A stretch of DNA of 64,000 bases from Agriterribacter humi (lineage in GTDB: Bacteria > Bacteroidota > Bacteroidia > Chitinophagales > Chitinophagaceae), in NCBI RefSeq assembly GCF_009192765.1, contig NZ_VOHQ01000003.1:62001-126000 (forward strand). Reading direction: 5' to 3'. A model generated the notes under the pieces. That model saw only the letters and a program-made list of their open reading frames with translations. It was not told the DNA's origin and made no database searches. The position numbers and the translations under genes are program-made. Below are positions 1 to 64,000 of the stretch, piece by piece; within the stretch, counting starts at the first letter, position 1; each line of letters begins with the position of its first letter.

Positions 1-1856
1 TTATCCGTACCCGCCCGGTTGAAGCTGTGGATGAAACAACGTTGATGAATCATTTGAAAAACCTGATCACCCTCCATCCTGTAATTGGTATTGGTTCGTC
101 GCGGGCTTCAATGGAAAGCAATTTTGCACTGATGCAACTGGTGGGGAAAGAAAATTTTTACCAGGGCATAAGTGATGATACAGCATACCTCGAGGGAAGG
201 ATGGTTGAACTGTTACAACAGGGTGACGTTCACAGTGTTTCACTTAAAGAAATAGAAGCGGCCGATGCAGTGCTGGTATTGGGTGAAGACATTTGGAACA
301 CCGCTCCCATTATGGCCCTTGCAGTCCGACAATCTGTAATGAAAACGGCTGCTAATCAGGCTACGCAACAATCCTCCCTGTTTGCCTGGCATGATGCGGC
401 GATCAAAGAACTTGTGCAGGAGGAAAAAGGATTTCTGGCAAATATTACTATTTTGTCATCGCCGCTTGATGCCATCTCTGCTATTGCTGTGCATGAGAGC
501 CCGGACAACATGGCCAGGCTGGGTTTTGCTGTTGCACATTTGCTCAACGCCGGCATACCTGCTGTTTCCGGCATAACAGAAAAGGAAATGCTGGCAGCAA
601 AGCATATTGCCAATGCTTTACAGCATGCACAGCGGCCGGTAATCATAACCGGTAGTTCCTGTTGTAATGAAGCCCTCATTAAAGCAGCTTTCAATATTGT
701 GCAATCACTGCATACACCCGAAAGAAAGGCAGGCATTTCTTTTGTGCTTCCCGAATGCAACAGTACGGGGCTCGCTCTAATGAAAGCGCCCTCTTTTGAA
801 GGTGCTTTGGAAAGGGTTATAACCGATGATAACTGCACAGCAATTGTATTGGAAAATGATTTGTACAGGCATATTCCGGCCGCTGAAGCAGATACCTTCT
901 TTGCACAATGCAAAAACCTGGTTGTAATGGATAGCTTGCATAACCGCACAACCGAAAAAGCACATGTGCTGATACCCGCGGCCACTTTTGCCGAAGCCGA
1001 CGGAACCCTTGTAAACAATGAAGGGCGTGCACAACATTTTTACCAGGTGTTTATGCCCGTAAATACTCATATTAAAGAAAGCTGGAGATGGCTTGGGGAA
1101 ATGAAAACAATGCAGGCAAAAGCCGCCAACGGGCTACAGCAGCATCCTGATGAATGGCTGGCAAAGCTGGAAGTAACATTACCACAGTTTGCCAATATTG
1201 CTAAAGTAATGCCATCGCATCATTTCCGAATTAACGGACAGGCTATTCCGCGAGAGCCACACCGTTATAGTGGCCGTACCGCCATGCAGGCCAATCTGGC
1301 AGTAAGTGAGCCCAAACCATTGCAGGATGATGACTCTCCGCTTACCTATACAATGGAAGGATACACAGGAATACCGCCTTCGTCCATGATCCCTTATTTC
1401 TGGGCGCCCGGCTGGAACTCGGGACAGGCTGTTAATAAATACCAGCAGGAAATGGGTGGTGCACTGCGAAAAGAAGATCCGGGGATCTGTTTATTCGCCA
1501 ATAAAAAAGAAGGCGCATCGCCATTCTTTAAAGACAGTCCTGAAGCGTTTATTCCCAGGCCGGGTAAGTATTTGCTGCTGCCGCAATACCAGTTGTTTGG
1601 TTCCGGCGAATTGAGCATACACAGCAAGGCAATAAGCGAACTGGTTCCTGCAGCAACGATTGTCTTATCAAAAAAAGATGCAGCAGATTTAGGTGCAGCA
1701 AACGGAACATTGATCACCATAGAAAAAAATGATTTTCAATATCGTTTACCATTGATCATCCATGACGAGCTGTGCAACGGAATTGTACTGGCTTCTGCAG
1801 GGTATCAGGGAATGCCTGCTCCACCATGGGGATCGTGGGTTAAATTAAGCGTATGA
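1..1856 (+). CDS. nuoG: NADH-quinone oxidoreductase subunit G, 3' part (5' end outside window)
   Basis: Large peripheral-arm subunit of complex I, which carries electrons from NADH through iron-sulfur clusters toward quinone. The frame is open from base 3 ([11 protein letters not shown]), so a GTG at 27 is internal and not the start; 617 residues are visible. What is seen is the molybdopterin-oxidoreductase-like part: [17 protein letters not shown] and [14 protein letters not shown] (about 996-1035) are typical NuoG signatures. The N-terminal cluster-binding region lies upstream of the window. The stop overlaps the nuoH start in an ATGA, so the two are probably translationally coupled. Identity is secure from motifs and operon order. 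Confidence 0.96.
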
Positions 1857-2812
1857 CGGTTATGCAACATATATGGATTGTGATTGGCGTATTATTCGTG
1901 CTGCTCAATATTGCTGCAGGACTTATTTGGGTAGAGCGCAGGCTATTGGCCTTATGGCAGGACAGGCTCGGACCAAATCGTGCAGGCCCGCTGGGTTTAT
2001 TTATTGTGTTAGCGGATACACTGAAATTGTTTTTTAAGGAAGACTGGATTCCTCCTTTTGCCGATAAAAAGATATTTATACTGGCGCCTGCTATTGTAGT
2101 GGGGAGTGTATTACTGAGTTTTGTGATCATTCCTTTTGCGCCCAATATTGTTGTGGCCGATCTGAATATTGGCCTGTTGTTTTTCCTGGCTATGTCTTCC
2201 CTGGGGGTATACAGTATTGTTCTGGGTGGGTGGGCATCCAATAATAAGTATGCTTTGCTGGGTGCATTGCGCGGCGCTTCACAAATGATAGCCTATGAAG
2301 TATTTATGGGTTTGTCGCTGATGGGTGTGGTAATGCTTACGGGATCTTTTAATATGGGTGCTATCGTGGAAGCTCAGAAAGACATGTGGTTTATCGTAAC
2401 TCAACCCGTGGGATTTTTTGTGTTCTTTATTGCCGGTATTGCTGAAACACATCGCCTGCCTTTTGACATTCCTGAAGCCGAAAGTGAATTGATAGCAGGC
2501 TATCATGCAGAATATTCAGGCATGAAGTTCGGGATGTTTTTTATTGGCGAATACCTGGGTATCACCCTGATTTCAGCAATGATGGTGGCCCTGTTTTTTG
2601 GAGGCTGGCTGGGACCTTCGTTTCTGCCGCCATTAGCATGGTTTGCGCTGAAAACTTTTTTCTTTATAGGCGTGTTCATACTGCTCAGGGCTTCACTGCC
2701 CCGGCCGCGTTATGATCAGTTGATTGAATATGGGTGGAAAATATTGCTGCCGGTTGTACTGGCAAATCTAATGATCACTGGGGCCATTGCATTATGGATG
2801 AAAGGTGGTTAA
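1853..2812 (+). CDS. nuoH: NADH-quinone oxidoreductase subunit H
   Basis: Membrane subunit that joins the peripheral and membrane arms of complex I and forms much of the quinone chamber. The 319 residues are a usual length and almost wholly hydrophobic, with about eight membrane segments. Conserved loops are visible: [19 protein letters not shown] near residues 25-45 and [20 protein letters not shown] near 198-218, the acidic loop facing the quinone site. It starts in a 4-bp overlap with nuoG. A gap of about 180 bp with a hairpin follows before nuoI, the longest break in the operon apart from nuoM-nuoN. Confidence 0.97.
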
Positions 2813-2830
2813 TGTGAAGCAGCACAATCC

Positions 2831-2870
2831 ATGAGGTTTGCGGGATGGGTAATTGGGGGCAAAGCCTCAT
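2831..2870 (+). other. Hairpin in the nuoH-nuoI gap
   Basis: atgaggtttgc (2831-2841) pairs with gcaaagcctcat (2859-2870): eleven base pairs with one bulged G, and a 17-nt G-rich loop. No U-tract follows, so it is not a standard terminator. It could be an mRNA processing or stability element within the operon transcript. The structure is seen in the sequence; the role is inference. Confidence 0.5.
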
Positions 2871-2989
2871 AGTTTAAACAGGGCAAAAGAGAAGAGCAGG
2901 ATAGCAGGAAAGAAAGACGCTTTAATTATAATTTAAAATAGTTCTCCGGGGTGCGGCAGAGCACTCTTCCGGGAGGCGGAGTAAAAATT

Positions 2990-3505
2990 ATGTTGAGTAA
3001 TCTCAGAACAATGTGGCTGGTGTTTTTACACCTGTTTCATAAAAAAGAAACAATCCAGTATCCCGAAGAGAAGATAAAACTGCACCCGCGGTGGCGTGGA
3101 CGCATTGTTTTAACGAAAGACCCCGATGGCGGGGAACGTTGCGTAGGTTGTTATTTATGCGCCGTAGCCTGCCCTGTTGATTGCATTGCATTGCAGGCAA
3201 CAGAAGATGAGAACGGCCGGAGGTATCCGGAATTTTTTCGCATTAATTTTTCCAGATGCATTTTTTGCGGCTATTGCGAAGAGGCCTGTCCAACCTATGC
3301 TATACAGCTTATACCGGATTTCGAAATGGCGGAATACAACCGGCAAAACCTGGTATTTGAAAAAGAAGACCTGCTGATCAACAGTCAGGGAAAATATCCC
3401 GGTTATAATTTTTACAAAGTGGCGGGCATGGATGCCGGCGTTAAGGAAAAGGGGGAAGGAGATAATGAAGAACCTGTTGTAGATATTAAAAGCCTGCTGC
3501 CATAA
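2990..3505 (+). CDS. nuoI: NADH-quinone oxidoreductase subunit I (2x[4Fe-4S])
   Basis: Ferredoxin-like subunit carrying the two [4Fe-4S] clusters that pass electrons toward the terminal cluster in NuoB. Both motifs are present: [12 protein letters not shown] (Cys 51, 54, 57, 61) and [12 protein letters not shown] (Cys 90, 93, 96, 100). I chose the ATG at 2990 (171 residues) because a purine-rich gggaggcgga lies 10-19 bases upstream; an in-frame GTG at 2951 would add 13 atypical residues. The tail after residue 140 is charged and variable. It stands between nuoH and nuoJ as in standard nuo operons. Confidence 0.96.
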
Positions 3506-3532
3506 ATACATTTACTGAACGTTCACCATGTT

Positions 3533-4048
3533 ATGAACCTGCTATTTTACATATCATCTTTTGTGGCTGTTGCGGCAACCATTTTGGCTATCACCCGTTT
3601 TCATCCTGTACATGCCTTATTGTACCTGGTGGTTTCTTTTCTTGCCGCGGCGATGATCTTTTTATCCCTTGGCACGCCTTTTATAGCAGTGCTGGAAGTG
3701 ATCGTGTATGCCGGGGCCATTATTGTACTGTTCATTTTTGTTGTAATGATGCTCAACCTTGGTAAGGACACGGCCCTGCAGGAAAAGAACTGGCTTCGGC
3801 CAAAAGTATGGGCAGGCCCGTGCCTGCTGGTTTTAATATTACTGGTTGAAATGATCGTACTGCTCCTTAATGCACCGGATGTAACTATGCATATAACTGT
3901 AGTTGATCCGCGTAAGGTATCCCTGTCTTTATTCGGCGAATACATTATTGCACTGGAACTGGTTGGGTTTTTACTCATGGCAGGAATTGTAGGCGCAGCG
4001 CATATCGGAAAGCAAAAGAAAAAGATCCTTCACCGTTTTTTGAACTAA
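3533..4048 (+). CDS. nuoJ: NADH-quinone oxidoreductase subunit J
   Basis: Small membrane subunit of the proton-pumping arm of complex I. The 171 residues show five hydrophobic segments. The stretch VIVYAGAIIVLFIFVVMML near residues 55-75 is the family signature, around the helix with a pi-bulge that is known from structures to move during the catalytic cycle. Start at ATG 3533, 27 bases after the nuoI stop. Directly after its stop lies the first heptanucleotide tract (4052-4086), which fills the gap to nuoK. Confidence 0.95.
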   Translation: MNLLFYISSFVAVAATILAITRFHPVHALLYLVVSFLAAAMIFLSLGTPFIAVLEVIVYAGAIIVLFIFVVMMLNLGKDTALQEKNWLRPKVWAGPCLLVLILLVEMIVLLLNAPDVTMHITVVDPRKVSLSLFGEYIIALELVGFLLMAGIVGAAHIGKQKKKILHRFLN

Positions 4049-4051
4049 AAA

Positions 4052-4086
4052 CTATAAACCATAAACTATAAACCATAAACTATAAA
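4052..4086 (+). repeat. Heptanucleotide tandem tract, nuoJ-nuoK gap
   Basis: Five exact 7-nt units in alternation: ctataaa, ccataaa, ctataaa, ccataaa, ctataaa. The tract begins four bases after the nuoJ stop and ends six bases before the nuoK ATG, so it takes the place of the ribosome binding site. The same units appear inverted at 34988-35022. Confidence 0.9.
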
Positions 4087-4092
4087 CGACCA

Positions 4093-4422
4093 ATGCCTTC
4101 CTTCACCGTGCATACCGTTTTAATTGTTTCAGCAGTACTTTTTGTATTGGGACTGATTGGTGTGCTCACGCGAAAGAATGTCATTTTTATGCTTATATCG
4201 GTGGAAATTATGTTGAATGCTGCCGGCCTTGCTTTTGTGGCGGCAGGTGCAAAATGGCAGCAGCCCGATGGGCAGGTGATGTTCCTGTTCATACTGGCAA
4301 TGGCTGCCGCCGAGGTTTCAATAGGACTGGCATTGGTACTGCAGATCTATCACCAGCATAAAACATTAGATGTTGAAAATATAACAGCATTAAAAGATGA
4401 AGCTGTAGACGAAATGGTATAA
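4093..4422 (+). CDS. nuoK: NADH-quinone oxidoreductase subunit K
   Basis: Small antiporter-like membrane subunit (MrpC homologue) of complex I. Its 109 residues have three membrane helices and the two conserved buried glutamates of the proton channel, Glu38 (SVEIMLNAAGL) and Glu74 (AAAEVSIGLAL). Start ATG 4093 sits six bases after the heptanucleotide tract; no Shine-Dalgarno sequence is visible, as is common in Bacteroidota. The C-terminal tail after residue 90 is charged. Position between nuoJ and nuoL is canonical. Confidence 0.96.
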   Translation: MPSFTVHTVLIVSAVLFVLGLIGVLTRKNVIFMLISVEIMLNAAGLAFVAAGAKWQQPDGQVMFLFILAMAAAEVSIGLALVLQIYHQHKTLDVENITALKDEAVDEMV

Positions 4423-4494
4423 CTGGTGATGGTTTAAACAGTAACATGTGTTAAAGCATCCGCCGCCATCTTTAAATTGAATAACTGGTATTTC

Positions 4495-6381
4495 ATGCAT
4501 CAGTATTTGTATCTTATACCTGCACTACCTTTACTGGGATTTCTTATTTTATCCCTGGCAGGGAAACATTTGCATAAAAGGGTTATAGCATGGATTGGTG
4601 CAGGTACAATAGGTGCAGCGGCACTCATTACTATATTGCTGGGCATTGAATTTTTACAAAGTCCGCCCGCTTCAGGCGCCTATACACAATTGTTATGGAA
4701 CTGGTTCAGTGCAGGACAGCTATCCGTTGCCGTTAGTATTACTGCAGATGCTTTGACACTGGTGTTTATTTTCGTCATCACTTTTGTTGGAGCGCTCATT
4801 CATATTTATTCCACCGCCTTTATGCGCAGGGACCGCGACTATGCCCGCTTTTTTGCGAGTATGAATTTGTTTGTGTGTTCCATGCTCGTTTTGGTAATGG
4901 CCGACAACCTGGTACTGCTGTATTTGGGGTGGGAAGGCGTAGGCCTGTGCAGTTATCTGCTTATCGGGTTCTGGTACGAAACCCCTGCCAATTGCCATGC
5001 GGCAAATAAGGCGTTTTATATTACGCGCATCGGTGATACCGCTATGGCTATTGGTTTGTTCTTGCTGTTTAAAGAATTGGGCTCATTGCATATTGCCACC
5101 ATCATAGAGCAGGCGCCAAAACATTTTGAAGCAGGCGATACGCATATTACCCTTATTGCGCTTTTATTGCTGGCAGGCGGTATTGGCAAATCGGCGCAAC
5201 TGCCGTTACAAACCTGGCTGCCCGATGCCATGGCAGGCCCTTCACCTGTAAGCGCATTGATCCACGCAGCTACTATGGTAACAGCCGGCGTATACCTTAT
5301 TGCGCGGATGCATACACTGTTTCAGCTTTCTCCTGTATCTATGACCGTTGTTGCGGTAATAGGGGCGCTTACCCTATTTATAGCAGGTTGCAGCGCTATG
5401 GTACAAACAGATATAAAACGAATACTGGCCTATTCTACCATCAGCCAGATCGGGTATATGTTTCTAGCATTGGGCGTGGGAGCATGGAGCGCGGCCATCT
5501 TTCATTTCTTTACACATGCCTTTTTTAAAGCCTTATTGTTCCTGGCCGCAGGGGCAGTAATAGAAGCCCTGCACCATGAACATAATATTTTTAAAATGGG
5601 CGGATTAAAAAATAGCATGCGTGTTGTATTTCTTACTTTCCTGGCCGGTGCTGCATCGCTGGCCGCCCTGCCATTGGTAACTGCCGGCTTCTTTAGCAAG
5701 GATCCTATATTGTGGTATGCATGGGGCGCTGCAAATGGCAATCCTTTTTTATGGATACTGGCAATAGCCGGTGCATTTATTACGGCTTTTTACAGTACCC
5801 GGTTAATGCTTGTTGTTTTTTGGGGTGAAAGAAAGACGCCTGTTGGAGACCATCCCGGCAAATGGATGACGGTGCCGCTCGTTATTTTGGGCATAGGTTC
5901 GGTTGCAGCGGGGTTTATAGAATGGCCCCACAACCTTGTGCATTTTACATTGTTTTCGGAACAGGTGCAGAAAGTATTACCCGCCGTTGTCTTAAAACAA
6001 AACCTTCCTTCCGAACTTATTTTCCAGGGTATTGCCGCCCTTGTAACATTTGCGGGACTATACACTGGTTATGTTTTATATTATAGCAACAAGGGGATAC
6101 TTGAAGGTTGGCGGCAATCTGCGGCTTTGCTGGCAATCAGAAATTTTTTACTGGGGGGATGGGGCTTTGATGATTTGTATCATGCATTGTTTGTACAGCC
6201 TTTTCTTTTCATTACCCGCATCAATAAGAAAGATGTATTTGACCGGCTGTACAATGGCATTGCGCAGGCTAATATCAATATTAACCGCCTGTTGTCGCTT
6301 ACGCAGAATGGCTCCTTGCGCTGGTATATTGCAGGTGTACTGCTCGGCATTTTATTCATTATAACCATGCAATTATTATGA
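4495..6381 (+). CDS. nuoL: NADH-quinone oxidoreductase subunit L
   Basis: Distal antiporter-like proton-pumping subunit of complex I (MrpA type), with the long lateral helix expected at the C-terminus. About 628 residues, 14 or more membrane helices. Typical stretches are GWEGVGLCSYLLIGFWYE, LPDAMAGPSPVSALIHAATM with the channel histidine, and DIKRILAYSTISQIGYMF. I prefer ATG 4495 (MHQYLYLIPALPLLGF), which places the first helix at the start; an in-frame TTG at 4477 would add six residues. Its stop overlaps the nuoM start (ATGA, 6378-6381). Confidence 0.96.
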   Translation: MHQYLYLIPALPLLGFLILSLAGKHLHKRVIAWIGAGTIGAAALITILLGIEFLQSPPASGAYTQLLWNWFSAGQLSVAVSITADALTLVFIFVITFVGALIHIYSTAFMRRDRDYARFFASMNLFVCSMLVLVMADNLVLLYLGWEGVGLCSYLLIGFWYETPANCHAANKAFYITRIGDTAMAIGLFLLFKELGSLHIATIIEQAPKHFEAGDTHITLIALLLLAGGIGKSAQLPLQTWLPDAMAGPSPVSALIHAATMVTAGVYLIARMHTLFQLSPVSMTVVAVIGALTLFIAGCSAMVQTDIKRILAYSTISQIGYMFLALGVGAWSAAIFHFFTHAFFKALLFLAAGAVIEALHHEHNIFKMGGLKNSMRVVFLTFLAGAASLAALPLVTAGFFSKDPILWYAWGAANGNPFLWILAIAGAFITAFYSTRLMLVVFWGERKTPVGDHPGKWMTVPLVILGIGSVAAGFIEWPHNLVHFTLFSEQVQKVLPAVVLKQNLPSELIFQGIAALVTFAGLYTGYVLYYSNKGILEGWRQSAALLAIRNFLLGGWGFDDLYHALFVQPFLFITRINKKDVFDRLYNGIAQANININRLLSLTQNGSLRWYIAGVLLGILFIITMQLL

Positions 6382-7844
6382 TACTGGTATGGCTGATAGC
6401 AATATTGCTCATTGGAGGCACATTGTGCTGGCTGCTGGCGCAGTGGAATAAAGTGTTTCCTAAATGGATCGCTTTATGTGCCACTGTTGCCGGTCTTGTA
6501 CTTATGGTATGGCTTTGCCTGCAATATAAAAATTCCGGAGACGGTGCCGGCAGCGAATGGTTTATCAATTACCGGCTTAGCTGGATCCCTGCTTTCGGCA
6601 TTAGTTTTCATTTGGCCTTAGACGGGTTAAGCCTGGTGCTGCTGTTGTTAACTTTTTTCCTGGGTATTTTGTCGGTGCTTTGCTCATGGAATGAGATCAA
6701 AGAAAAGCACGGGTTTTATTTTTTTAACCTGCTATGGACCCTCGCGGGCATTTGTGGTGTATTTGTAGCGATGGATCTTTTTCTCTTCTATTTCTTCTGG
6801 GAGGTAATGCTGGTGCCCATGTATTTTTTGATCTCAATATGGGGCGATACCAACCGGCGCTATGCATCCTATAAATTTTTTCTCTTCACCCAGGCAGGAG
6901 GTTTGTTGATGCTGTTGTCTATACTGGCCTTGTATTTTATTCATGCACAACAAACCGGTATATATTCTTTTGATTATTTTGATCTTCTCCATACTTCACC
7001 CGGCGCTTCCACTGCAAAATGGATCATGATGGGATTTCTCTTTGCCTTTATGGTTAAACTTCCGGTTGTACCTTTTCATAGCTGGTTGCCCGATGCGCAT
7101 AGCGAAGCACCAACAGCGGGAAGTTTAATCCTCGCAGGGCTGCTATTAAAAACGGGGGCTTATGGCATTATCCGTTTTGTGCTCACATTATTTCCCCAGC
7201 AGGCACAGGCATTTGGGTGGTGGGCCATGCTGCTGGGCGCCATTGGCATTTTATATGGCGCTTTCCTTGCCTTTGCCCAAACAGATCTGAAACGATTGAT
7301 CGCCTACACATCGGTTAGCCATATGGGATTTGTGCTGCTGGGTATTTTTGCTTTTAACGAAATAGCCATGCAGGGCGTGATCATGCAAATACTTACGCAC
7401 GGCATAAGTACCGGCGCTTTGTTTGTAATGGCCGGCATGCTCAAAGAAAGATTGCACACCAGGGATATTAACCAGATGGGCGGGTTATGGACGGCTATGC
7501 CTTTCATGGGTGGCGCGGCAATGCTGTTTACCATGGCTTCCCTGGGCTTGCCGATGCTGGGTAATTTTATTGCGGAGTTCCTGATCCTTATCGGGGCCTT
7601 TTCAGCCAGTGCTGCACTAACGGTGCTGGCCACCCTCGGGCTGATTTTTTCTGCATGCTATGCTTTGCGGATGATGCAAAAGGTTTTTTTGGGCCCTGCT
7701 ACGGTAACAGCGCCGCTGAAAGATATGAATGTGCGGGAATGGGTAATGATGTCGGCATTGACCATCGGAATTATTGTATTAGGACTGTTTCCGCAGCCTG
7801 TTATAGATATGGTGAAGGGAGTAGTGGGGGCGTTGGTTGATTAG
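6378..7844 (+). CDS. nuoM: NADH-quinone oxidoreductase subunit M
   Basis: Middle antiporter-like proton-pumping subunit of complex I (MrpD type). 488 residues, about 14 helices. The conserved glutamate helix is seen in FFWEVMLVPMYFLISIWG, the discontinuous-helix region in LPDAHSEAPTAGSLILAGLL followed by the channel lysine in LLKTGAYGIIRF, and the DLKRLIAYTSVSHMGFV motif after it. Four-base overlap with nuoL implies coupling. A 252-bp gap with a heptanucleotide tract separates it from nuoN. Confidence 0.97.
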   Translation: MILVWLIAILLIGGTLCWLLAQWNKVFPKWIALCATVAGLVLMVWLCLQYKNSGDGAGSEWFINYRLSWIPAFGISFHLALDGLSLVLLLLTFFLGILSVLCSWNEIKEKHGFYFFNLLWTLAGICGVFVAMDLFLFYFFWEVMLVPMYFLISIWGDTNRRYASYKFFLFTQAGGLLMLLSILALYFIHAQQTGIYSFDYFDLLHTSPGASTAKWIMMGFLFAFMVKLPVVPFHSWLPDAHSEAPTAGSLILAGLLLKTGAYGIIRFVLTLFPQQAQAFGWWAMLLGAIGILYGAFLAFAQTDLKRLIAYTSVSHMGFVLLGIFAFNEIAMQGVIMQILTHGISTGALFVMAGMLKERLHTRDINQMGGLWTAMPFMGGAAMLFTMASLGLPMLGNFIAEFLILIGAFSASAALTVLATLGLIFSACYALRMMQKVFLGPATVTAPLKDMNVREWVMMSALTIGIIVLGLFPQPVIDMVKGVVGALVD

Positions 7845-8003
7845 TTAGTTGTCTATACCGGCGCCTGATAAATTTGTGCAATGCTCAATAATGAACAGAA
7901 AGTACAAGGGTGCGACGCAACGGAAGAGTAATAGTAATCCTGTGGCCCGGCTCATAAAAAACAGTGCACATTTTTATGATGTATAATTAATTGATTGGTT
8001 AAC

Positions 8004-8066
8004 GGATGAGCGGATGACGGGTTTTGTATTTGATGATAGCTGATCGCTAACAGCCGATCGCCGAAA
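8004..8066 (+). repeat. Heptanucleotide tandem tract, nuoM-nuoN gap
   Basis: Nine units in one register: ggatgag, cggatga, cgggttt, tgtattt, gatgata, gctgatc, gctaaca, gccgatc, gccgaaa. The last four are clearly related (gcYgatc type). The rest of the 7845-8096 gap holds no open frame; it contains ggtgcgacgcaa at 7909-7920, a near match to 31502-31513. Confidence 0.65.
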
Positions 8067-8096
8067 CCCATATTATTCATTGTTTATTGCTGAAGT

Positions 8097-9536
8097 ATGA
8101 ATGAACTTCAATTTGAAGCGCTTCTTCCTTTTATAGTGCTGGCGGCGGCTTCTATGGCGGTAATATTACTGATCGCATTTCGGATGAGCCACACTGTTAT
8201 ACAGGTAGCAGCATTCCTTATGGCATGCCTGGTGATCTTTGCCATGTGGTATGTAAAAGATACGCTGCCGCAAAGCGTGCCGCCCTTATTTGTGGTAGAT
8301 GGCTTTGGGGCATTGTTTACGGGCATGATCATTTTTTCCATGATGGCAGTAGGTTTGTTTTCCTATATTTATTTTGAGGAGCGGGAGGAAAATCCGAAAG
8401 AATACTATATACTGTTATTCCTTGCCACACTGGGCGCCGCGACGCTTACCATCAGTACCCATTTTATTTCGCTGTTCATTGGGCTTGAAGTGCTGAGTGT
8501 GAGCTTATACGCGCTGATCGCCTACCTGCGCAACCGCAACAATGCTGTGGAATCCGGCATGAAATACCTGGTACTGGCGGCGGTGTCTTCCGCATTTCTT
8601 TTATTTGGAATGGCCCTTATATATATGGAAACCGGAAGCATGGAATTTGAGCGCATCGCGCAAAGCATAAAGGAATCATCATCATCGGTGCTGTTCAGCA
8701 TGGGCTTCGGAATTATGGTGGTAGCCATAGGTTTTAAGCTGGCATTGGTGCCATTTCATTTATGGGCAGCCGATGTATACCAGGGCGCCCCTTCACCGGT
8801 AACTGCCTTCATTGCTACGGTATCAAAAATTGGTGTGTTTGCTGTATTGTTGCGTTTTGCCCAATCGGTTAATCTGCCACAGTACCCGCTGGTGATCAGC
8901 ATTTTTTCTGTTATTGCCATGGCGTCTATGATAGTGGGTAACCTGCTGGCATTGCGGCAACAAAATATAAAGCGCCTGATGGGCTATTCGTCTATTGCGC
9001 ATTTTGGTTACCTGCTGGTTGCGTTTCTGCCGGGTAATGCTGCCGGGGTGGAGGCTGCCGCTTTTTACCTGCTTGCTTATTCGATTACTTTATTAGCTGT
9101 GTTTGGTGTTATTTCAGTATTATCAACCCGTATGAAAGATGCTGAGGATCTGGTTATTTATAAAGGGCTTTTTCATAAACAACCCATATTAACGGCTGTA
9201 TTAAGTATTTGTTTCCTTTCACTTGCGGGTATTCCGCTTACGGCCGGATTTATTGCTAAATTTTTTATATTGGCATCGGGTGTTCAGCAAAACCTATGGC
9301 TTCCTGTTCTGGTGCTGGTCATTACCAGTGTTATTGGTTTATATTATTACCTGCGCGTTATCAGTACCTTATTTGCAGCATCTTCGTCAACCGGCACTAC
9401 AGCAAAAACCCTGCACCCCTTCTTTTATATTTCTACCTATATTGCCTTAATTGTAATGATGCTTCTGTTATTCTGGCTCGGTATCTTTCCGGGCAGGGCA
9501 GTGGAGGGTATCCGGGAATTTTTACTTATCCGGTAA
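8097..9536 (+). CDS. nuoN: NADH-quinone oxidoreductase subunit N
   Basis: Proximal antiporter-like proton-pumping subunit of complex I (MrpD type), the last nuo gene here. 479 residues, about 14 helices. Family motifs include GLEVLSVSLYALIAYL with the conserved glutamate, DVYQGAPSPVTAFIATVSKI with the channel lysine, and NIKRLMGYSSIAHFGYLLV. Start ATG 8097. It is separated from nuoM by 252 bp with repeats but keeps the usual order, so it is likely part of the same transcript. recX converges from the other side. Confidence 0.96.
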   Translation: MNELQFEALLPFIVLAAASMAVILLIAFRMSHTVIQVAAFLMACLVIFAMWYVKDTLPQSVPPLFVVDGFGALFTGMIIFSMMAVGLFSYIYFEEREENPKEYYILLFLATLGAATLTISTHFISLFIGLEVLSVSLYALIAYLRNRNNAVESGMKYLVLAAVSSAFLLFGMALIYMETGSMEFERIAQSIKESSSSVLFSMGFGIMVVAIGFKLALVPFHLWAADVYQGAPSPVTAFIATVSKIGVFAVLLRFAQSVNLPQYPLVISIFSVIAMASMIVGNLLALRQQNIKRLMGYSSIAHFGYLLVAFLPGNAAGVEAAAFYLLAYSITLLAVFGVISVLSTRMKDAEDLVIYKGLFHKQPILTAVLSICFLSLAGIPLTAGFIAKFFILASGVQQNLWLPVLVLVITSVIGLYYYLRVISTLFAASSSTGTTAKTLHPFFYISTYIALIVMMLLLFWLGIFPGRAVEGIREFLLIR

Positions 9537-9629
9537 TGAACCATCCGGCAATGCCTGGATTTTTGTAAAGAAAGCTATTTCAATGATTCCGGAAATAAAT
9601 ATTTGTAAACCCTGTTAATGGCTACCCTC

Positions 9630-9671
9630 TCTCACCACTGACTACTCACCAGTCACCCCCTCACTCTTCCC
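9630..9671 (+). repeat. Heptanucleotide tandem tract, nuoN/recX 3' ends
   Basis: Six units in register: tctcacc, actgact, actcacc, agtcacc, ccctcac, tcttccc. The recX stop codon (9642-9644 on the - strand) and its last nine codons lie inside the tract. Confidence 0.8.
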
Positions 9672-10139
9672 CACATTGTTCACGGCTTCTTTCACCAGTT
9701 CATATTCATAACCTTTTTGCAAGAGGTAATCCTGCAATTTTCTTTTTTTTATAAAAATATTTTTCTCTCCCTTCAATTGCTCCCATTTTTTAGCGCACAA
9801 ATATTGCAGTGTTTTGTGGTAAGCTTCGTCATCAATTTGCGCCATGGCTTTTTTTATACAATAGCTGCTTACCTGCTTTTCTTTCAGTCCCTGCTCTATT
9901 TTCTTTTTTCCCCATTGTTTTATTCGGAACTTGCCTCCTGCAAATTGTATGGCAAAACGTTCCTCGTTCAGGTATCCTTCTTCTATTAATTGCGAAAGCA
10001 ACAGCTCTGCTTCATTTTTGTACAGGCCCAAATCGTATAATTTACCCATAACCTCCTTATGACTCCGCTCCTGGTAAGCGCAGTAGTGCTTTATTTTTGT
10101 GAGCGCCTGTTCTTTGGAAACCTTGCCGCGTGGTATCAT
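9642..10139 (-). CDS. recX: RecX family regulator of RecA
   Basis: Small helical protein that binds RecA filaments and modulates recombination and the SOS response. 165 residues built of three-helix repeats; typical stretches are ALTKIKHYCAYQERSHKEV near the start, YLNEERFAIQFAGGKFRIKQ in the middle (consensus LDExRFA) and YLLQKGYEYELVKEAV at the end. The last nine residues (GKSEGVTGE) are encoded by a heptanucleotide tract and are probably not part of the ancestral protein. It is divergent from dnaN and convergent with nuoN. recA is not in the window. Confidence 0.9.
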   Translation of the reverse strand: MIPRGKVSKEQALTKIKHYCAYQERSHKEVMGKLYDLGLYKNEAELLLSQLIEEGYLNEERFAIQFAGGKFRIKQWGKKKIEQGLKEKQVSSYCIKKAMAQIDDEAYHKTLQYLCAKKWEQLKGEKNIFIKKRKLQDYLLQKGYEYELVKEAVNNVGKSEGVTGE

Positions 10140-10237
10140 ATCAATAAATATAACAGCCTGTTGGCCGGAGCGGAAAGTTAGTGGATTAGTGGTTGATATT
10201 GTTTGAAAAAATAAGGGTAGTTTTATCGGCTTAATTC

Positions 10238-10245
10238 TATATTTG
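10238..10245 (+). promoter_or_regulatory. Candidate -7 box for dnaN
   Basis: tatatttg matches the Bacteroidota -7 consensus TAnnTTTG and ends 25 bases before the dnaN ATG. No TTTG or TTG lies 17-23 bases upstream, so only half of the promoter consensus is supported. Confidence 0.45.
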
Positions 10246-10270
10246 CCATAATCCTAATTTTAAGCGATTT

Positions 10271-11386
10271 ATGAAGTTTATTGTTTCCTCATCCGCATTG
10301 CTAAAGCAGTTACAGCATATTAGCGGCGTTATCAGCGCCAACACCGTGTTGCCTATCCTGGAAGATTTTTTATTTGAAATAGACAAGAGCAAGCTCACCG
10401 TGGTGGCTACCGACCTGGAAACGGTAATGAAAATCCATCTTGAAATTGAAGCCCGCGACAGCGGACGCATATGTATACCAGCAAAGATCCTGATAGATTC
10501 ATTAAAAAATCTTCCTGATCAGCCACTTACTTTTACGATTGATAAGAATTTTGGAGTGGAAATTACAAGCGACAACGGTAAATATAAGGTAATGGGCGAA
10601 AACCCTGACAATTTTCCCAAAGAACCGGCGGCAAAAGATACCAATATGTTTACCATGAGTTCTTCCGCCTTAGTAACCGCCATTAACAAAACGCTTTTCG
10701 CTGTAAGCAACGATGACCTTCGCCCTGCAATGACAGGTGTTTTTTTTGAATTGGATCCCAAAGGAATTACGTTTGTGGCTACCGATGCTCACCGGCTGGT
10801 ACGCTATCGCAAAACGGATGTGAGCTGCCCTCAGAAAGATACTTTTATTGTTCCCAAAAAACCATTGAATCTTTTAAAAAGCGCGCTTCCGGATAATGAG
10901 GATGAGTTAAAAGTATCTTATAACAGTAATCATCTCTTTATTGATCACGGTACCACCGAGCTGGTTTGCCGCCTCATTGATGCCCGCTTTCCCGATTATA
11001 AAGTAGTGATTCCCGCAGAAAACCCGTATAAAATGACAGTAAGCCGTTCCGATTTTCAAAACGCACTCCGTCGGGTGAGCGTGTTCAGCAACAAAAGCAC
11101 CAACCAGGTAGCGCTCAGCATTACAGGCGCGGAATTGCAATTAGCAGCCCAGGATATTGATTTTAGCTTTGAAGGTAATGAAAGAATGAACTGCCGCTAC
11201 GAGGGAGAAGATATACAGATTGCCTTTAATGCTAAATTTTTAATAGAACTCCTTAATGCCACTGATAGTAGTGAAGTGGTAATGGAATTGTCAACACCTA
11301 CAAAAGCCGGTATTCTGACCCCTGTAGAAAAAGAGGAGAATGAGGAACTGCTGATGCTGGCTATGCCCCTGATGCTGAATCAATAG
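10271..11386 (+). CDS. dnaN: DNA polymerase III sliding clamp (beta subunit)
   Basis: Ring-shaped processivity factor that tethers DNA polymerase III to DNA and is a docking site for repair proteins. 371 residues, the usual length, with three similar clamp domains of about 120 residues. Typical motifs: SGVISANTVLPILEDFL near residues 19-35, DLRPAMTGVFFEL and FVATDAHRLVRYRK in the middle domain, and the C-terminal LMLAMPLMLNQ, the conserved terminus (usually LxMPMRL) flanking the peptide-binding pocket. dnaA is not adjacent, as is common in this phylum. Confidence 0.97.
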   Translation: MKFIVSSSALLKQLQHISGVISANTVLPILEDFLFEIDKSKLTVVATDLETVMKIHLEIEARDSGRICIPAKILIDSLKNLPDQPLTFTIDKNFGVEITSDNGKYKVMGENPDNFPKEPAAKDTNMFTMSSSALVTAINKTLFAVSNDDLRPAMTGVFFELDPKGITFVATDAHRLVRYRKTDVSCPQKDTFIVPKKPLNLLKSALPDNEDELKVSYNSNHLFIDHGTTELVCRLIDARFPDYKVVIPAENPYKMTVSRSDFQNALRRVSVFSNKSTNQVALSITGAELQLAAQDIDFSFEGNERMNCRYEGEDIQIAFNAKFLIELLNATDSSEVVMELSTPTKAGILTPVEKEENEELLMLAMPLMLNQ

Positions 11387-11406
11387 CATTTTTAACTTTA
11401 CGGCTT

Positions 11407-11835
11407 ATGAACTTCATTACGGTAAGAAGTTTTGATAATTATATTGACGCCAATATAATACTCGGGAAATTACAAAATGAAGGCATTACCTGTTTTTTGC
11501 GCGATGAATACACCGTAACCATTGATCCGATATTAACCAATGCCGTTGGTGGTATAAAGCTAACCGTTCCGGAATCCGATGCCCAAAAAGCTGTTGATTT
11601 ACTGCTGCTGTTCGATAAAGAAAAAAGAAAACATCTCGAATGCCCCAACTGTCATTCACATAATGTAGAATACATCAGTAACCCGCAAAAATCGGGCAAC
11701 TGGTTAAGCGCTGTTATTGGTTTTCTTTTTGGAAGTTATGCTATAAGCATTAAAAAAGTATATCACTGCTTTGTATGCGGTTTTGAGTTTGATGAATTAC
11801 CCGATGCCTCTTCTCCTGATTTTTCTCCCAATTGA
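11407..11835 (+). CDS. DUF2007 domain protein with zinc ribbon
   Basis: 142 residues. Residues 1-70 match the DUF2007 pattern (putative signal-transducing domain): a ferredoxin-like fold with YIDANIILGKLQNEGI and GGIKLTVPESDAQKAVDLL. The second half has paired cysteines, CPNCHSH near 78 and YHCFVCGFEFDE near 120, separated by a short hydrophobic stretch, which together could bind one zinc ion. Starts 20 bp after dnaN and may be cotranscribed. The function of the family is not established; a partner cannot be deduced from the neighbours. Confidence 0.85.
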   Translation: MNFITVRSFDNYIDANIILGKLQNEGITCFLRDEYTVTIDPILTNAVGGIKLTVPESDAQKAVDLLLLFDKEKRKHLECPNCHSHNVEYISNPQKSGNWLSAVIGFLFGSYAISIKKVYHCFVCGFEFDELPDASSPDFSPN

Positions 11836-11877
11836 CCTCAAAAAAAATCTTCGTAACTTTTCTGTATAATTTGCTGT

Positions 11878-12696
11878 ATGAATGATTTTCTCCAATACTG
11901 GGAGCATATACCCAGCGCTCACCGGGTGCTCATATTGATGGGAGGAATGATAATTTTTTGGCTGATCGAAGGCTATTATCCTTTATTCAGCTTTTCATTT
12001 AAAAGATACCGGCACGCGGGGGTTAACCTTGTTTTTTTAGCCTGCACACTGGTGCTTAATATCATCTTTGGCTATACTACCATTATAGTATGCAATTGGG
12101 TAACAGCACATCAGTTTGGTTTGCTGTATTTATTTGATATGCCGGTATGGATAAAAATAATTATTGCGCTTTTCTTTCTCGATTTTTTTGGACAGTATGC
12201 CCCTCATTACCTGATGCATAAAATTAAATGGATGTGGAAATTTCATATGATACATCACAGTGATACCAAGGTAGATGTAACCACTGGTACGCGCCATCAT
12301 CCGGGCGAGTGGCTGTTCCGCGAAGCTTCAACTGTTATAGGGGTATTGGTGCTGGGCGTTCCTGTTGGCTATTATTTTCTGTACCGCAGTGTAGCAGGTT
12401 TTTTTACGCATTTTACCCATGCCAATATAAGGGTGCCACTATGGTTGGATAAACCGTTTAGCTGGATATTTGTTTCCCCCAATATGCATAAGGTCCATCA
12501 TCATTTTAAACGGCCATATACCGATACCAATTTCGCCAATATCTTTTCACTGTGGGACAGGCTGTTTGATACATTTGCTTATGAAGATCCCCGGAACCTT
12601 ACGTACGGATTAGATGTACTGGAGGGCAGGGATGACGAGAATATCGGCTATCAGTTCAGAATACCATTTGACAAAACCATAAAGACGGATTATTAA
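11878..12696 (+). CDS. Fatty acid hydroxylase/sterol desaturase family membrane protein
   Basis: Integral membrane di-iron oxygenase. 272 residues with four or five hydrophobic segments and the histidine clusters of the superfamily: HYLMH (110-114), HMIHH (123-127), RHH (139-141) and HKVHH (204-208). Members hydroxylate or desaturate lipids, sterols or carotenoids; the substrate cannot be read from the sequence. No carotenoid or sterol genes are adjacent (idi lies 50 kb away), so the function stays general. Start ATG 11878. Confidence 0.9.
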   Translation: MNDFLQYWEHIPSAHRVLILMGGMIIFWLIEGYYPLFSFSFKRYRHAGVNLVFLACTLVLNIIFGYTTIIVCNWVTAHQFGLLYLFDMPVWIKIIIALFFLDFFGQYAPHYLMHKIKWMWKFHMIHHSDTKVDVTTGTRHHPGEWLFREASTVIGVLVLGVPVGYYFLYRSVAGFFTHFTHANIRVPLWLDKPFSWIFVSPNMHKVHHHFKRPYTDTNFANIFSLWDRLFDTFAYEDPRNLTYGLDVLEGRDDENIGYQFRIPFDKTIKTDY

Positions 12697-12705
12697 TGAT
12701 CACCC

Positions 12706-12713
12706 TATCTTTG
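12706..12713 (+). promoter_or_regulatory. Candidate -7 box for kdsB
   Basis: tatctttg matches TAnnTTTG and ends 14 bases before the kdsB ATG, which would give a very short leader. No -33 TTG at the expected spacing. Confidence 0.4.
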
Positions 12714-12727
12714 AAAAAAAATTACTC

Positions 12728-13444
12728 ATGAAGATCGTTGCCATGATTCCTGCCCGGTATGCCGCTTCCCGCTTCCCGGGTAAGCTGATGCAAATGCTGG
12801 GCGATAAAAGTGTTATACGGCACACGCACGATAATACGGTTGCCACGGGTTTATTTGATGAAGTATGGGTAATAACAGACAGCGACATTATTTATGATGA
12901 AATAACAATGCATGGCGGTAATGCGCTCATGAGCATAAAAGAACATGAATGTGGCAGCGACCGTATTGCAGAAGCCGCTGCACAAATGGATATTGATATT
13001 ATTGTGAATGTGCAGGGAGATACGCCATTTGTTAAACGTAAGCCATTGCAGCAGCTCATTGAATTATTTAAAGATAAAACGGTGGAGGTGGCTTCAATGA
13101 TGCGCCCGCTTATGGAAAAAGAATTGATTGAAAATCCCCATATCGTAAAAGTAGTTACCGATCTTAATATGAACTCCCTGCTGTTCAGCAGGAATGTCAT
13201 TCCTTATCCGCGCAACGAATCCATTGCTATTGTACATTATGAACATATAGGTATATATGCTTTTACGAAACAGGCATTACTGAAATTTACAAACTGGCCC
13301 GTTACACCACTCGAAGATGCCGAGAAAATAGAATGTCTGAGGTTCCTCGAATACGGCATCCCCCTGCGTATGACCATTGTAGATTATAAAGGCGTTGGTA
13401 TTGATACGCCCGAAGACCTGAAAAGAGCCGTGAAATTATTATAA
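12728..13444 (+). CDS. kdsB: 3-deoxy-manno-octulosonate cytidylyltransferase (CMP-KDO synthetase)
   Basis: Activates KDO with CTP to CMP-KDO for the inner core of lipopolysaccharide; cytoplasmic. 238 residues, typical length. The nucleotide-binding start IPARYAASRFPGKLM (7-21), the NVQGDTPF metal-binding loop (usually NVQGDEP), HIGIYAFTKQALLKF and EDAEKIECLRFLEYGIPL are all family signatures. The change of Glu to Thr in NVQGDTP is a small departure next to the metal-binding Asp. It shows that the organism makes KDO-containing lipopolysaccharide. Confidence 0.95.
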   Translation: MKIVAMIPARYAASRFPGKLMQMLGDKSVIRHTHDNTVATGLFDEVWVITDSDIIYDEITMHGGNALMSIKEHECGSDRIAEAAAQMDIDIIVNVQGDTPFVKRKPLQQLIELFKDKTVEVASMMRPLMEKELIENPHIVKVVTDLNMNSLLFSRNVIPYPRNESIAIVHYEHIGIYAFTKQALLKFTNWPVTPLEDAEKIECLRFLEYGIPLRMTIVDYKGVGIDTPEDLKRAVKLL

Positions 13445-13501
13445 TTCCCGGCCGCTCTTTTTCTAAATACATAATTTTTTTTAGGCATTAATAAAACGGC
13501 T

Positions 13502-13828
13502 ATGAACTGGGTGTTATTAATTATTGCAGGTTTGTTTGAAGTTGGCTTTGCATCATGTTTGGGTAAAGCAAAGGAATCAACCGGCAGCACAGCTAATTTA
13601 TGGTATGCCGGTTTTTTTGTATGCCTCGCCATTAGTATGTATTTGCTGGTTAAGGCAACGCAGACATTACCTATTGGTACAGCTTATGCGGTATGGACAG
13701 GCATAGGCGCTGTAGGAACGGCTTTGGTTGGTATTTTTGTATTTAAGGATCCTGCTGATTTTTGGCGTGTTTTCTTTATAGCTACGCTTATCGGTTCCAT
13801 CATCGGGCTAAAAGCCGTTTCGCATTAA
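13502..13828 (+). CDS. sugE: Small multidrug resistance family exporter (SugE/Gdx-like)
   Basis: Four-helix inner-membrane exporter that works as an antiparallel dimer. 108 residues; the essential membrane glutamate is Glu13 (AGLFEVGFA). LPIGTAYAVWTGIGAVGTA is characteristic of the SugE/Gdx branch, known to export guanidinium, rather than the EmrE/Qac branch. However, the tryptophan usually following EV is Phe here, so the substrate is uncertain. No guanidine riboswitch-like structure is evident in the 57-bp upstream gap. Its last 21 bases overlap the convergent glycosyltransferase gene. Confidence 0.88.
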   Translation: MNWVLLIIAGLFEVGFASCLGKAKESTGSTANLWYAGFFVCLAISMYLLVKATQTLPIGTAYAVWTGIGAVGTALVGIFVFKDPADFWRVFFIATLIGSIIGLKAVSH

Positions 13829-14920
13829 CTTCAGTTTTTGTATGAGCTGGTCAATATGCATTTTATAACCGGAAAGCGAAGGTTGAAATGCAGTAAAACG
13901 GAAAGGGAACTGCGTTGCTTCCTGAAGGCTTTGTTGTAACGAAAATGAAACTTCGGCGCTGGTATAAAAAATTTTATTTTGGTGAAGCCATTGCGCAAGA
14001 TACTCCTGTTCCGGCTGCCCCGGTGTGGGCACCAGTATGGCCTTGTGTTCCAGTTGTACCAGGTCCATAACCGAAGTATACCCGCTGCGGCAGATTACCC
14101 ATTCAGATTGTTGTATGGCAGTATTTAATTCATCCGAAGAAAGAAAATCAGCTACTTCCGCGCTGGTTGCAGTGTTTAAAGGATTGCTACCATCCACCAA
14201 TCCCCTAACCAGTAAAACTTTTCCTTTATACGTTTCCAGTTCGTTTAAAAGTAGCCGTTCAAATATTGTACGCCGCGGTTCGGGGCCCGACAATGCGATC
14301 AGCAGATCATATTTTTTACTTTCCTCCTTTCTTTTAAATCTCGACAAAGCGCCTATATATTTTGTATGAGGAGGCAATACAGAAGGATGCGATAGCTTAC
14401 CGGCCAAATTCTGCTGTCCTTCAAAATCAGGTATCCAGCATTCATCAAAATTTTTGATATACCTGTAGTTGATCCTTTGAAGTAATCTATCCGCCAGGCT
14501 CCCCATTCCTGTTTTAATGTTCAACTGGTGGGTAATAAAAACAGATACCGCTTGATTTGAATAAAGTCCGTAACGGTTATCGCTTATTATCACATCAAAG
14601 TGATGATCCTCCATTGCTTTTTTTAACCAATTGTGCTCCTGTTTTATGGAAGCTCTTATTTTAGGAATTTGCCTGGCTATAGTCCATCTGAAATTGCTTT
14701 TTGTGTTATGATAAAAAACCTCATATCCTTTTAATGGCAAAAAAGGCAATTGGGGAAACTGCTTACGAAGGAGCTGTAAACCGCTTCCCCCGGCTGCAAG
14801 CCATACGGAGCAATTCCGGCTAACCAGTTCATTTATAACGGGAATGCAGCGTGTGGCATGCCCGAATCCCCAGTCTAAAGGCGCTACTAATATTTTGGGG
14901 AAATGCATACCAGGTTTCAA
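13808..14920 (-). CDS. MurG-like glycosyltransferase (GT28-type fold)
   Basis: 370-residue cytosolic protein with the glycine-rich nucleotide-sugar start LDWGFGHATRCIPVINEL (residues 14-31), reminiscent of the GT-B loop in MurG, and a C-terminal acceptor region with WVICRSGYTSVMDLVQLEHKA and VPTPGQPEQEYLAQWL, the usual UDP-sugar site. The sugar and acceptor are not deducible. MurG itself is excluded by the missing dcw neighbours and differing motifs. The start could be Met1 or Met5 (14908). Its 3' end overlaps the convergent SMR gene by 21 bases. Confidence 0.85.
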   Translation of the reverse strand: MKPGMHFPKILVAPLDWGFGHATRCIPVINELVSRNCSVWLAAGGSGLQLLRKQFPQLPFLPLKGYEVFYHNTKSNFRWTIARQIPKIRASIKQEHNWLKKAMEDHHFDVIISDNRYGLYSNQAVSVFITHQLNIKTGMGSLADRLLQRINYRYIKNFDECWIPDFEGQQNLAGKLSHPSVLPPHTKYIGALSRFKRKEESKKYDLLIALSGPEPRRTIFERLLLNELETYKGKVLLVRGLVDGSNPLNTATSAEVADFLSSDELNTAIQQSEWVICRSGYTSVMDLVQLEHKAILVPTPGQPEQEYLAQWLHQNKIFYTSAEVSFSLQQSLQEATQFPFRFTAFQPSLSGYKMHIDQLIQKLKLMRNGF

Positions 14921-15025
14921 ATTATAATGAGTAATATTGTTAATGCTTTTAAAAAGCGATTTGCCATAACAATAATTTAAAGATAATTTAGTTTAAATTT
15001 ACGCCACACAGCAATCCGGAAAATA

Positions 15026-15160
15026 ATGAAGAAAAGGAGTTATAAGATTTTTTTAGTGTTGTTTCTGCTGATAGCAGTTATGACTGCAGGCTGCGGTGTT
15101 TTTAAAGGAGGGCAGAAAGGGTGTGGTTGTCCCAGTAAAAAGGGAATGGTAGGTTATTAA
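15026..15160 (+). CDS. Small lipoprotein with C-terminal CGCP motif
   Basis: 44 residues: a basic start MKKRSYK, a hydrophobic core and a lipobox MTAGC with the acylated cysteine at 23, then GVFKGGQKGCGCPSKKG and a short end MVGY. This is a clean type II signal peptide followed by a mature peptide of 22 residues with a CxCP motif that could bind a metal or form a disulfide. It lies in a divergent position to the glycosyltransferase. I do not know a function; small CGCP lipoproteins of this kind seem to recur in Bacteroidota, but I cannot confirm that here. Confidence 0.7.
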   Translation: MKKRSYKIFLVLFLLIAVMTAGCGVFKGGQKGCGCPSKKGMVGY

Positions 15161-15200
15161 CAAAACGAGTACACTATCCCATAATTGAAATCCCATAGTT

Positions 15201-15449
15201 ATGAAAACATCCAATCGAGATCTGCTTGTATTACTGAAAGACGAATCTATGGATAACCAGGCCATAGAACATGAGGTGGAGCTGTTAAATGAAATACTTT
15301 TTCATGTAGAATCCACTGATACGTTTTGCAGGGCAAATGAAATCGTTGACATGAATAAATACAAGGTGCTTCATGACCAGAAATGTTTGGTGCAGTTGAT
15401 GTACCAAAGCGAATTAAAGCCCTTTATATTCCTTTGCAATAAGAACTGA
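15201..15449 (+). CDS. Small soluble protein of unknown function
   Basis: 82 residues starting at ATG 15201, 40 bp after the small lipoprotein. Acidic N-terminal half (DESMDNQAIEHEVELLNEIL) predicted helical, then a mixed segment with two cysteines (TFCRANEI and DQKCLVQLMY) and a basic end. No recognised domain, signal peptide or membrane segment. Codon use fits the neighbours and the opposite-strand frame has no better protein, so I consider it probably real. Confidence 0.5.
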   Translation: MKTSNRDLLVLLKDESMDNQAIEHEVELLNEILFHVESTDTFCRANEIVDMNKYKVLHDQKCLVQLMYQSELKPFIFLCNKN

Positions 15450-15558
15450 TAAAGGAGTTTAACCGTCTTGTTATATAATTTGCAATGCATAAGCCGTTGG
15501 TAACAGGTTTGCGTTTATCCGTTATGTTTTCTTACACCAATCACCGGGGTTTATCTTT

Positions 15559-15933
15559 TTATTTTCCTTCCATCTTATCACAATAATCAAGAGACCCTAA
15601 TCTTACACGAAGTGGAATTTTTGCAGCTTTTTCAATCTGCCATTCTTTTTTACAGAAAAAGCCTAAGCAGGAACTGTAATAGCTTGCGGGCAATTGGCCG
15701 GGCGGCACTATACCAGCAGGCTGCAAACGCAGTATACTGCGAACCATCTTTATACTATCCCTATACAATGGCTGGTGCTGAAACCCGTCATCATGATTTC
15801 GTGTATAACGATTGTAAGCTATAGCCGGATTTTTTGATATGCTACCGGCATCATATGTTTGTGCCTGGCTTTGATTAATGAACAGGCAGAATGATAAAAA
15901 AGCCGCCAGGGCAAGGTAAAATATCCGTTTCAT
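15559..15933 (-). CDS. Secreted protein of unknown function
   Basis: 124 residues from ATG at 15933: [15 protein letters not shown] and following residues form a signal peptide ending near QSQA-QTYD. The mature part has no known domain but a striking conserved-looking end: [14 protein letters not shown] followed by [19 protein letters not shown], with three cysteines. I associate this RLGS...LEGK ending with an uncharacterised Bacteroidota family, from memory only. A longer frame to 16098 lacks a plausible start and covers the sigma factor promoter, so the short form is chosen. Confidence 0.75.
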
Positions 15934-16033
15934 TGTCATTTCTTTTACGCTATAAAGGTATGGGATATTACCGGGCAGGCTGTTTTGCTTGCAGAATGCA
16001 TTTAATATTCTCTGTTCCCGTACTTGTAACAAT

Positions 16034-16061
16034 TTTGCTATTGCTTCGACAAATATATTTG
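16034..16061 (+). promoter_or_regulatory. Candidate promoter of the ECF sigma gene
   Basis: tttg (16034-16037) and tatatttg (16054-16061), spaced by 16 bases, resemble the Bacteroidota -33/-7 pair. The start codon TTG at 16078 would be about 10 bases from the predicted transcription start. Confidence 0.45.
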
Positions 16062-16077
16062 CAGGTATAATAACAGC

Positions 16078-16578
16078 TTGGCTACAAATCACATACAAGA
16101 ACAGTTCCTGGAACTAGTAAAGGAAAATAATGGCATCATACATAAGGTATGTCACCTGTATTGCCATTCGGCCCAGGACAGGCAGGATCTTTTTCAGGAG
16201 ATTTTAATGCAACTCTGGAAGGCTTTCCCAAAATTCAGGAATGAATCAAAGATCAGCACATGGATGTATCGTATTGCATTAAATACCGCTATCTCAGACT
16301 TTCGCAAGCAGCAGCGAAGGATCAGTACAGTTAACAATGCATTACACGAAAGTGCGGGTTTGTATGATCATAATCATATCGAACAAAAAGAAAGACTGGT
16401 AGTGCTGCAGCAGGCTGTTAACCGCTTGTCTGATATTGAAAAGGCTTTAATGATGTTATACCTGGAAGAAAAGAATTACCAGGAAATGGAAGAAGTATTG
16501 GGAATTAACCAGGCAAACCTGCGGGTTAAGATGAATCGTATTAAAGAAAAGCTGCGCAGGCAGGTTGGGCAGGTGTAA
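16078..16578 (+). CDS. ECF RNA polymerase sigma factor
   Basis: Alternative sigma-70 family factor of the extracytoplasmic-function type. 166 residues: region 2 with [17 protein letters not shown] and [16 protein letters not shown] (-10 recognition, about 35-85), region 4 with [19 protein letters not shown] and an HTH ending [10 protein letters not shown] (about 115-162). No ATG exists near the N-terminus; TTG 16078 is the best start. The next gene, 37 bp downstream, encodes a membrane protein that may be its anti-sigma factor. Targets are unknown. Confidence 0.9.
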
Positions 16579-16615
16579 ACAACTCAGTTTATCGGGTACA
16601 TTAATAATATAAGCC

Positions 16616-17239
16616 ATGGAGTTAGAATATTTAAAAGAAGTATGGAAAGAGGCGGCAAACCAAAAAGAGATTATTGTCATGGGCAGGGAGCAGGTATTAG
16701 AAATACCGGACATTCGCTCCCAAAGCCTTGTTTCAAGAATGAGACGCAATCTTTTTTATGAATTGCTTATTGTTTTGGCTTGTGTTACGGCAATAGCCGC
16801 CTTCTACTTTATTTCATTTGGCGGTGCACTTAAAGAAGTAAGCTGGGCCTATATATTACTGGCTGTGGGTTTTATAAGTTACTATTATAAAAAAAATAAA
16901 TTACTTAAAGCCATGGAATGCCCTGCATGCAGGGTAAAATCTAATCTTCAGCTTCAACTGGTAACACTGGAAAAATATGTGCGGCTTTATTTAATTGCAG
17001 GTACGGCTATGGCTCCGGTTGTGATGCTTTTCTTTTATGTTCTTTTTTATTATAAACACATTATTCTTTTTCCTGCTGTGCATGCTGAAAAGGGGGCTAT
17101 TGGATTTACTTTGTTATATCTGTTGTTTACCAGTATTTTTACCATCATTTTTTATTTTCTAAACAGGTGGTATATAAACCGCCTTTACGGCAGGCATATA
17201 CAAAAATTAAAAAGCCTGTTGCAGGAAATGGAAGAATAA
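16616..17239 (+). CDS. Four-helix membrane protein, possible anti-sigma partner
   Basis: 207 residues. A soluble N-terminus of about 45 residues (MELEYLKEVWKEAANQKE) precedes four predicted membrane segments near 48-68, 76-92, 120-142 and 155-180, and a basic C-terminus. A paired cysteine CPAC sits between helices 2 and 3. No anti-sigma domain is recognisable, but soluble N-terminus plus membrane anchor directly downstream of an ECF sigma factor is the usual arrangement of such partners. That role is inference from position only. Confidence 0.75.
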   Translation: MELEYLKEVWKEAANQKEIIVMGREQVLEIPDIRSQSLVSRMRRNLFYELLIVLACVTAIAAFYFISFGGALKEVSWAYILLAVGFISYYYKKNKLLKAMECPACRVKSNLQLQLVTLEKYVRLYLIAGTAMAPVVMLFFYVLFYYKHIILFPAVHAEKGAIGFTLLYLLFTSIFTIIFYFLNRWYINRLYGRHIQKLKSLLQEMEE

Positions 17240-17272
17240 TTTTTATTACCGGCATTAAAGAATTGAATTGTA

Positions 17273-18148
17273 ATGCAAAAACTCCCTGTTTTATTTACTG
17301 CTTTTTTGATACAACATTTTTGTGCCCCCGCAGTTACTGCTCAAACAACCGGAAATAATGCGCTGCTATGGGAGATTTCAGGAAATGACCTCGGCAGTGC
17401 ATCTTATTTGTATGGTACCATGCATATGATTTGTGCTGAGGATTTTATAATAGGTGAACAATTAAAGGAAAAGTTTAAAGCCTCACAAAAAGTTTACCTC
17501 GAAGTGGATATGGATGATCCTGCCATGAATATGAAAATGATGCAGCTTTCCATGTTGCAGGGAAAAAAACTCAGCGACATTTTTAGTGACAGTGATTATC
17601 ATAAACTGAATATTTTCTTTCGCGATACCATTGGTATGCCACTTACCTTACTGAATACGATGAAGCCCTTTATATTGTTCAGTATTCTTACTCAAAAAAG
17701 TCTTCCCTGTTCCGAACAGGAATCGTATGAACTTAGATTTATTGAAATGGCGAAAGCACAAAGCAAAGAAGTGTTGGGACTGGAAACCATTGAAGAGCAA
17801 ATGAAAATATTTGACGATATGCCTGACAGCCTTCAGGTGCAGATGGTAATGCGGTTTGTGGATGAATTTCAGGTGCAGAAAAAGGAATTTGCAAAAATGG
17901 CCGCCGCTTATAAGCAAGAGGATCTGGATGCTATATACCAGCATATCATGTCTTCTCCGGATATTGCCGGATCGGAAGAAGTACTTTTATTTAACCGTAA
18001 TAAAAGATGGATACCCATTATGGAAAAAGCCATGCAAAAAGAAAAAGTATTTTTTGCGGTAGGCGCCGGGCATCTCGGAGGACCGGAAGGCGTAATAAAC
18101 CTGTTGCGGGAAGAAGGATATACGGTTAAAGGAATAAGGGAGCGGTAA
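17273..18148 (+). CDS. TraB/GumN family protein
   Basis: 291 residues with an N-terminal signal sequence (cleavage near VTAQ-TTG). The TraB/GumN fold is indicated by the first motif YLYGTMHMICAEDF (GTxH, around residue 48) and the last motif FFAVGAGHLGGPEGVINLL (GxxH) near 260. Family members are related to the Tiki metalloprotease superfamily, with the two histidines as possible metal ligands; bacterial function is not established. Follows the sigma/membrane pair by 33 bp, so all three may form one operon. Confidence 0.85.
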   Translation: MQKLPVLFTAFLIQHFCAPAVTAQTTGNNALLWEISGNDLGSASYLYGTMHMICAEDFIIGEQLKEKFKASQKVYLEVDMDDPAMNMKMMQLSMLQGKKLSDIFSDSDYHKLNIFFRDTIGMPLTLLNTMKPFILFSILTQKSLPCSEQESYELRFIEMAKAQSKEVLGLETIEEQMKIFDDMPDSLQVQMVMRFVDEFQVQKKEFAKMAAAYKQEDLDAIYQHIMSSPDIAGSEEVLLFNRNKRWIPIMEKAMQKEKVFFAVGAGHLGGPEGVINLLREEGYTVKGIRER

Positions 18149-18205
18149 TACAAAACACCAAAAAGCAAATCACAAGAACCAAATTATATTAAAGATGGTT
18201 CGTTC

Positions 18206-18246
18206 CTGTCAATGACAGCCGAAATCCGAAGGAGACTGTCAATCAC
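18206..18246. repeat. Short direct repeat in TraB/TlpA gap
   Basis: ctgtcaatgac (18206-18216) and ctgtcaatcac (18236-18246) are 10/11 identical and 30 bases apart, in a gap with no gene. Meaning unknown. Confidence 0.4.
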
Positions 18247-18305
18247 CTATGAACAGGAGGATAAAAGAAAAAAGGAGTATCCAGCTGTCATTAGTAATGA
18301 TTCAA

Positions 18306-18363
18306 CTGATAGTTGACGGCTGATACCTGATAGCCGCAAATCCCGAATCCTGCAACTTGTAAC
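18306..18363 (+). repeat. Heptanucleotide tandem tract, TraB/TlpA convergent gap
   Basis: ctgatag, ttgacgg, ctgatac, ctgatag, ccgcaaa, tcccgaa in register (18306-18347), then after a 2-nt shift ctgcaac and ttgtaac (18350-18363). It joins two unit families found separately elsewhere (35065 and 41633). Confidence 0.8.
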
Positions 18364-18374
18364 ATCTCATAAAC

Positions 18375-19517
18375 CTATTCCTGTCCTGCATTGTCTAATA
18401 CCGCTGCAAGTTCTTTTTCCAGTGCGTCTCCTCTTAAATTCATGGCAATAATTTTTCCTTCAGGGTTTAACAACACGTTAAAAGGAATTCCTTCGATACT
18501 GTACAAAGGCACTACCATACTTTCCCATTCCTTTAAATCGCTTACATGCTGCCATGTTAGTCCGTCTTTATGAATGGCATTTAACCATGCTGCTTTATCC
18601 TTATCTAAGGACACTCCAAGAACAGTGAAATTTTTATCTTTATACGTGTTAAATGCAGCTAACACGGCCGGGTTCTCTTTTCTGCATGGGGCGCACCAGC
18701 TTGCCCAAAAATCTACCAGGATATATTTTCCCCTGAAGGATTGCAGTGAAACCGTTTGTCCTGTGGTATCCGGTAAACTAAATACCGGCGCGGTTTTGCC
18801 AACAGCCGGCATAGCCATTTGCTTTGTAAGAAATGCGTTATAGGCTTCGCTGATTTTTTTTACTTCCTCATTGTCTTTAAAACGATTGGACAACCTGGTG
18901 ATAAGTGGTTTCATTATGGCCGGATCTGTTTGTTTTTGCTGCAGGATGCCCAGCGCGTATAAGGCCACTGCCGGGGTCTTTGCCGTATCTGTATAATGCA
19001 ACAGGTATTCCTGCGTTTCTTGTGTTTTCTTTTGCTCAGCCTGGTTCCATATATTTTTTATACTGTCTGTTTCACTGCGCATGCTATTGCTTTTCAGGGT
19101 ATCAATAGCGGTCAAATAATTATTGAACGTAACGAGCAGGGTTTTAAGTGAGGAAGAACCCGGAGAGGATGCGGAATACGCTGAAAAATTATTCCAGTCG
19201 GCAGTTATACCAATAACCGGCTCATCATTGCTGAATAATATATACCTGCCATCCGCTTCAAATTTCACACTATAAATACCCTGTGCATCTGTAAGTGTTT
19301 CAAAGCGGCAACTGCCATTTCCCGCATCCATAGTGGCAGTATCCAATACAACGGCTGATGATCCATAGGACTTCCCAATAAGGGATACCACCTGTTTTTG
19401 CGGATTGTTCTGTATGGTAACATTCACCTGTGTCAGTTCCTGTTTTTGGTTGCAGGCAGTAAAAACCAAAAGGATTATGAATAAGTTGATTATCGGGGAG
19501 CTGTGTTTCATATACAT
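18375..19517 (-). CDS. TlpA/ResA-like thiol-disulfide oxidoreductase lipoprotein
   Basis: Periplasmic redox protein. 380 residues: lipobox LVFTAC near residue 21, an N-terminal DUF4369-like beta domain (about 28-130), a helical linker, and a C-terminal thioredoxin-fold AhpC/TSA-type domain (about 245-380) with the active site WASWCAPCRKENP. Such proteins reduce cytochrome c apoproteins or other thiols; many Bacteroidota encode several. The preferred start may be Met3 at 19511. No partner gene lies next to it; the PDZ gene upstream on the same strand has its own terminator. Confidence 0.9.
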   Translation of the reverse strand: MYMKHSSPIINLFIILLVFTACNQKQELTQVNVTIQNNPQKQVVSLIGKSYGSSAVVLDTATMDAGNGSCRFETLTDAQGIYSVKFEADGRYILFSNDEPVIGITADWNNFSAYSASSPGSSSLKTLLVTFNNYLTAIDTLKSNSMRSETDSIKNIWNQAEQKKTQETQEYLLHYTDTAKTPAVALYALGILQQKQTDPAIMKPLITRLSNRFKDNEEVKKISEAYNAFLTKQMAMPAVGKTAPVFSLPDTTGQTVSLQSFRGKYILVDFWASWCAPCRKENPAVLAAFNTYKDKNFTVLGVSLDKDKAAWLNAIHKDGLTWQHVSDLKEWESMVVPLYSIEGIPFNVLLNPEGKIIAMNLRGDALEKELAAVLDNAGQE

Positions 19518-19558
19518 AAAATCATTCGGCCCGCAAAGATATTCAACATTAACCAGTA

Positions 19559-19588
19559 TAAAAAAGGCGGCTGCATGTGCAACCGCCT
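19559..19588 (-). terminator. Rho-independent terminator after the PDZ gene
   Basis: On the - strand aggcggttgca pairs with tgcagccgcct (19565-19588, one wobble pair, tiny loop), followed by a run of Ts at 19559-19565. It lies about 25 bases after the PDZ gene's stop. Confidence 0.85.
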
Positions 19589-19612
19589 AAGTATAAACAA
19601 TGATGTTCTTTG

Positions 19613-20635
19613 TTAGAGGTCGGTAGTTTTTAATTTCCTGGGAATTTTTACATCAATATTTAATGTTTCATTATTGCGCAACACCTTAACCGGATAGGTT
19701 GATTTGTCTTTTAGGTCAGCCATTTTCTTTTTGGCGTCATCTGCTGTTTTTATTTCGGTACCATCAATAGAGGTGATGATATCATCTTTTTTTATACCTG
19801 ATTTTTCGGCAGCCGATGCCTCATTTACATCTACTACCTTTACGCCATTACCTTCTTCGGTATCCTGTATACGAATGCCAAGCTGGGGTTTGCTGTTAAA
19901 CACATCCCAATCGCCCTGCCAGTTTTGTGGTCCGCGAAATTTAAACTCCTTCATCATATCTTCTTTGAAAGGAGACGTATTATAATGAAATGTTCGCGCT
20001 GGTGATTTATGTTCACCTAATGTTACCTTAACCTTCTTCTGTTTATTATCACGGAGGTACTGGATCTGTACTTCGTCTCCGGGCTTCAAACCGCCAATAG
20101 CATCCGACAAAGAGGATGGATCTGTAATGTCTTTATCCCCGGCTCTTGTTACAATATCTCCTTTGGCTAAACCCGCTTTTTCTGCCGGGCTATCGTCCAT
20201 CACCTGGCTAATTTTAGCTCCTTTCTCATCTTTCTCTGTATATACGCCAAGCATAGCCCGTGGCTCAGCGCCAATTATTGCATCATCGCCTGAAAACCCC
20301 CATGCCCTAGGCGGGGTTGGCGGAAAGGGTGAACGGGGCGCCCGAAAATCCCTGCTTCCCCAATCTTGTCCATCGGGAGAAATAAAAAAATTTCTTTTCC
20401 TGATAACAACATCATCATCTTTGAATTCTGCCAGTGGTTCGCCGTTTACCGTTACCTTATCTCCCTCTATCACAATAGTCATTTTCTCATCTTTATCACC
20501 CTTTTTTTTGATGATGATCTCTTCCTGCTTTTGCTTCTTATTTTTGGTGTTCTGCGCGTTAGCCGAAACAGTGATCAGCATGAAGGCACATACCAGCGCT
20601 GTAAACACAGAGCTTTTAAAAAATACTGTTCTCAT
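19613..20635 (-). CDS. Secreted protein with two PDZ domains
   Basis: 340 residues with a signal peptide ending ...ITVSANA. After a charged, lysine-rich stretch (32-60) and a proline-rich segment near 100-110 (RAPRSPFPPTPPRAW), a PDZ domain at about 125-205 has DDSPAEKAGLAKGDIVTRAG and a second at about 250-330 has AAEKSGIKKDDIITSIDG. There is no trypsin-like Ser-His-Asp core, so it is not a DegP-type protease but could be a scaffold or chaperone-like adaptor in the periplasm. It forms a single-gene unit with its own promoter box and terminator. Confidence 0.85.
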   Translation of the reverse strand: MRTVFFKSSVFTALVCAFMLITVSANAQNTKNKKQKQEEIIIKKKGDKDEKMTIVIEGDKVTVNGEPLAEFKDDDVVIRKRNFFISPDGQDWGSRDFRAPRSPFPPTPPRAWGFSGDDAIIGAEPRAMLGVYTEKDEKGAKISQVMDDSPAEKAGLAKGDIVTRAGDKDITDPSSLSDAIGGLKPGDEVQIQYLRDNKQKKVKVTLGEHKSPARTFHYNTSPFKEDMMKEFKFRGPQNWQGDWDVFNSKPQLGIRIQDTEEGNGVKVVDVNEASAAEKSGIKKDDIITSIDGTEIKTADDAKKKMADLKDKSTYPVKVLRNNETLNIDVKIPRKLKTTDL

Positions 20636-20671
20636 ACTATTTTGATTTTAATTACGAAATTATTAGTAGAT

Positions 20672-20679
20672 CAAATGTA
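20672..20679 (-). promoter_or_regulatory. Candidate -7 box for the PDZ gene
   Basis: tacatttg on the - strand matches TAnnTTTG, 36 bases before the ATG at 20635. No clear -33 element. Confidence 0.4.
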
Positions 20680-20772
20680 AAGCATTTCTGTGAAATACGA
20701 AAGACTTCGGAAATGTTAAAATTAATATCCAAATGCGGGAGTAATGAAGAGTCGGTTATGCTAATCAGTGTA

Positions 20773-21306
20773 CTAAGGTTTACTGATAAAATGTTCCAGC
20801 CTGGCTATGTATTCTTTTCCTCTTTTATAAGCGAGATAATCTGCACCTGATAATAGTAACGACTGAATAATAAATACTACTCCTATACCTACCCAAAATG
20901 CAGAACCTCCCGGTTGCACATTTACAAAAAAAAGCCGGTTTGCCCAGATCAGTAGTATGCCGGCAGCCAGCAAAACAAATTCCAGTGCTAAAAAAATGGT
21001 TATGCCTTTTATTGCTTTTTCCATCCGCGGAAATTCTTCAGTCTTTAGTTTGCCGGGATTCATATCATAGGCGTATACTGTATCAATACGTTGCTTATCG
21101 CTTCGGGCATATATAGTATAGCCTACCCCCAGTTGAAGGGCGCCGAGGATAATCAATGGCCATGCGGCACCTTTGTATATGGGAGATTTTAAAAAAATAA
21201 AAAAAATAACAGCTATCAAAACGGCGGCAGCACCCATGATCAGCAATAGCATACCTGCATTTTTTTCGGCAATAAAATATTGCTCAATATCTGCTTTGGT
21301 GAGCAT
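20773..21306 (-). CDS. Four-helix membrane protein of unknown function
   Basis: 177 residues with four predicted membrane helices (about 17-40, 46-68, 100-122, 135-158), short loops and a basic C-terminus. A cytoplasmic-looking segment in the middle (DMNPGKLKTEEFPRMEKAIK) links helices 2 and 3. No family recognised. It stands alone between the PDZ and aldehyde dehydrogenase genes. The start at 21306 is the first ATG and places a short amphipathic helix (LTKADIEQYFIAEKNAG) before the first membrane segment. Confidence 0.75.
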   Translation of the reverse strand: MLTKADIEQYFIAEKNAGMLLLIMGAAAVLIAVIFFIFLKSPIYKGAAWPLIILGALQLGVGYTIYARSDKQRIDTVYAYDMNPGKLKTEEFPRMEKAIKGITIFLALEFVLLAAGILLIWANRLFFVNVQPGGSAFWVGIGVVFIIQSLLLSGADYLAYKRGKEYIARLEHFISKP

Positions 21307-21419
21307 ACCATAGTTTTTAAGATCAATAAAAAATTATGATGCAGAAATTGAATTTTAAAATTGGGACTTACTTCTCCCATTCCATCTCCAAATTAATACA
21401 TCGGTAATCAAAAATCATT

Positions 21420-22793
21420 TTATCGCAGTATCATTTTTATTATTCTTAGTTTTTCCTTAAAAGAAGGATATTTTAATGAGGGATCAAACCATGTGGGAGA
21501 TTTTAATACTGCTTTTGGCCTTGTAAACAACTCAAAGCTGTATTTTCCATGATAATGCCCTATGCCGCTGTTGCCTACGCCCCCAAAAGGAAGGCTGGGA
21601 TTAGAGAAATGCACAAGAGTATTATTAATACAGCCACCCCCAAAAGGAACGGTACTGATCCAGGCATGTTCCTTCTTTTTATCTGTTGTAAAAAGATAAA
21701 GCGCCAGCGGGTTAGGATTGATTGCAATAACCGCTAAAGCCTCTTCCATTGTTTCAAAAGGAATAACGGGTAAAACAGGCCCAAATATTTCCTCTTTCAT
21801 CAACTCCGATTCTAATGATATGCCATCCATGATGGTGGGCTCTAAAAACAGGGAGGCGGCTGTATACCTCCCCCCGGCAACAATATTACCCTGCTGCAGA
21901 TAGTTTAATAATTTATCGAAGCGTTTTTTGTTTATGATCTTTCCGTAATCGTAACTAATGCCGGGATCATCGCCATAAAAGCTTTTAATAGCTTTAATCA
22001 AAGCTTTCAGGAGTTTCTCTTTAACGGATGTGTGTACCAGTATATAGTCAGGAGCTATGCATATCTGCCCCGAATTGGTATATTTTCCTACCGCTATGCG
22101 TTTTGCTGCAATATCAATATTGGCATCTGCTTCCACTATAGCAGGGGTTTTACCGCCAAGTTCCAGGGTAACCGGAATAAGCTTTGGCGCGGCCAATTCA
22201 TAAACAGCCCTGCCCACTCCTACGCTGCCTGTAAAAAATATATGGTCGAAGCGAAACGATTCCATCATTTCAGTTACTACTTCGGCTCCATCTCCCTGTG
22301 CTACGCATACATATTCCGGCGGGAAGCTGGCAGTGATTATTTTTTGAAGGATAGCCGCTGTGGCCGGGGCAAGTTCAGAAGGTTTTATTACTACACAGTT
22401 TCCTCCAGCCATGGCTCCTGCTGCTGCCATCAATGCAAGCTGCAATGGAAAATTCCACGGAGAAATAACCAATACAACCCCAAGTGAATCACGGTAAATG
22501 GAACTGGATGACGCAAAGTTAAAAAGGTTGGTTGTAACAGGTTTTGGTTTCATCCATTGGCGCAAATTTTTAAGTATCGTTCTGATCTCAGCAAGTATAA
22601 GTCCTAACTCTGTTAAGTAAGCTTCTTCCCTGCTCTTTTTCAGATCGGCATATAAGGCCTCATATATTTCTTCCTCATGCTGTAAGAGTGCCTGCTTTAA
22701 TTTTTTTAACTGTTGTTTTCGGAAAGTATATGAACGCGTACCTCCGTTGTTATAAAAGGCACGCATGTTCTGCAAAGCAACGGTGGAAGACAT
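21420..22793 (-). CDS. Aldehyde dehydrogenase (class 3 type)
   Basis: NAD(P)-dependent oxidation of aldehydes to acids. 457 residues, the shorter length of the ALDH3 branch. Visible are SPWNFPLQLALMAAAGAMAGG (cofactor channel), FFTGSVGVGRAVYELAA (Rossmann loop), the catalytic glutamate in VTLELGGKTPAIV and the nucleophilic cysteine in NSGQICIAPDYIL. FSNPSLPFGGVGNSGIGHYHGK near the end is typical of ALDH3, which handles fatty and aromatic aldehydes. It is followed after 24 bp by the aldo/keto reductase, suggesting a shared role in aldehyde metabolism or detoxification. Confidence 0.93.
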   Translation of the reverse strand: MSSTVALQNMRAFYNNGGTRSYTFRKQQLKKLKQALLQHEEEIYEALYADLKKSREEAYLTELGLILAEIRTILKNLRQWMKPKPVTTNLFNFASSSSIYRDSLGVVLVISPWNFPLQLALMAAAGAMAGGNCVVIKPSELAPATAAILQKIITASFPPEYVCVAQGDGAEVVTEMMESFRFDHIFFTGSVGVGRAVYELAAPKLIPVTLELGGKTPAIVEADANIDIAAKRIAVGKYTNSGQICIAPDYILVHTSVKEKLLKALIKAIKSFYGDDPGISYDYGKIINKKRFDKLLNYLQQGNIVAGGRYTAASLFLEPTIMDGISLESELMKEEIFGPVLPVIPFETMEEALAVIAINPNPLALYLFTTDKKKEHAWISTVPFGGGCINNTLVHFSNPSLPFGGVGNSGIGHYHGKYSFELFTRPKAVLKSPTWFDPSLKYPSFKEKLRIIKMILR

Positions 22794-22817
22794 GTAAAAA
22801 GGTTTAACGCTGCGCTG

Positions 22818-23807
22818 TTAGGCCAAATCTAATTTCGGTTTATTCTGTAATATCTTTTCGATTTTTTCGATTATCTCAGGGGTAAGTTTTTTAACCACAT
22901 TGAGTGCTTTTAAATTTTCCTCCAGTTGCTGTTTTTTTGTTGCGCCCAGTATGGTTGTGGTAACGTTGGGGTTATTGATTGTCCAGGCAATGGCAAGAGA
23001 TGCCAGCGATACATCCATCTTCTTTGCGAGTTCGCCCAATTTTTTTACTTTTTTTATTTTATCATCCTGGATCCATCTTTCTTTCAGCCAGTCAAAGCCT
23101 TCAATGGCCAGCCTCGATCCGGCAGGAATGCCTTCATTATATTTGCCTGTTAAAAATCCTGCCGCCAGCGGGCTCCAGATGGTGGTACCTAAACCAACAT
23201 TTTGGAAAACAGGTAAATAATCCTGCTCCATTTTAAAACGCTCAAACATATTATACTGGGGTTGTTCCATAGCCGGACCAATGAGCTTATATTGCCCGGC
23301 TACACGATATGCTTCCATAATTTCGGCACCGCTCCACTGGCTCGTGCCCCAGTACAGAATTTTGCCCTGTTGAATTAAATGGTTCATCGTCCATACAACT
23401 TCTTCAATGGGCACAGTGGTATCGGGCCGGTGGCAAAAATACAAATCAAGGTAATCAACCTGTAACCGCTGTAAAGCTTCATTACAGGCCTCAACCAAAT
23501 GCTTGCGGCTTAACCCGGTTTGATTGGGTTTGTTGTTTTTTCCTCTCCAGCCAAAATAAGCTTTGGATGAGACAATGTATGAACTGCGATCCCAGTTTTT
23601 TCTTTTGAGCACCCTCCCCATCAGTTTTTCGCTCTCACCCAAAGCATATACTTCCGCATTGTCAAAAAAATTAATTCCATTGTCATAGGCAATGCCCATC
23701 AGCTCATCTGCCAAACGATCATCAACCTGCTTATGAAAAGTAACCCAACTGCCATAAGAAACAACGCTTAGTTGCAGCCCTGTGTGTCCCATGTTGCGAT
23801 AATCCAT
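22818..23807 (-). CDS. Aldo/keto reductase (Kv-beta/YghZ-like)
   Basis: NADPH-dependent carbonyl reductase with a TIM barrel. About 329 residues from ATG 23807 (MDYRNMGHTGLQLSVVSYGS); a start at 23828 would add seven atypical residues. Catalytic residues are visible: Asp and Tyr in FFDNAEVYALGESE, Lys in VSSKAYFGW and His in YFCHRPD. The KNNKPNQTGLSRKHLVEACN stretch is typical of the voltage-gated potassium channel beta-subunit branch, which in bacteria reduces methylglyoxal and similar aldehydes. Upstream partner of the aldehyde dehydrogenase. Confidence 0.93.
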   Translation of the reverse strand: MDYRNMGHTGLQLSVVSYGSWVTFHKQVDDRLADELMGIAYDNGINFFDNAEVYALGESEKLMGRVLKRKNWDRSSYIVSSKAYFGWRGKNNKPNQTGLSRKHLVEACNEALQRLQVDYLDLYFCHRPDTTVPIEEVVWTMNHLIQQGKILYWGTSQWSGAEIMEAYRVAGQYKLIGPAMEQPQYNMFERFKMEQDYLPVFQNVGLGTTIWSPLAAGFLTGKYNEGIPAGSRLAIEGFDWLKERWIQDDKIKKVKKLGELAKKMDVSLASLAIAWTINNPNVTTTILGATKKQQLEENLKALNVVKKLTPEIIEKIEKILQNKPKLDLA

Positions 23808-23992
23808 GCTTAAAAAATTAATAATCAATAATATAAAAGGATATTCAAATTTAAGCGTTTCTTATGTACAAAGCATATCGTTGGGGCCGGTGATAACCAT
23901 TTATTTCAAAGATTTTTCCTTTTCTTTGTAAGGAACGGTGCTGTATATGGAGCAAAAAAATTATTTTAGCAATTAATTGAGGTATAAACAGG

Positions 23993-24772
23993 ATGAGTTA
24001 CGAAATCAAACAAGATGGCAAATTCAAATATGTTGAGGAAGGCAGCGGTGAAACATTGATTTTACTGCATGGCCTTTTTGGGGCGCTGAGTAATTTTGGT
24101 GACCTTATTGAATATTTCCGCCGCCAGTATAAAGTGGTGGTACCCATGCTTCCATTGCTGGAGCTTGATCTGCTGCACACTTCTGTTGGCGGAATAGAAA
24201 AGTTTGTTCATAAGTTTATAGAGCACAAATCCTATACAAACATTCATCTACTGGGTAATTCCCTGGGGGGGCATGTGGCTTTGCTTTATGTTTTGAAACA
24301 TCCCGAAAACATTAAATCACTGATACTTACCGGCAGTTCGGGACTATTTGAAAGCGGGATGGGAGATACTTATCCCAAGCGGGGCGACTATGAGTACATC
24401 AGGACCAAAACAGAGCTTACTTTTTATGATCCTAAAATGGCCACTAAAGAGCTGGTAGATGAAGTATTTGAAATTACTTCCAACAGGTTAAAAGTGATAA
24501 AGATTATTACATTGGCTAAAAGTGCCATCCGCAATAACCTGGGTGAAGAACTGAATGAAATTAAACAACCTACTTTACTGGTTTGGGGAAACAATGATAC
24601 CATTACCCCTCCCTTTGTTGGCAGGGAATTTAACCGCCTTATTCCAAACAGTGAATTGCATTTTATTGATCAGTGCGGGCATGCTCCAATGATGGAGGTC
24701 CCGAATGAGTTTAACAAAATTTTGCACCAGTTTCTCACAAAATTGAACGAACCTGCAGCGGTAACCGGTTAA
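23993..24772 (+). CDS. Alpha/beta hydrolase
   Basis: 259 residues with the oxyanion loop LLHGLFGALSNF (about 24-35), nucleophile elbow GNSLGGH with Ser90, an acid in WGNNDTITPP near 200 and the histidine in DQCGHAPMMEVP near 228. The lid region (about 115-170) is short. The reaction is not predictable; related Bacteroidota genes stand next to CBS and nadK genes, as here, but the reason is not known. Starts a long run of + strand genes; the CBS gene begins 35 bp after it. Confidence 0.9.
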   Translation: MSYEIKQDGKFKYVEEGSGETLILLHGLFGALSNFGDLIEYFRRQYKVVVPMLPLLELDLLHTSVGGIEKFVHKFIEHKSYTNIHLLGNSLGGHVALLYVLKHPENIKSLILTGSSGLFESGMGDTYPKRGDYEYIRTKTELTFYDPKMATKELVDEVFEITSNRLKVIKIITLAKSAIRNNLGEELNEIKQPTLLVWGNNDTITPPFVGREFNRLIPNSELHFIDQCGHAPMMEVPNEFNKILHQFLTKLNEPAAVTG

Positions 24773-24807
24773 TTTGCATCTATACTGAATAAGAAAATTT
24801 ACTTCTT

Positions 24808-25467
24808 ATGTTTGCAGGAGAACTTATATCACAGAACATTCCCATTTTGCATTTGGATGACAGTGCGGGTAAAGCATTGCAGGAGATGAATGATTTTCAT
24901 GTCTCTCATCTGCCCGTTGCAAATGACGATAAATACCTGGGCCTGATAAGCGAAGATAATTTATTGGACAATGATGAAAGCAGCACGATGGAAAGCCTGC
25001 AGGGAATTTTTACCGCACCTTTTGTACGTGAGAACGACTTTTTTTTGCTTGCTGTAAAACGTGCAAAAGACCTCCATTTGTCTGTGGTGCCTGTAATAAC
25101 TGAACAGTATGAATTATTAGGCGCCATTGGTGAAGACGATTTGTTCAGGCATCTGGCTGTTTTTGCCGGTATTGAAGAGCAGGGCGGCATCATTATCCTT
25201 GAAATGGAGAAGAATGATTTTTCGGCGGGAGAACTAAACAGGCTGATTGAATCGAACGATGCTTACATTACGCAACTCAATAGTTTTTTCGATACAACTT
25301 CCCAACTCCTTACCATTACCCTCCGCATTAATAAAGCCGAGATATCGGATATTGTAGCAACCCTGCAACGTCATGAGTACAATATAAAATATTATTATGG
25401 CGAAGAGCTGTACCAGAATGAATTACAGAATAATTTTGTTCATTTAATGAATTATCTTAATATTTAA
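24808..25467 (+). CDS. CBS-pair domain protein
   Basis: 219 residues. Two CBS motifs span about 5-60 (LHLDDSAGKALQEMNDFHV, LGLISEDNLL) and 75-130 (LAVKRAKDLHLSVVPVI, GAIGEDDLFRH), together a Bateman module that usually binds adenosine nucleotides. The remaining 80 residues (GGIIILEMEKNDFSAGELNR onwards) look like an ACT-type regulatory fold. No enzymatic domain is attached, so it is likely a regulatory or energy-sensing protein. Its position before nadK is common in Bacteroidota and may hint at a link to nucleotide state. Confidence 0.88.
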   Translation: MFAGELISQNIPILHLDDSAGKALQEMNDFHVSHLPVANDDKYLGLISEDNLLDNDESSTMESLQGIFTAPFVRENDFFLLAVKRAKDLHLSVVPVITEQYELLGAIGEDDLFRHLAVFAGIEEQGGIIILEMEKNDFSAGELNRLIESNDAYITQLNSFFDTTSQLLTITLRINKAEISDIVATLQRHEYNIKYYYGEELYQNELQNNFVHLMNYLNI

Positions 25468-25557
25468 TTCAGCAGCAGCTATAGCACGAATACAATTCTG
25501 TAATAATCCTGTTTTAGTTCTTTGGTCACTAAAAAACAATATACATCAATAGAGCGG

Positions 25558-26988
25558 ATGAGGGTACAGTATAAATACTTGTTATTGTGCGGGATGATGC
25601 TTTGCTTTTTTCAATGTCTGTTAGCCCAGGAAAAAGAAGAAATACCCCATGAAGATGACAACGTGCTGAAGTCATCGTTTCTTACCATACGCGATATTAT
25701 CATTACCGGCAATAAAATTACCAAAGCCTATATCATTGCAAGAGAAATACCCATGAAGGAAAATGGTCAATACTCCATTTCAGACATACTTAAAAACCTT
25801 CCCCGGTCAAAGCAAAATTTAATCAATACAGGGCTGTTTATTGATGTTACGGTTGATTTTTCCAATTGGTTCAATGATTCGATGGACATTGTTATTGATG
25901 TAAAGGAAAGATGGTATTATTTTCCTGTTCCTTATTTTAAGCCTGTTGACCGCAATTTTAATGTTTGGATCAATGAATACGGCGCCAGCCTGGCAAGAGT
26001 AAACTACGGCATTAAACTCATTGGTAATAATGTAAGTGGCAGGAACGATAAGTTAAACATATGGCTCATTACCGGATATTCGAAGCAGGTGCTGCTGAAC
26101 TATACAGCGCCTTATTTTGATAAAACATTAAAAAACGGCATGAGCATTGACTTCCAGTTCTCGCAAAATAAAGAGCTTAATTATACCACGGAAAATAACA
26201 AACAGATATTTTATAAGGATGAAAGCAGGTTTGTAACCGAAAAACTGCGGGTAGGGTTAGGCTATAGTTACCGTACCGGCTATATCAGGAGACACAACGT
26301 AAAATTGAGCTATAATGTCAATAAGATCAATGATTCCGTATTCAGTCTTAACCCGGAGTATTATGGAAATAATACAAAGGAAGTAAAATACCCCGAACTG
26401 AATTATCAATACCAATATTTCAATGTCAATTATATCCCCTTTCCGTTAAACGGTTTTCAATGGGAATTTTCTTTCATGAAAAGAGGCATTACCAAAGACA
26501 TGAACCTATGGGAGCTTTCCGCAAAAACAGGGAAATACTGGGAATTGTTTCCCAAATACTATTTTTCAGTACAGGGTGTGGCAACCGTAAAACTTCCTTT
26601 TGAGCAGCCTTATTTTAATCAGCAAATGATGGGCTATGGCGATATGTTTATGCGCGGGCTGGAATATTATGTGGTAGACGGGGTTGCCGGCGGTATGTCT
26701 AAAATAACATTGAGAAGGGAAATATGGAGCCCTAAATTAAAAACCGGATTAAAATCCAGGTCTTACGGGGTTATTCCTTTTAAATTTTACCTGAAAACAT
26801 ACGGCGATTTAGGCTATGTGTACAGTAAAAAAGTGCTGGGTGCTAACCCACTCAATAATCGCTTATTGTATACAGGTGGCGTGGGGTTAGATATGCTTTC
26901 TATTTATGATCTTACCCTTTTCCTGGAATATAGCTTTAACCAGTTAGGTGAAAACGGCTTATTTTTACAGGCCCGTCTTGGCTTTTAG
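25558..26988 (+). CDS. Outer membrane barrel with single POTRA domain (BamA/TamA superfamily-like)
   Basis: 476 residues from ATG 25558, giving a normal signal peptide (MRVQYKYLLLCGMMLCFFQC ... LLAQ). One POTRA-like domain spans about 35-115 (FLTIRDIIITGNKITKAYII, LINTGLFIDVTVDF, DIVIDVKERWYYFPVP). The rest is rich in alternating aromatic beta strands and ends in QARLGF with a terminal Phe, as in outer membrane barrels. BamA proper has five POTRA repeats, so this is a smaller relative; an assembly or export role is inference. A TTG at 25522 would only extend the signal peptide. Confidence 0.82.
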   Translation: MRVQYKYLLLCGMMLCFFQCLLAQEKEEIPHEDDNVLKSSFLTIRDIIITGNKITKAYIIAREIPMKENGQYSISDILKNLPRSKQNLINTGLFIDVTVDFSNWFNDSMDIVIDVKERWYYFPVPYFKPVDRNFNVWINEYGASLARVNYGIKLIGNNVSGRNDKLNIWLITGYSKQVLLNYTAPYFDKTLKNGMSIDFQFSQNKELNYTTENNKQIFYKDESRFVTEKLRVGLGYSYRTGYIRRHNVKLSYNVNKINDSVFSLNPEYYGNNTKEVKYPELNYQYQYFNVNYIPFPLNGFQWEFSFMKRGITKDMNLWELSAKTGKYWELFPKYYFSVQGVATVKLPFEQPYFNQQMMGYGDMFMRGLEYYVVDGVAGGMSKITLRREIWSPKLKTGLKSRSYGVIPFKFYLKTYGDLGYVYSKKVLGANPLNNRLLYTGGVGLDMLSIYDLTLFLEYSFNQLGENGLFLQARLGF

Positions 26989-27057
26989 AAAATACTTTAA
27001 TGAAACGCAGCATGATAAATTTTTCTCACAGAGGGAAATGTATATTTTGCGGAGTTC

Positions 27058-27078
27058 CCTGCCTGCCGAACAGGCAGG
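27058..27078. repeat. GC-rich palindromic element, copy 1
   Basis: cctgcctg (27058-27065) and caggcagg (27071-27078) form perfect 8-bp arms around ccgaa. Same family as 31469 and 40784. It lies in the gap before nadK with agggaa/ttccct arms just upstream. Confidence 0.75.
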
Positions 27079-27110
27079 CATCAGACCTTTAAAAATATAA
27101 AAACATACTG

Positions 27111-27986
27111 ATGAAAATCGCGATATACAGCCGTGGTGGTGAAACAGTAAGGCAAGAAGACCTTATGCTGCTCTTAGATGAACTGGAGAAGCAAAAGATA
27201 TCATGTTATATGCATCATGATTTTTTTGAACAGGTCAAGCACCTTTTCCAATCCACCCAATACCCCACATTTATTGATGCAGGCGATTTGGACGACAGTT
27301 TTGAGTGTGTTATAAGCATGGGAGGCGATGGCACCTTACTGGATACATTGACTTTTATAAGGGATAGTAATATTCCTGTGCTGGGTATTAATTTCGGCCG
27401 ACTGGGCTTTTTGGCTACCATTGGTAAGCATGAACTCACCAATACTGTAACCGCTTTGGTGAACCGTACTTATGTTGTAGACAGAAGAAGCCTTATTCAC
27501 CTGGATGCCAATATTCCCCTTTTTGGTAAAACGCCTTACGCCCTTAATGAATTCGCCATCCACAAAAGAGATACTTCTTCCATGATTAAGATCCATACCT
27601 ACCTCAACGGAGAATTTTTAAACACCTATTGGGCGGATGGCATAATTGTATCTACACCTACGGGATCAACCGGGTATTCGTTAAGTTGTAACGGACCAAT
27701 ATTGTTTCCCGAATCCGGAAGCTTTATTATAACACCGGTAGCTCCTCATAATCTTAACGTTAGGCCTATAGTAATTCCCGATGACAGCATTGTTTCTTTT
27801 GAAATAGAAGGCCGGACAGACCAGTTCATATGTGCGCTGGACTCCCGTCGTGAAATTGTGAATAAAGACATACAGTTAGCCGTTAAAAAAGAAGCATTTA
27901 CGATAGGACTGCTACGGTTGAGCGAAAACAGCTACTTACAAACCCTCAGAAGCAAGCTTTCCTGGGGGCTTGATAAAAGAAACTGA
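27111..27986 (+). CDS. nadK: NAD kinase
   Basis: Phosphorylates NAD to NADP, the sole bacterial source of NADP. 291 residues, usual length. The GGDG ATP-binding motif is at residues 71-74 (SMGGDGTLLDTL), followed by VLGINFGRLGFLATI, the NE-type motif in ALNEFAIHK and the conserved PTGSTGYSLSCNGPI loop. Start ATG 27111. In many Bacteroidota it is followed by a DUF6089 barrel gene, as here. Downstream uppS and bamA, usual in that cluster, are absent. Confidence 0.96.
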   Translation: MKIAIYSRGGETVRQEDLMLLLDELEKQKISCYMHHDFFEQVKHLFQSTQYPTFIDAGDLDDSFECVISMGGDGTLLDTLTFIRDSNIPVLGINFGRLGFLATIGKHELTNTVTALVNRTYVVDRRSLIHLDANIPLFGKTPYALNEFAIHKRDTSSMIKIHTYLNGEFLNTYWADGIIVSTPTGSTGYSLSCNGPILFPESGSFIITPVAPHNLNVRPIVIPDDSIVSFEIEGRTDQFICALDSRREIVNKDIQLAVKKEAFTIGLLRLSENSYLQTLRSKLSWGLDKRN

Positions 27987-28156
27987 GCCTGGTTTTCTAT
28001 TAAGATTTCATTAAAATCAATCACAATATCATTGACATTAGCTACTAATCCTGTATTTTGCATTACTTAATGTGGTGGTAGGATACGATGTTCTGGTGCG
28101 TATTAAGTTGTTTCAACTTTAGCGATGAGTGTTTTGTAAAAACAAATTTTGTATTG

Positions 28157-29011
28157 ATGAAAACATTATTCCTATCAATTTTCTGTATAGCCTTTTTTTC
28201 ATCCTCCATGGCACAGGTAGACGGCGTTGTGCAGGAAGGTGAATTTGGCGTTACTGTGGGTGCCGCACATTATTTTGGCGACATCAATACCAACGCATCA
28301 CTTAACCGCCCAAAGCCGGCACTGGGTATTTTTTTTCGTAAACAGTTTGGAGAATACATCGCATTACGTCTTGGTGTACATTATGCACAATTAGGATATT
28401 CCGACATTTATAGTAAGAACGATTATCAAAAAAGGAGGAACCTCAGTTTTAACAGCAATCTTTGGGAAGCAACCATCCAGGGAGATTTTAACTTTATGCG
28501 CTTTGTGCCGGGAGAGCCTTTCTTAAGCTTTACCCCGTATGTTACGCTGGGTGTTGGTGCTTTTAACTACGATCCTTACGCATATTTACAGGGAAAAAAA
28601 TATTTTTTGCGGACTTTGGGTACAGAGGGCCAGGGTTCATCCCTGTATCCCGGGCGCAAACCTTATAGTGCGGTAGCTTTTTGCATGCCTTTGGGCATGG
28701 GCTTTAAATACAATATTAATCCCAATATTAATTTCTCTTTTGAAGTGGCTTACCGGTTTACCACTTCCGATTATATAGATGATGTAAGCACTTATTACTA
28801 TCCTGATGCTTTTGCAACTACCCTGCCTGACGGTGCGCCTACTCCGTGGTATTTACTGCAGGATCGTTCCTATGAAACCGGGGATGGTGTAAGGGTGGGA
28901 ACAAAAGGCCGCCAGAGAGGATTCAGGAATCAAACAGATGCCTATGTAATAGCGGAAGTGGGATTGGCATTTACGCTTACTTCTTATAAATGTCCAACGG
29001 CGAAACCATAA
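28157..29011 (+). CDS. DUF6089-type outer membrane beta-barrel protein
   Basis: 284 residues from ATG 28157, the start that gives a clear signal peptide (MKTLFLSIFCIAFFSSSMAQ). EFGVTVGAAHYFGDINTN at the mature start is the typical first strand of this family (GGxxYxGDLN). The remainder alternates polar and aromatic residues consistent with an eight- to ten-stranded barrel, and ends GLAFTLTSYKCPTAKP with one cysteine. Similar proteins are components near the type IX secretion machinery in some species, but this link cannot be made from sequence here. nadK is the upstream neighbour. Confidence 0.85.
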   Translation: MKTLFLSIFCIAFFSSSMAQVDGVVQEGEFGVTVGAAHYFGDINTNASLNRPKPALGIFFRKQFGEYIALRLGVHYAQLGYSDIYSKNDYQKRRNLSFNSNLWEATIQGDFNFMRFVPGEPFLSFTPYVTLGVGAFNYDPYAYLQGKKYFLRTLGTEGQGSSLYPGRKPYSAVAFCMPLGMGFKYNINPNINFSFEVAYRFTTSDYIDDVSTYYYPDAFATTLPDGAPTPWYLLQDRSYETGDGVRVGTKGRQRGFRNQTDAYVIAEVGLAFTLTSYKCPTAKP

Positions 29012-29151
29012 ATACACTAATGGCCCGATTGAACCGATTGCTTCACTCTGTTAAGGTGCTGATCAGGGATTCGTTTCGCTGATTTGTATTTTCTACACTC
29101 CAATTTAACCAGTCCGTTTTTCCCTTCATTATCACCTAATTTTACCTGCAA

Positions 29152-31404
29152 ATGCTGCGTACAATTCCAGGTATGAATTATGTGACCGAGTTTAAGAAAT
29201 TTATAACCGGGCAATACCTTACAAAAGGGCTGAGAATTACGGTAGGGGCAATATTGCCCGCCTGGATTTTATACAAGTTCAACCTGCTGTCGGTTGGTAT
29301 TGCATTGCCATTGGGGGCTTTAATGGTTAGTCTTACCGACTCGCCCGGACCGATTCATCACCGCAGAAATGGCATGCTGGCCAGCAATATCCTTAACTTT
29401 ATTGTTGCCATAATTATCGGGTATACACGTAATTATCCCTGGCTGCTGGCCATAGAGCTTACTGTATTGAGCTTCTTTCTCTCCTTTATCGGTATCTATG
29501 GCAACCGCACCAATGCCATAGGACTTATTGCCATTATTGTAATCGTACTTAATATTGACGTACATTATGCGCAGGAGCGGGTAATCAGCGATGCCCTTTT
29601 TATGCTGGGCGGAGGCATTTGGTATATGCTGCTAAGTCTTTTGCTGTATTCCTTAAAACCGTATCGGCTCATACAGCAGGCGCTTGGTGAATGTATTATG
29701 CTTACCGCCTCATATCTTAAAACAAAATCAAAGTTATACAAGGGCAATGTGGTTTACGATGAAGTGTATAAAGAACTTCTTCCCCTGCAAATTAGCATAC
29801 ATCATCAGCAGGAACAATTACGGGAATTATTATTCAAAGCACGGGGATTTACCAGGGAGTCTACAACAAGGGGACGGATTTTATTGATGATGTTCATTGA
29901 TTCTGTTGACCTGTTTGAGCAGGTAATGACATCACAACAAAATTATAAATCTCTTCATGAATATTTTAAAGAAGGAAATATACTGGAACAATTCAGACAG
30001 CTTATCCTGGAAACAGCAAATGAATTGGATAAAATAGGACTGGTTATTCAAAGCGGATTCCCATCAAGAGATACAGACAGCTTAAACACGCTTATCAAAG
30101 AAACGGAGGATGCGTTTGTAGCATACAGGGATGCCTTCCTGAAGCCTGGTAACCTGGAAGGCTTTATCAGCCTCAGGCACATACTCAATTCCGTAAAGGA
30201 TATTGCTGATCGCATTAAACGCCTGCACAAATACACAGCTTACAGCAGCGAAGCAGACAAGGAAATAAAACATGAAATAGATGCTGAACACTTTGTTTCA
30301 CGCCAGGAATTTGACCTGAAGTTACTGGCAGAGAATTTTTCACTGAAGTCCAATATATTTCGTCACTCTCTCCGGGTTAGCCTGTGTATTTTGGCCGGGT
30401 ATATTATTGCGCAGTTTCTTCCTTTTGGTCATGGCTACTGGATACTTTTAACTATTGTTACCATATTAAAACCTGCCTACAGCATCAGCAAAAAGCGAAA
30501 TGTGGAGCGGCTGCTGGGTACATTAACCGGCGCAGGAGCCGGATTTTTATTGTTGTACAATGTGCAAACCGATACCGTGTTATTTGGCGTAATGATCATT
30601 GTTATGATCATTGGCTATAGTTTTCTGCAGATCCAATATTCAATAAGCGTGGCGGCCATTACGGTATATGTACTGCTTGCCTTTCACTTCCTGCACCCTG
30701 CAGATTTCAAAAGCCTGGCAACAGACCGTGTAATAGACACGGCCATAGGGTCAGCTATTTCTTTTACCGCCGCTTTCTTCTTTTTACCAAGGTGGGAGCG
30801 GGAGCAGGTAAATGAATATATTCATAAATTAATGGAAGCCAACCTTCAGTATTTTAGTACGGTAGCCCGTGCATTTTATACGGTAGCCGCGGAGGTCAAT
30901 GTATATAAAATAGCAAGAAAAGACACTTATGTTGCATTGGCCAATCTTTCAGATGCTTTTCAGCGCCTTTTATCGGAACCTAAAAACAAAACAAGGCAGG
31001 TGCAATTACTCCATCACCTGGTGGTAAGCAATCATATGCTAACCTCTCATATTGCCACCCTGGGTATGTACATGCAATCCCTGGCGCCCAGGTATCATTC
31101 TGATGCATTTAGATCGGTAGCAGACAGCATAGAATGGCAAATGCAAAGGGGTATTGCCCTGTCTCAAAACAGCGGGAGCGGAGTAACTGATCTCACGGAA
31201 AAAGGGTTTGCGCAGATACGTGATATTGTACAGGATCTTTTAACGCAAAGAGTGTCTGAGTTAACAGAAGGGGCGGCAAACAGTAATGTAAGAAAAACGC
31301 TGTCGGGCTTTAAAACCATAACGGATCAGTTTGAATTGATTTATACCATAACAATTGACATTAATAATGTGCTTAGAAAATTAAAAAACGTTATTGATAA
31401 GTGA
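29152..31404 (+). CDS. FUSC family membrane protein (YccS/YhfK-like)
   Basis: 750 residues with two membrane blocks: six helices at about 25-190 and six more at about 405-540, each followed by a helical cytoplasmic region. This 6+soluble+6+soluble plan matches FUSC family exporters related to aromatic acid efflux (AaeB) and to YccS. PRWEREQVNEYIHKLMEANL follows the last helix, as in relatives. Substrate unknown. The start may be ATG 29152 or ATG 29173 (MNYVTEFKKFITGQYLTKGL). It occupies the place where uppS would be expected after nadK and DUF6089. Confidence 0.87.
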   Translation: MLRTIPGMNYVTEFKKFITGQYLTKGLRITVGAILPAWILYKFNLLSVGIALPLGALMVSLTDSPGPIHHRRNGMLASNILNFIVAIIIGYTRNYPWLLAIELTVLSFFLSFIGIYGNRTNAIGLIAIIVIVLNIDVHYAQERVISDALFMLGGGIWYMLLSLLLYSLKPYRLIQQALGECIMLTASYLKTKSKLYKGNVVYDEVYKELLPLQISIHHQQEQLRELLFKARGFTRESTTRGRILLMMFIDSVDLFEQVMTSQQNYKSLHEYFKEGNILEQFRQLILETANELDKIGLVIQSGFPSRDTDSLNTLIKETEDAFVAYRDAFLKPGNLEGFISLRHILNSVKDIADRIKRLHKYTAYSSEADKEIKHEIDAEHFVSRQEFDLKLLAENFSLKSNIFRHSLRVSLCILAGYIIAQFLPFGHGYWILLTIVTILKPAYSISKKRNVERLLGTLTGAGAGFLLLYNVQTDTVLFGVMIIVMIIGYSFLQIQYSISVAAITVYVLLAFHFLHPADFKSLATDRVIDTAIGSAISFTAAFFFLPRWEREQVNEYIHKLMEANLQYFSTVARAFYTVAAEVNVYKIARKDTYVALANLSDAFQRLLSEPKNKTRQVQLLHHLVVSNHMLTSHIATLGMYMQSLAPRYHSDAFRSVADSIEWQMQRGIALSQNSGSGVTDLTEKGFAQIRDIVQDLLTQRVSELTEGAANSNVRKTLSGFKTITDQFELIYTITIDINNVLRKLKNVIDK

Positions 31405-31468
31405 TAAAGCGCTTTTAAGGGTGCATTTCTCATTGTTGCATCGCTTTGCTTCATGTGGGCGGTGAAAA

Positions 31469-31490
31469 CCTGCCTGCCCGTAGGCAAGCA
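31469..31490. repeat. GC-rich palindromic element, copy 2 (imperfect)
   Basis: cctgcctgcccgtaggcaag: arms cctgcct/aggcaag with one mismatch. With two upstream bases (aa) it shares about 19 of 21 positions with the gcvT copy read on the - strand. The gap 31405-31773 has no convincing long gene; it also holds ggtgcgacacaa at 31502-31513, a near match to 7909-7920. Confidence 0.65.
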
Positions 31491-31645
31491 CCGCCCCGGC
31501 CGGTGCGACACAAGACTGCGACAATTTGGAATGCAACCGCTTTGAATATTTTAAGTAAATCCTTAATTTTAAGAATATCTTACATCTTGTGTTTTAAATC
31601 TGTTAATGTATGTCAAAACAAAGCAGCCATTGCATCCCGGATTTG

Positions 31646-31653
31646 TATCTTTG
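31646..31653 (+). promoter_or_regulatory. Candidate -7 box upstream of the 32-codon frame and L,D-transpeptidase
   Basis: tatctttg, an exact TAnnTTTG match. The ATG of a 32-codon frame follows 12 bases later and the L,D-transpeptidase gene about 120 bases later. No -33 element at the standard spacing. Confidence 0.45.
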
Positions 31654-31664
31654 TAGCCTTTTCA

Positions 31665-31763
31665 ATGAGGGCAATTACGCTGATCTTAAAAAGATTAGGT
31701 AAGATATTAAACTGGGTTAAGAAAATATTGTCCCAGTTTATATTTACAATATCCAAAAGCTAA
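31665..31763 (+). CDS. Possible 32-residue cationic amphipathic peptide
   Basis: ATG 31665 opens a frame MRAITLILKRLGKILNWV... ending SKS, 32 residues with seven Lys/Arg and no acidic residue, spaced as an amphipathic helix. It sits right after a promoter box and 10 bases before the L,D-transpeptidase gene, and contains a strong RNA hairpin. It could be a leader peptide, a small membrane-active peptide, or chance. Upstream extension of the frame to 31446 is not credible because it runs through repeat sequence. Confidence 0.3.
   Translation: MRAITLILKRLGKILNWVKKILSQFIFTISKS
31708..31740 (+). other. Hairpin upstream of the L,D-transpeptidase gene
   Basis: taaactggg (31708-31716) and cccagttta (31732-31740) are perfect 9-bp arms with a 15-nt loop, ending 33 bases before the gene start. 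No T-run follows, so attenuation by a plain terminator is not indicated. Confidence 0.55.
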
Positions 31764-31773
31764 TGCCGTTAAT

Positions 31774-32547
31774 ATGAGGCTTAGAAATTATAATCCGATG
31801 AAATTCCATTCCGTACCTAAAAAACTGGCACTTGCCTTTCTTTTTCTTGCGCCCGTGCTCATTTCGGGCATCAAAGCAAACCGATTTTCCCCTGTTCTTC
31901 CAACAGTTAGCTATTATCTTCCAACCGACTTTCGTGCAGAAATCCGTAAAGTATTTGTAAACCGCTTATACGACAGCATTCATTTACACGAATTGGGGCT
32001 TCAAAAAAATGTACTCGAACTGGCAATGAAAGGGTTTAGTAAACTGGTAAACAACGGCAAGTTAAACAGGGACAGCATTCTTACCATTATTGATTTTTCA
32101 AGATCATCGCGTGAAAAAAGAATGTATATTATTGACCTGAAAAATGTTGAGCTTTTATTTAACAGCAGGGTAGCGCATGGAAAAAACTCGGGGATGGAAT
32201 ATGCACAGCAATTCTCTAATGTTATGTCTTCCCATAAAAGCAGCCTGGGGTTTTATGTAACAGCAAAAACCTATAGTGGCGAAAACGGTTATTCGCTCCG
32301 GTTGCAGGGAATGGAAAGGAATATTAACGATAAAGCATTCAGGAGAAGTATAGTGATACATGGTGCCGGTTATGCCGATGATGATTTTTTGCAGGAAAAA
32401 GGAATACTGGGAAGAAGCTTTGGGTGTCCCGCCATTCCCATGGAAAATCACAGGGCCATTATTGATGCTATCAAGGAAGGATCCTGTTTGTTTATTTATT
32501 CGCCCAATAAAAAATATTTAAATCTTTCTACGGTTTTAAACGGTTAA
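31774..32547 (+). CDS. L,D-transpeptidase catalytic domain protein (YkuD_2-like)
   Basis: Probable periplasmic murein-modifying enzyme. 257 residues with an N-terminal membrane or signal segment (KKLALAFLFLAPVLISGIKA). The catalytic region at about 120-235 has VAHGKNSGMEYAQQFSN, IVIHGAGYADDDFL and the nucleophile motif RSFGCPAIP with Cys near residue 217; this HG...SxGC arrangement matches the YkuD_2 family. Family members form or cleave L,D crosslinks; the exact reaction is not certain. Met9 (31798) is an alternative start. A 33-nt hairpin and a promoter box lie upstream and a terminator downstream. Confidence 0.87.
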   Translation: MRLRNYNPMKFHSVPKKLALAFLFLAPVLISGIKANRFSPVLPTVSYYLPTDFRAEIRKVFVNRLYDSIHLHELGLQKNVLELAMKGFSKLVNNGKLNRDSILTIIDFSRSSREKRMYIIDLKNVELLFNSRVAHGKNSGMEYAQQFSNVMSSHKSSLGFYVTAKTYSGENGYSLRLQGMERNINDKAFRRSIVIHGAGYADDDFLQEKGILGRSFGCPAIPMENHRAIIDAIKEGSCLFIYSPNKKYLNLSTVLNG

Positions 32548-32574
32548 GATAAATATAAGAATGGTTAAGGTTGA

Positions 32575-32606
32575 AGCCTGGTCTGCTACGGAGACCGGGC
32601 TCTTTT
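32575..32606. terminator. Bidirectional terminator between convergent genes
   Basis: agcctggtct (32575-32584) pairs with agaccgggct (32592-32601), ten pairs with one wobble and a 7-nt loop, followed by ctttta on the + strand. It ends the L,D-transpeptidase gene and abuts the response regulator's stop. Confidence 0.8.
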
Positions 32607-33297
32607 ATTCCATTACAAACCTGTAGCCAACCCCTTTTACGGTAATGATTTCTAATGCAGGATCACTTTTAAGATAACCCCTGATTTTAGTGATGTATAC
32701 ATCTAATGTTCGTGAATTAAAGAAGGAATCGCTTCCCCATAACACGTTCAGGATATCTCTTCTGTCAATAACGTGCTGCCGGTTTTCATGCAGCAGTTTC
32801 AGCAATTCACTTTCCCTGAAAGATAATTTTTTCTCTTCCGCATTGTAGGTTAAAGTTTGCCGGTGCGGATTAAAAATATACTTACCCATTCTTATCTCAT
32901 CCTTTTGCCCTTGGTTTTGTTCTTCACCATTACGGTAGCGCAAAGCATTTTCCACACGTACAATAAGTTCTTCCATGCTAAAAGGTTTACGGATATAGTC
33001 ATTGGCGCCTTTATGAAATCCTTTTACCAGGTCGATGGTTTGGGTTTTGGCTGTTAAAAAAATAATGGGCATGGCAATGTCAGCCTGCCTGATTTCTTCC
33101 GCAATGGCAAAACCGTCTTTATTGGGAAGCATAATATCCAGGATACAAATATCAGGTTTGATTTCATGGAATCGTGTCATCACATCCGCACCATCCATTT
33201 CCAACAAAACTTCATATCCCCTGCTTTCAAGGCTTTCTTTTACAATTTTCGCCAGGAATGTTTCATCTTCAACATACAGTATTTTAGTTTTCTTCAT
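32605..33297 (-). CDS. OmpR-type response regulator
   Basis: DNA-binding output protein of a two-component system. 230 residues: receiver domain 1-120 with acidic pocket Glu10/Asp11 and phospho-acceptor Asp54 (CILDIMLPNKDG), the switch threonine in FLTAKTQ and lysine in IRKPFSMEEL; winged helix 130-230 with FRESELLKLLHENR and TLDVYITKIRGYLK. Its first 14 bases overlap the 3' end of the kinase gene, so the pair is translationally coupled. Architecture is like RprY of Bacteroides; the signal and targets are unknown. Confidence 0.93.
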   Translation of the reverse strand: MKKTKILYVEDETFLAKIVKESLESRGYEVLLEMDGADVMTRFHEIKPDICILDIMLPNKDGFAIAEEIRQADIAMPIIFLTAKTQTIDLVKGFHKGANDYIRKPFSMEELIVRVENALRYRNGEEQNQGQKDEIRMGKYIFNPHRQTLTYNAEEKKLSFRESELLKLLHENRQHVIDRRDILNVLWGSDSFFNSRTLDVYITKIRGYLKSDPALEIITVKGVGYRFVME

Positions 33298-34708
33298 AGG
33301 TAAGAGGCAGTTTTATTATGAATTCACTTCCACTGCCCGGTTCGCTGTGCAGCGTAATGGTGCCGTGGTGCTGTTGAATAATATGGGCTACATAGCTTAA
33401 GCCTAAACCGTATCCCTTTATGTTATGCCTGTTATCGGTTGGAACGCGGAAGAATTTTTCAAAGATTTTGTTTTTGAATTCGGCGGGTATCCCAATGCCA
33501 TTATCCTTCACGCTTAATGTGCATTCATTGTCTTTACAGCTTATGCTCACATCAATGAGGGGCTTTTCTTTGCTGTACTTGAGCGCATTATCCAAAAGAT
33601 TATACAACACACTGGTAATATGCAACTGATCGGCCGTTATCATAAACTGGTTGCCGGAACTGTGCAGGTTAACTTTTGCTTTCGCTTTTTCAAATTGCAG
33701 CCCCATGGAGTCTATTACTTCGGTTGCCAGTTGCTTTATGTCAAAATGTTCATATTTTAGTTCTGTCTGCTGTTTTTCAAACATCGAAAGTTTAAGCACT
33801 TTATCTACCAGCATAGACAGCCTGTTTAATTCATTTCCTGCTATATCAAGGTACTCCTTTGTACGCTCGGGCTGCTGTAATACATTAAAGTTTTTTATCG
33901 CTTCAATGGCTACACTCACTGTAGAAATAGGCGTTTTTAGCTCATGGGTGATATTGCTGATGAAATCGTTTTTAATATCAGTAAGCCTTTGCTGAGCCCT
34001 GAGATTCCTGTATAAAACAGAAAAGGCGGTGATGGTTAGTCCTATGAGGAAAATAGAAAAAATAATTTGAGGTAAAATTTTTTCAAATATATAATTAAAG
34101 GTATTGCCTAACTGCACCTGGTAGCTGATCGGGTGTGTAAACCCAATGGTGGCTTTATTCCATTCGGGCCGCGATTGACCATCGCGTTTTATTTCAGATT
34201 CCTCCTTTCGCACAATAGAAAAAGGAACATCAATATCTTCCTTCTGCAGGTTTTTTGTGTACGCATCCCTGATATCCATAACCTTTAGTGAATCCTGGAG
34301 AGAATCTATGCCGATTAAAAATTCAAAAAAGCGACCACCGGCTTTGTAACTTCTGCGTAGCCTGGTATCGTCGGGCATCGAACCTGCAGATCTTTCCACT
34401 GTAATAATAGAATTGCGTGTGGGTTGCGGTGGGATGTTATATAAGGAATCGCTCATGCGTTTCCTTATCGTTTCTGTAAACCGGGCTATATCGGGTGGCA
34501 AGCCATAGCGTAACCTTGTGGTACTGTCTAATTTTAGTTTGGAAGACTGCAGGTCGAAAACCGATTCGCGGAATATTACATTGGTACGAAAGCGAAGCAC
34601 TCTTTTTTCTTCGTTAATTTTTATAACGATCCAATATACCTGGAAGGCAGCAATCAATACGATGGCTGCTACCATTAAACCAACCGATATGCTGAATTTG
34701 CGGTTCAT
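33284..34708 (-). CDS. Sensor histidine kinase (HisKA, RprX-like layout)
   Basis: 474 residues. Membrane helices at about 7-27 and 218-238 enclose a periplasmic sensor region of about 190 residues. The dimerization box is FISNITHELKTPISTVS with the phospho-accepting histidine near residue 255; ATP-binding motifs follow: LYNLLDNALKYS (N), VKDNGIGIPAEF (G1), FEKFFRV (F) and KGYGLGLSYVAH (G2). No HAMP linker is obvious. Upstream gene of the pair with the response regulator. The stimulus cannot be predicted. Confidence 0.93.
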   Translation of the reverse strand: MNRKFSISVGLMVAAIVLIAAFQVYWIVIKINEEKRVLRFRTNVIFRESVFDLQSSKLKLDSTTRLRYGLPPDIARFTETIRKRMSDSLYNIPPQPTRNSIITVERSAGSMPDDTRLRRSYKAGGRFFEFLIGIDSLQDSLKVMDIRDAYTKNLQKEDIDVPFSIVRKEESEIKRDGQSRPEWNKATIGFTHPISYQVQLGNTFNYIFEKILPQIIFSIFLIGLTITAFSVLYRNLRAQQRLTDIKNDFISNITHELKTPISTVSVAIEAIKNFNVLQQPERTKEYLDIAGNELNRLSMLVDKVLKLSMFEKQQTELKYEHFDIKQLATEVIDSMGLQFEKAKAKVNLHSSGNQFMITADQLHITSVLYNLLDNALKYSKEKPLIDVSISCKDNECTLSVKDNGIGIPAEFKNKIFEKFFRVPTDNRHNIKGYGLGLSYVAHIIQQHHGTITLHSEPGSGSEFIIKLPLTYEEN

Positions 34709-34849
34709 GTGGCAGCAAAAATATAGTTTACCACTTTCACGTGGTTATTGCTTTAACCTTAATTAACATCTCACCCTGAAATATAATAAAATGTTTGGTG
34801 CTGCGTTACTTATAAATCCACTTCATCCAATATTATTAAAATAGCCATC

Positions 34850-34996
34850 ATGAACTCCTTTACAACGAGAAAGCCATTTGATCTTAACAGGTTGTTTTTC
34901 AGTTTGCTGAATAAAATTATGCAACGTCCTGATTTCTATCCCATAAAGTATTATCATAGAAGAAGACGGGGAAAAAGCGAACTGGAAAGTTTATAG
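34850..34996 (+). CDS. Doubtful 48-codon basic frame
   Basis: ATG 34850 to TAG 34996 reads MNSFTTRKPFDLNRLFFSLL ... HRRRRGKSELESL. It is basic with an Arg run and its stop lies in the first unit of a heptanucleotide tract. It is antisense to nothing and lies in the 392-bp gap 34709-35100, which otherwise holds only the repeat. No homology is claimed; it may be chance. Confidence 0.2.
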   Translation: MNSFTTRKPFDLNRLFFSLLNKIMQRPDFYPIKYYHRRRRGKSELESL

Positions 34997-35092
34997 TTTG
35001 AAGTTTGGAAGTTTATGGTTAGGAAGTTATCAGACTTTGTATACTGACTCTGTGCATTCTGATGCTGATAGCTGACGGCTGATACCCGACCA
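34988..35092 (+). repeat. Longest heptanucleotide tract (15 units), SNF2-kinase gap
   Basis: Fifteen consecutive 7-nt units share one register. First agtttat, agtttga, agtttgg, aagttta, tggttag, gaagtta (inverse of the ctataaa family), then less regular tcagact, ttgtata, ctgactc, tgtgcat, tctgatg, then ctgatag, ctgacgg, ctgatac, ccgacca. It ends eight bases from the SNF2 gene's stop. Confidence 0.85.
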
Positions 35093-35100
35093 ACCGCTCA

Positions 35101-38100
35101 TCAACTGAAAAGATATTCCACATCATCCCTCGAAAGGCTCTTGACGAAAGTGTTATCGTCTGCGATCAGATCTCGCGCTAAAGAACGCTTTTTCTCCTGC
35201 AATTGCAGGATCTTATCCTCAATGGTGTCTTTGCATATCATACGATAGGCAAAAATGTTTTTCGTTTGTCCAATACGGTGTGTACGGTCAATAGCCTGCT
35301 GTTCTACGGCAGGGTTCCACCAGGGATCCACGATATATACATAATCAGCCGCGGTAAGATTCAATCCCACGCCACCGGCTTTAAGAGAAATTAAAAATGC
35401 CCTGCAGGTATCATCGTTCTGAAAACGGTTGATGGCCTTTTCTCTTTCGTGTGCCGGAGTGCTTCCGTCGAAATATTCAAAGGGCACTTCCAGTGCTTTA
35501 AGTTTTTCCTTGATCAGGGCCAACATACCCAGGAACTGTGAAAAAACGAGCGCCTTATGATTGCTTATATTTTCGGTGATCTCTCTCGCTATTTCTTCCA
35601 GCTTGATGGAATGATTGGGATATTTTTCCGGTTCATTCATAATTGCGGGGGAGTCGCAGATCTGTCGCAGCTTCATTAACCCCTGCAAAATGGTTAGCTG
35701 CGAACGCTCAATCCCTTGTTCACTGATTACGCCTAATATCTTATTCCGGTAGTCGTTGCGGAAAGCTTCGTAAATTTCTCTTTGCTCGGTCTGCATTTCG
35801 CAAAACAGGATCGTTTCTGTTTTTTCGGGAAGATCTTTTGCCACCTGTTCTTTGGTGCGGCGCAGGATAAATGGATACAGCAGCTTTTTTAAATGTTCTT
35901 TCCTGTCCTGCTCTCCAAATTTATCAATAGGAGTAGCAAATTCATTCCGGAAATATTCAACACTGCCGAGCATGCCCGGATTCAAAAAATTCATCTGCGC
36001 ATAAATATCAAATGTATTATTCTGCAGGGGCGTACCGCTCAGGCAAAGCCGGTTTTTTGATAACAGCAGGCCGGCAGCTTTGGTTACCTTGCTCTGCGGG
36101 TTTTTAATAGCCTGCGATTCATCAAGAATAACGTAATCAAAATGCATTTCCGTAAGCAACTTAATATCGCTGCGCAAAGTGCCATAAGTTGTGATAATAA
36201 CGTTATAGGCATTAAAAACTTCTTTATTCCGGCCCCTGTCTCCACCATGATGAATGTGATAGGTAAGATCAGGGGTGAATTTTTTTATTTCATTTTCCCA
36301 GTTGAACATCAGGGTGGTGGGGCAAACCACTATGGCCTTCAGTGAATCATGGGTATCGCGGTAAAATTGTAAAAATGATAAGGCCTGTACTGTTTTACCC
36401 AAGCCCATATCATCGGCTAAAATGCCACCCCAGCCTACCTCGCTCAAATAATTAAGCCAGTGATAACCCGCTACCTGGTATGGACGTAAAATATGTTCCA
36501 GTCTTGGAGGCGGGTCAATTTCTTTAATGCGGTTAAATCCTCTCAGCCTGTTGTATTTCTCTTCCAGTTCTATTAAAACTTCGGCTTCATTCCTTTCTTC
36601 ATACAATTCATCTATTACACTGAGATGGTATTTTGAAAGACGCAAAGAATTATTCTTGCCTTCACCTACTCTGAACAGGAGTGAGTACTTTTTTAGCCAG
36701 CCCTCGGGTAATATGCCCAGTGTGCCATCATTAAGCTGAACAAACTGCTGTTTATTAACCAGCGCTCTTTTAATTTCGTCTATGCTTACCTGCTGGCCGT
36801 CAAACACTACTTTTACTTTGGCATCGAACCAGTCCATGCCACTGCTGATATGAATTTCAGTAGAAGGACGGGCTGTATTAAAGCGAAAGTTTTTCAGCAC
36901 ATCAAAACCCACTACCGGCACATTCATTTCTTTCATGCTGTCAACAAACAAAAAGAACCAGTTGTTCTTTAAAACATCCGCACCTTTTAAAGCCAGTGTG
37001 GCCGCACCTTCGGGATGAATGAAATTGGAATGAAGACTTTCTAACTTTTTTATAAATTGTAACTCCACCTGCCGGTTCCTGTGAATTTCCAGCACTTTAT
37101 CGTTTATCGGCAGCGTAATGATATCTTTTGCATTAAACCGTGTTTCAAAGCCTTTGTAGGAAAATACAGGTACAAACAACAGGTAATCTCCTTTTTCCTG
37201 CAGCAGTACTTTCACTTCCGGATCGCCATCCTTTACTTCCTGGACAAGGTTTTCGGCAAACCGTACTTTATAATCTTTTGTTAGCGGGATAATAATTTTT
37301 TTCAGGTAATCGGGCCAATCTTCCCCCTCAATAAGCTGGTTCTCCTTTTGGGCAAACCTTTCAATTTCCATTATATCTTCCTGCCTGCTCCAGTTATAAA
37401 AAGTATCCGCATACTTAAAAACCATATAACTGTTCCATTCGTTTTCCTGTAAAGGCACTTCAGCCCCGTTTACCTGCACATAACAGGCTATTTCCACTTT
37501 TGTTTTTTGGGTATTTACATGAAAAACGGGTGTTGCTGTTTCATCAGATAGCTGAACCGGAAGGAGATTGGATGTAATGAAACTTTTCCGGTGTGGTAAA
37601 AAATAGATGAGCGGGTTATCTTTTTGTTCGTTAAACAATTTAAGCAGTTTAGGATACCAGTACTCCGTGATCAGGGATTTGGTTTCTTCGGGAAGATCAT
37701 CGTCTTCATGATGGATAATGTTTTCCCAGATCCCCGAAAAAGGGGAATTGCGGCTCACATATTTATTTACTTCAGTTTCGTTCAGTTTACGGATTTGCTG
37801 CAGCAGTTGTTTATCCTGGTCTGTATACTGATCTGCATTTACAAACTTTGCAATATCAAGCTTTTCAATTTTGCCGCTAAAACTTATACCACTGTCATTT
37901 ATTTCACCGCTAATGGCATCCAGTCCAAAGTAAGGGTATACTCCTTTTGTTTCATTAAATACTACGCCAATGCGGTTGGTATTTTCAGCGGGCAGCGGAA
38001 CTTCTTCTTCAGCTATTACCGGTTCCTGTTCAGGAACAGCAGTGCGGGATTTGAGCAATCCACCGGATACAGGATCCGCTCTTTTAATAGAAGCATCAAG

Positions 38101-38865
38101 CACCCGCAAAAAAGGCTTCCCGTCTTTATAGGTAAATTCAAACTTCCCCGTCAGGTCATCATCCAGCGAATAGCCATATGCTTCCAGCAATTTATTTTTT
38201 TGCTTATCCCAGTTACGGATAGAGTCAAAATAATAAGGGCCGTAGGCATTGAGCAATTGCAGGAACAGGGCCACTTTATGTACACAAAGCGGATGTTCCT
38301 GTTCATCGCACTTGCAGGAAGTGTCAAAATTTCTTTCCTCATTTTTTTGTATTACCAAAGGGAAGGATTCGCCATTGTATACCAGGCTTGCTTCTACTCT
38401 TTCGTTTGCCGCACTTATGATATTCGCCTTTTGTTTTTGAAGTATTTTTTCGGCTTCAGTATAAATATCGGGCGAACTCAGCAGCCTGATGCTTTTAAGT
38501 TCAATATCCCTCATTTTTATGACGGTATGGCGCTGGTGATACAGTACATCTTTTTCACCGAGCACATTTTTATCTAACAGTTCCTGCAACTGGAGTAAAG
38601 CTGCTGTTTCATGGCGACAAATATCCCCCAAATTGTACGGACAGGTACAGCGAACCGACAGACCTTTGGGGTCTTTATATTTTTGGACATATACTTTGTA
38701 AAAAGTGGCATAACTGTCATCCTTTACTCTAAAGGTAACCGAACCCAGCAGGTCATCGTGTTCTATTAATTCAACGTAGCCAATAGAATGGATTTTTTTA
38801 CCCCTGCGGATCACTTCATCTGTGCCATTATTATATACAAACTTAATAAGATGTGGTAAAGCCAT
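35101..38865 (-). CDS. SNF2-family helicase with two SWIM zinc fingers
   Basis: 1254-residue DNA-dependent ATPase of the bacterial SNF2/RapA-like class. Near the N-terminus two SWIM fingers share the same CxC-x7-CxH spacing: Cys73, 75, 83, His85 (CTCPYNLGDICRH) and Cys184, 186, 194, His196 (CKCDEQEHPLCVH). A long beta-rich middle region follows. The motor starts near 780: Walker A ILADDMGLGKTVQAL (about 815), DEAH variant VILDESQAIKN (about 915), and motif VI QAIDRTHRIGQ (about 1190). Such proteins remodel protein-DNA complexes; the exact role here is unknown. Single-gene unit. Confidence 0.93.
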   Translation of the reverse strand: MALPHLIKFVYNNGTDEVIRRGKKIHSIGYVELIEHDDLLGSVTFRVKDDSYATFYKVYVQKYKDPKGLSVRCTCPYNLGDICRHETAALLQLQELLDKNVLGEKDVLYHQRHTVIKMRDIELKSIRLLSSPDIYTEAEKILQKQKANIISAANERVEASLVYNGESFPLVIQKNEERNFDTSCKCDEQEHPLCVHKVALFLQLLNAYGPYYFDSIRNWDKQKNKLLEAYGYSLDDDLTGKFEFTYKDGKPFLRVLDASIKRADPVSGGLLKSRTAVPEQEPVIAEEEVPLPAENTNRIGVVFNETKGVYPYFGLDAISGEINDSGISFSGKIEKLDIAKFVNADQYTDQDKQLLQQIRKLNETEVNKYVSRNSPFSGIWENIIHHEDDDLPEETKSLITEYWYPKLLKLFNEQKDNPLIYFLPHRKSFITSNLLPVQLSDETATPVFHVNTQKTKVEIACYVQVNGAEVPLQENEWNSYMVFKYADTFYNWSRQEDIMEIERFAQKENQLIEGEDWPDYLKKIIIPLTKDYKVRFAENLVQEVKDGDPEVKVLLQEKGDYLLFVPVFSYKGFETRFNAKDIITLPINDKVLEIHRNRQVELQFIKKLESLHSNFIHPEGAATLALKGADVLKNNWFFLFVDSMKEMNVPVVGFDVLKNFRFNTARPSTEIHISSGMDWFDAKVKVVFDGQQVSIDEIKRALVNKQQFVQLNDGTLGILPEGWLKKYSLLFRVGEGKNNSLRLSKYHLSVIDELYEERNEAEVLIELEEKYNRLRGFNRIKEIDPPPRLEHILRPYQVAGYHWLNYLSEVGWGGILADDMGLGKTVQALSFLQFYRDTHDSLKAIVVCPTTLMFNWENEIKKFTPDLTYHIHHGGDRGRNKEVFNAYNVIITTYGTLRSDIKLLTEMHFDYVILDESQAIKNPQSKVTKAAGLLLSKNRLCLSGTPLQNNTFDIYAQMNFLNPGMLGSVEYFRNEFATPIDKFGEQDRKEHLKKLLYPFILRRTKEQVAKDLPEKTETILFCEMQTEQREIYEAFRNDYRNKILGVISEQGIERSQLTILQGLMKLRQICDSPAIMNEPEKYPNHSIKLEEIAREITENISNHKALVFSQFLGMLALIKEKLKALEVPFEYFDGSTPAHEREKAINRFQNDDTCRAFLISLKAGGVGLNLTAADYVYIVDPWWNPAVEQQAIDRTHRIGQTKNIFAYRMICKDTIEDKILQLQEKKRSLARDLIADDNTFVKSLSRDDVEYLFS

Positions 38866-38974
38866 GCTTGAGAAAAATTCAGTAATTCAAGCCCATCGTT
38901 CAGAAAAGGCTAATTGGCGAAATTACAAAAAAAAGCTCAGTAGATGGCTAAGTCAAAAAGGAAGGCATAATATT

Positions 38975-39727
38975 TTATGGCCGGGAATGTCCGTTGAATG
39001 CTACTGCCAGCTTCCCTTCGGCGTATACAGGCAGTATATCTGCAACATCCGGAGAAAGACAGTACTGTATGTCCTTTTCCAGTCCATAGCTGCTTAGCCG
39101 CAGGTAATGCGAAGCCTGCTTGTTTTTAACAAACTGATAAATATCCGCTTTTGCTTCCGTATAAAGCGTATGTGCTATAGTGGAAGAATCGCAGTTGATA
39201 TTAAAATATCCTTTTACCCTGTCAATAACCGCTCCGGCAAACAGGGTATCTTCCAGGTTTATCCTGTCTTTCCATGCAGCACAGGCTAATACCACATTTT
39301 GTTTTTGTGCAATGAGGTGGGTGGCCACGGCTGATAAATTAGGGAAGGAACCTGTAATAATATTTTTTGCGCCTTTTTCAAGCGCCATATATAAAAGCCG
39401 GGTACCATTGGTAGTGGTAAGTATAAGTATTTTATTTTCAATGAACGTACGGGGATATTCGAATGGAGAGTTTCCATATTGCAGTCCTTCAGCTATTTTT
39501 CCATCCCGCTCTCCGGCAGTAACCGTACCGGGCTCCTTGCCTAATTCTATGCACCCGGCCACCGTATCTACAGGCACAACATAACTGGCGCCATTGTATA
39601 ATGCCGTGGCGATAGTAGAAGTAGCCCGCAAAACATCAATGATTACAACAATAGTATTGTTTGCATCGTAAAGATGCAGCATGGAAGGCGAAAGCGCCGT
39701 ATGTAATGCAGGTTTGTTTCCGTTCAT
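38975..39727 (-). CDS. comB: ComB family 2-phosphosulfolactate phosphatase
   Basis: 250 residues from ATG 39727 (MNGNKPALH). Family signatures include VVIIDVLRATSTIATALYNG near residue 30, TVTAGERDGKIAEGLQYGNSP, LTTTNGTRLL and VLACAAWKDRINLEDTLFAG. ComB is a Mg-dependent phosphatase that turns 2-phosphosulfolactate to sulfolactate, an early step of coenzyme M synthesis in methanogens. Many bacteria have homologues outside that pathway. No comA or comC is in the window, so a broader phosphatase role or a sulfonate side route is possible. Confidence 0.9.
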   Translation of the reverse strand: MNGNKPALHTALSPSMLHLYDANNTIVVIIDVLRATSTIATALYNGASYVVPVDTVAGCIELGKEPGTVTAGERDGKIAEGLQYGNSPFEYPRTFIENKILILTTTNGTRLLYMALEKGAKNIITGSFPNLSAVATHLIAQKQNVVLACAAWKDRINLEDTLFAGAVIDRVKGYFNINCDSSTIAHTLYTEAKADIYQFVKNKQASHYLRLSSYGLEKDIQYCLSPDVADILPVYAEGKLAVAFNGHSRP

Positions 39728-39790
39728 AGTAAAACCACGCTGTCGCGAAAGCTGCAAATATCTGAAAGAAAGCGGGATTTACATAAAAGA

Positions 39791-40264
39791 TCAGCCCATT
39801 ACGGCACGCCACTTTTCCGATTCGGCATAAAGTTTTACCAGCGCATTGCGTTTGTTCAGCAAAGCTTCAAAATAATTTTTCATGAAAAGCTTTCCCAGCA
39901 TGCCGCCAACGGCATCCCTGGGTTCTTCCATTTCAATGAGATCAATGACCAAAGTGCCGTTTTCAACTGGTTTAAAATGATGCTCATGCCTGAAACTTTT
40001 TAAATCCCCCTTTACCTGTTCTTCCACAAATTTTTCGGGAATATTCATCTCCAGCACCCTTGCGGTTATCATCCTGGTTTTGCCCAAATGTTTGGCAGAA
40101 AGCGTAATCGTATCGCCGGCGTTTACCAATATTCCGGCAGCGCTTGCAGATAAACTTTCATTTCTGCCTTCCAGCGCTTTTTTATACACGGTGGTATTGC
40201 GGCAAAGATCAAATACCCGTTCAACAGGGGCCTTAATGAATGTGGTAAGATGAATGGAGTTCAT
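39791..40264 (-). CDS. SRPBCC/START-like ligand-binding protein
   Basis: 157 residues in the helix-grip fold: STHLTTFIKAPVERVFDL-like opening (here SIHLTTFIKAPVERVFDLC), central beta strands with HEHHFKPVENGTLVIDLIEM, and a long C-terminal helix GGMLGKLFMKNYFEALLNKR. Related to polyketide cyclase/dehydrase-like proteins that bind hydrophobic ligands; no ligand can be named. Lies between comB and gcvT in the same direction, 25 bp after the gcvT stop, so cotranscription with gcvT is likely. Confidence 0.85.
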   Translation of the reverse strand: MNSIHLTTFIKAPVERVFDLCRNTTVYKKALEGRNESLSASAAGILVNAGDTITLSAKHLGKTRMITARVLEMNIPEKFVEEQVKGDLKSFRHEHHFKPVENGTLVIDLIEMEEPRDAVGGMLGKLFMKNYFEALLNKRNALVKLYAESEKWRAVMG

Positions 40265-40289
40265 GGGATATTAAAGGTTTTTATAAGCA

Positions 40290-41405
40290 TTATGTTTGTT
40301 GCACAAAAGGCAGTTTTACTACTTTCGCCTTTAGCAGTTTATCTCTTACTTCAATATACACTTCACTGTCTATATCCGCAAATTCGGTTGTTACATATCC
40401 CATCCCAATGGCCCGTCCTAAGGTAGGAGACTGCGTACCGGATGTTACCCTGCCAATTAAGTTTCCTTCTGCATCCTTAATCCGGTAATCATGGCGCGGA
40501 ATGCCCCTATCCGTCATTTCAAAGCCTACTAATTTTTTGTCGGCGCCCGCTGCCTTCTGTTTTTGAAGATACTCACTTGCCGTAAAGGATTTGGTAAATT
40601 TGGTGATCCAGCCCAAACCTGCTTCTAACGGTGTTGTAAAATCATCAATATCATTTCCATACAAACAATAGCCCATCTCTAAGCGAAGGGTGTCTCTTGC
40701 GCCGAGCCCTATAGGTTTTAAGCCCATTGGGCCGCCTATCTCAAACAGGGCATTCCATACCGTGTCTGCATTACCCTCTTTACCCTGCCTACCGGCAGGC
40801 AGGTTCTCAAAGTATATTTCCACACCACCGGCCCCGGTATAACCCGTGGCGCTGATCAGCACATTGTCTATACCCGCAAATTTGCCTTTTATGAAATTGT
40901 AATATTTCAGGTTCAATATATCCAGTTCCGTAAGCGGTTGCAGCATTTTAGCCGCATTGGGACCCTGTACTGCCAAAAGGCAGGTCTTATCCGAAATATT
41001 GTGCATTTCCACATTCCCGGTATTATGATGACTGATCCAGTCCCAGTCTTTTTCAATATTAGAAGCATTAACCACCAGCATATATACTTTATTGTATTCG
41101 ATACAATATATCAGCAGGTCGTCAATAATTCCACCATTTTCGTTAGTCAGGCAACTGTATTGTATTTTGCCGGCAGTAAGTTTTGATGCGTCATTGGTGG
41201 TTACCCGCTGAATGAGATCCAAAGCTCCTTCACCTTTAAATATAAACTCCCCCATATGGCTAACGTCAAAAACACCGGCATTGTTACGTACGGCAGCATG
41301 TTCATCATTAATTCCTGTATAGCTGATAGGCATATTGTACCCTGCAAACTCAGCCATTTTGGCACCGGCAGCAATATGTTTTGCTGTAAAAGCTGTTTGT
41401 TTCAT
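40290..41405 (-). CDS. gcvT: Aminomethyltransferase (glycine cleavage T protein)
   Basis: Transfers the methylene group from lipoamide-bound aminomethyl to tetrahydrofolate in glycine cleavage, releasing ammonia. 371 residues, about ten more than is usual. Typical stretches are [62 protein letters not shown] and [19 protein letters not shown]. Residues 201-212 ([12 protein letters not shown]) replace a normal short loop and are encoded by a copy of the GC-rich palindrome, in frame. The gene is probably functional. gcvH and gcvP are not in the window. Confidence 0.95.
40784..40803. repeat. GC-rich palindromic element, copy 3, inside gcvT
   Basis: cctgcct (40784-40790) and aggcagg (40797-40803) around accggc. 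It lies in frame in gcvT and encodes LPAGRQG on the - strand, in the surface loop after GGVEIYFE. Confidence 0.85.
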
Positions 41406-41452
41406 GAAAATCGAATATTAAAATAATGTTAGTCTGCATGTTATCTTGAAAA

Positions 41453-41529
41453 GTGAGAGGTGAATAGTGAAAGGTTTAAATCATCTATTGCCTGTTCACA
41501 TACCTTATACCATACCCCTTATTCTCTTC
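41453..41529 (+). repeat. Heptanucleotide tracts upstream of gcvT
   Basis: gtgagag, gtgaata, gtgaaag, gtttaaa (41453-41480), then accttat, accatac, cccttat, tctcttc (41502-41529). The first group is the inverse of the actcacc family at 9630. Confidence 0.65.
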
Positions 41530-41614
41530 ACAGTGAATACGTCAGATATTGTTAAGTTGACAATAGTATCATATTTACTGCAAACCCGCTGCTGCATAAG
41601 CGACCGGCACATCC

Positions 41615-41702
41615 CTGCAACCTGCCCTTTCCCTGCAACTTGTAACCTGCACCCTGCATCCCCTCCCTCTTCCTTACTCCTTACCGCCTTCCCCCTCTTC
41701 CT
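41615..41702 (+). repeat. Heptanucleotide tract over the carbonic anhydrase stop
   Basis: ctgcaac, ctgccct (41615-41628), then ten units in register from 41633: ctgcaac, ttgtaac, ctgcacc, ctgcatc, ccctccc, tcttcct, tactcct, taccgcc, ttccccc, tcttcct. It contains the stop and last eight or nine codons of the gene at 41674. Confidence 0.8.
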
Positions 41703-42210
41703 TAAACCAATTGCTGTACATAAGATAATTGTTAGCAATGCGGTTAATTTCTCCACTGATCAGTTCCTCCGGTACATTCTTCACTTTTTTTGCAGGTACG
41801 CCTGCATAAATGGAACCTGCTTCTACTTTTACGCCTTCTAATATTACAGCTCCCGCCGCAATAATGGAATGGCTTCCTATTTCGGCATTGTCCATTATAA
41901 TGGCGCCCATACCAATCAAAACATTGTCGTGCACCGTGCAGCCATGCACAATGGCATTGTGACCAATACTAACGTTATTTCCGATAATGGTTTTTGTTTT
42001 TTGATAAGTGCAATGTATCACGGCCCCATCCTGTATATTAACTTTATTGCCTATGCGGATGGAATTAACATCGCCTCTTACCACCGCATTAAACCATATG
42101 CTGCAGTCATCCCCCATTGTTACATCCCCCACTATTGTAGCATTAGGCGCTATATAGCAATTTTGGCCAAAAACAGGAGATACTCCCTTTACGGGCAATA
42201 ATAATGGCAT
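41674..42210 (-). CDS. Gamma-class carbonic anhydrase-like hexapeptide protein
   Basis: 178 residues of left-handed beta-helix hexapeptide repeats (IGNKVNIQDGAVI, IGNNVSIGHNAIVHGCTVHD, IGMGAIIMDNAEIGSHSIIA), as in the PaaY/YrdA/gamma-CA group. The zinc ligands are probably the histidines in VIHCTYQ, SIGHNAIVHG. Function ranges from carbonic anhydrase to thioesterase or unknown; catalysis is not certain. The acidic end EEGEGGKE is encoded inside a heptanucleotide tract and looks acquired. The start at ATG 42210 gives the usual N-terminus for this group. Confidence 0.9.
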   Translation of the reverse strand: MPLLLPVKGVSPVFGQNCYIAPNATIVGDVTMGDDCSIWFNAVVRGDVNSIRIGNKVNIQDGAVIHCTYQKTKTIIGNNVSIGHNAIVHGCTVHDNVLIGMGAIIMDNAEIGSHSIIAAGAVILEGVKVEAGSIYAGVPAKKVKNVPEELISGEINRIANNYLMYSNWFKEEGEGGKE

Positions 42211-42300
42211 AGCTAAACGTTTGTTTTATTTTTTGTGGGCCGGAGATAATGCATATGCGCCAACGCTTCGTTTGTGGTTTCTCCAATGCAAGCCATCTAC

Positions 42301-43224
42301 TTATACCAATGCAATATCAAAATTTACCAGCTCAACAAATTGCTGCACTCTTTCATCAATATTGCTTTTAGTGAGTTCCTTCAGCCGGGTAGTGCCAAAT
42401 TTTTCCACACAAAAGGAAGCAATTGCCGAACCGATAACAATAGCCGACTTCATGCCTTCAAAAGAAAAATCTTTGGTACTGTCTAAATAACCAACAAATC
42501 CACCGGCAAAAGTATCTCCGGCGCCGGTAGGGTCAAACACTTCATCTAACGGCAGGGCCGGTGCAAAAAATACATGATCGCCATGAAAAAGCAGGGCGCC
42601 ATGCTCCCCTTTTTTTATAACCAGGAATTTGGGTCCCATTTTCATGATCTCCCTGGCAGCCCGCACCAAAGAATATTGCGCACTCAACTGCCTTGCCTCG
42701 CTGTCGTTTACCAGCAGTACATCCACCTCTTGAAGTACTTTTTCCAACTCAGTCATCGCAGTATCCATCCAAAAATTCATGGTATCCAGAACAATCAGTT
42801 TAGGACGTTTCTTTAATTGTTCTATTACACTAAGCTGAACAGCAGGCGACAAGTTGCCCAGCATTAAAATATCGGCTCCCTGGTAACTGTCAGGCACAAT
42901 GGGTTCAAAATCTCCGAGAACATTTAACTGCGTTTCAAGGGTATCCCGTGTATTCATATCCATGTGATACCTGCCACTCCAGAAAAACGATTTTCTATCT
43001 TTTTTTATCTGTACTCCCTCCATCTGCACTCCCCGGGCCTCCAGCATATCCAGTTCCTCCTGCGGAAAATCGCCTCCTACAACGGAGATTTGCTGAACAG
43101 GCCTGGTGAAATTAGATGCACTCCAGGCAATATAGGTAGCTGCTCCGCCCACTATTTTATTACTTTTTCCGAAAGGCGTTTCAATTGCATCAAAAGCCAT
43201 GGATCCAACAACTATCACAGACAT
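42301..43224 (-). CDS. PfkB-family sugar or nucleoside kinase
   Basis: 307-residue ribokinase-fold kinase. The N-terminal signature is VGGAATYIAWSASNF (substrate site) and the C-terminal one is FDPTGAGDTFAGGFVGYLDS with the catalytic Asp of GAGD near residue 240. VVGGDFPQEELDMLEARGVQ and LVVLD-type stretches (LIVLDTMNFWMDTA) resemble adenosine-kinase-like members. The substrate is not certain. Single gene upstream of the carbonic anhydrase gene on the same strand, 90 bp away. Confidence 0.9.
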   Translation of the reverse strand: MSVIVVGSMAFDAIETPFGKSNKIVGGAATYIAWSASNFTRPVQQISVVGGDFPQEELDMLEARGVQMEGVQIKKDRKSFFWSGRYHMDMNTRDTLETQLNVLGDFEPIVPDSYQGADILMLGNLSPAVQLSVIEQLKKRPKLIVLDTMNFWMDTAMTELEKVLQEVDVLLVNDSEARQLSAQYSLVRAAREIMKMGPKFLVIKKGEHGALLFHGDHVFFAPALPLDEVFDPTGAGDTFAGGFVGYLDSTKDFSFEGMKSAIVIGSAIASFCVEKFGTTRLKELTKSNIDERVQQFVELVNFDIALV

Positions 43225-43334
43225 GGTTATACATTTATCAAATGATCAATACATTGTTTTAAAACCGTGCAAAACTAAGTCAAATAAATTAAGACTTTAG
43301 GGTTTTTAACCCCCTCAGAGATATTGATTCGTTT

Positions 43335-43342
43335 TATTTTTG
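43335..43342 (+). promoter_or_regulatory. Candidate -7 box just before a start codon
   Basis: tatttttg matches TAnnTTTG and ends only four bases before the ATG at 43347, which would make the mRNA leaderless or nearly so. No -33 element at 17-23 bases. Confidence 0.4.
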
Positions 43343-43346
43343 CAAT

Positions 43347-43643
43347 ATGGAATTTGAAAATTTTATTTCTACGCTTACCGCTCCTTCACCGCCCGAAATA
43401 ATATCTGCTTATTTGCAGGCTATGTGGTTTGATGCTAAGGGAGATTGGGATAAGGCTCATGATATTATACAGGATATTGATGACAGCAAAGCTGCACTGA
43501 TTCATGCATACCTGCACCACAAGGAAGGTGATTCCTCCAATGCCCGGTACTGGTATAATCGTGCAGGTAAGCCATTTCCTGCCGTTTCGCTGCAGCAGGA
43601 ATGGGAGCAAATAGTAAAAGATTTATTGAATACGTCAAGGTAG
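43347..43643 (+). CDS. Small helical protein of unknown function
   Basis: 98 residues, acidic, with predicted helices and a TPR-like pattern (SAYLQAMWFDAKGDWDKAHD, IHAYLHHKEGDSSNARYWYN). The spacing of small residues suggests about one and a half helix-turn-helix repeats. There is no signal peptide. I do not recognise a named family, but its composition and codon use are those of a real gene. Divergent from the PfkB kinase; the next small gene follows after 44 bp. Confidence 0.75.
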   Translation: MEFENFISTLTAPSPPEIISAYLQAMWFDAKGDWDKAHDIIQDIDDSKAALIHAYLHHKEGDSSNARYWYNRAGKPFPAVSLQQEWEQIVKDLLNTSR

Positions 43644-43687
43644 AAGGCTGCCTGATTGCCGGATTGTGATTACAGATTTATAGAATT

Positions 43688-43891
43688 ATGTATTTAGTTC
43701 GCAAAATCAATGGTAGCAAAGCTGTGAATTGTTTTATCAAGTCTCAGCGGGACTTGTGGTGGGTAGAATATTCCGAAGAATGCACCAAACGTTCCTTCGT
43801 AATGTCTGGTGCGGTTGTAATTAAACCATCTACCCACAAAATGTACCTATGGCACAATAAAAAATGTAATTGGTATTTAATCGGAATTTAA
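43688..43891 (+). CDS. Small protein of unknown function
   Basis: 67 residues with three cysteines and several tryptophans (SQRDLWWVEYSEECTKRSF, MYLWHNKKCNWYLIGI). No domain recognised. Starts 44 bp after the TPR-like gene and runs in the same direction, so the two could be cotranscribed. Reality is supported only by frame length and composition. Confidence 0.45.
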   Translation: MYLVRKINGSKAVNCFIKSQRDLWWVEYSEECTKRSFVMSGAVVIKPSTHKMYLWHNKKCNWYLIGI

Positions 43892-43933
43892 TCAGGGCAA
43901 GGCCTGGCAAACTAAATGCATAGCCTTGTAGAT

Positions 43934-45178
43934 TTATTTTTCTCTTACATTAATGGATATACGCCTGTTTTTGATTTTATTTTCCTCAGTGTCGTTGGGC
44001 GCCACAAAATGCGTGGGTCCATAACCTTCGGCCCCTGCTAACTGTTTGACATCTGTTCCCGATGCTTTTAGCTTTTCCAGAACCGCATCGGCCCTGGCTT
44101 GCGATAGTTTTACATTGGCGGTTGAATCGCCGGTATTATCTGTGTAGCCGCCTATTTTGATTTTGACTGAGGGAAAAGCTTTTAAAATAGCTGCGATATT
44201 ATCTACCTGTTTTGAAGATGCCGCAGTAACAGTGGAGCTTCCTGTTTCAAAATTCAAATCATCAAAATCAAACCATTTGTCTTTGCTTATAGCATCGTTC
44301 GAAAGCAGGTATGTTACCAGCATATCTTCAATGCCTCCCTTATAGGCGTCAATTTCTGTATTGTCGGGTAATTTTACTTTTATGGATTCACGAACCGGCT
44401 CCATAGCTGCCGGGTGGGTTTCGGCTGGCTGCGAAGCAACAGTATCTGCTGCGGGTATTTGTATTGTATCGCTACCGCAACTTTTAAACAAGTAAAGCAA
44501 CAGGGCAAAAGCCAGCACTGCCAGGATGAGGGGAAGCAGCCAGTTGCTTTTTTTCGCAGTGATTTGTGCAGGATGTACCACATGGGCACTGCTTTCTCCC
44601 ACACCCGTCAAAGCAGCACCTGGCTTTGATGCCATTGCAGAAAGGCTGCTCAGCCCTAAGGCGCCTGCCAGGTTGAGACCGGAAGGAATTGCGGAAAGGA
44701 TATTATCTTTTTGTGAGGCTAAAAAAGAAGCGATCCCCGAAGCGCCAAGATTATTATCTGAAGCATATTTGCCGAGGCTTCCCAAAGCAGCAGGCGCCAC
44801 CATATTCAGCAATGAGGAAGCAGAGGATTGCTTAATACCGGAAAATCCTGAAATAAGGCTGGAAATAGTGCCTGATTTATTACCAAATAAATTGCCCGCC
44901 ATGCTCAACAAACCCGAAAACGTTCCGCCACTGCCTTCTAACAATCCTCCGGGATGGCTTAATAGGCCGCTGCTGCCCGCCTGTTTAGCGAGATCTAAAA
45001 GCGATTGAGCCCCGTCACCACTTTCTGCTTTGTTTAAAAAGCCGGCTAAAACCGATGGTACCGCTCCGCTTAATGCTTTCTGAATACCGCCTTCATTCTC
45101 TCCAAACGCAGATGCAGCCTTGCTTATCAGATCATTACTGAAAAGATTGTTAACAGAATCAACAAGATTGAATGCCAT
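43934..45178 (-). CDS. DUF937 and OmpA fusion membrane protein
   Basis: 414 residues. Residues 1-190 form a DUF937 (YidB-like) helical region rich in Ser, Gly, Ala with no signal peptide. A membrane helix at about 213-231 (WLLPLILAVLAFALLLYL) is followed by a short linker and an OmpA-type peptidoglycan-binding domain at about 300-414 (GGYTDNTGDSTANVKLSQAR, KNRRISINV). The layout puts DUF937 in the cytoplasm and OmpA in the periplasm, bound to the cell wall. The role of DUF937 is unknown. Divergent from the LuxR-type regulator. Confidence 0.9.
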   Translation of the reverse strand: MAFNLVDSVNNLFSNDLISKAASAFGENEGGIQKALSGAVPSVLAGFLNKAESGDGAQSLLDLAKQAGSSGLLSHPGGLLEGSGGTFSGLLSMAGNLFGNKSGTISSLISGFSGIKQSSASSLLNMVAPAALGSLGKYASDNNLGASGIASFLASQKDNILSAIPSGLNLAGALGLSSLSAMASKPGAALTGVGESSAHVVHPAQITAKKSNWLLPLILAVLAFALLLYLFKSCGSDTIQIPAADTVASQPAETHPAAMEPVRESIKVKLPDNTEIDAYKGGIEDMLVTYLLSNDAISKDKWFDFDDLNFETGSSTVTAASSKQVDNIAAILKAFPSVKIKIGGYTDNTGDSTANVKLSQARADAVLEKLKASGTDVKQLAGAEGYGPTHFVAPNDTEENKIKNRRISINVREK

Positions 45179-45339
45179 AGTGGTTAGATTTAATTGTGTA
45201 CAATTTGGATTCGAAGTAGTTAAAAATGTTGTGCCGTCAATAGCAGCTACTGCAAACGTATAAAAAATACATCTTATACTTTAGTATAAATTTAGATCTG
45301 TTAAGGGTTTATTTGCCGATAGACCAGCGAAATAATTGG

Positions 45340-45368
45340 TTTGCATTACTTTATATTAAATATCTTTG
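45340..45368 (+). promoter_or_regulatory. Promoter of the LuxR-type regulator
   Basis: tttg (45340-45343), a 17-base spacer and tatctttg (45361-45368) match both Bacteroidota promoter elements, the best match in the window. The transcript would have a leader of about 148 bases. The rest of the 45179-45521 gap shows no gene. Confidence 0.65.
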
Positions 45369-45521
45369 CAGTGATATTTAATTGGGGTAATTAAATCCAA
45401 TTCATCTTTTATATTTATAAGATTGATTTTGTTTCTTTACTGCATATTATGATCACTGAAACCAACCATTGCATCAAAAGTTTTTAAGTTCTGTTTATAT
45501 TCGTAAAAACCTTATCCGAAT

Positions 45522-46178
45522 ATGTTTGTACATAATCCTGTGAATGATAAAATTACTATTTTAATAGTTGATGATCATAAACTGATCAGGGACACCTGGT
45601 CGTTTATATTAAACAGCGATCCGCGCTTTCAGGTTATTGCTGAAACCGATTCCGGGAAAGATGCTATTGGCCTTGCTGAAAACAATCATCCCAACATCGT
45701 ATTAATGGATATTAATATGAGCCCGATGAACGGTTTTGAAGCCACAAAAGAAATCCGGAAAGTATCACCCGAATCAAAGATCATTGGTGTTTCTATGCAT
45801 TCCCAACCCGCCTATGCAAAAAAAATGCTTCAGGTTGGCGCTATGGGTTATATCACAAAAAACTCCTCTAAAGAAGAAATGATTGGCGCCATTAGTGAGG
45901 TGGCACACGGCAACAAATATATCTGCCATGAAGTAAAGGCCATCCTTTCCGAACAAATCCTGGAGGATAACGAGAAGCCTGACATTAATCTCTTATCGCA
46001 GCGGGAAATAGAAATAATTGACCTTATTAAACAGGGGCAATCCTCAAAGGAAATTGCACAACAATTAAACATAACACTTAAAACGGTAGAAGTTCACCGG
46101 CACAATATTCTAAAAAAACTGAACTTAAAAAATACGGCGGCACTTGTAAATTTTATTAATAACGCCGGGATGGCGTAA
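45522..46178 (+). CDS. NarL/LuxR-type response regulator (orphan)
   Basis: 218 residues: receiver domain with Asp17/Asp18 (LIVDDHK) and phospho-acceptor Asp63 (IVLMDINMSPMNG), a C-terminal HTH of the LuxR class at about 152-215 (LLSQREIEIIDLIKQGQSSK, TLKTVEVHRHNILKKL). No histidine kinase is adjacent, so its partner must be elsewhere. Start ATG 45522 has an unusual ten-residue N-terminal extension (MFVHNPVNDK). A terminator follows the stop. Confidence 0.93.
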   Translation: MFVHNPVNDKITILIVDDHKLIRDTWSFILNSDPRFQVIAETDSGKDAIGLAENNHPNIVLMDINMSPMNGFEATKEIRKVSPESKIIGVSMHSQPAYAKKMLQVGAMGYITKNSSKEEMIGAISEVAHGNKYICHEVKAILSEQILEDNEKPDINLLSQREIEIIDLIKQGQSSKEIAQQLNITLKTVEVHRHNILKKLNLKNTAALVNFINNAGMA

Positions 46179-46217
46179 CGCCAGCCAAAAATCAATTATT
46201 TTACATAACAATTCATT

Positions 46218-46241
46218 CCTGCTTCACGGAGGCAGGTTTTT
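46218..46241 (+). terminator. Rho-independent terminator after the LuxR-type gene
   Basis: cctgcttc pairs with gaggcagg (one wobble, loop acg), followed by five Ts. The next gene begins 12 bases later. Confidence 0.8.
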
Positions 46242-46252
46242 ATGCATTAAAC

Positions 46253-47065
46253 ATGTCGGCACTTTCTGTCACTATCATTCAAACCCAGTTGCATTGGGAA
46301 GATAAAACAGCCAATCTGCGGATGTTAATGGAAAAGATCAATGCTATCCCGGAGAAAACGGAAATCGTTATTCTGCCTGAAATGTTCAGTACAGGGTTTA
46401 GCATGCACCCGGAGATTTTGGCCGAAAAAATGGATGGCACTACTATAGAATGGATGAAAAAGGCGGCTGCACATAAAAAAGTAGTCCTCACCGGCAGTGT
46501 GATTATTGAGGAAGAGGGGAACTACTTTAACCGCATGATATGGATGCTGCCCGATGGTAATTATGGTTATTACGATAAACGGCATTTATTTGCTTATGCT
46601 TCGGAAGATCAATGCTATACTGCCGGAAAAAAAAGGCTCATCGCTTCAGTAAAGGGATGGAAGATTAACCTGCAGGTTTGTTATGATCTTCGATTTCCGG
46701 TTTGGGTGCGGCAAAGAAATTTTCCCCGGCAGGGAGACGGAATGGCAACACACAATGAATATGATCTTATTATTTATGTGGCCAATTGGCCGGAACGGCG
46801 CAATCACGCGTGGAAAACACTGCTCCAGGCCAGGGCTATAGAAAATCAATGTTATGTGGCGGGCGTTAACCGTGTAGGAAACGATGGAAATGATATATAC
46901 CATAGCGGCGATTCCATGATTATTGATCCGCTTGGTGAAGTGCTGTATACGCAAGCGCATAAGGAAGATGTTTTTACCTGCCTTTTGCATAAAGACAAAC
47001 TTGAAGAAGTACGCATGAAATTTCCTTTCTGGAAAGATGCTGATAGCTTTTTAATTGATCCCTGA
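46253..47065 (+). CDS. Nitrilase-superfamily amidase (omega-amidase, YafV-like)
   Basis: 270 residues. The Glu-Lys-Cys catalytic triad is visible: Glu43 (VILPEMFSTGF), Lys109 (GYYDKRHLF), Cys143 (LQVCYDLRFPVW). FANW-type end ANWPERRNHAWKTLLQARA is typical of YafV-like omega-amidases, which hydrolyse alpha-ketoglutaramate in methionine salvage or glutamine transamination, and repair deaminated glutathione. Residues 153-168 (RQRNFPRQGDGMATHN) look like an insertion next to the active site loop and resemble the gcvT insertion. nagA follows after 18 bp. Confidence 0.93.
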   Translation: MSALSVTIIQTQLHWEDKTANLRMLMEKINAIPEKTEIVILPEMFSTGFSMHPEILAEKMDGTTIEWMKKAAAHKKVVLTGSVIIEEEGNYFNRMIWMLPDGNYGYYDKRHLFAYASEDQCYTAGKKRLIASVKGWKINLQVCYDLRFPVWVRQRNFPRQGDGMATHNEYDLIIYVANWPERRNHAWKTLLQARAIENQCYVAGVNRVGNDGNDIYHSGDSMIIDPLGEVLYTQAHKEDVFTCLLHKDKLEEVRMKFPFWKDADSFLIDP

Positions 47066-47083
47066 ACCCCATAATTATATGTA

Positions 47084-48187
47084 ATGAAGACAGCCTGGTT
47101 GAACTGCAGCATCTATACCGGAAATAAAAAGGAAACGGGCAAAGCCATCCTGGTTAACAATAATGTTATTGAAGGAGTGGTTGATGAAAATGAGATTGGG
47201 GAAGCATATGTTGTTAAAGACCTTGGCGGACTTAATATAGCGCCTGCTTTTATTGACCTGCAGATTTATGGTGGCGATGGCTGGTTGTTTTCGGCCGAAT
47301 TGAATACAGGTGCTATTGATGCTACTTACCGGTATTGCCTCGGAGGTGGCTGTACACAGTTTATGCTTACCATGGCCACCAATACCATTGAAAATTTTTT
47401 GAAAGGCATTGAACTGGTGAAGCAGTACTGGCAACAAGGCGGCAAAGGCGTGCTGGGATTGCATATGGAAGGACCTTATCTTAATCCTGCAAAAAAAGGA
47501 GCGCATGTTTTGGAATACATTAAAAAGCCCACCATTGACGAAGTAGCCATGCTGTTAGAAAAGGGTAAAGGTGTTCTTAAAATGATGACAATAGCGCCTG
47601 AAGTATGTGATGAGGAAATAATAAGGCTGCTCATTAACAATGATATTATTGTTTCGGCCGGGCATAGCAATGCCACTTACGCCGAAGCCACAAAAGGATT
47701 TGCTTTGGGCATTCCCGCTGCTACACATTTGTTTAATGCTATGTCGCCATTCCAAAGCCGGGAGCCGGGAATGGTTGGGGCTGTTTATAATAATGATACC
47801 GTTAAAAGCAGTATTGTGCCGGATGGGATACACGTTGATTTTGTGTCGCTGCGCATCAGCAAAAAAATTATGGGTGACCGCCTCTTCTTTATAACAGATG
47901 CTGTTGCCGAAACCGCTAAAGGTGAATACCAGCATGTATTTAAGGGCGACCGTTATACACTTCCCAACGGAACGCTTTCGGGTTCCGCTTTAACCATGAT
48001 GCAAGCGGTAAAAAATGCGGTGCAGCATGCAGGCATACCTCTTGAAGAAGCATTGCGCATGGCATCTGCCTATCCTGCGCAATTGTTAAAAACCAGTGTG
48101 CCTTTAGGGAAAATAGAAGCAGGTTATGCCGCGGAGTTCGTGGTTTTTAATGATGCGCTGGAAGTGAAGGAAGTGGCTACTGCCTGA
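47084..48187 (+). CDS. nagA: N-acetylglucosamine-6-phosphate deacetylase
   Basis: Removes acetate from GlcNAc-6-phosphate in amino-sugar catabolism and cell-wall recycling. 367 residues. Metal and substrate motifs: HMEGPYLNPAKKGAH (usually HLEGPF, near 126), SAGHSNATYAEA near 190, THLFNAMSPFQSREPG near 210 and the acid in LFFITDA near 265. The tail after 350 is short. nagB is not in the window. The omega-amidase gene precedes it by 18 bp, a possible operon without an obvious metabolic link. Confidence 0.94.
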   Translation: MKTAWLNCSIYTGNKKETGKAILVNNNVIEGVVDENEIGEAYVVKDLGGLNIAPAFIDLQIYGGDGWLFSAELNTGAIDATYRYCLGGGCTQFMLTMATNTIENFLKGIELVKQYWQQGGKGVLGLHMEGPYLNPAKKGAHVLEYIKKPTIDEVAMLLEKGKGVLKMMTIAPEVCDEEIIRLLINNDIIVSAGHSNATYAEATKGFALGIPAATHLFNAMSPFQSREPGMVGAVYNNDTVKSSIVPDGIHVDFVSLRISKKIMGDRLFFITDAVAETAKGEYQHVFKGDRYTLPNGTLSGSALTMMQAVKNAVQHAGIPLEEALRMASAYPAQLLKTSVPLGKIEAGYAAEFVVFNDALEVKEVATA

Positions 48188-48304
48188 TAATTTGTCCAAC
48201 GCCGGAACCCTCCATAATAAGCCCGGCACGGAACCCACAGCCTGTCGCCCTGATGCAGGAAAGATAATCCACCTCCGCCATTGGGGATTACTCTTCGACC
48301 CTTA

Positions 48305-48325
48305 AAAATGATCGCGCATCATTTT
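48305..48325. terminator. Perfect hairpin between convergent genes
   Basis: aaaatgat and atcatttt are perfect 8-bp arms around cgcgc. The T-rich ends on both strands suggest a bidirectional terminator for nagA and the T9SS gene, although the T-run is short. Confidence 0.55.
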
Positions 48326-48363
48326 GGATCAGTTCAGGGTCTCGTAAATGACGTTCAGTGTCA

Positions 48364-49905
48364 TTACCTTACAATCTTCCGAACATAGTTATTACCCGGA
48401 GTTCTGGCTGTTAAAAAATAAACGCCATTGCTTAGGCCCTGTAATCCATCCATCATATAGCTGTACCTGCCGGGTGTGCACTGCAATTGCTTAAGCATTA
48501 GTGTTCTTCCGTGCATATCTGTGATGCTGAACTGAACGGGTTGGCGTTTGTCGCTGTAAAAGCTGATGTCTAATTTATCCCTGAAAGGATTGGGCGCCAC
48601 AATCAAATTGAATTGCATATTGCTGCTATCCTTTACGCTCAGTGTTTTACTGTATGTATATTTTCCATCGGGTGAAATGATCTTAACCCGGTAAAATCTC
48701 TGTGCGGATACCAGGGGTTCTTTATCTGTAAAACGGAACAGTTGGGAGCCGGTATTCGTGTTGTACACTTTGCCTATAGACCTGTATGCTCCGTTGCCAT
48801 TATCAGAAGCTTCCACTTCAAAATAGGCAGCGCCGGCTTCACTATATTCCCAGGTAAGCACTACTTCGTTAGTGCTGATGCGCGATGTGAAATTGGCAAT
48901 GCCGAAGGGGAGGACGTATTGGGCTGTCCAGGCATCGGTGTTTAATCCGTATAAACTTTGCTCTTCTCCTGAGATGAAATTTTCATTGGCAATTAAAACA
49001 CGGGTTTGGTTAACAGCGGTGATACTTTCAAGCTGGTATCCGCCATTTGTAAGGCTAATACTTCTTTTGTTGCCTGTAGTAAATAAAGAATTCATATCCG
49101 AAAAGCCGGAGATCATCCAAATGGCGCCGTACGAAAATATGTTGCTACCCAACAAAACAACAATATTATCATTGGCTTTTGTAGCGCTTGTAATTAAGGC
49201 TCCCGTACTGAAACTCTCAAGGTATGTGGCGACATGCGTTCCTGGTGTAGCAGGTAATGTATAATGTTTGCTACCGTTACCATCCCAATTTTTAGTAAAC
49301 AAGTGCAACATGCCATTATGATAAATCACCGCTTCGCAATCAAAAGGAGTAGAATTGGCTCCTACCGGGCTGGGAGGATCGGGCTGATCTTCATACCTGA
49401 AATTGATGGTTTCTATATCTGCCGCAGGCACCGTACCCGTGGTTCCGGTAATATCTGCAATGCTTTGCACAGGAACCCGGTAAAATTTAAGATCGGTTCT
49501 GGCTCCGTTAGCATTATTCCCAAAATCACCCACATATATATAGGTCCCGTCTGTTGTAAGGTCTTCCCAGTCAACATTGGTGGTACTTTCTAATGTAATT
49601 GTTTGATCAATAGCGCCGCTTGTTGAATCCAGCACATAAATAGCATGGGCATTCCCTCCATCATTCAGCGCATACAATTTACCATTAATATGGATCATAC
49701 CGCTTATTTCTGCAAGCGTTGAGGAAAGATCGGCTTTTTTAGTAAGAGAACCGCTTGTAGTACCATATGTGCATGAACCATTATTAACCGTGGCCGATGG
49801 CTCATAGTTATTAGCCAATGGATCCATACAACCCGGCACATCCTGTGCACGAAGGGAGTAGCTTGCTGTAAAGCACAGCAAAAGCGCAATAAAAATGATA
49901 CGCAT
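48364..49905 (-). CDS. Secreted beta-propeller-like protein with T9SS sorting domain
   Basis: 513 residues: signal peptide (MRIIFIALLLCFTASYSLRA), a short Cys-containing module GCMDPLANNYEPSATVNNGS known from many secreted Bacteroidota proteins, a beta-rich region (about 60-340) with propeller-like repeats, a fibronectin-like segment (about 340-425) and a C-terminal sorting domain (about 430-513; LIVAPNPFRDKLDISF, GLSNGVYFLTAR) ending VRKIVR. It should leave the cell through the type IX system and be surface-attached or released. No enzyme motif is apparent. Confidence 0.88.
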   Translation of the reverse strand: MRIIFIALLLCFTASYSLRAQDVPGCMDPLANNYEPSATVNNGSCTYGTTSGSLTKKADLSSTLAEISGMIHINGKLYALNDGGNAHAIYVLDSTSGAIDQTITLESTTNVDWEDLTTDGTYIYVGDFGNNANGARTDLKFYRVPVQSIADITGTTGTVPAADIETINFRYEDQPDPPSPVGANSTPFDCEAVIYHNGMLHLFTKNWDGNGSKHYTLPATPGTHVATYLESFSTGALITSATKANDNIVVLLGSNIFSYGAIWMISGFSDMNSLFTTGNKRSISLTNGGYQLESITAVNQTRVLIANENFISGEEQSLYGLNTDAWTAQYVLPFGIANFTSRISTNEVVLTWEYSEAGAAYFEVEASDNGNGAYRSIGKVYNTNTGSQLFRFTDKEPLVSAQRFYRVKIISPDGKYTYSKTLSVKDSSNMQFNLIVAPNPFRDKLDISFYSDKRQPVQFSITDMHGRTLMLKQLQCTPGRYSYMMDGLQGLSNGVYFLTARTPGNNYVRKIVR

Positions 49906-50187
49906 TTTATATAATTACTTTAAAGTTTCCTTTTGTAAACAGAGGTAGAGGCCGCAGGTAACGGAGGTTCTTATATAGGGATTGACTTGATGTTAAATTT
50001 AATACAGCTACATGCTGTGATAGTGTAAGATTAGAAGTAAGACATTGGGATAAGGGATTCGATCGGGATAATCAGATTGCTAAAGTAATAATTATATAAG
50101 GATAAAAAAAGAAAGGACTGTGTTATTATTGCATTATCTCCGGCAAGGTTCCTGTAAGGTATGCTTATCCGTTAGTACCCGCTGTAT

Positions 50188-51690
50188 TTATTGTATTGCA
50201 GATGAATCTTTTATGATCTCTATCACCTTATCCATTTTGCCATCTCTGCCCTTCCTTATATTTTCAACCGTAGGCGGCACATAAATGTCGGGCATAACGC
50301 CCCTTCCGTCTTTTGACACATGATGATATTGCACCAGCCTGAATAAAGGCATCCTCACCTTCATTTTGGTTTCAGGCAATACCACATCCGGAATAAGTAT
50401 ACCGCTGTTGCCATGCGCTCCGCCGCCGGCTTCTTCACCCACAAGCAATACATTGGACTGTCCTTTTACGGCATGTGAAAATAAAGTGGAAGCCGAAAAT
50501 GTGGGTCCGTTGATCAATACAAAAACCTTCCCTTTATAATGATTTTTTTCCCGGGGATGGAATACATGGTTTTCCCAGTACCTGAAATGATACCTGCCAT
50601 CTTCCTTTTTAGTGGTGGTAAAAAAGAGGATCATCGAATTGAGCCATCCCGAGCTGAAATATCGTTTATACCGCCCCAGTCCATTGTGCATGGCTGTGGC
50701 TGTATCGGCTACTTTAAACGGTGTATCGCGTATATACCGGGCAAGGGAGGTATAGTTATTTACCTTGCCGCCCCCATTGGTGCGCAGGTCAATAACTAAG
50801 TTGGGAATATTTTTTTTCCGGAGTTGCCTGAAGCTTTTTCTAAAAAAAGAAGGCAGTCTTCCCTTGCTTCCAAAACTGTGTACAGTCATTATAGCCAGTG
50901 AATGGGTAGTATCCATTTTCAGCGATCGAAAATTCTCCCATTTCGCCGGCTTCTCTTCCGGGTCAATTTGTTTGTTCCTGTTTCGTATAAAGTTTCTTGC
51001 CAGGCTGTCGGTAGCCGGATCAAATAATGCAACGGTATCTGTTCTTTCAGTGCCTGTGCTGTCTGTATATTCAACTGTATATTTCTTCGACAAGCCCATA
51101 ATGTTGCGGTGATAATATGGAAATGCCGCGCTGAGCCGTATATAATTCACGTTCTCTGCATAGCCGTCTGTTGGCATAAACTGAAATAGCGTATCTGCCA
51201 GTTGCTGCACATCAAGCCCGTTAATGCGGGTAATTAATGTGCCGCTTTTTAAAGTACTGTCTTTTTTATTGAGGTTGGAAGTAAGCACCATGGTATCGGG
51301 CCATATTTTCATGAACAGCGGAAAAGAGGGTTGTGCATGCTCACGCTGGCGCCTGCTGTATGCCCGTGGATAATTAAAACTGGTATGTCCGCAGTGCACT
51401 CTGGTAGTTAAAGGGGCAAGTATGGTAAAGCCAAACTGCTGCCGGGTCATAGAATCTGTAATGGCATTGTAGTATTTATCGAAATAATAATCCATGCTGT
51501 CTTTTGGCGTATACCAATACAGGGCGGGGTGAAACTCCTCCATTATTTCGCGAAGCAGGGCATAATCTTTACGCAAAGCTTCGGCCGGAAATTTTTTAGC
51601 CGGATCCATCATTTTCCTGGTGGTTCCACAACTTGCCGCGAATATTATAAGGACAGATAATAGTAAACCATGCTTAGACCTGTTTGCCAT
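50188..51690 (-). CDS. S41-family peptidase lipoprotein
   Basis: About 500 residues from ATG 51690. The lipobox LIIFAASCGTT indicates an outer-membrane or periplasmic lipoprotein. A helical N-terminal part precedes the S41 core (about 280-480): LAIMTVHSFGSKGRLPSFF, NLVIDLRTNGGGKVNNYTSL and FVLINGPTFSASTLFSHAV with the putative nucleophile Ser. The TSPTSPG lysine region is less clear. Related proteins are tail-specific proteases of unclear role. The gap 49906-50187 downstream has no gene. Confidence 0.87.
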   Translation of the reverse strand: MANRSKHGLLLSVLIIFAASCGTTRKMMDPAKKFPAEALRKDYALLREIMEEFHPALYWYTPKDSMDYYFDKYYNAITDSMTRQQFGFTILAPLTTRVHCGHTSFNYPRAYSRRQREHAQPSFPLFMKIWPDTMVLTSNLNKKDSTLKSGTLITRINGLDVQQLADTLFQFMPTDGYAENVNYIRLSAAFPYYHRNIMGLSKKYTVEYTDSTGTERTDTVALFDPATDSLARNFIRNRNKQIDPEEKPAKWENFRSLKMDTTHSLAIMTVHSFGSKGRLPSFFRKSFRQLRKKNIPNLVIDLRTNGGGKVNNYTSLARYIRDTPFKVADTATAMHNGLGRYKRYFSSGWLNSMILFFTTTKKEDGRYHFRYWENHVFHPREKNHYKGKVFVLINGPTFSASTLFSHAVKGQSNVLLVGEEAGGGAHGNSGILIPDVVLPETKMKVRMPLFRLVQYHHVSKDGRGVMPDIYVPPTVENIRKGRDGKMDKVIEIIKDSSAIQ

Positions 51691-51768
51691 ACCGGTAAAA
51701 ATAAAATCCAAAATCCAAACGGAGGGGAAAAATGTGAGAATGGGGGAAATGTGAGAAATGGGGAGATG

Positions 51769-51859
51769 GTTGCAAGTCTCAGGTTACAAGTTGCAGGGGA
51801 CATCCTGTTGTTGGCGGCTCTTCACCCTCATACCTCATGCCTGAGACCTGCAACCTACT
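51769..51859. repeat. Heptanucleotide tract forming an inverted repeat, thiL 3' end
   Basis: Thirteen units in one register: gttgcaa, gtctcag, gttacaa, gttgcag, gggacat, cctgttg, ttggcgg, ctcttca, ccctcat, acctcat, gcctgag, acctgca, acctact. The start (51769-51783) pairs with 51840-51854 over 15 bases with one G-T. The thiL stop lies in the last unit. Confidence 0.85.
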
Positions 51860-52883
51860 TAAACGCATTCCAGCCCTGCGCGGTTAAAGCGTGTTTGTTG
51901 CCCGACCGGGTTATTATATGGCTGCCTTCGGACGGTTCTGTAATATAGCCAATTACACTGATCTGCTCATTCAGCACAATTTTATCGTAGTCCTCCTGCT
52001 TAATGGTAAAAAGCAATTCATAATCTTCGCCACCGCTTAATGCGCAGGCAGTAGGGTCAAGGTCAAGCTTAAAAGCAAACTGCCGCGATGCTTCGTCAAC
52101 AGGAATTTTATCTTCATGCAGTACACAACCCACGTTGCTTTGTTTACAAATATGTAATATTTCACTGCTCAGCCCATCGCTTATATCCATCATGCTGGTA
52201 GGAAGTATATCGTTCTCTTCAAAAAAACTGATGATATCTTTTCTTGCTTCAGGCTTCAATAACCTGCGTAAAATATAATCCTGGCTTTCCAGGTCGGGTT
52301 GTACGGAAGGGCTTTCCATGAATATTTTTTTCTCTCTTTCCATCAGCAATAATCCCAGATAAGCCGCCCCCAAATCGCCGCTCACACAAACCAGGTCGCC
52401 TTTTTTGGCGCCATCGCGTTTTACAAAGCGATCGGGCGCCACTTCGCCAATTGCCGTAACGCTTATAATGAATCCTTTATTGGAAGTGGTGGTATCTCCT
52501 CCTACAAGGTCTACATTATACTTTTCACATGCAGCGTATACGCCTTCGTAAAATTCTTCCAGAGCTTCCACACTAAAGCGGTTGCTGATGCCTATGCTCA
52601 GGGTAATTTGCGAGGGAGTGGCATTCATAGCATATACATCGCTGATGTTTACCACTACACTTTTGTATCCCAAATGCGTGAGCGGTGTATATACCATATC
52701 AAAATGAACGCCTTCTATCAGCAGATCGGTGGTTACTACAATCTGTTTACCAAAATGATCCAGCACCGCGGCATCATCGCCTATGCTTAATACAGTGGAG
52801 GCATGATGTGTTTCATTGTTTTGGGTGAGATGATCAATCAAACCAAATTCGCCAAGCGATGCTATTTCTGTACGTGATGACAT
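51855..52883 (-). CDS. thiL: Thiamine-monophosphate kinase
   Basis: Last step of thiamine diphosphate synthesis: phosphorylates thiamine phosphate. 342 residues. The AIR-synthase-like fold is shown by SIGDDAAVLDHFGKQIVVT (Mg/ATP site near 30), GDTTTSNKGFIISVTAIGEV near 120 and MMDISDGLSSEILHICKQS near 225, and the glycine loop SGGEDYELLFTI near 290. Length is usual. Other thi genes are not in the window. The stop codon overlaps the end of a heptanucleotide tract, and the tail HALTAQGWNAFK has normal family length. Confidence 0.94.
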   Translation of the reverse strand: MSSRTEIASLGEFGLIDHLTQNNETHHASTVLSIGDDAAVLDHFGKQIVVTTDLLIEGVHFDMVYTPLTHLGYKSVVVNISDVYAMNATPSQITLSIGISNRFSVEALEEFYEGVYAACEKYNVDLVGGDTTTSNKGFIISVTAIGEVAPDRFVKRDGAKKGDLVCVSGDLGAAYLGLLLMEREKKIFMESPSVQPDLESQDYILRRLLKPEARKDIISFFEENDILPTSMMDISDGLSSEILHICKQSNVGCVLHEDKIPVDEASRQFAFKLDLDPTACALSGGEDYELLFTIKQEDYDKIVLNEQISVIGYITEPSEGSHIITRSGNKHALTAQGWNAFK

Positions 52884-52952
52884 GAAAAAAGATTAAGCGT
52901 AAAAAGTGAATGATGAAATGCAGGTGCGCCCTGTTTTTCACCCTGGTTAATA

Positions 52953-53726
52953 TTATTGAGTTCCGTTTATGCAGGCTAACAACGCATCATGTATTTTTCC
53001 GTTGGTAGCCAGTATCTGCGGTTGGTAAGGAGAATAGTAGTTGTTGCTAAAGTCTGTGATCTTTCCCCCGGCCTCTTCTACCATTAAAAAACCAGCAGCA
53101 CTGTCCCATGCCTGTAACTTGTGTTCATAAAAACCATCGAACCTGCCAGCAGCTACCCAGCACAGGTCAATGGCTGCAGAACCTAAACGCCTCACCGGGA
53201 TACCTTTCCGGATCAGGCCATTAAAAACATCTAACGGGCCGTTTGGCTCATCTAAAAGACTATATGGAAAGCCGGTAACCAGGCAGGAACTGGCCAGGTC
53301 GGGCTTTGAGCTTACACGGATAGGTTTATCGTTCAGGGTTGCACCCCTGCTTTTTTCGGCCACGAAAAGTTCATTTATAAAGGGATTGTATACCACTCCC
53401 AGTATCATTTTCCCTTCGTGTTCTATACCTATGCTTACACAGCAAAGCGGAATACCATTGGCGTAATTAACCGTTCCGTCTATAGGGTCAATGATCCATT
53501 TATAAGCGGAATCCATAACAATTTCCCCAATCTCTTCACTCAGGATAAAATGACCGGGATAACTTTTCTTGATAATATCAATAATGGCTTTTTCGGACGC
53601 ATGGTCTATTTCTGTCACTAAGTTATTGATCCCCTCTTTGTTGGAAATTTTGAATGTGCCGTTAAACGAATCCCGCATAATGGTGCCCGCCGCTTCGGCA
53701 GCCTCTAATAAAGTTGGTTTTAACAT
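52953..53726 (-). CDS. Inositol monophosphatase family protein
   Basis: 257 residues from ATG 53726 (MLKPTLLEAAEAAGTIMRDS); an upstream extension to 53813 has no support. Mg-dependent phosphatase with FILSEEIGE (metal Glu), WIIDPIDGTVNYANGIPLC (the signature DPIDGT) and AWDSAAGFLMVEEAGGKI (second signature). Bacterial members act on inositol phosphates, other sugar phosphates or 3'-phosphoadenylate; SuhB-like is most likely. Runs with thiL in the same direction, 69 bp apart. Confidence 0.92.
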   Translation of the reverse strand: MLKPTLLEAAEAAGTIMRDSFNGTFKISNKEGINNLVTEIDHASEKAIIDIIKKSYPGHFILSEEIGEIVMDSAYKWIIDPIDGTVNYANGIPLCCVSIGIEHEGKMILGVVYNPFINELFVAEKSRGATLNDKPIRVSSKPDLASSCLVTGFPYSLLDEPNGPLDVFNGLIRKGIPVRRLGSAAIDLCWVAAGRFDGFYEHKLQAWDSAAGFLMVEEAGGKITDFSNNYYSPYQPQILATNGKIHDALLACINGTQ

Positions 53727-53920
53727 GGCGCAAAGATAACAACTTGGAAAATGTGTATGTACATCTGCTTTCGCATATAAAAAGCCAACAGAAAGCCTTC
53801 TGTGTTTTATCATCAGCCAGCCGGGGCAATTTTTAGCTATCTATTGATAAAATTAACTTTGGAGGAAAATCAAAACTTCAAAAAAGAGTTATCTTTACCC
53901 ACAAACCTAAACACATACAT

Positions 53921-54676
53921 ATGGAATTATTTAAATCCGGTAATCCCACCCTTAGTGAAAAAATGTTCAAATCAACATTAACGGCAGACCGTGAGGATGT
54001 TATGACCGTAAGAGGAACATTGAATAAATTTGGTTTCCTCTTTTTAATGGTTATGGCTACTGCTTTTTTTAGCTGGTACAGCTTTGGTAAAGGGGTAGAT
54101 GTAACGCCTTACATGTGGGGCGGCGCTATAGGCGGGTTGGTTGTGGCACTGGTGATCGTTTTCAAAAAAACATGGGCTCCTTTTCTGGCTCCTGCATACG
54201 CTTTACTGGAAGGGCTGTTTGTAGGCGCTATATCGGCTTATTATAATCATGCTTTTGAAACAACAGCTCCTTTTATTATTACCCAGGCCGTTGGGTTAAC
54301 GTTTGGCGTAGCCATTGCCATGTTTATTTTGTACAATATGCGCATAATCCGCGCTACCGAAACTTTTAAATCGGTTATTATAACAGCAACCGCAGGTATC
54401 GCCATTTTTTACCTCATTTCTATTGTACTTCGTTTTTTTAGCATAGATATTCCTTTTATTCACCAGGGCAGCACATTTGGAATTATTTTTTCATTGTTTG
54501 TTGTGGCTATTGCCGCCCTTAACCTGATACTGGATTTTGATATGATTGAGCGTGGTTCCGATGCGGGCGCCCCTAAGTTTATGGAATGGTATGGCGCTTT
54601 TGGCTTATTGGTTACCATTGTATGGCTCTATCTTGAAATATTAAGATTACTGGCGAAACTGAACAGCAGGAAATAA
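53921..54676 (+). CDS. Bax inhibitor-1/YccA family membrane protein
   Basis: 251 residues, soluble N-terminus of about 35 residues and seven membrane helices. Characteristic are MVMATAFFSWYSF, FLAPAYALLEGLFVGAISAYYNHAF with the conserved G-A-S pattern, FILYNMRIIRATETFKSVI, and NLILDFDMIERGSDAGAPKFMEWYGAFGL with the acidic pair of the calcium/pH gate. Family members are pH-sensitive calcium leak channels or interact with the FtsH protease (YccA). A tatcttta box at 53891-53898 is a weak promoter candidate. Confidence 0.92.
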   Translation: MELFKSGNPTLSEKMFKSTLTADREDVMTVRGTLNKFGFLFLMVMATAFFSWYSFGKGVDVTPYMWGGAIGGLVVALVIVFKKTWAPFLAPAYALLEGLFVGAISAYYNHAFETTAPFIITQAVGLTFGVAIAMFILYNMRIIRATETFKSVIITATAGIAIFYLISIVLRFFSIDIPFIHQGSTFGIIFSLFVVAIAALNLILDFDMIERGSDAGAPKFMEWYGAFGLLVTIVWLYLEILRLLAKLNSRK

Positions 54677-54718
54677 GGTGCCCCTCTAAAGAGATTTTAT
54701 TTTTTATACAAAATTTAC

Positions 54719-54750
54719 AAACCGCTGCTCGCAGGAGTGGCGGTTTTTTT
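54719..54750 (+). terminator. Rho-independent terminator after the BI-1 gene
   Basis: aaaccgc (54719-54725) pairs with gcggttt (54740-54746) with additional gctc/gag pairing inside, followed by seven Ts. It lies 42 bases after the BI-1 stop. Confidence 0.85.
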
Positions 54751-54766
54751 ATTGAACAAACCTCCA

Positions 54767-57361
54767 TTAGAGCAATCCCGCTATCAATCCCGTCCACCCG
54801 GTTTGGTGAGATGCACCCAATCCTTTACCATTATCGCCATGAAAATATTCGTGAAATAAAATATAGTTATTAAAATGCGGATCGTTTTGGAGTTTATCGT
54901 TGTCGCCATATATAGGCCGTTTCCCATTGGCGTCTTTTAAAAACAACTGTTTCAATCGTACCGACAGCTCCTGGCTAATTTGAGCCAGTGTTAAATAATG
55001 GCCGGAATGGGTGGGGTATTCAGCCTTAAACTTATCGCCATAAAACAGGTGGAATTTTTGCAGAGATTCAATGATCAAAAAATTTAACGGCATCCATACC
55101 GGCCCACGCCAGTTGGAATTTCCTCCAAAAACCGGAACAGGTGATTCAGCGGGCGCATATTGCATGTTATACGTTCCTTCATCATTGGTTAATGTATAGG
55201 GATGCTGCTCATGAAATTTGGACAGCGACCGGATACCATATGGGCTGAGGAACTCCGTTTCATCAAGCATGCGGTATAAAATCCTTTTCATGCGGTGCTC
55301 CCGCAGCAAAGAAAGCAGGTGCATCTCATTGGCGCCTTTTTCATTCCAGCGCGAAACCAGGTTAGCAAGTTCGGGACGGTGTTTTAAGAACCAATCCAGA
55401 TGCCCTCTGAATTTCGGTTGCTTTTCGAGTATGGTTTCATGTAGTATTTCCACCACAAACAAAGGGATGAGGCCAACCATTGATCTTACCTTCAGTTTAA
55501 TTTCTTTACCTCCCGGTATTTTTAACTCATCATAATAAAAGTCATCTTCTTCATCCCATAAGCCACTATCATTTTCGCCCATAATAGACATGGCGCCGGC
55601 GATATACATAAAATGTTCAAAAAATTTAGTTGCCATATCCTGGTAAACGGGGTTGGTTTCAGCAAGTTCCAGCGCGATCCGCATCAGGTTTAAGCAATAG
55701 GCCGCCATCCAACTGGTTCCATCCGATTGTTCCAAGACGGTTCCTCCGGGAAATTTTTGATTGCGGTTAAATACACCAATATTATCCATCCCCAGAAAGC
55801 CGCCTTCAAAAATATTATTTCCGGTTTCATCTTTGCGGTTTACCCACCAGGTAAAGTTGAGCATCAGCTTATGAAAAACCGTTTCTAAAAAGGCGGTATC
55901 GCCTTTGCCCCCGTTATTTTTTTTATTGGTTTCATATACGCTGTAAGTTGCCCAGGCATGTACAGGAGGATTAACATCACCCAGTGCCCATTCATAAGCC
56001 GGCAACTGGCCATTGGGATGAATATACCATTCATGCGTTAGCAGCAGCAGTTGCCTTTTTGCAAATGCAGCATCCACCATTGCAAGGGTAATACAATGAA
56101 AAGCCAGGTCCCATGCCGCATACCAGGGATATTCCCATTTATCGGGCATAGAAATAATATCGGCGTTGTTCAGATGGTTCCATTCATTATTTCTTCCTGC
56201 AAGTCTTTCGGCAGAAGGTAATGGACCGGCAGGGTCGCCTTTTAACCATTGCCCAACATCATAATAATAAAACTGCTTACTCCATAGCATACCTGCTAAT
56301 GCCTGGCGCTGTACATTCTTTTCATCTTCGGAACTAATATTTTTCTGAAGGTCACTATAAAAACTATTTGCTTCTTCCAAACGTTGCTGAAGCAGTTCAT
56401 CAAAATTTGCAAAAGCATCATCAATCTCTATAGCCGCCAGGCGCAGTTTAATAACATGACATTGATTACCTTCTACTGTGATATCATAATGAATCGCGGC
56501 TTTTGTTCCCGTGTTCGTGCCATTAACTGTTGGAAGATGATGAACGATAAAATCATTAATACCATCTTTGCAATATTTTTTCCCATCATCATAGCCATAC
56601 AATTTTTTAGTATTCGTTTCATTCGCACAAAATAGAAGCTCATTCGCATTTTGATAATACAGGCGGAATGGTTTCATACGCGTGTGCTGTACAGCAATGG
56701 ACTGGTTATCATCAGCAAAAAGCGATGGCTTTTCATTATCATAACCCCACGACCAGGTATTGCGAAACCAAAGCGTAGGTAAAACCTGGAGCGATGCCGG
56801 TTGGGATGAACGATTGCAAATGGTTAATTGAATAAGGATATCATCGGTATCCACCTTGGCGTATTCAATGAAAATATCAAAATAGGCATCGGTATTAAAA
56901 ATTCCGGTATCCATTAATTCAAACTCCGGCTGCAACCGGTTCCTGTTTTTATTTTCCCTGACGAGTTGCAGGTAAGGGAATTCGGCCTGCGGATATTTAT
57001 ACAGCATTTTCATGTAAGAATGGGTAGGCGTAGCATCAAGATAGTAGTATAACTCTTTTACATCTTCTCCATGATTGCCTTCGGCATTGGACAAACCAAA
57101 TAAACGTTCCTTAATAATTGGATCCTTACCATTCCAAAACGCCGGAGCGAAGCAGAGCAATTGTTTATCATCACAAATACCACCCAATCCCTCTTCACCC
57201 CAGCGCCAGGCTTTACTTCTGGCCTTATCATGCGTAGTGAACTGCCATGCATCGCCATTGGAACTATAATCCTCCCTCACCGTTCCCCATTGCCGTTCCG
57301 ATACATAAGGTCCCCATGTTTTCCATCCTTTTATTAAAAGCCGCTCCTGTTCTATATTCAT
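54767..57361 (-). CDS. GH63-like glucosidase (MGH1-type)
   Basis: 864 residues without a signal peptide, so cytosolic. The N-terminal beta domain (about 1-310) starts WGPYVSERQWGTVREDYS, typical of bacterial GH63-like proteins; the (alpha/alpha)6 barrel (about 340-860) has WKWEYPWYAAWDLAFH-like PDKWEYPWYAAWDLAFHCI and WMPLNFLIIESL with HYLTLAQ. Acid and base residues are likely the Asp of WDLAFH and a Glu near the C-terminus. GH63 enzymes act on alpha-glucosides. The following gene encodes glucose 1-dehydrogenase, which would use free glucose. Confidence 0.88.
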   Translation of the reverse strand: MNIEQERLLIKGWKTWGPYVSERQWGTVREDYSSNGDAWQFTTHDKARSKAWRWGEEGLGGICDDKQLLCFAPAFWNGKDPIIKERLFGLSNAEGNHGEDVKELYYYLDATPTHSYMKMLYKYPQAEFPYLQLVRENKNRNRLQPEFELMDTGIFNTDAYFDIFIEYAKVDTDDILIQLTICNRSSQPASLQVLPTLWFRNTWSWGYDNEKPSLFADDNQSIAVQHTRMKPFRLYYQNANELLFCANETNTKKLYGYDDGKKYCKDGINDFIVHHLPTVNGTNTGTKAAIHYDITVEGNQCHVIKLRLAAIEIDDAFANFDELLQQRLEEANSFYSDLQKNISSEDEKNVQRQALAGMLWSKQFYYYDVGQWLKGDPAGPLPSAERLAGRNNEWNHLNNADIISMPDKWEYPWYAAWDLAFHCITLAMVDAAFAKRQLLLLTHEWYIHPNGQLPAYEWALGDVNPPVHAWATYSVYETNKKNNGGKGDTAFLETVFHKLMLNFTWWVNRKDETGNNIFEGGFLGMDNIGVFNRNQKFPGGTVLEQSDGTSWMAAYCLNLMRIALELAETNPVYQDMATKFFEHFMYIAGAMSIMGENDSGLWDEEDDFYYDELKIPGGKEIKLKVRSMVGLIPLFVVEILHETILEKQPKFRGHLDWFLKHRPELANLVSRWNEKGANEMHLLSLLREHRMKRILYRMLDETEFLSPYGIRSLSKFHEQHPYTLTNDEGTYNMQYAPAESPVPVFGGNSNWRGPVWMPLNFLIIESLQKFHLFYGDKFKAEYPTHSGHYLTLAQISQELSVRLKQLFLKDANGKRPIYGDNDKLQNDPHFNNYILFHEYFHGDNGKGLGASHQTGWTGLIAGLL

Positions 57362-57410
57362 ATTAAGCCAATAAAAGGGTTTATAACTTAAGTTATTCTC
57401 AATATATCAT

Positions 57411-58223
57411 TTATCCATTTTCACTAAATCCCGGATACAGGGTCATACCACCGTCAACAAATAAGGTAGTGCCGTTCACATAGTCGGAGTCATCGCTGGC
57501 TAACCACACAACGGCCGCGGCAATATCTTCCACTACACCTACCCGTTGGTATGGTATTAATTGCAGCAATTTTTCTTCTGCCTGCGCAGTAGCCCATGCA
57601 TCGTGGTTGATAGGCGTTTTAATGGCTCCGGGTGCAATACTGTTAATCCGGATTTTTTTAGGAGCAAATTCCTGGGCAATGCTTTTCATCATCAGCATAA
57701 TCCCTCCTTTGCTGGCGGCATAATTGGCGTGTCCCGCCCAGGGAATTACCTCGTGTACGCTGCTCATGCAAATGATTTTGCCCGCAGCTTTAGACTTTTG
57801 CGGTACGACGCCTCTTCTCAAAAATTCACGGACGGCAGCTCTTGCACAAAGAAACTGTCCGGTGAGGTTTACACTCAGCACCGTATTCCATTGCTCCAGT
57901 GTCATTTCTTCAAAAGCTGCATCGCGTTGTAAGCCAGCATTGTTTACCAATATATCAATGGTGCCGAACCGGGCTATCGTTTCAGCAAACATTTTTTCAA
58001 CTTCCTCCTCGCGGCTAACATCGCATTGAAATGTAATGCCTTCACCGCCTGCTGCTTTAATGGCGGCAAGCACCATTTCCGCGGCATCTTTAGTGGCAGC
58101 TACAGGATGGTTTACTACCACTGTTGCTCCTGCTGCCGCCAGCGCATTTGCTGCACCGGTGCCAATTCCGGAACTGGCGCCGGTAATAATGGCAACTTGA
58201 TTTTGTAATTTCTTTTCTGCCAT
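57411..58223 (-). CDS. Glucose 1-dehydrogenase-like SDR
   Basis: 270 residues, short-chain dehydrogenase. Cofactor motif TGASSGIG at 14-21, NNAG in DILVNNAGLQRDA, catalytic Ser and Tyr-Lys in MSSVHEVIPWAGHANYAASK. The end FVDGGMTLYPGFSENG is typical of bacillar glucose 1-dehydrogenase (oxidises beta-D-glucose to gluconolactone with NAD or NADP). Together with the downstream GH63-like gene, 50 bp away on the same strand, it suggests a small glucoside oxidation unit. Confidence 0.92.
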   Translation of the reverse strand: MAEKKLQNQVAIITGASSGIGTGAANALAAAGATVVVNHPVAATKDAAEMVLAAIKAAGGEGITFQCDVSREEEVEKMFAETIARFGTIDILVNNAGLQRDAAFEEMTLEQWNTVLSVNLTGQFLCARAAVREFLRRGVVPQKSKAAGKIICMSSVHEVIPWAGHANYAASKGGIMLMMKSIAQEFAPKKIRINSIAPGAIKTPINHDAWATAQAEEKLLQLIPYQRVGVVEDIAAAVVWLASDDSDYVNGTTLFVDGGMTLYPGFSENG

Positions 58224-58326
58224 GATTTTTTTAAATTAGGTAGAAGTTAAGGTTTTTCCGGGGCAGGTTCTCCAATGTACAAACTGTTTTAGGGCAGCCT
58301 GATAATCAATCCGCGATAAGCTATAA

Positions 58327-58875
58327 TTACTTTGATTCATTTTGCCTGAACCGTTTTTGAATAGTGAGTAGTTGTTCCTGATTTAAGGAAGCGGTTTTCC
58401 GGAGTACTTGTATAAAGTTGGCCACTTCCGCTTCTGAAGCCGGGCAACCGCTGTTTTTGCCAGGTGCATCTAAAGAAGCGCCTGGCGGGCGTATTTTTGA
58501 ATCGGCGAGCAGTTTCCCCTCGCTATTAAAAATCAGCCAGAAGGGGATACCTGAATTACCGGCCGTGTATCTGTTCATCAAAGCCATGGCTCCCGGATTT
58601 TGTAAATGCTCTTTTCCTTTTGATTCCATCACTACCAGGTGGCAGACGATAAAATTATCGTCAAAAAATTTTTTACATACGGGATCATTCATGGCACTAT
58701 CCATTTTATGGCACCATCCGCACCATGAAGCATGAAAGATCACGAATACATTTTTATTTTCTTTTGCCGCCTGTGCATTGGCTTCATTTAAAATTTCCGT
58801 TGCAGAACGAACTTGTGTGAATGCGGTAGATAAGAACAGAAAGATAAATATTGCAAATGAGGTTAGTCTTTTCAT
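58327..58875 (-). CDS. Secreted thioredoxin-fold protein
   Basis: 182 residues from ATG 58875 with signal peptide (MKRLTSFAIFIFLFLSTAFT). The active site WCGWCHKMD near residue 53 and the cis-proline loop SGIPFWLIFN near 120 show a thioredoxin fold of the DUF255/DsbD-gamma-like type. Function likely periplasmic thiol reduction; the substrate is unknown. The C-terminal end has an atypical extra segment DAPGKNSGCPASEAEVANFI with a third cysteine. Confidence 0.88.
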   Translation of the reverse strand: MKRLTSFAIFIFLFLSTAFTQVRSATEILNEANAQAAKENKNVFVIFHASWCGWCHKMDSAMNDPVCKKFFDDNFIVCHLVVMESKGKEHLQNPGAMALMNRYTAGNSGIPFWLIFNSEGKLLADSKIRPPGASLDAPGKNSGCPASEAEVANFIQVLRKTASLNQEQLLTIQKRFRQNESK

Positions 58876-58957
58876 ATATTGTTCTTTTATCAAAACTACA
58901 CAATTGTAATAACAGAAGATTGCAACCTCTTAGTCTGAGTTCAATACCTGTAAAAAT

Positions 58958-58989
58958 AAAAGCGGCACAGGAGTTCAGGTGCCGCTTTT
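58958..58989 (-). terminator. Terminator after the OmpA lipoprotein gene
   Basis: aaaagcggcac (58958-58968) and gtgccgctttt (58979-58989) are perfect 11-bp arms with A/T-rich ends; on the - strand a T-rich tail follows. It lies 32 bases after the gene's stop. Confidence 0.85.
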
Positions 58990-59020
58990 ATTCATGTATC
59001 CGGAATGATTTAAATATTAT

Positions 59021-59857
59021 TTATTCCATCAGCCTGTACAATTCATCTAAGTTGGGTGAAAGAATGATTTCTGTTCTGCGGTTAAGTGCCCGGCCTTCTG
59101 TTGTGGCATTGGTATCACGCGGGTCAAAATAGCTGTGTCCCGAGGCTACCACCCTTGCAGGGTCTACCTGGTAATCTTTCGTCAGGATGCGCACGATGGA
59201 AACTGCCCGTGCTGTGCTTAATGCCCAGTTATCTTCAAATGTTCTGCGGATAGGGATACTATCGGTATGCCCTTCTACCACGATCTGTATTTTAGGATCG
59301 GTATTCAGCACCTGGGCTATTTTACCCAATGCTTCCTGCCCGTCTTTACCCACCACTGCACTACCCGATTTAAAAAGCAGCTTTTCCTGTAAGGATACAT
59401 ATACTTTACCATCCTTTACAAATACATCAAGATCTTCGGCTTTATATTGGCCCAGCGCATTGTTAATGGTCTTACGCAGGTTTTCCACCACACTGCGCTG
59501 CTGATCAATAAGCTTTTGCAACGCTTCTAATCTTTTTTGCTGCTCTTCAATAGTAAGTGTAGTGTTGCTCAGTTGTTCTTTGGTGCTGGTGAGGAGTTGC
59601 TGTGCATTGTTCAGTTCCTGCTCTTTCAGGCTTTTGGCTGAAGTAATATCATTAAGCTCCTTTTTTAAAGATTCATTTTGCTGCCCGCTTTCTCTCAGGT
59701 TTTTACGCAGGGTTGAAAGGTCATTTTCAAAACGGAGACTATCCTGTTGTAATGCGTTAATGGCATTGGTAGCCTGGACGAATTTTTTCTTGGACACACA
59801 GGAGGTAAAACTGGCGCAAACTATCAAGATTGCAAGAGAAAGTAGCAGATGCTTCAT
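59021..59857 (-). CDS. OmpA-family lipoprotein with coiled coil
   Basis: 278 residues from ATG 59857 (MKHLLLSLAILIVCASFTSC, lipid-modified Cys20). A long coiled coil at about 30-145 (LRKNLRESGQQNESLKKELN) precedes an OmpA-type peptidoglycan-binding domain at about 160-270 (VVEGHTDSIPIRRTFEDNWA, NRRTEIILSP). The layout resembles a Pal/OmpA-like envelope anchor that spans from outer membrane to cell wall. A longer frame to 59995 crosses the terminator of the gene upstream and is rejected. Confidence 0.9.
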   Translation of the reverse strand: MKHLLLSLAILIVCASFTSCVSKKKFVQATNAINALQQDSLRFENDLSTLRKNLRESGQQNESLKKELNDITSAKSLKEQELNNAQQLLTSTKEQLSNTTLTIEEQQKRLEALQKLIDQQRSVVENLRKTINNALGQYKAEDLDVFVKDGKVYVSLQEKLLFKSGSAVVGKDGQEALGKIAQVLNTDPKIQIVVEGHTDSIPIRRTFEDNWALSTARAVSIVRILTKDYQVDPARVVASGHSYFDPRDTNATTEGRALNRRTEIILSPNLDELYRLME

Positions 59858-59994
59858 AATGGAATGGTTTTTCTGTTTACAACTAACATAAATGAATAGT
59901 TGCTGTGATAGAATGATGATGCTGCCCAAAATTAAAGAAATATTTTGTTGCGCATGATTTTGAATCCCATGCACCCATATTATGCTTCCTGGCA

Positions 59995-60023
59995 TAAAAA
60001 AACCTCCTGCTCATTCAGGAGGT
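59995..60023 (-). terminator. Terminator after the sigma/anti-sigma/barrel unit
   Basis: acctcctg (60002-60009) and caggaggt (60016-60023) are perfect 8-bp arms; on the - strand seven Ts follow (59995-60002). It lies 37 bases after the barrel gene's stop. Confidence 0.88.
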
Positions 60024-60059
60024 GATCAAACAACAGGAGAAACGGTATAACCTACAATT

Positions 60060-60914
60060 TTACCAACTGCTAAAACGTACGCCCACTGCGTAAGGGTGCT
60101 GATCCACGCCGTACTGGTGTAAAGGAGTAATAGCATACGAACCATATAGGCGCACGGGTCCTAATCCCAGTTCTGCAATATAGGCGAGCTTCCATCTTTC
60201 GAGGTTAAAGTCGCCTGCGAATTTCTGTTTGCCCAGATCATCGCTCTTTTGTTTATTTCTTGCACCATACAAATAACTGGCGCTTGCACCCACGCTAATA
60301 TTCAATCCGCCATTTTTGTGCCCGGGGTTTGGGTTAATATTCAGCATTAGCGGAACAGTTACGTAATCAAAAGCCAGCTTATTTCTTTTGAAACTGGTAT
60401 TTTGCCTTTCCACATAAGGGTTGGGAGCCTCTATATAGCGGATACCCGATTTGTAATAATATTTATACAATTCTATTCCCGCCCCATATTTAAGGTTAAC
60501 TACCTGTTTGTAGAGGCTCATGCGCTGCATAAAAAGCCAGACATTAAAATTGAAGGATCCCGTCTTTACATTAAAATCACTCTTATCAGCAGGGTGCGCC
60601 AGTGTGGCCCCATGCACAAATGACTGGGCTTCTGCAGTGCCATAATTTGTTTTATCATTGTGATTGGCAAAGCCCAGGTCCACAACAAACCAATTGGTAG
60701 AGACTTTGTTTTTCCAGCGGCTTCTGTGCGGGTTCCCTTGTTTGTGACGCATATCATCTTCACTTTTGTCTTCCTTCCCGTTTTTAATAATAATAATAGA
60801 GCCTACTCTTAAGGTATCCGTAGTGGGTTTTTCCTGTGGCATAGTATCTGTTTGTGCCATTCCTGTAAGGCATAGCAATACGCCGCCCATCATCATTAGA
60901 TGTACTTTTTTCAT
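60060..60914 (-). CDS. Outer membrane beta-barrel protein in a sigma/anti-sigma unit
   Basis: 284 residues from ATG 60914 (MKKVHLMMMGGVLLCLTGMA, signal peptide). A linker with many charged residues (DKSEDDMRHKQGNPHRSRWK) precedes alternating beta strands (VVDLGFANHNDKTNY, GGLNISVGASASYLYGAR) and a terminal aromatic strand ending VGVRFSSW. It is the third gene of the ECF unit and is probably regulated with it. The first 66 bases of a longer frame overlap the anti-sigma gene and are not used. Substrate or partner unknown. Confidence 0.85.
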   Translation of the reverse strand: MKKVHLMMMGGVLLCLTGMAQTDTMPQEKPTTDTLRVGSIIIIKNGKEDKSEDDMRHKQGNPHRSRWKNKVSTNWFVVDLGFANHNDKTNYGTAEAQSFVHGATLAHPADKSDFNVKTGSFNFNVWLFMQRMSLYKQVVNLKYGAGIELYKYYYKSGIRYIEAPNPYVERQNTSFKRNKLAFDYVTVPLMLNINPNPGHKNGGLNISVGASASYLYGARNKQKSDDLGKQKFAGDFNLERWKLAYIAELGLGPVRLYGSYAITPLHQYGVDQHPYAVGVRFSSW

Positions 60915-60942
60915 TGTTCCTGGTTTAAAATTGATGAGTTTG

Positions 60943-62094
60943 TTATTTTCTGGTAATTTCAAAACTGGCAACCCGCACAACAGATTGTTTATCGTTTATG
61001 TCGGGATTTGTAACGTGATCAACAAAGCGGGACGCCTTTCTTAATAATCCACGAAACATTCCTTTTGATTTTTTTTCTGTATTATCTGTATCTAAATAGG
61101 CGATGCCTTCATCCGTTTTGGTTATCGCTTCATACATCATTTCATTATCCTTCTGTTGGAAGACAGCCTGATCAAGGATCAGGGGTTTCACTTCTTCTGC
61201 AACAACAGCACTGCTTTTGATCAACTTTTTCTCTTTAATGACAAGCGGAATCTGCGCAGCCAGTTTTTCAGTTTGATCAGCAGAAGGTGGTTCATGATCA
61301 ACAGCCATCGGCGCTTTTATTCTTTCAGCATTTGCAATACTGTTTGCTGGCGCCCGGAGCCTGTTCAATGTACGGTTGCTGTTCTTTTGTTCTTTGTTAG
61401 CGGCCATTGCATTTTTATTGGCCGACTCTTCTTTTTCCGTTGCAGCCAACTGCCCGCCAGATCCTTTTAATTCCATCAAAGGAGGGGCTTCTTTTGATTC
61501 TTTATTTTCATTTTGGATGGGCTCCCGGGGAGTTAGCCACTTTTCCACCGCCAAGGATTGCTCTTTTGCCTGGCGGGGAATAATGTTGCCGGCGTTCATC
61601 CACAGCCAACTGCCTATTGCTATAATGGCAGCGGCCGCAACCATTCGTCTCCACTGCAATAAAAGCACCCGTGCCGTTGTTTTTTTTGTACGGTACAATG
61701 AATCCTTATTGGCAAATACAATTGCATTATGGGGTTGTAATTTTACACGTTGCAAAAGTGTAAGTTCTGCCTTCTTCTGCGGATGTGCTGCTATAAAATC
61801 TTCTACTTCCTTTTGTTGTTCTGCATTGAGCTCGTCATCTGCATACAACACAAAATATTCTTCGTAATTGTTTGTAGTAATGAGGGAGGACGTTGATTTA
61901 TATAAGGCTGTTTTATGCGGGAAGGGAATTATTTCATCGGTAGAGAGGCGGGTTTGCATGAGGGATTGTAATTCTTCCTTCATGTCGGCATGGAGGTCAA
62001 CAAAGGCTTCCACCACTTTACGCTCTGCCATATCCAGTTCATTATCTGCATACAGCAGAAAGAACATTTCGTAATTATGCCTGTTAATTTTCAT
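60943..62094 (-). CDS. Anti-sigma-like membrane protein with duplicated N-terminal module
   Basis: 383 residues from ATG 62094. Two similar modules of about 60 residues, 8-66 (NYEMFFLLYADNELDMAERK) and 76-135 (NYEEYFVLYADDELNAEQQK), each follow the pattern Y-x-x-[FY]-[FL]-LYAD-[ND]-EL. A membrane helix at about 150-167 (RMVAAAAIIAIGSWLWMNAG) and a long low-complexity, charged C-terminal region follow. The modules look like the sigma-binding zinc-less anti-sigma domain. It directly follows the ECF sigma gene (28 bp) and precedes the barrel gene. Confidence 0.85.
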   Translation of the reverse strand: MKINRHNYEMFFLLYADNELDMAERKVVEAFVDLHADMKEELQSLMQTRLSTDEIIPFPHKTALYKSTSSLITTNNYEEYFVLYADDELNAEQQKEVEDFIAAHPQKKAELTLLQRVKLQPHNAIVFANKDSLYRTKKTTARVLLLQWRRMVAAAAIIAIGSWLWMNAGNIIPRQAKEQSLAVEKWLTPREPIQNENKESKEAPPLMELKGSGGQLAATEKEESANKNAMAANKEQKNSNRTLNRLRAPANSIANAERIKAPMAVDHEPPSADQTEKLAAQIPLVIKEKKLIKSSAVVAEEVKPLILDQAVFQQKDNEMMYEAITKTDEGIAYLDTDNTEKKSKGMFRGLLRKASRFVDHVTNPDINDKQSVVRVASFEITRK

Positions 62095-62122
62095 GTTTAA
62101 TTTTTTTCTTGTCACTTACCAC

Positions 62123-62605
62123 TTATATCACATTTTCCATTTTAACCAGGTATTCTTTTAATTGCAACCGGGCGCGGTGCAGGTATACTTTTACCTGGCT
62201 TTCGCTCAGTCCCGTTATTTTGCCAATTTCTTCGTACGAATAACCTTCATAATCTTTCAGCATCACCAATGAACGTTGGGTCTCGTTCAATCTTGCCAAT
62301 GCCTGCTCCAGTATTTTTCTTACACTGTGCTTTGGCTGCGCAATACCGGCATCTTCCCTGAAATCTTCTTTTAAGCTTATGCGTTTCCCTTTCCTGATGT
62401 GATCAATCATTTGGTTATAGGCCACAGTAAACAGGTATGATTTGCTTTTTTCATAGTGTACTTCATTCCTGTTTCGCCACAACTTTTCAAATGCGGTTTG
62501 TACTACATCGCGGGCATCTTCTTCATGCCTGAGATTTTTCAGGATAAATCTGTATACATTGTCTGCATAGCAGTTAACACATTCATTATACTCTCTTTCG
62601 GTCAT
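62123..62605 (-). CDS. ECF RNA polymerase sigma factor
   Basis: 160 residues. Region 2: NLRHEEDARDVVQTAFEKLW and KSYLFTVAYNQMIDHIRKG (about 20-80), region 4: LNETQRSLVMLKDYEGYSYE and ESQVKVYLHRARLQLKEY (about 105-155). First gene of a three-gene unit with the duplicated anti-sigma-like protein and an outer membrane barrel, so it likely responds to an envelope signal. It is divergent from idi. Confidence 0.93.
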   Translation of the reverse strand: MTEREYNECVNCYADNVYRFILKNLRHEEDARDVVQTAFEKLWRNRNEVHYEKSKSYLFTVAYNQMIDHIRKGKRISLKEDFREDAGIAQPKHSVRKILEQALARLNETQRSLVMLKDYEGYSYEEIGKITGLSESQVKVYLHRARLQLKEYLVKMENVI

Positions 62606-62748
62606 ACAGTCAGTTAAATTCCCTTAAAATTACCTCCCTAATGTGTGATTTTGTTTATTATACGGTTAAACGGCATAAAAGTTACATCAAAGTAAAAATT
62701 AAATGATATAGGTTTGCAGCCAGGCGTTAAATCCTTAAAAACATTGAA

Positions 62749-63276
62749 GTGAATAACCCGGTACACGATATTATTTTGGTGAATGAAAGGGATGAGCAGG
62801 TAGGTACCATGGAAAAAATGGAGGCACACCGCAAGGCGCTCTTACACAGGGCTTTCAGTGTATTTATTTTTAATAATAAAGGAGAAATGTTGTTGCAGCA
62901 GCGGGCCCGGGGCAAATATCATAGTGCGGGCTTGTGGACCAACGCCTGTTGCAGCCATCCCCGTCCGGGTGAAACCACTATAGCCGGTGCTCAAAGGCGG
63001 TTAAAAGAGGAACTTGGTTTTGTTGTTCCCCTGCAGAAAGCCTTTGATTTCATATATAAAGCCGGTTTTGATAATGGTCTTACAGAAAATGAATTTGACC
63101 ATGTATTTATGGGTGAATATGAAGGAGAAATTGTGCCGGATCCATCGGAGGTAAATGCGTTTTGTTATAAGTCAATGGATGCGATCCGGGAAGAACTGGA
63201 AGCAGATCCCGGTCATTATACAGCATGGTTTGCCATTGCTTTTCCCCTCATTAAGGCACACAGAAAAGGGATTTGA
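62749..63276 (+). CDS. idi: Isopentenyl-diphosphate delta-isomerase (type 1, Nudix)
   Basis: Interconverts isopentenyl and dimethylallyl diphosphate for isoprenoid synthesis. 175 residues. The active-site cysteine is Cys67 in TNACCSHPRPGE, with His70 beside it, and the Nudix-related glutamates are in GAQRRLKEELGF and ENEFDHVFMGEY. The start is GTG 62749 because the first ATG (62810) would remove conserved residues VNERDEQVGTM. Only one base separates its stop from that of the convergent korA. Confidence 0.95.
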   Translation: MNNPVHDIILVNERDEQVGTMEKMEAHRKALLHRAFSVFIFNNKGEMLLQQRARGKYHSAGLWTNACCSHPRPGETTIAGAQRRLKEELGFVVPLQKAFDFIYKAGFDNGLTENEFDHVFMGEYEGEIVPDPSEVNAFCYKSMDAIREELEADPGHYTAWFAIAFPLIKAHRKGI

Positions 63277-63277
63277 G

Positions 63278-64000
63278 TCAAACCAGCATTTTCTTCATCA
63301 CCTCTGTTAATTCGCCTTTGGTAATAGGTATACCCATGATTTTATTATAGGCTTTGGCGTCTACCAGGTATTTGTCGCGGATAATTTTAATGAGCTGTCC
63401 ATTATTGATCTCAGGAATAAGTACCTGTTCAAAGTTTTTAATGATATCCCCAAGATTGCGTGGAAATGGCCTTACATAACGGATATGCGCATGGGAAACT
63501 TCATGCCCCTGGGATTGCAGTTCTGCAACAGCGCTTTTTATAACTCCATAAGTAGAGCCCCAGCCAAGCACCAGCAATTTGCCTTTTTCCGCACCACTGT
63601 CTAATCGTTGTTCGGGAATATCATCGGCTATCTTATCTACCTTTTCTTCCCTGATCTTTACCATCAACTGATGATTTTCAGGATCATAGCTTACATTTCC
63701 TGTAATATTTTGCTTTTCAATGCCGCCAATACGATGTTCCAGTCCGGGTGTGCCCGGCACTACCCATGAACGAACCAGTTTTTCATCGCGCAGGTAAGGA
63801 TGATATTTTTCTTCCCCATGCCCCAGTTCTTTTTTGAAATGAACCGGCACTTCCGGTAAATCACTGCTTTGGGGAAAACGCCAGGGCTCGGCTCCATTGG
63901 CAATATAACCATCACTTAAAAAAATAATGGGGGTCATGTGCTGCACCGAAATACGGCAGGCTTCATATATGGCATCAAAACAATCGTGCGGTGAAGAAGC
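63278..64000 (-). CDS. korA: 2-oxoglutarate:ferredoxin oxidoreductase alpha subunit, 3' part
   Basis: Coenzyme A-dependent oxidation of 2-oxoacids with ferredoxin as acceptor. 240 codons are visible; the frame is open to the window edge (SSPHDCFDAIYEACRIS), so the start lies beyond base 64000. IIFLSDGYIANGAEPWRFP and LVLGWGSTYGVIKSAVAELQ, HIRYVRPFPRNLGDIIKNFE are typical of the fused gamma/alpha KorA form. The beta subunit would be expected downstream but idi converges instead, so korB must be elsewhere or upstream. Confidence 0.92.
   Translation of the reverse strand, partial: ASSPHDCFDAIYEACRISVQHMTPIIFLSDGYIANGAEPWRFPQSSDLPEVPVHFKKELGHGEEKYHPYLRDEKLVRSWVVPGTPGLEHRIGGIEKQNITGNVSYDPENHQLMVKIREEKVDKIADDIPEQRLDSGAEKGKLLVLGWGSTYGVIKSAVAELQSQGHEVSHAHIRYVRPFPRNLGDIIKNFEQVLIPEINNGQLIKIIRDKYLVDAKAYNKIMGIPITKGELTEVMKKMLV

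Follow-up and report, generated by a model that had tools for sequence, protein, structure and literature searches.

The window analysed here, a stretch of 64,000 nt of Agriterribacter humi (Chitinophagaceae, Bacteroidota), contains seven intergenic gaps that carry arrays of 7-nt units (Table 1). Genes were defined as the longest ORFs with a minimum of 100 aa (80 aa for the coding-lag and threshold-12 tract analyses), and their start codons are approximate. The first array begins within the final codons of the preceding ORF (3533-4048) and ends 5 nt before an ATG at 4093, the downstream side being occupied by two Proton_antipo_M (NADH dehydrogenase-type) ORFs; the ORF next to the second array is a NuoN-like Proton_antipo_M. 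Three gaps enter the stop end of minus-strand ORFs (9642-10139, 41674-42210 and 51855-52883, the last of the AIR-synthase family). Moreover, 11 nt separate the tract at 18307-18363 from the stop of ORF 18375-19517 (minus strand), and 8 nt lie between the end of the array at 34988-35092 and the stop end of a SNF2-helicase ORF (35101-38865, minus strand). The gap at 41453-41702 consists of two periodic blocks with a less regular middle. No Rfam family matched within the window at gathering score.

Table 1. Heptad tracts of the seven gaps, in window positions
Tract	Position	Strand	Context
AACTATA/AACCATA, 6.4 copies	4043..4087	+	
GCTGATA/GCCGATC type at right end	8004..8066	+	gap before ORF at 8097
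ACTCACC type (sense GGTGAGT)	9630..9671	-	overlaps stop end of ORF 9642-10139 (-)
CTGATAG and CCTGCAA/CTTGTAA	18307..18363	-	convergent gap
Two blocks: AGTTTAT type left, CTGATAG/CTGACGG type right	34988..35092	.	
Left block GTGAGAG/GTGAATA/GTGAAAG	41453..41480	+	
Right block, sense AGGTTAC/AGGGTGC/AAGTTGC	41634..41696	-	overlaps stop end of ORF 41674-42210 (-)
Left block GTTGCAA/GTCTCAG/GTTACAA	51769..51797	+	
Right block, sense AGGTTGC/AGGTCTC/AGGTATG	51826..51856	-	at stop of ORF 51855-52883 (-)

An earlier note on this DNA had described a strict 7-nt period in the seven gaps. Lag 7 is indeed the top lag between 4 and 12 in all of them, and strongly so in six: in 2000 first-order Markov shuffles, p ≤ 0.0005 was obtained for six gaps and p = 0.03 for the weakest, 9630-9671. 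Units of 7 nt are visible in every interval once laid out in register; nevertheless, phase breaks and changes of unit type inside several tracts make the word strict too strong. Tandem Repeats Finder assigns a period of 7 or 14 to 4043-4087, 34987-35014, 41447-41475, 41632-41658 and 51768-51797, and gives no period-7 report at 8004, 9630 or 18306. The periodicity extends to the genome. Taken over a sample of 1.264 Mb that includes the window, noncoding lag identity has maxima at lags 7, 14 and 21 (0.298, 0.289 and 0.283) against about 0.27-0.28 at neighbouring lags, and no lag-7 peak was found in the coding sequence of 464 kb. At threshold 12, the noncoding part of these 464 kb holds 44 tracts at lag 7, none at lag 6 and 6 at lag 8, with a mean of 0.65 lag-7 tracts in 20 shuffles. 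A masked N run in one stretch (L009) gives a false entry in the tract listing and raises the coding total of this count by one. The arrays lie mostly in noncoding DNA across the genome, at a density that is biased upward, as 30 of the 60 stretches sampled hold a listed pattern match and many were chosen for it; this choice should leave the counts of placement and strand unaffected. Across 86 windows, lag identity drops from 0.547 at lag 7 to 0.370 at lag 35; short arrays alone also yield a falling lag identity.

The tracts are interrelated and not independent low-complexity sequence, as had been proposed. A search of the genome for the unit pair CTATAAACCATAAA, allowing one mismatch, gives 42 matches, compared with 7 for its reversed control, and a common 12-mer is found in 694 of 12,494 tract pairs from different loci (5.6%), about tenfold more than under a null model that keeps period and composition (0.5%). 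Several degenerate unit families coexist in the one genome, including CTATAAA, AGGTTGC, GTGAGTA, CTGATAG and similar types. Heptameric STRRs are known from heterocystous cyanobacteria, and the form of the arrays is, as the note had said, that of heptameric short tandem repeats. Its further remark, that no account in this phylum was known to it, does not hold, because TAACTGA repeats are reported in five Bacteroidetes (MacGregor 2015, PMC4679880).

The arrays are mainly found at the ends of genes. Over 921 genes, the period-7 excess starts in the last 10 nt up to the end of the stop codon, reaches its maximum between +10 and +19 and is mostly gone by +90. Among gaps of 30-700 nt, tracts occur in 52 of 285 and 32 of 171 tandem gaps, in 27 of 99 convergent gaps and in only 4 of 111 divergent gaps. 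Three further genome sets gave 0/19, 1/22 and 0/10 divergent gaps with a tract; ten loci of named relatives gave 4/10, that is, no divergent avoidance. Some tracts stop 4-9 nt short of a start codon.

The position is accompanied by a strand rule. The sense strand of stop-nearest tracts has more G than C in 81 of 102 cases and less in 19; up to 30 nt from the stop, it is G-rich in 63 of 72 tracts and C-rich in 7, and in convergent gaps, where the rule is strongest, the ratio over the same distance is 27:1. The rule holds in the ten loci of named relatives (26 of 31, against 4) and in G009, G058, G055 and G027 taken together (9 of 9, with none C-rich). It is not seen in G069 (2 and 2 of 5) and G141 (6 and 8 of 14), the two genomes with the top array load of the family sample. 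On the start side a weak opposite trend is seen, with less G than C in 29 of 47 tracts and more in 18. Quadruplexes of three-G runs can be rejected as the basis of the rule, since it is kept, at 57:11, in the 69 of 102 stop-nearest tracts that have no GGG or CCC. Tracts devoid of GG and CC number only 14 (10:3), so that two-G quadruplexes may be involved.

The arrays differ between genomes. In a relative (L029), the ortholog of the 8004-8066 array lacks exactly 14 nt, or two units, inside the array; at the 4043-4087 locus the start-proximal units are kept and GTG-rich sequence lies past the stop. At the 8004-8066 gap, Niastella, Longitalea and others carry different units, and the two flanking ORFs abut in 9 of the 12 loci from Chitinophaga (rows L033 and L060 show a false 1458-nt gap, the upstream ORF having been missed). 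Array load was taken as the sum of all four columns of the pattern census, since the reversed pattern is itself 7-periodic, and a few matches per genome are expected by chance. Among 195 genomes of the family it is at least 40 in 85 and below 10 in 74, and it differs at least 10-fold within 16 of 31 genera, from a hand-picked list that leans to variable genera. Between G069 and G141, five comparable array gaps differ in length by 42 and 77 nt, which are multiples of 7, and by -71, -5 and 102 nt, which are not; with only these five compared, indel lengths show no excess at 7.

On balance, the explanation that we hold to be probable is that these are degenerate heptad arrays that grow by slippage, spread within the genome and are tolerated at the 3′ ends of genes, as a Bacteroidota variety of the heptameric class. 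Most likely, arrays would lengthen and shorten by tandem duplication of 7 nt during replication, drawing on the unit families that loci of one genome have in common. They sit mainly between the stop codon and about 90 nt past it, with a G-rich sense strand just after stops and the weaker reverse before starts; their rarity in the divergent gaps of A. humi may reflect purging from promoters. Because load varies sharply within genera, most copies are probably tolerated and not required. The strand rule, at its most pronounced in convergent gaps, does not, however, follow from simple tolerance.

The main rival takes up this point, and we regard it as possible though rather unlikely. Arrays would be transcript-boundary elements standing in for intrinsic terminators: the tract belonging to a gene reads as G-rich in the mRNA of that gene and as C-rich, or G-poor, in a transcript coming from the opposite side, and opposing or read-through transcripts would be stopped through a factor such as Rho. 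Besides the 27:1 polarity, the distribution of strong hairpin-plus-T terminators in gaps of 40-350 nt, where shuffles give 0-2%, speaks for it. In convergent gaps of A. humi they occur in 3 of 25 with arrays and 22 of 56 without (p = 0.018); in G069, G141, G009, G058, G055 and G027 the figures are 1/9 and 20/34 (p = 0.021), in the named relatives 1/3 and 0/7, and pooled 5/37 and 42/97 (p = 0.001). Tandem gaps lean the same way in A. humi (4/69 with arrays, 37/305 without), in the six genomes (1/17 and 15/95) and in the named relatives (1/30 and 2/36). In addition, the C-rich strand of the arrays has 0.298 C and 0.101 G, and the Rho RNA-binding domain is present in all nine genomes searched. 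Against this, the terminator contrast is post hoc, and the named relatives show none when their gaps are pooled (2/33 and 2/43, p = 1.0). It could also simply mean that arrays survive where a terminator is unneeded, and the tract-free length of array gaps is somewhat shorter. YC-type Rho sites, considered as the content of the arrays, are depleted and not enriched (pyrimidine before C 0.521, against 0.609 in shuffles); Rho occurs too in the array-poor G063, G030 and G118, and tracts between close co-directional genes are hard to square with termination. Nor is the polarity explained by a shielding of downstream operon genes against Rho, which is unsupported because convergent gaps show it most strongly. 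A bolder combination would see heptad arrays as one cross-phylum class defined by period, stop anchoring and strand, not by sequence, which in array-rich Bacteroidota replaces intrinsic terminators as two-way, factor-dependent transcript boundaries, the units drifting while the G-rich/C-rich polarity is kept. It is a speculative proposal, and we consider it unlikely.

An origin or spread of the arrays through Y1 (HUH) single-strand transposases, of IS200/IS605 or REP-associated type, is improbable. The number of Y1_Tnp matches follows array load in the 195 genomes (rho 0.45, and 0.41 after genome size) and within genera (r = 0.20, permutation p = 0.028; 161 genomes, 64 genera), and DDE_Tnp_1 (0.11) and RVT_1 (0.03) show no significant relation. 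The within-genus p is modest for three families tested, however, with match numbers that are at-least values in a few genomes; in addition, Y1_Tnp matches are missing from 11 of the 85 array-rich genomes. The neighbourhood of Y1 genes shows no excess of arrays (lag-7 identity 0.276, background 0.276), and tracts occur in 5 of 30 Y1 loci from 6 genomes. REP/BIME elements with RAYT transposases are likewise extragenic repeats that prefer convergent and tandem gaps. Membership in that class is rejected, as the arrays give no per-locus hairpin signal of imperfect palindromes and their copies do not flank or cluster at Y1 genes (the same 30 loci).

A phased DNA- or RNA-binding protein, for which 21 bp had been pointed to by the earlier note, might be suggested by the recurrence of unit families and by the tracts that end shortly before a start codon. 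We judge it quite improbable, given that units are replaced between species at one and the same gap, lag identity falls with distance, and arrays are anchored most strongly at the stop codon and not at a start or promoter. Per-locus RNA or DNA hairpins with complementary heptad arms are highly improbable. In A. humi the left tracts of gaps are rich in G and those on the right in C, a paired arrangement is suggested in some gaps, and the array gaps of G027 have a median folding z of -3.26 (n = 5); in A. humi, instead, the median z is -0.16 in array gaps (n = 31) and -0.28 in others (n = 40). Left-right complementarity within a gap does not exceed cross-gap pairing (p = 0.15), which itself exceeds shuffled sequence (p = 4e-5), a Niastella-like set agreeing, so that a shared polarity and not co-evolving arms is indicated. 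Finally, seeding by stop codons, or stop insulators, is rejected, the own stop recurring at +7, +14 and +21 at 0.023, 0.032 and 0.030 and at other offsets up to 30 at 0.015-0.030 (598 genes). The same applies to reverse-transcriptase copying, as RVT_1 matches are lacking in A. humi and G027, both rich in arrays, and in 55 of the 85 array-rich genomes overall.

The arrays belong to a known class of intergenic heptanucleotide repeats, together with cyanobacterial STRRs, TAACTGA and GGGAATC repeats. Rehm et al. (2015) describe intergenic GGGAATC and GGGGA(C/T)T heptamers in Xanthomonas and Nostoc whose G-rich strand is the sense strand up to 50 nt past a stop, stop overlap included, and the antisense strand upstream of ORFs; they are scarce between divergent ORFs, vary in length and sequence between close species and, in Xanthomonas, form inverted pairs (PMC4692102). 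Period, intergenic position and G-rich sense strand after stops are common to both. That system has one G-run unit type, read there as quadruplex-forming, in regions called stable (same source), whereas the present one has several degenerate families and a strand rule that needs no GGG. In MacGregor (2015), TAACTGA direct repeats are described in Beggiatoaceae and cyanobacteria besides the Bacteroidetes, a translational regulator is suggested, and other heptamer repeats share some of the gaps (PMC4679880). They resemble the arrays in being heptamers with an AAC core and patchy between relatives. According to this text, though, TAACTGA is a single exact unit, mostly forward before start codons, with one set reversed just after a stop, whereas the arrays here are degenerate and mainly anchored at the stop codon; exact TAACTGA is not among the unit types listed for A. 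humi tracts. Among heptameric STRRs and the long simple sequence repeats of Mrazek et al. (2007, as cited in PMC4679880 and PMC4692102), a slippage mechanism linked to a 7-nt contact of the polymerase has been proposed. Surveys of long repeats, as presented there, seek repeat series, and most of the degenerate arrays described here might be missed by them.

What is new is the occurrence of stop-codon-anchored, strand-polar degenerate heptad arrays that current explanations do not fully reach; in the open-access literature searched, heptads of this stop-anchored, degenerate kind were not found described for Chitinophagaceae. Such arrays are also easily missed in annotation. Why bacteria amass heptamers has so far been answered sequence by sequence, as a quadruplex or as a regulator site. 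A third phylum is now seen to follow the gene-end and strand rule of Xanthomonas and Nostoc, with units that differ from theirs and are for the most part free of GGG. This points to period, position or transcription, and not to one motif, as the common cause. That cause can be approached by direct comparison, both of congeneric genomes with contrasting load and of convergent gaps, in which terminators are scarce where arrays are present.

The heptad arrays of A. humi, degenerate tandem repeats with a period of 7 nt, are a real, genome-wide feature that represents a known kind of repeat in a more general form. In particular, lag identity, the occurrence of the same base at a given spacing, is highest at lag 7 among lags 4 to 12 in all seven intergenic gaps for which the earlier note had claimed a shared 7-nt register, with p<=0.0005 in six and p=0.03 at 9630-9671. 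The excess over shuffled DNA extends beyond the window, which occupies C23:62001-126000 of the genome (5.69 Mb, 34 contigs): at a threshold of 12, 44 noncoding tracts are found at lag 7, whereas lags 6 and 8 give 0 and 6 and shuffled sequence gives 0.65 (464 kb), noncoding identity has maxima at lags 7, 14 and 21 (1.264 Mb), and the coding DNA of the genome gives no lag-7 peak on the lag-identity test. The proposed relatedness of the tracts holds outside the window as well, where the same unit types recur: CTATAAACCATAAA has 42 genome matches versus 7 for a reversed control, and 12-mers common to tracts of different loci are about 10 times above a null of permuted columns.

Repeats and elements located in the window and in L116, a stretch of the family genome G069
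Feature	Coordinates	Remark
Further lag-7 tract, TTTCATG/TTTAATT	window 62089-62143	junction of two minus-strand ORFs; mostly within predicted coding sequence
17-18-nt tandem repeat, AAATGTGAGAAATGGGGG	window 51724-51768	adjoins the 51769 heptad tract on its left side
Dispersed intergenic element, near-invariant core GTACAAGRGTGCGACGCAAC	window 7897-7975	also in compared stretches L029, L062 (two copies), L118, L179, L185
Higher-order repeat of AGGTTAC/CGGTTGC heptads	L116 17881-18330	430-bp stretch; period roughly 70 nt (by-eye count)

Array load, the number of census-pattern matches per genome, is at least 40 in 85 and below 10 in 74 of 195 family genomes, and is 261, 177 and 6 within the window's own genus. 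Across the phylum, 301 of 392 genomes have at least one match, although single matches may be chance; many families carry tens to hundreds, some none or almost none. Rehm et al. 2015 (PMC4692102) describe G-rich heptamers of Xanthomonas and Nostoc that form quadruplexes in vitro and whose function is yet to be found; as there described, their placement and strand preference are those of the A. humi arrays. MacGregor 2015 (PMC4679880) reports TAACTGA repeats, with five Bacteroidetes among the carriers, and relays the proposal of Mrazek 2007 of a 7-nt polymerase contact. Within this class the A. humi arrays are a degenerate variant with several unit families, and their strand rule is independent of three-G runs.

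The arrays are placed with respect to the ends of genes. The lag-7 excess begins in the last 10 nt up to the end of the stop codon, is maximal at +10 to +19 and is mostly gone by +90 (921 genes). Around start codons the signal is far smaller. Tracts occupy 27/99 convergent, 52/285 and 32/171 tandem and 4/111 divergent gaps. Divergent gaps with a tract number 0/19 in G069, 1/22 in G141 and 0/10 in four further family genomes (G009, G058, G055 and G027), but 4/10 in ten loci of named relatives, where the avoidance is therefore not seen. On the sense strand, tracts nearest to a stop have G>C in 81/102 cases and G<C in 19/102, rising to 63/72 versus 7/72 within 30 nt; start-nearest tracts show a trend only (G<C 29/47, G>C 18/47). 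Polarity is maximal in convergent gaps (27:1 within 30 nt of the stop) and weak in tandem gaps beyond 30 nt (12:10). Tracts devoid of GGG/CCC retain it (57:11 of 69), so it is independent of three-G runs; those devoid of GG/CC are just 14, at 10:3. Sense units include the types AGGTTGC, AGTTTAT, GTGAGTA and GATTTGA 3' of stops, and AACTATA, GCTGATA and TCAAATT before starts. The stop rule is reproduced in the ten named loci (26/31 versus 4/31) and in the four further genomes (9/9 versus 0/9), and is not seen in the stretches of G069 (2 versus 2 of 5) and G141 (6 versus 8 of 14).

By default, the arrays would arise by slippage and spread. L029, a relative's stretch, aligns with window 3-9532 in two long blocks (78% and 83% identity); in its NuoM-NuoN gap the sole indel within the array is 14 nt, with a few others outside, and in the gap at 4052 the start-side units are kept. 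Elsewhere the NuoM-NuoN units are GTTCATA (L039), GTTTAAA types (L040), GGTAACT (L043) and GCCGACT (L045). In L045 (Niastella soli) about 19 GCCGACT units form a nearly perfect run before the NuoN-like gene, likely a recent expansion; in L043 (Longitalea arenae) the same gap holds a repeated block, CCTGTGTGCTGTCGCTCAGGGC, intermixed with heptads. The two ORFs abut in 9/12 Chitinophaga loci, the other three giving no call. For the window's NuoN-like protein, identity is 88% with a MAG labelled as Sphingobacteriales, 84% with a MAG of Chitinophagaceae and 77% with Chitinophaga sp. CF118, a pattern that suggests a position in or near Chitinophagaceae. Lag identity drops steadily with distance; a GGTTACC-type block directly 3' of a stop is present in just one of G069 and G141, and the higher-order repeat of G069 has many diverged matches in G141. 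The strand rule is left unexplained by slippage and spread.

A stop-codon seed has no clear support, reverse transcriptase is not needed, array gaps fold no better than other gaps of the genome, and the left and right halves of one gap match each other no better than halves of different gaps, against hairpins. Rfam has no match within the window. Regarding mobile elements, Y1_Tnp match number follows load (rho 0.45, within-genus p 0.028, 195 family genomes), unlike DDE_Tnp_1 or RVT_1, for which no significant correlation was found; arrays are not enriched next to Y1 genes, and 11/85 array-rich genomes have no Y1_Tnp match. The dispersed GTACAAGRGTGCGACGCAAC element (7 matches in 209 sequences with up to 4 substitutions) has no Rfam match, and its consensus fold has just 4 pairs and shows no covariation. 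The copies in L179 and L185 are separated from a Y1_Tnp match by about 400-630 nt.

A lead found after the other tests is that heptad arrays may be transcript boundaries. Strong intrinsic terminators, scored in 0-2% of shuffled gaps, occur in 3/25 convergent gaps with arrays versus 22/56 without in A. humi, in 1/9 versus 20/34 in the six other genomes (the four plus G069 and G141) and in 1/3 versus 0/7 in named relatives (pooled 5/37 versus 42/97, p=0.001). With tandem gaps included, the figures are 7/94 versus 59/361 (p=0.03), 2/26 versus 35/129 (p=0.04) and 2/33 versus 2/43 (p=1.0), respectively. This scarcity may be due in part to the shorter tract-free length of array gaps (91 versus 128 nt in A. 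humi, 66 versus 75 nt in the six genomes). Taken together with strand polarity and convergent enrichment, it fits a transcript boundary; however, the C-rich strand of the arrays has fewer pyrimidine-C dimers than shuffled sequence, and Rho occurs in array-poor genomes too. Given how few terminators the array gaps contain, a functional test of the arrays would be worthwhile.
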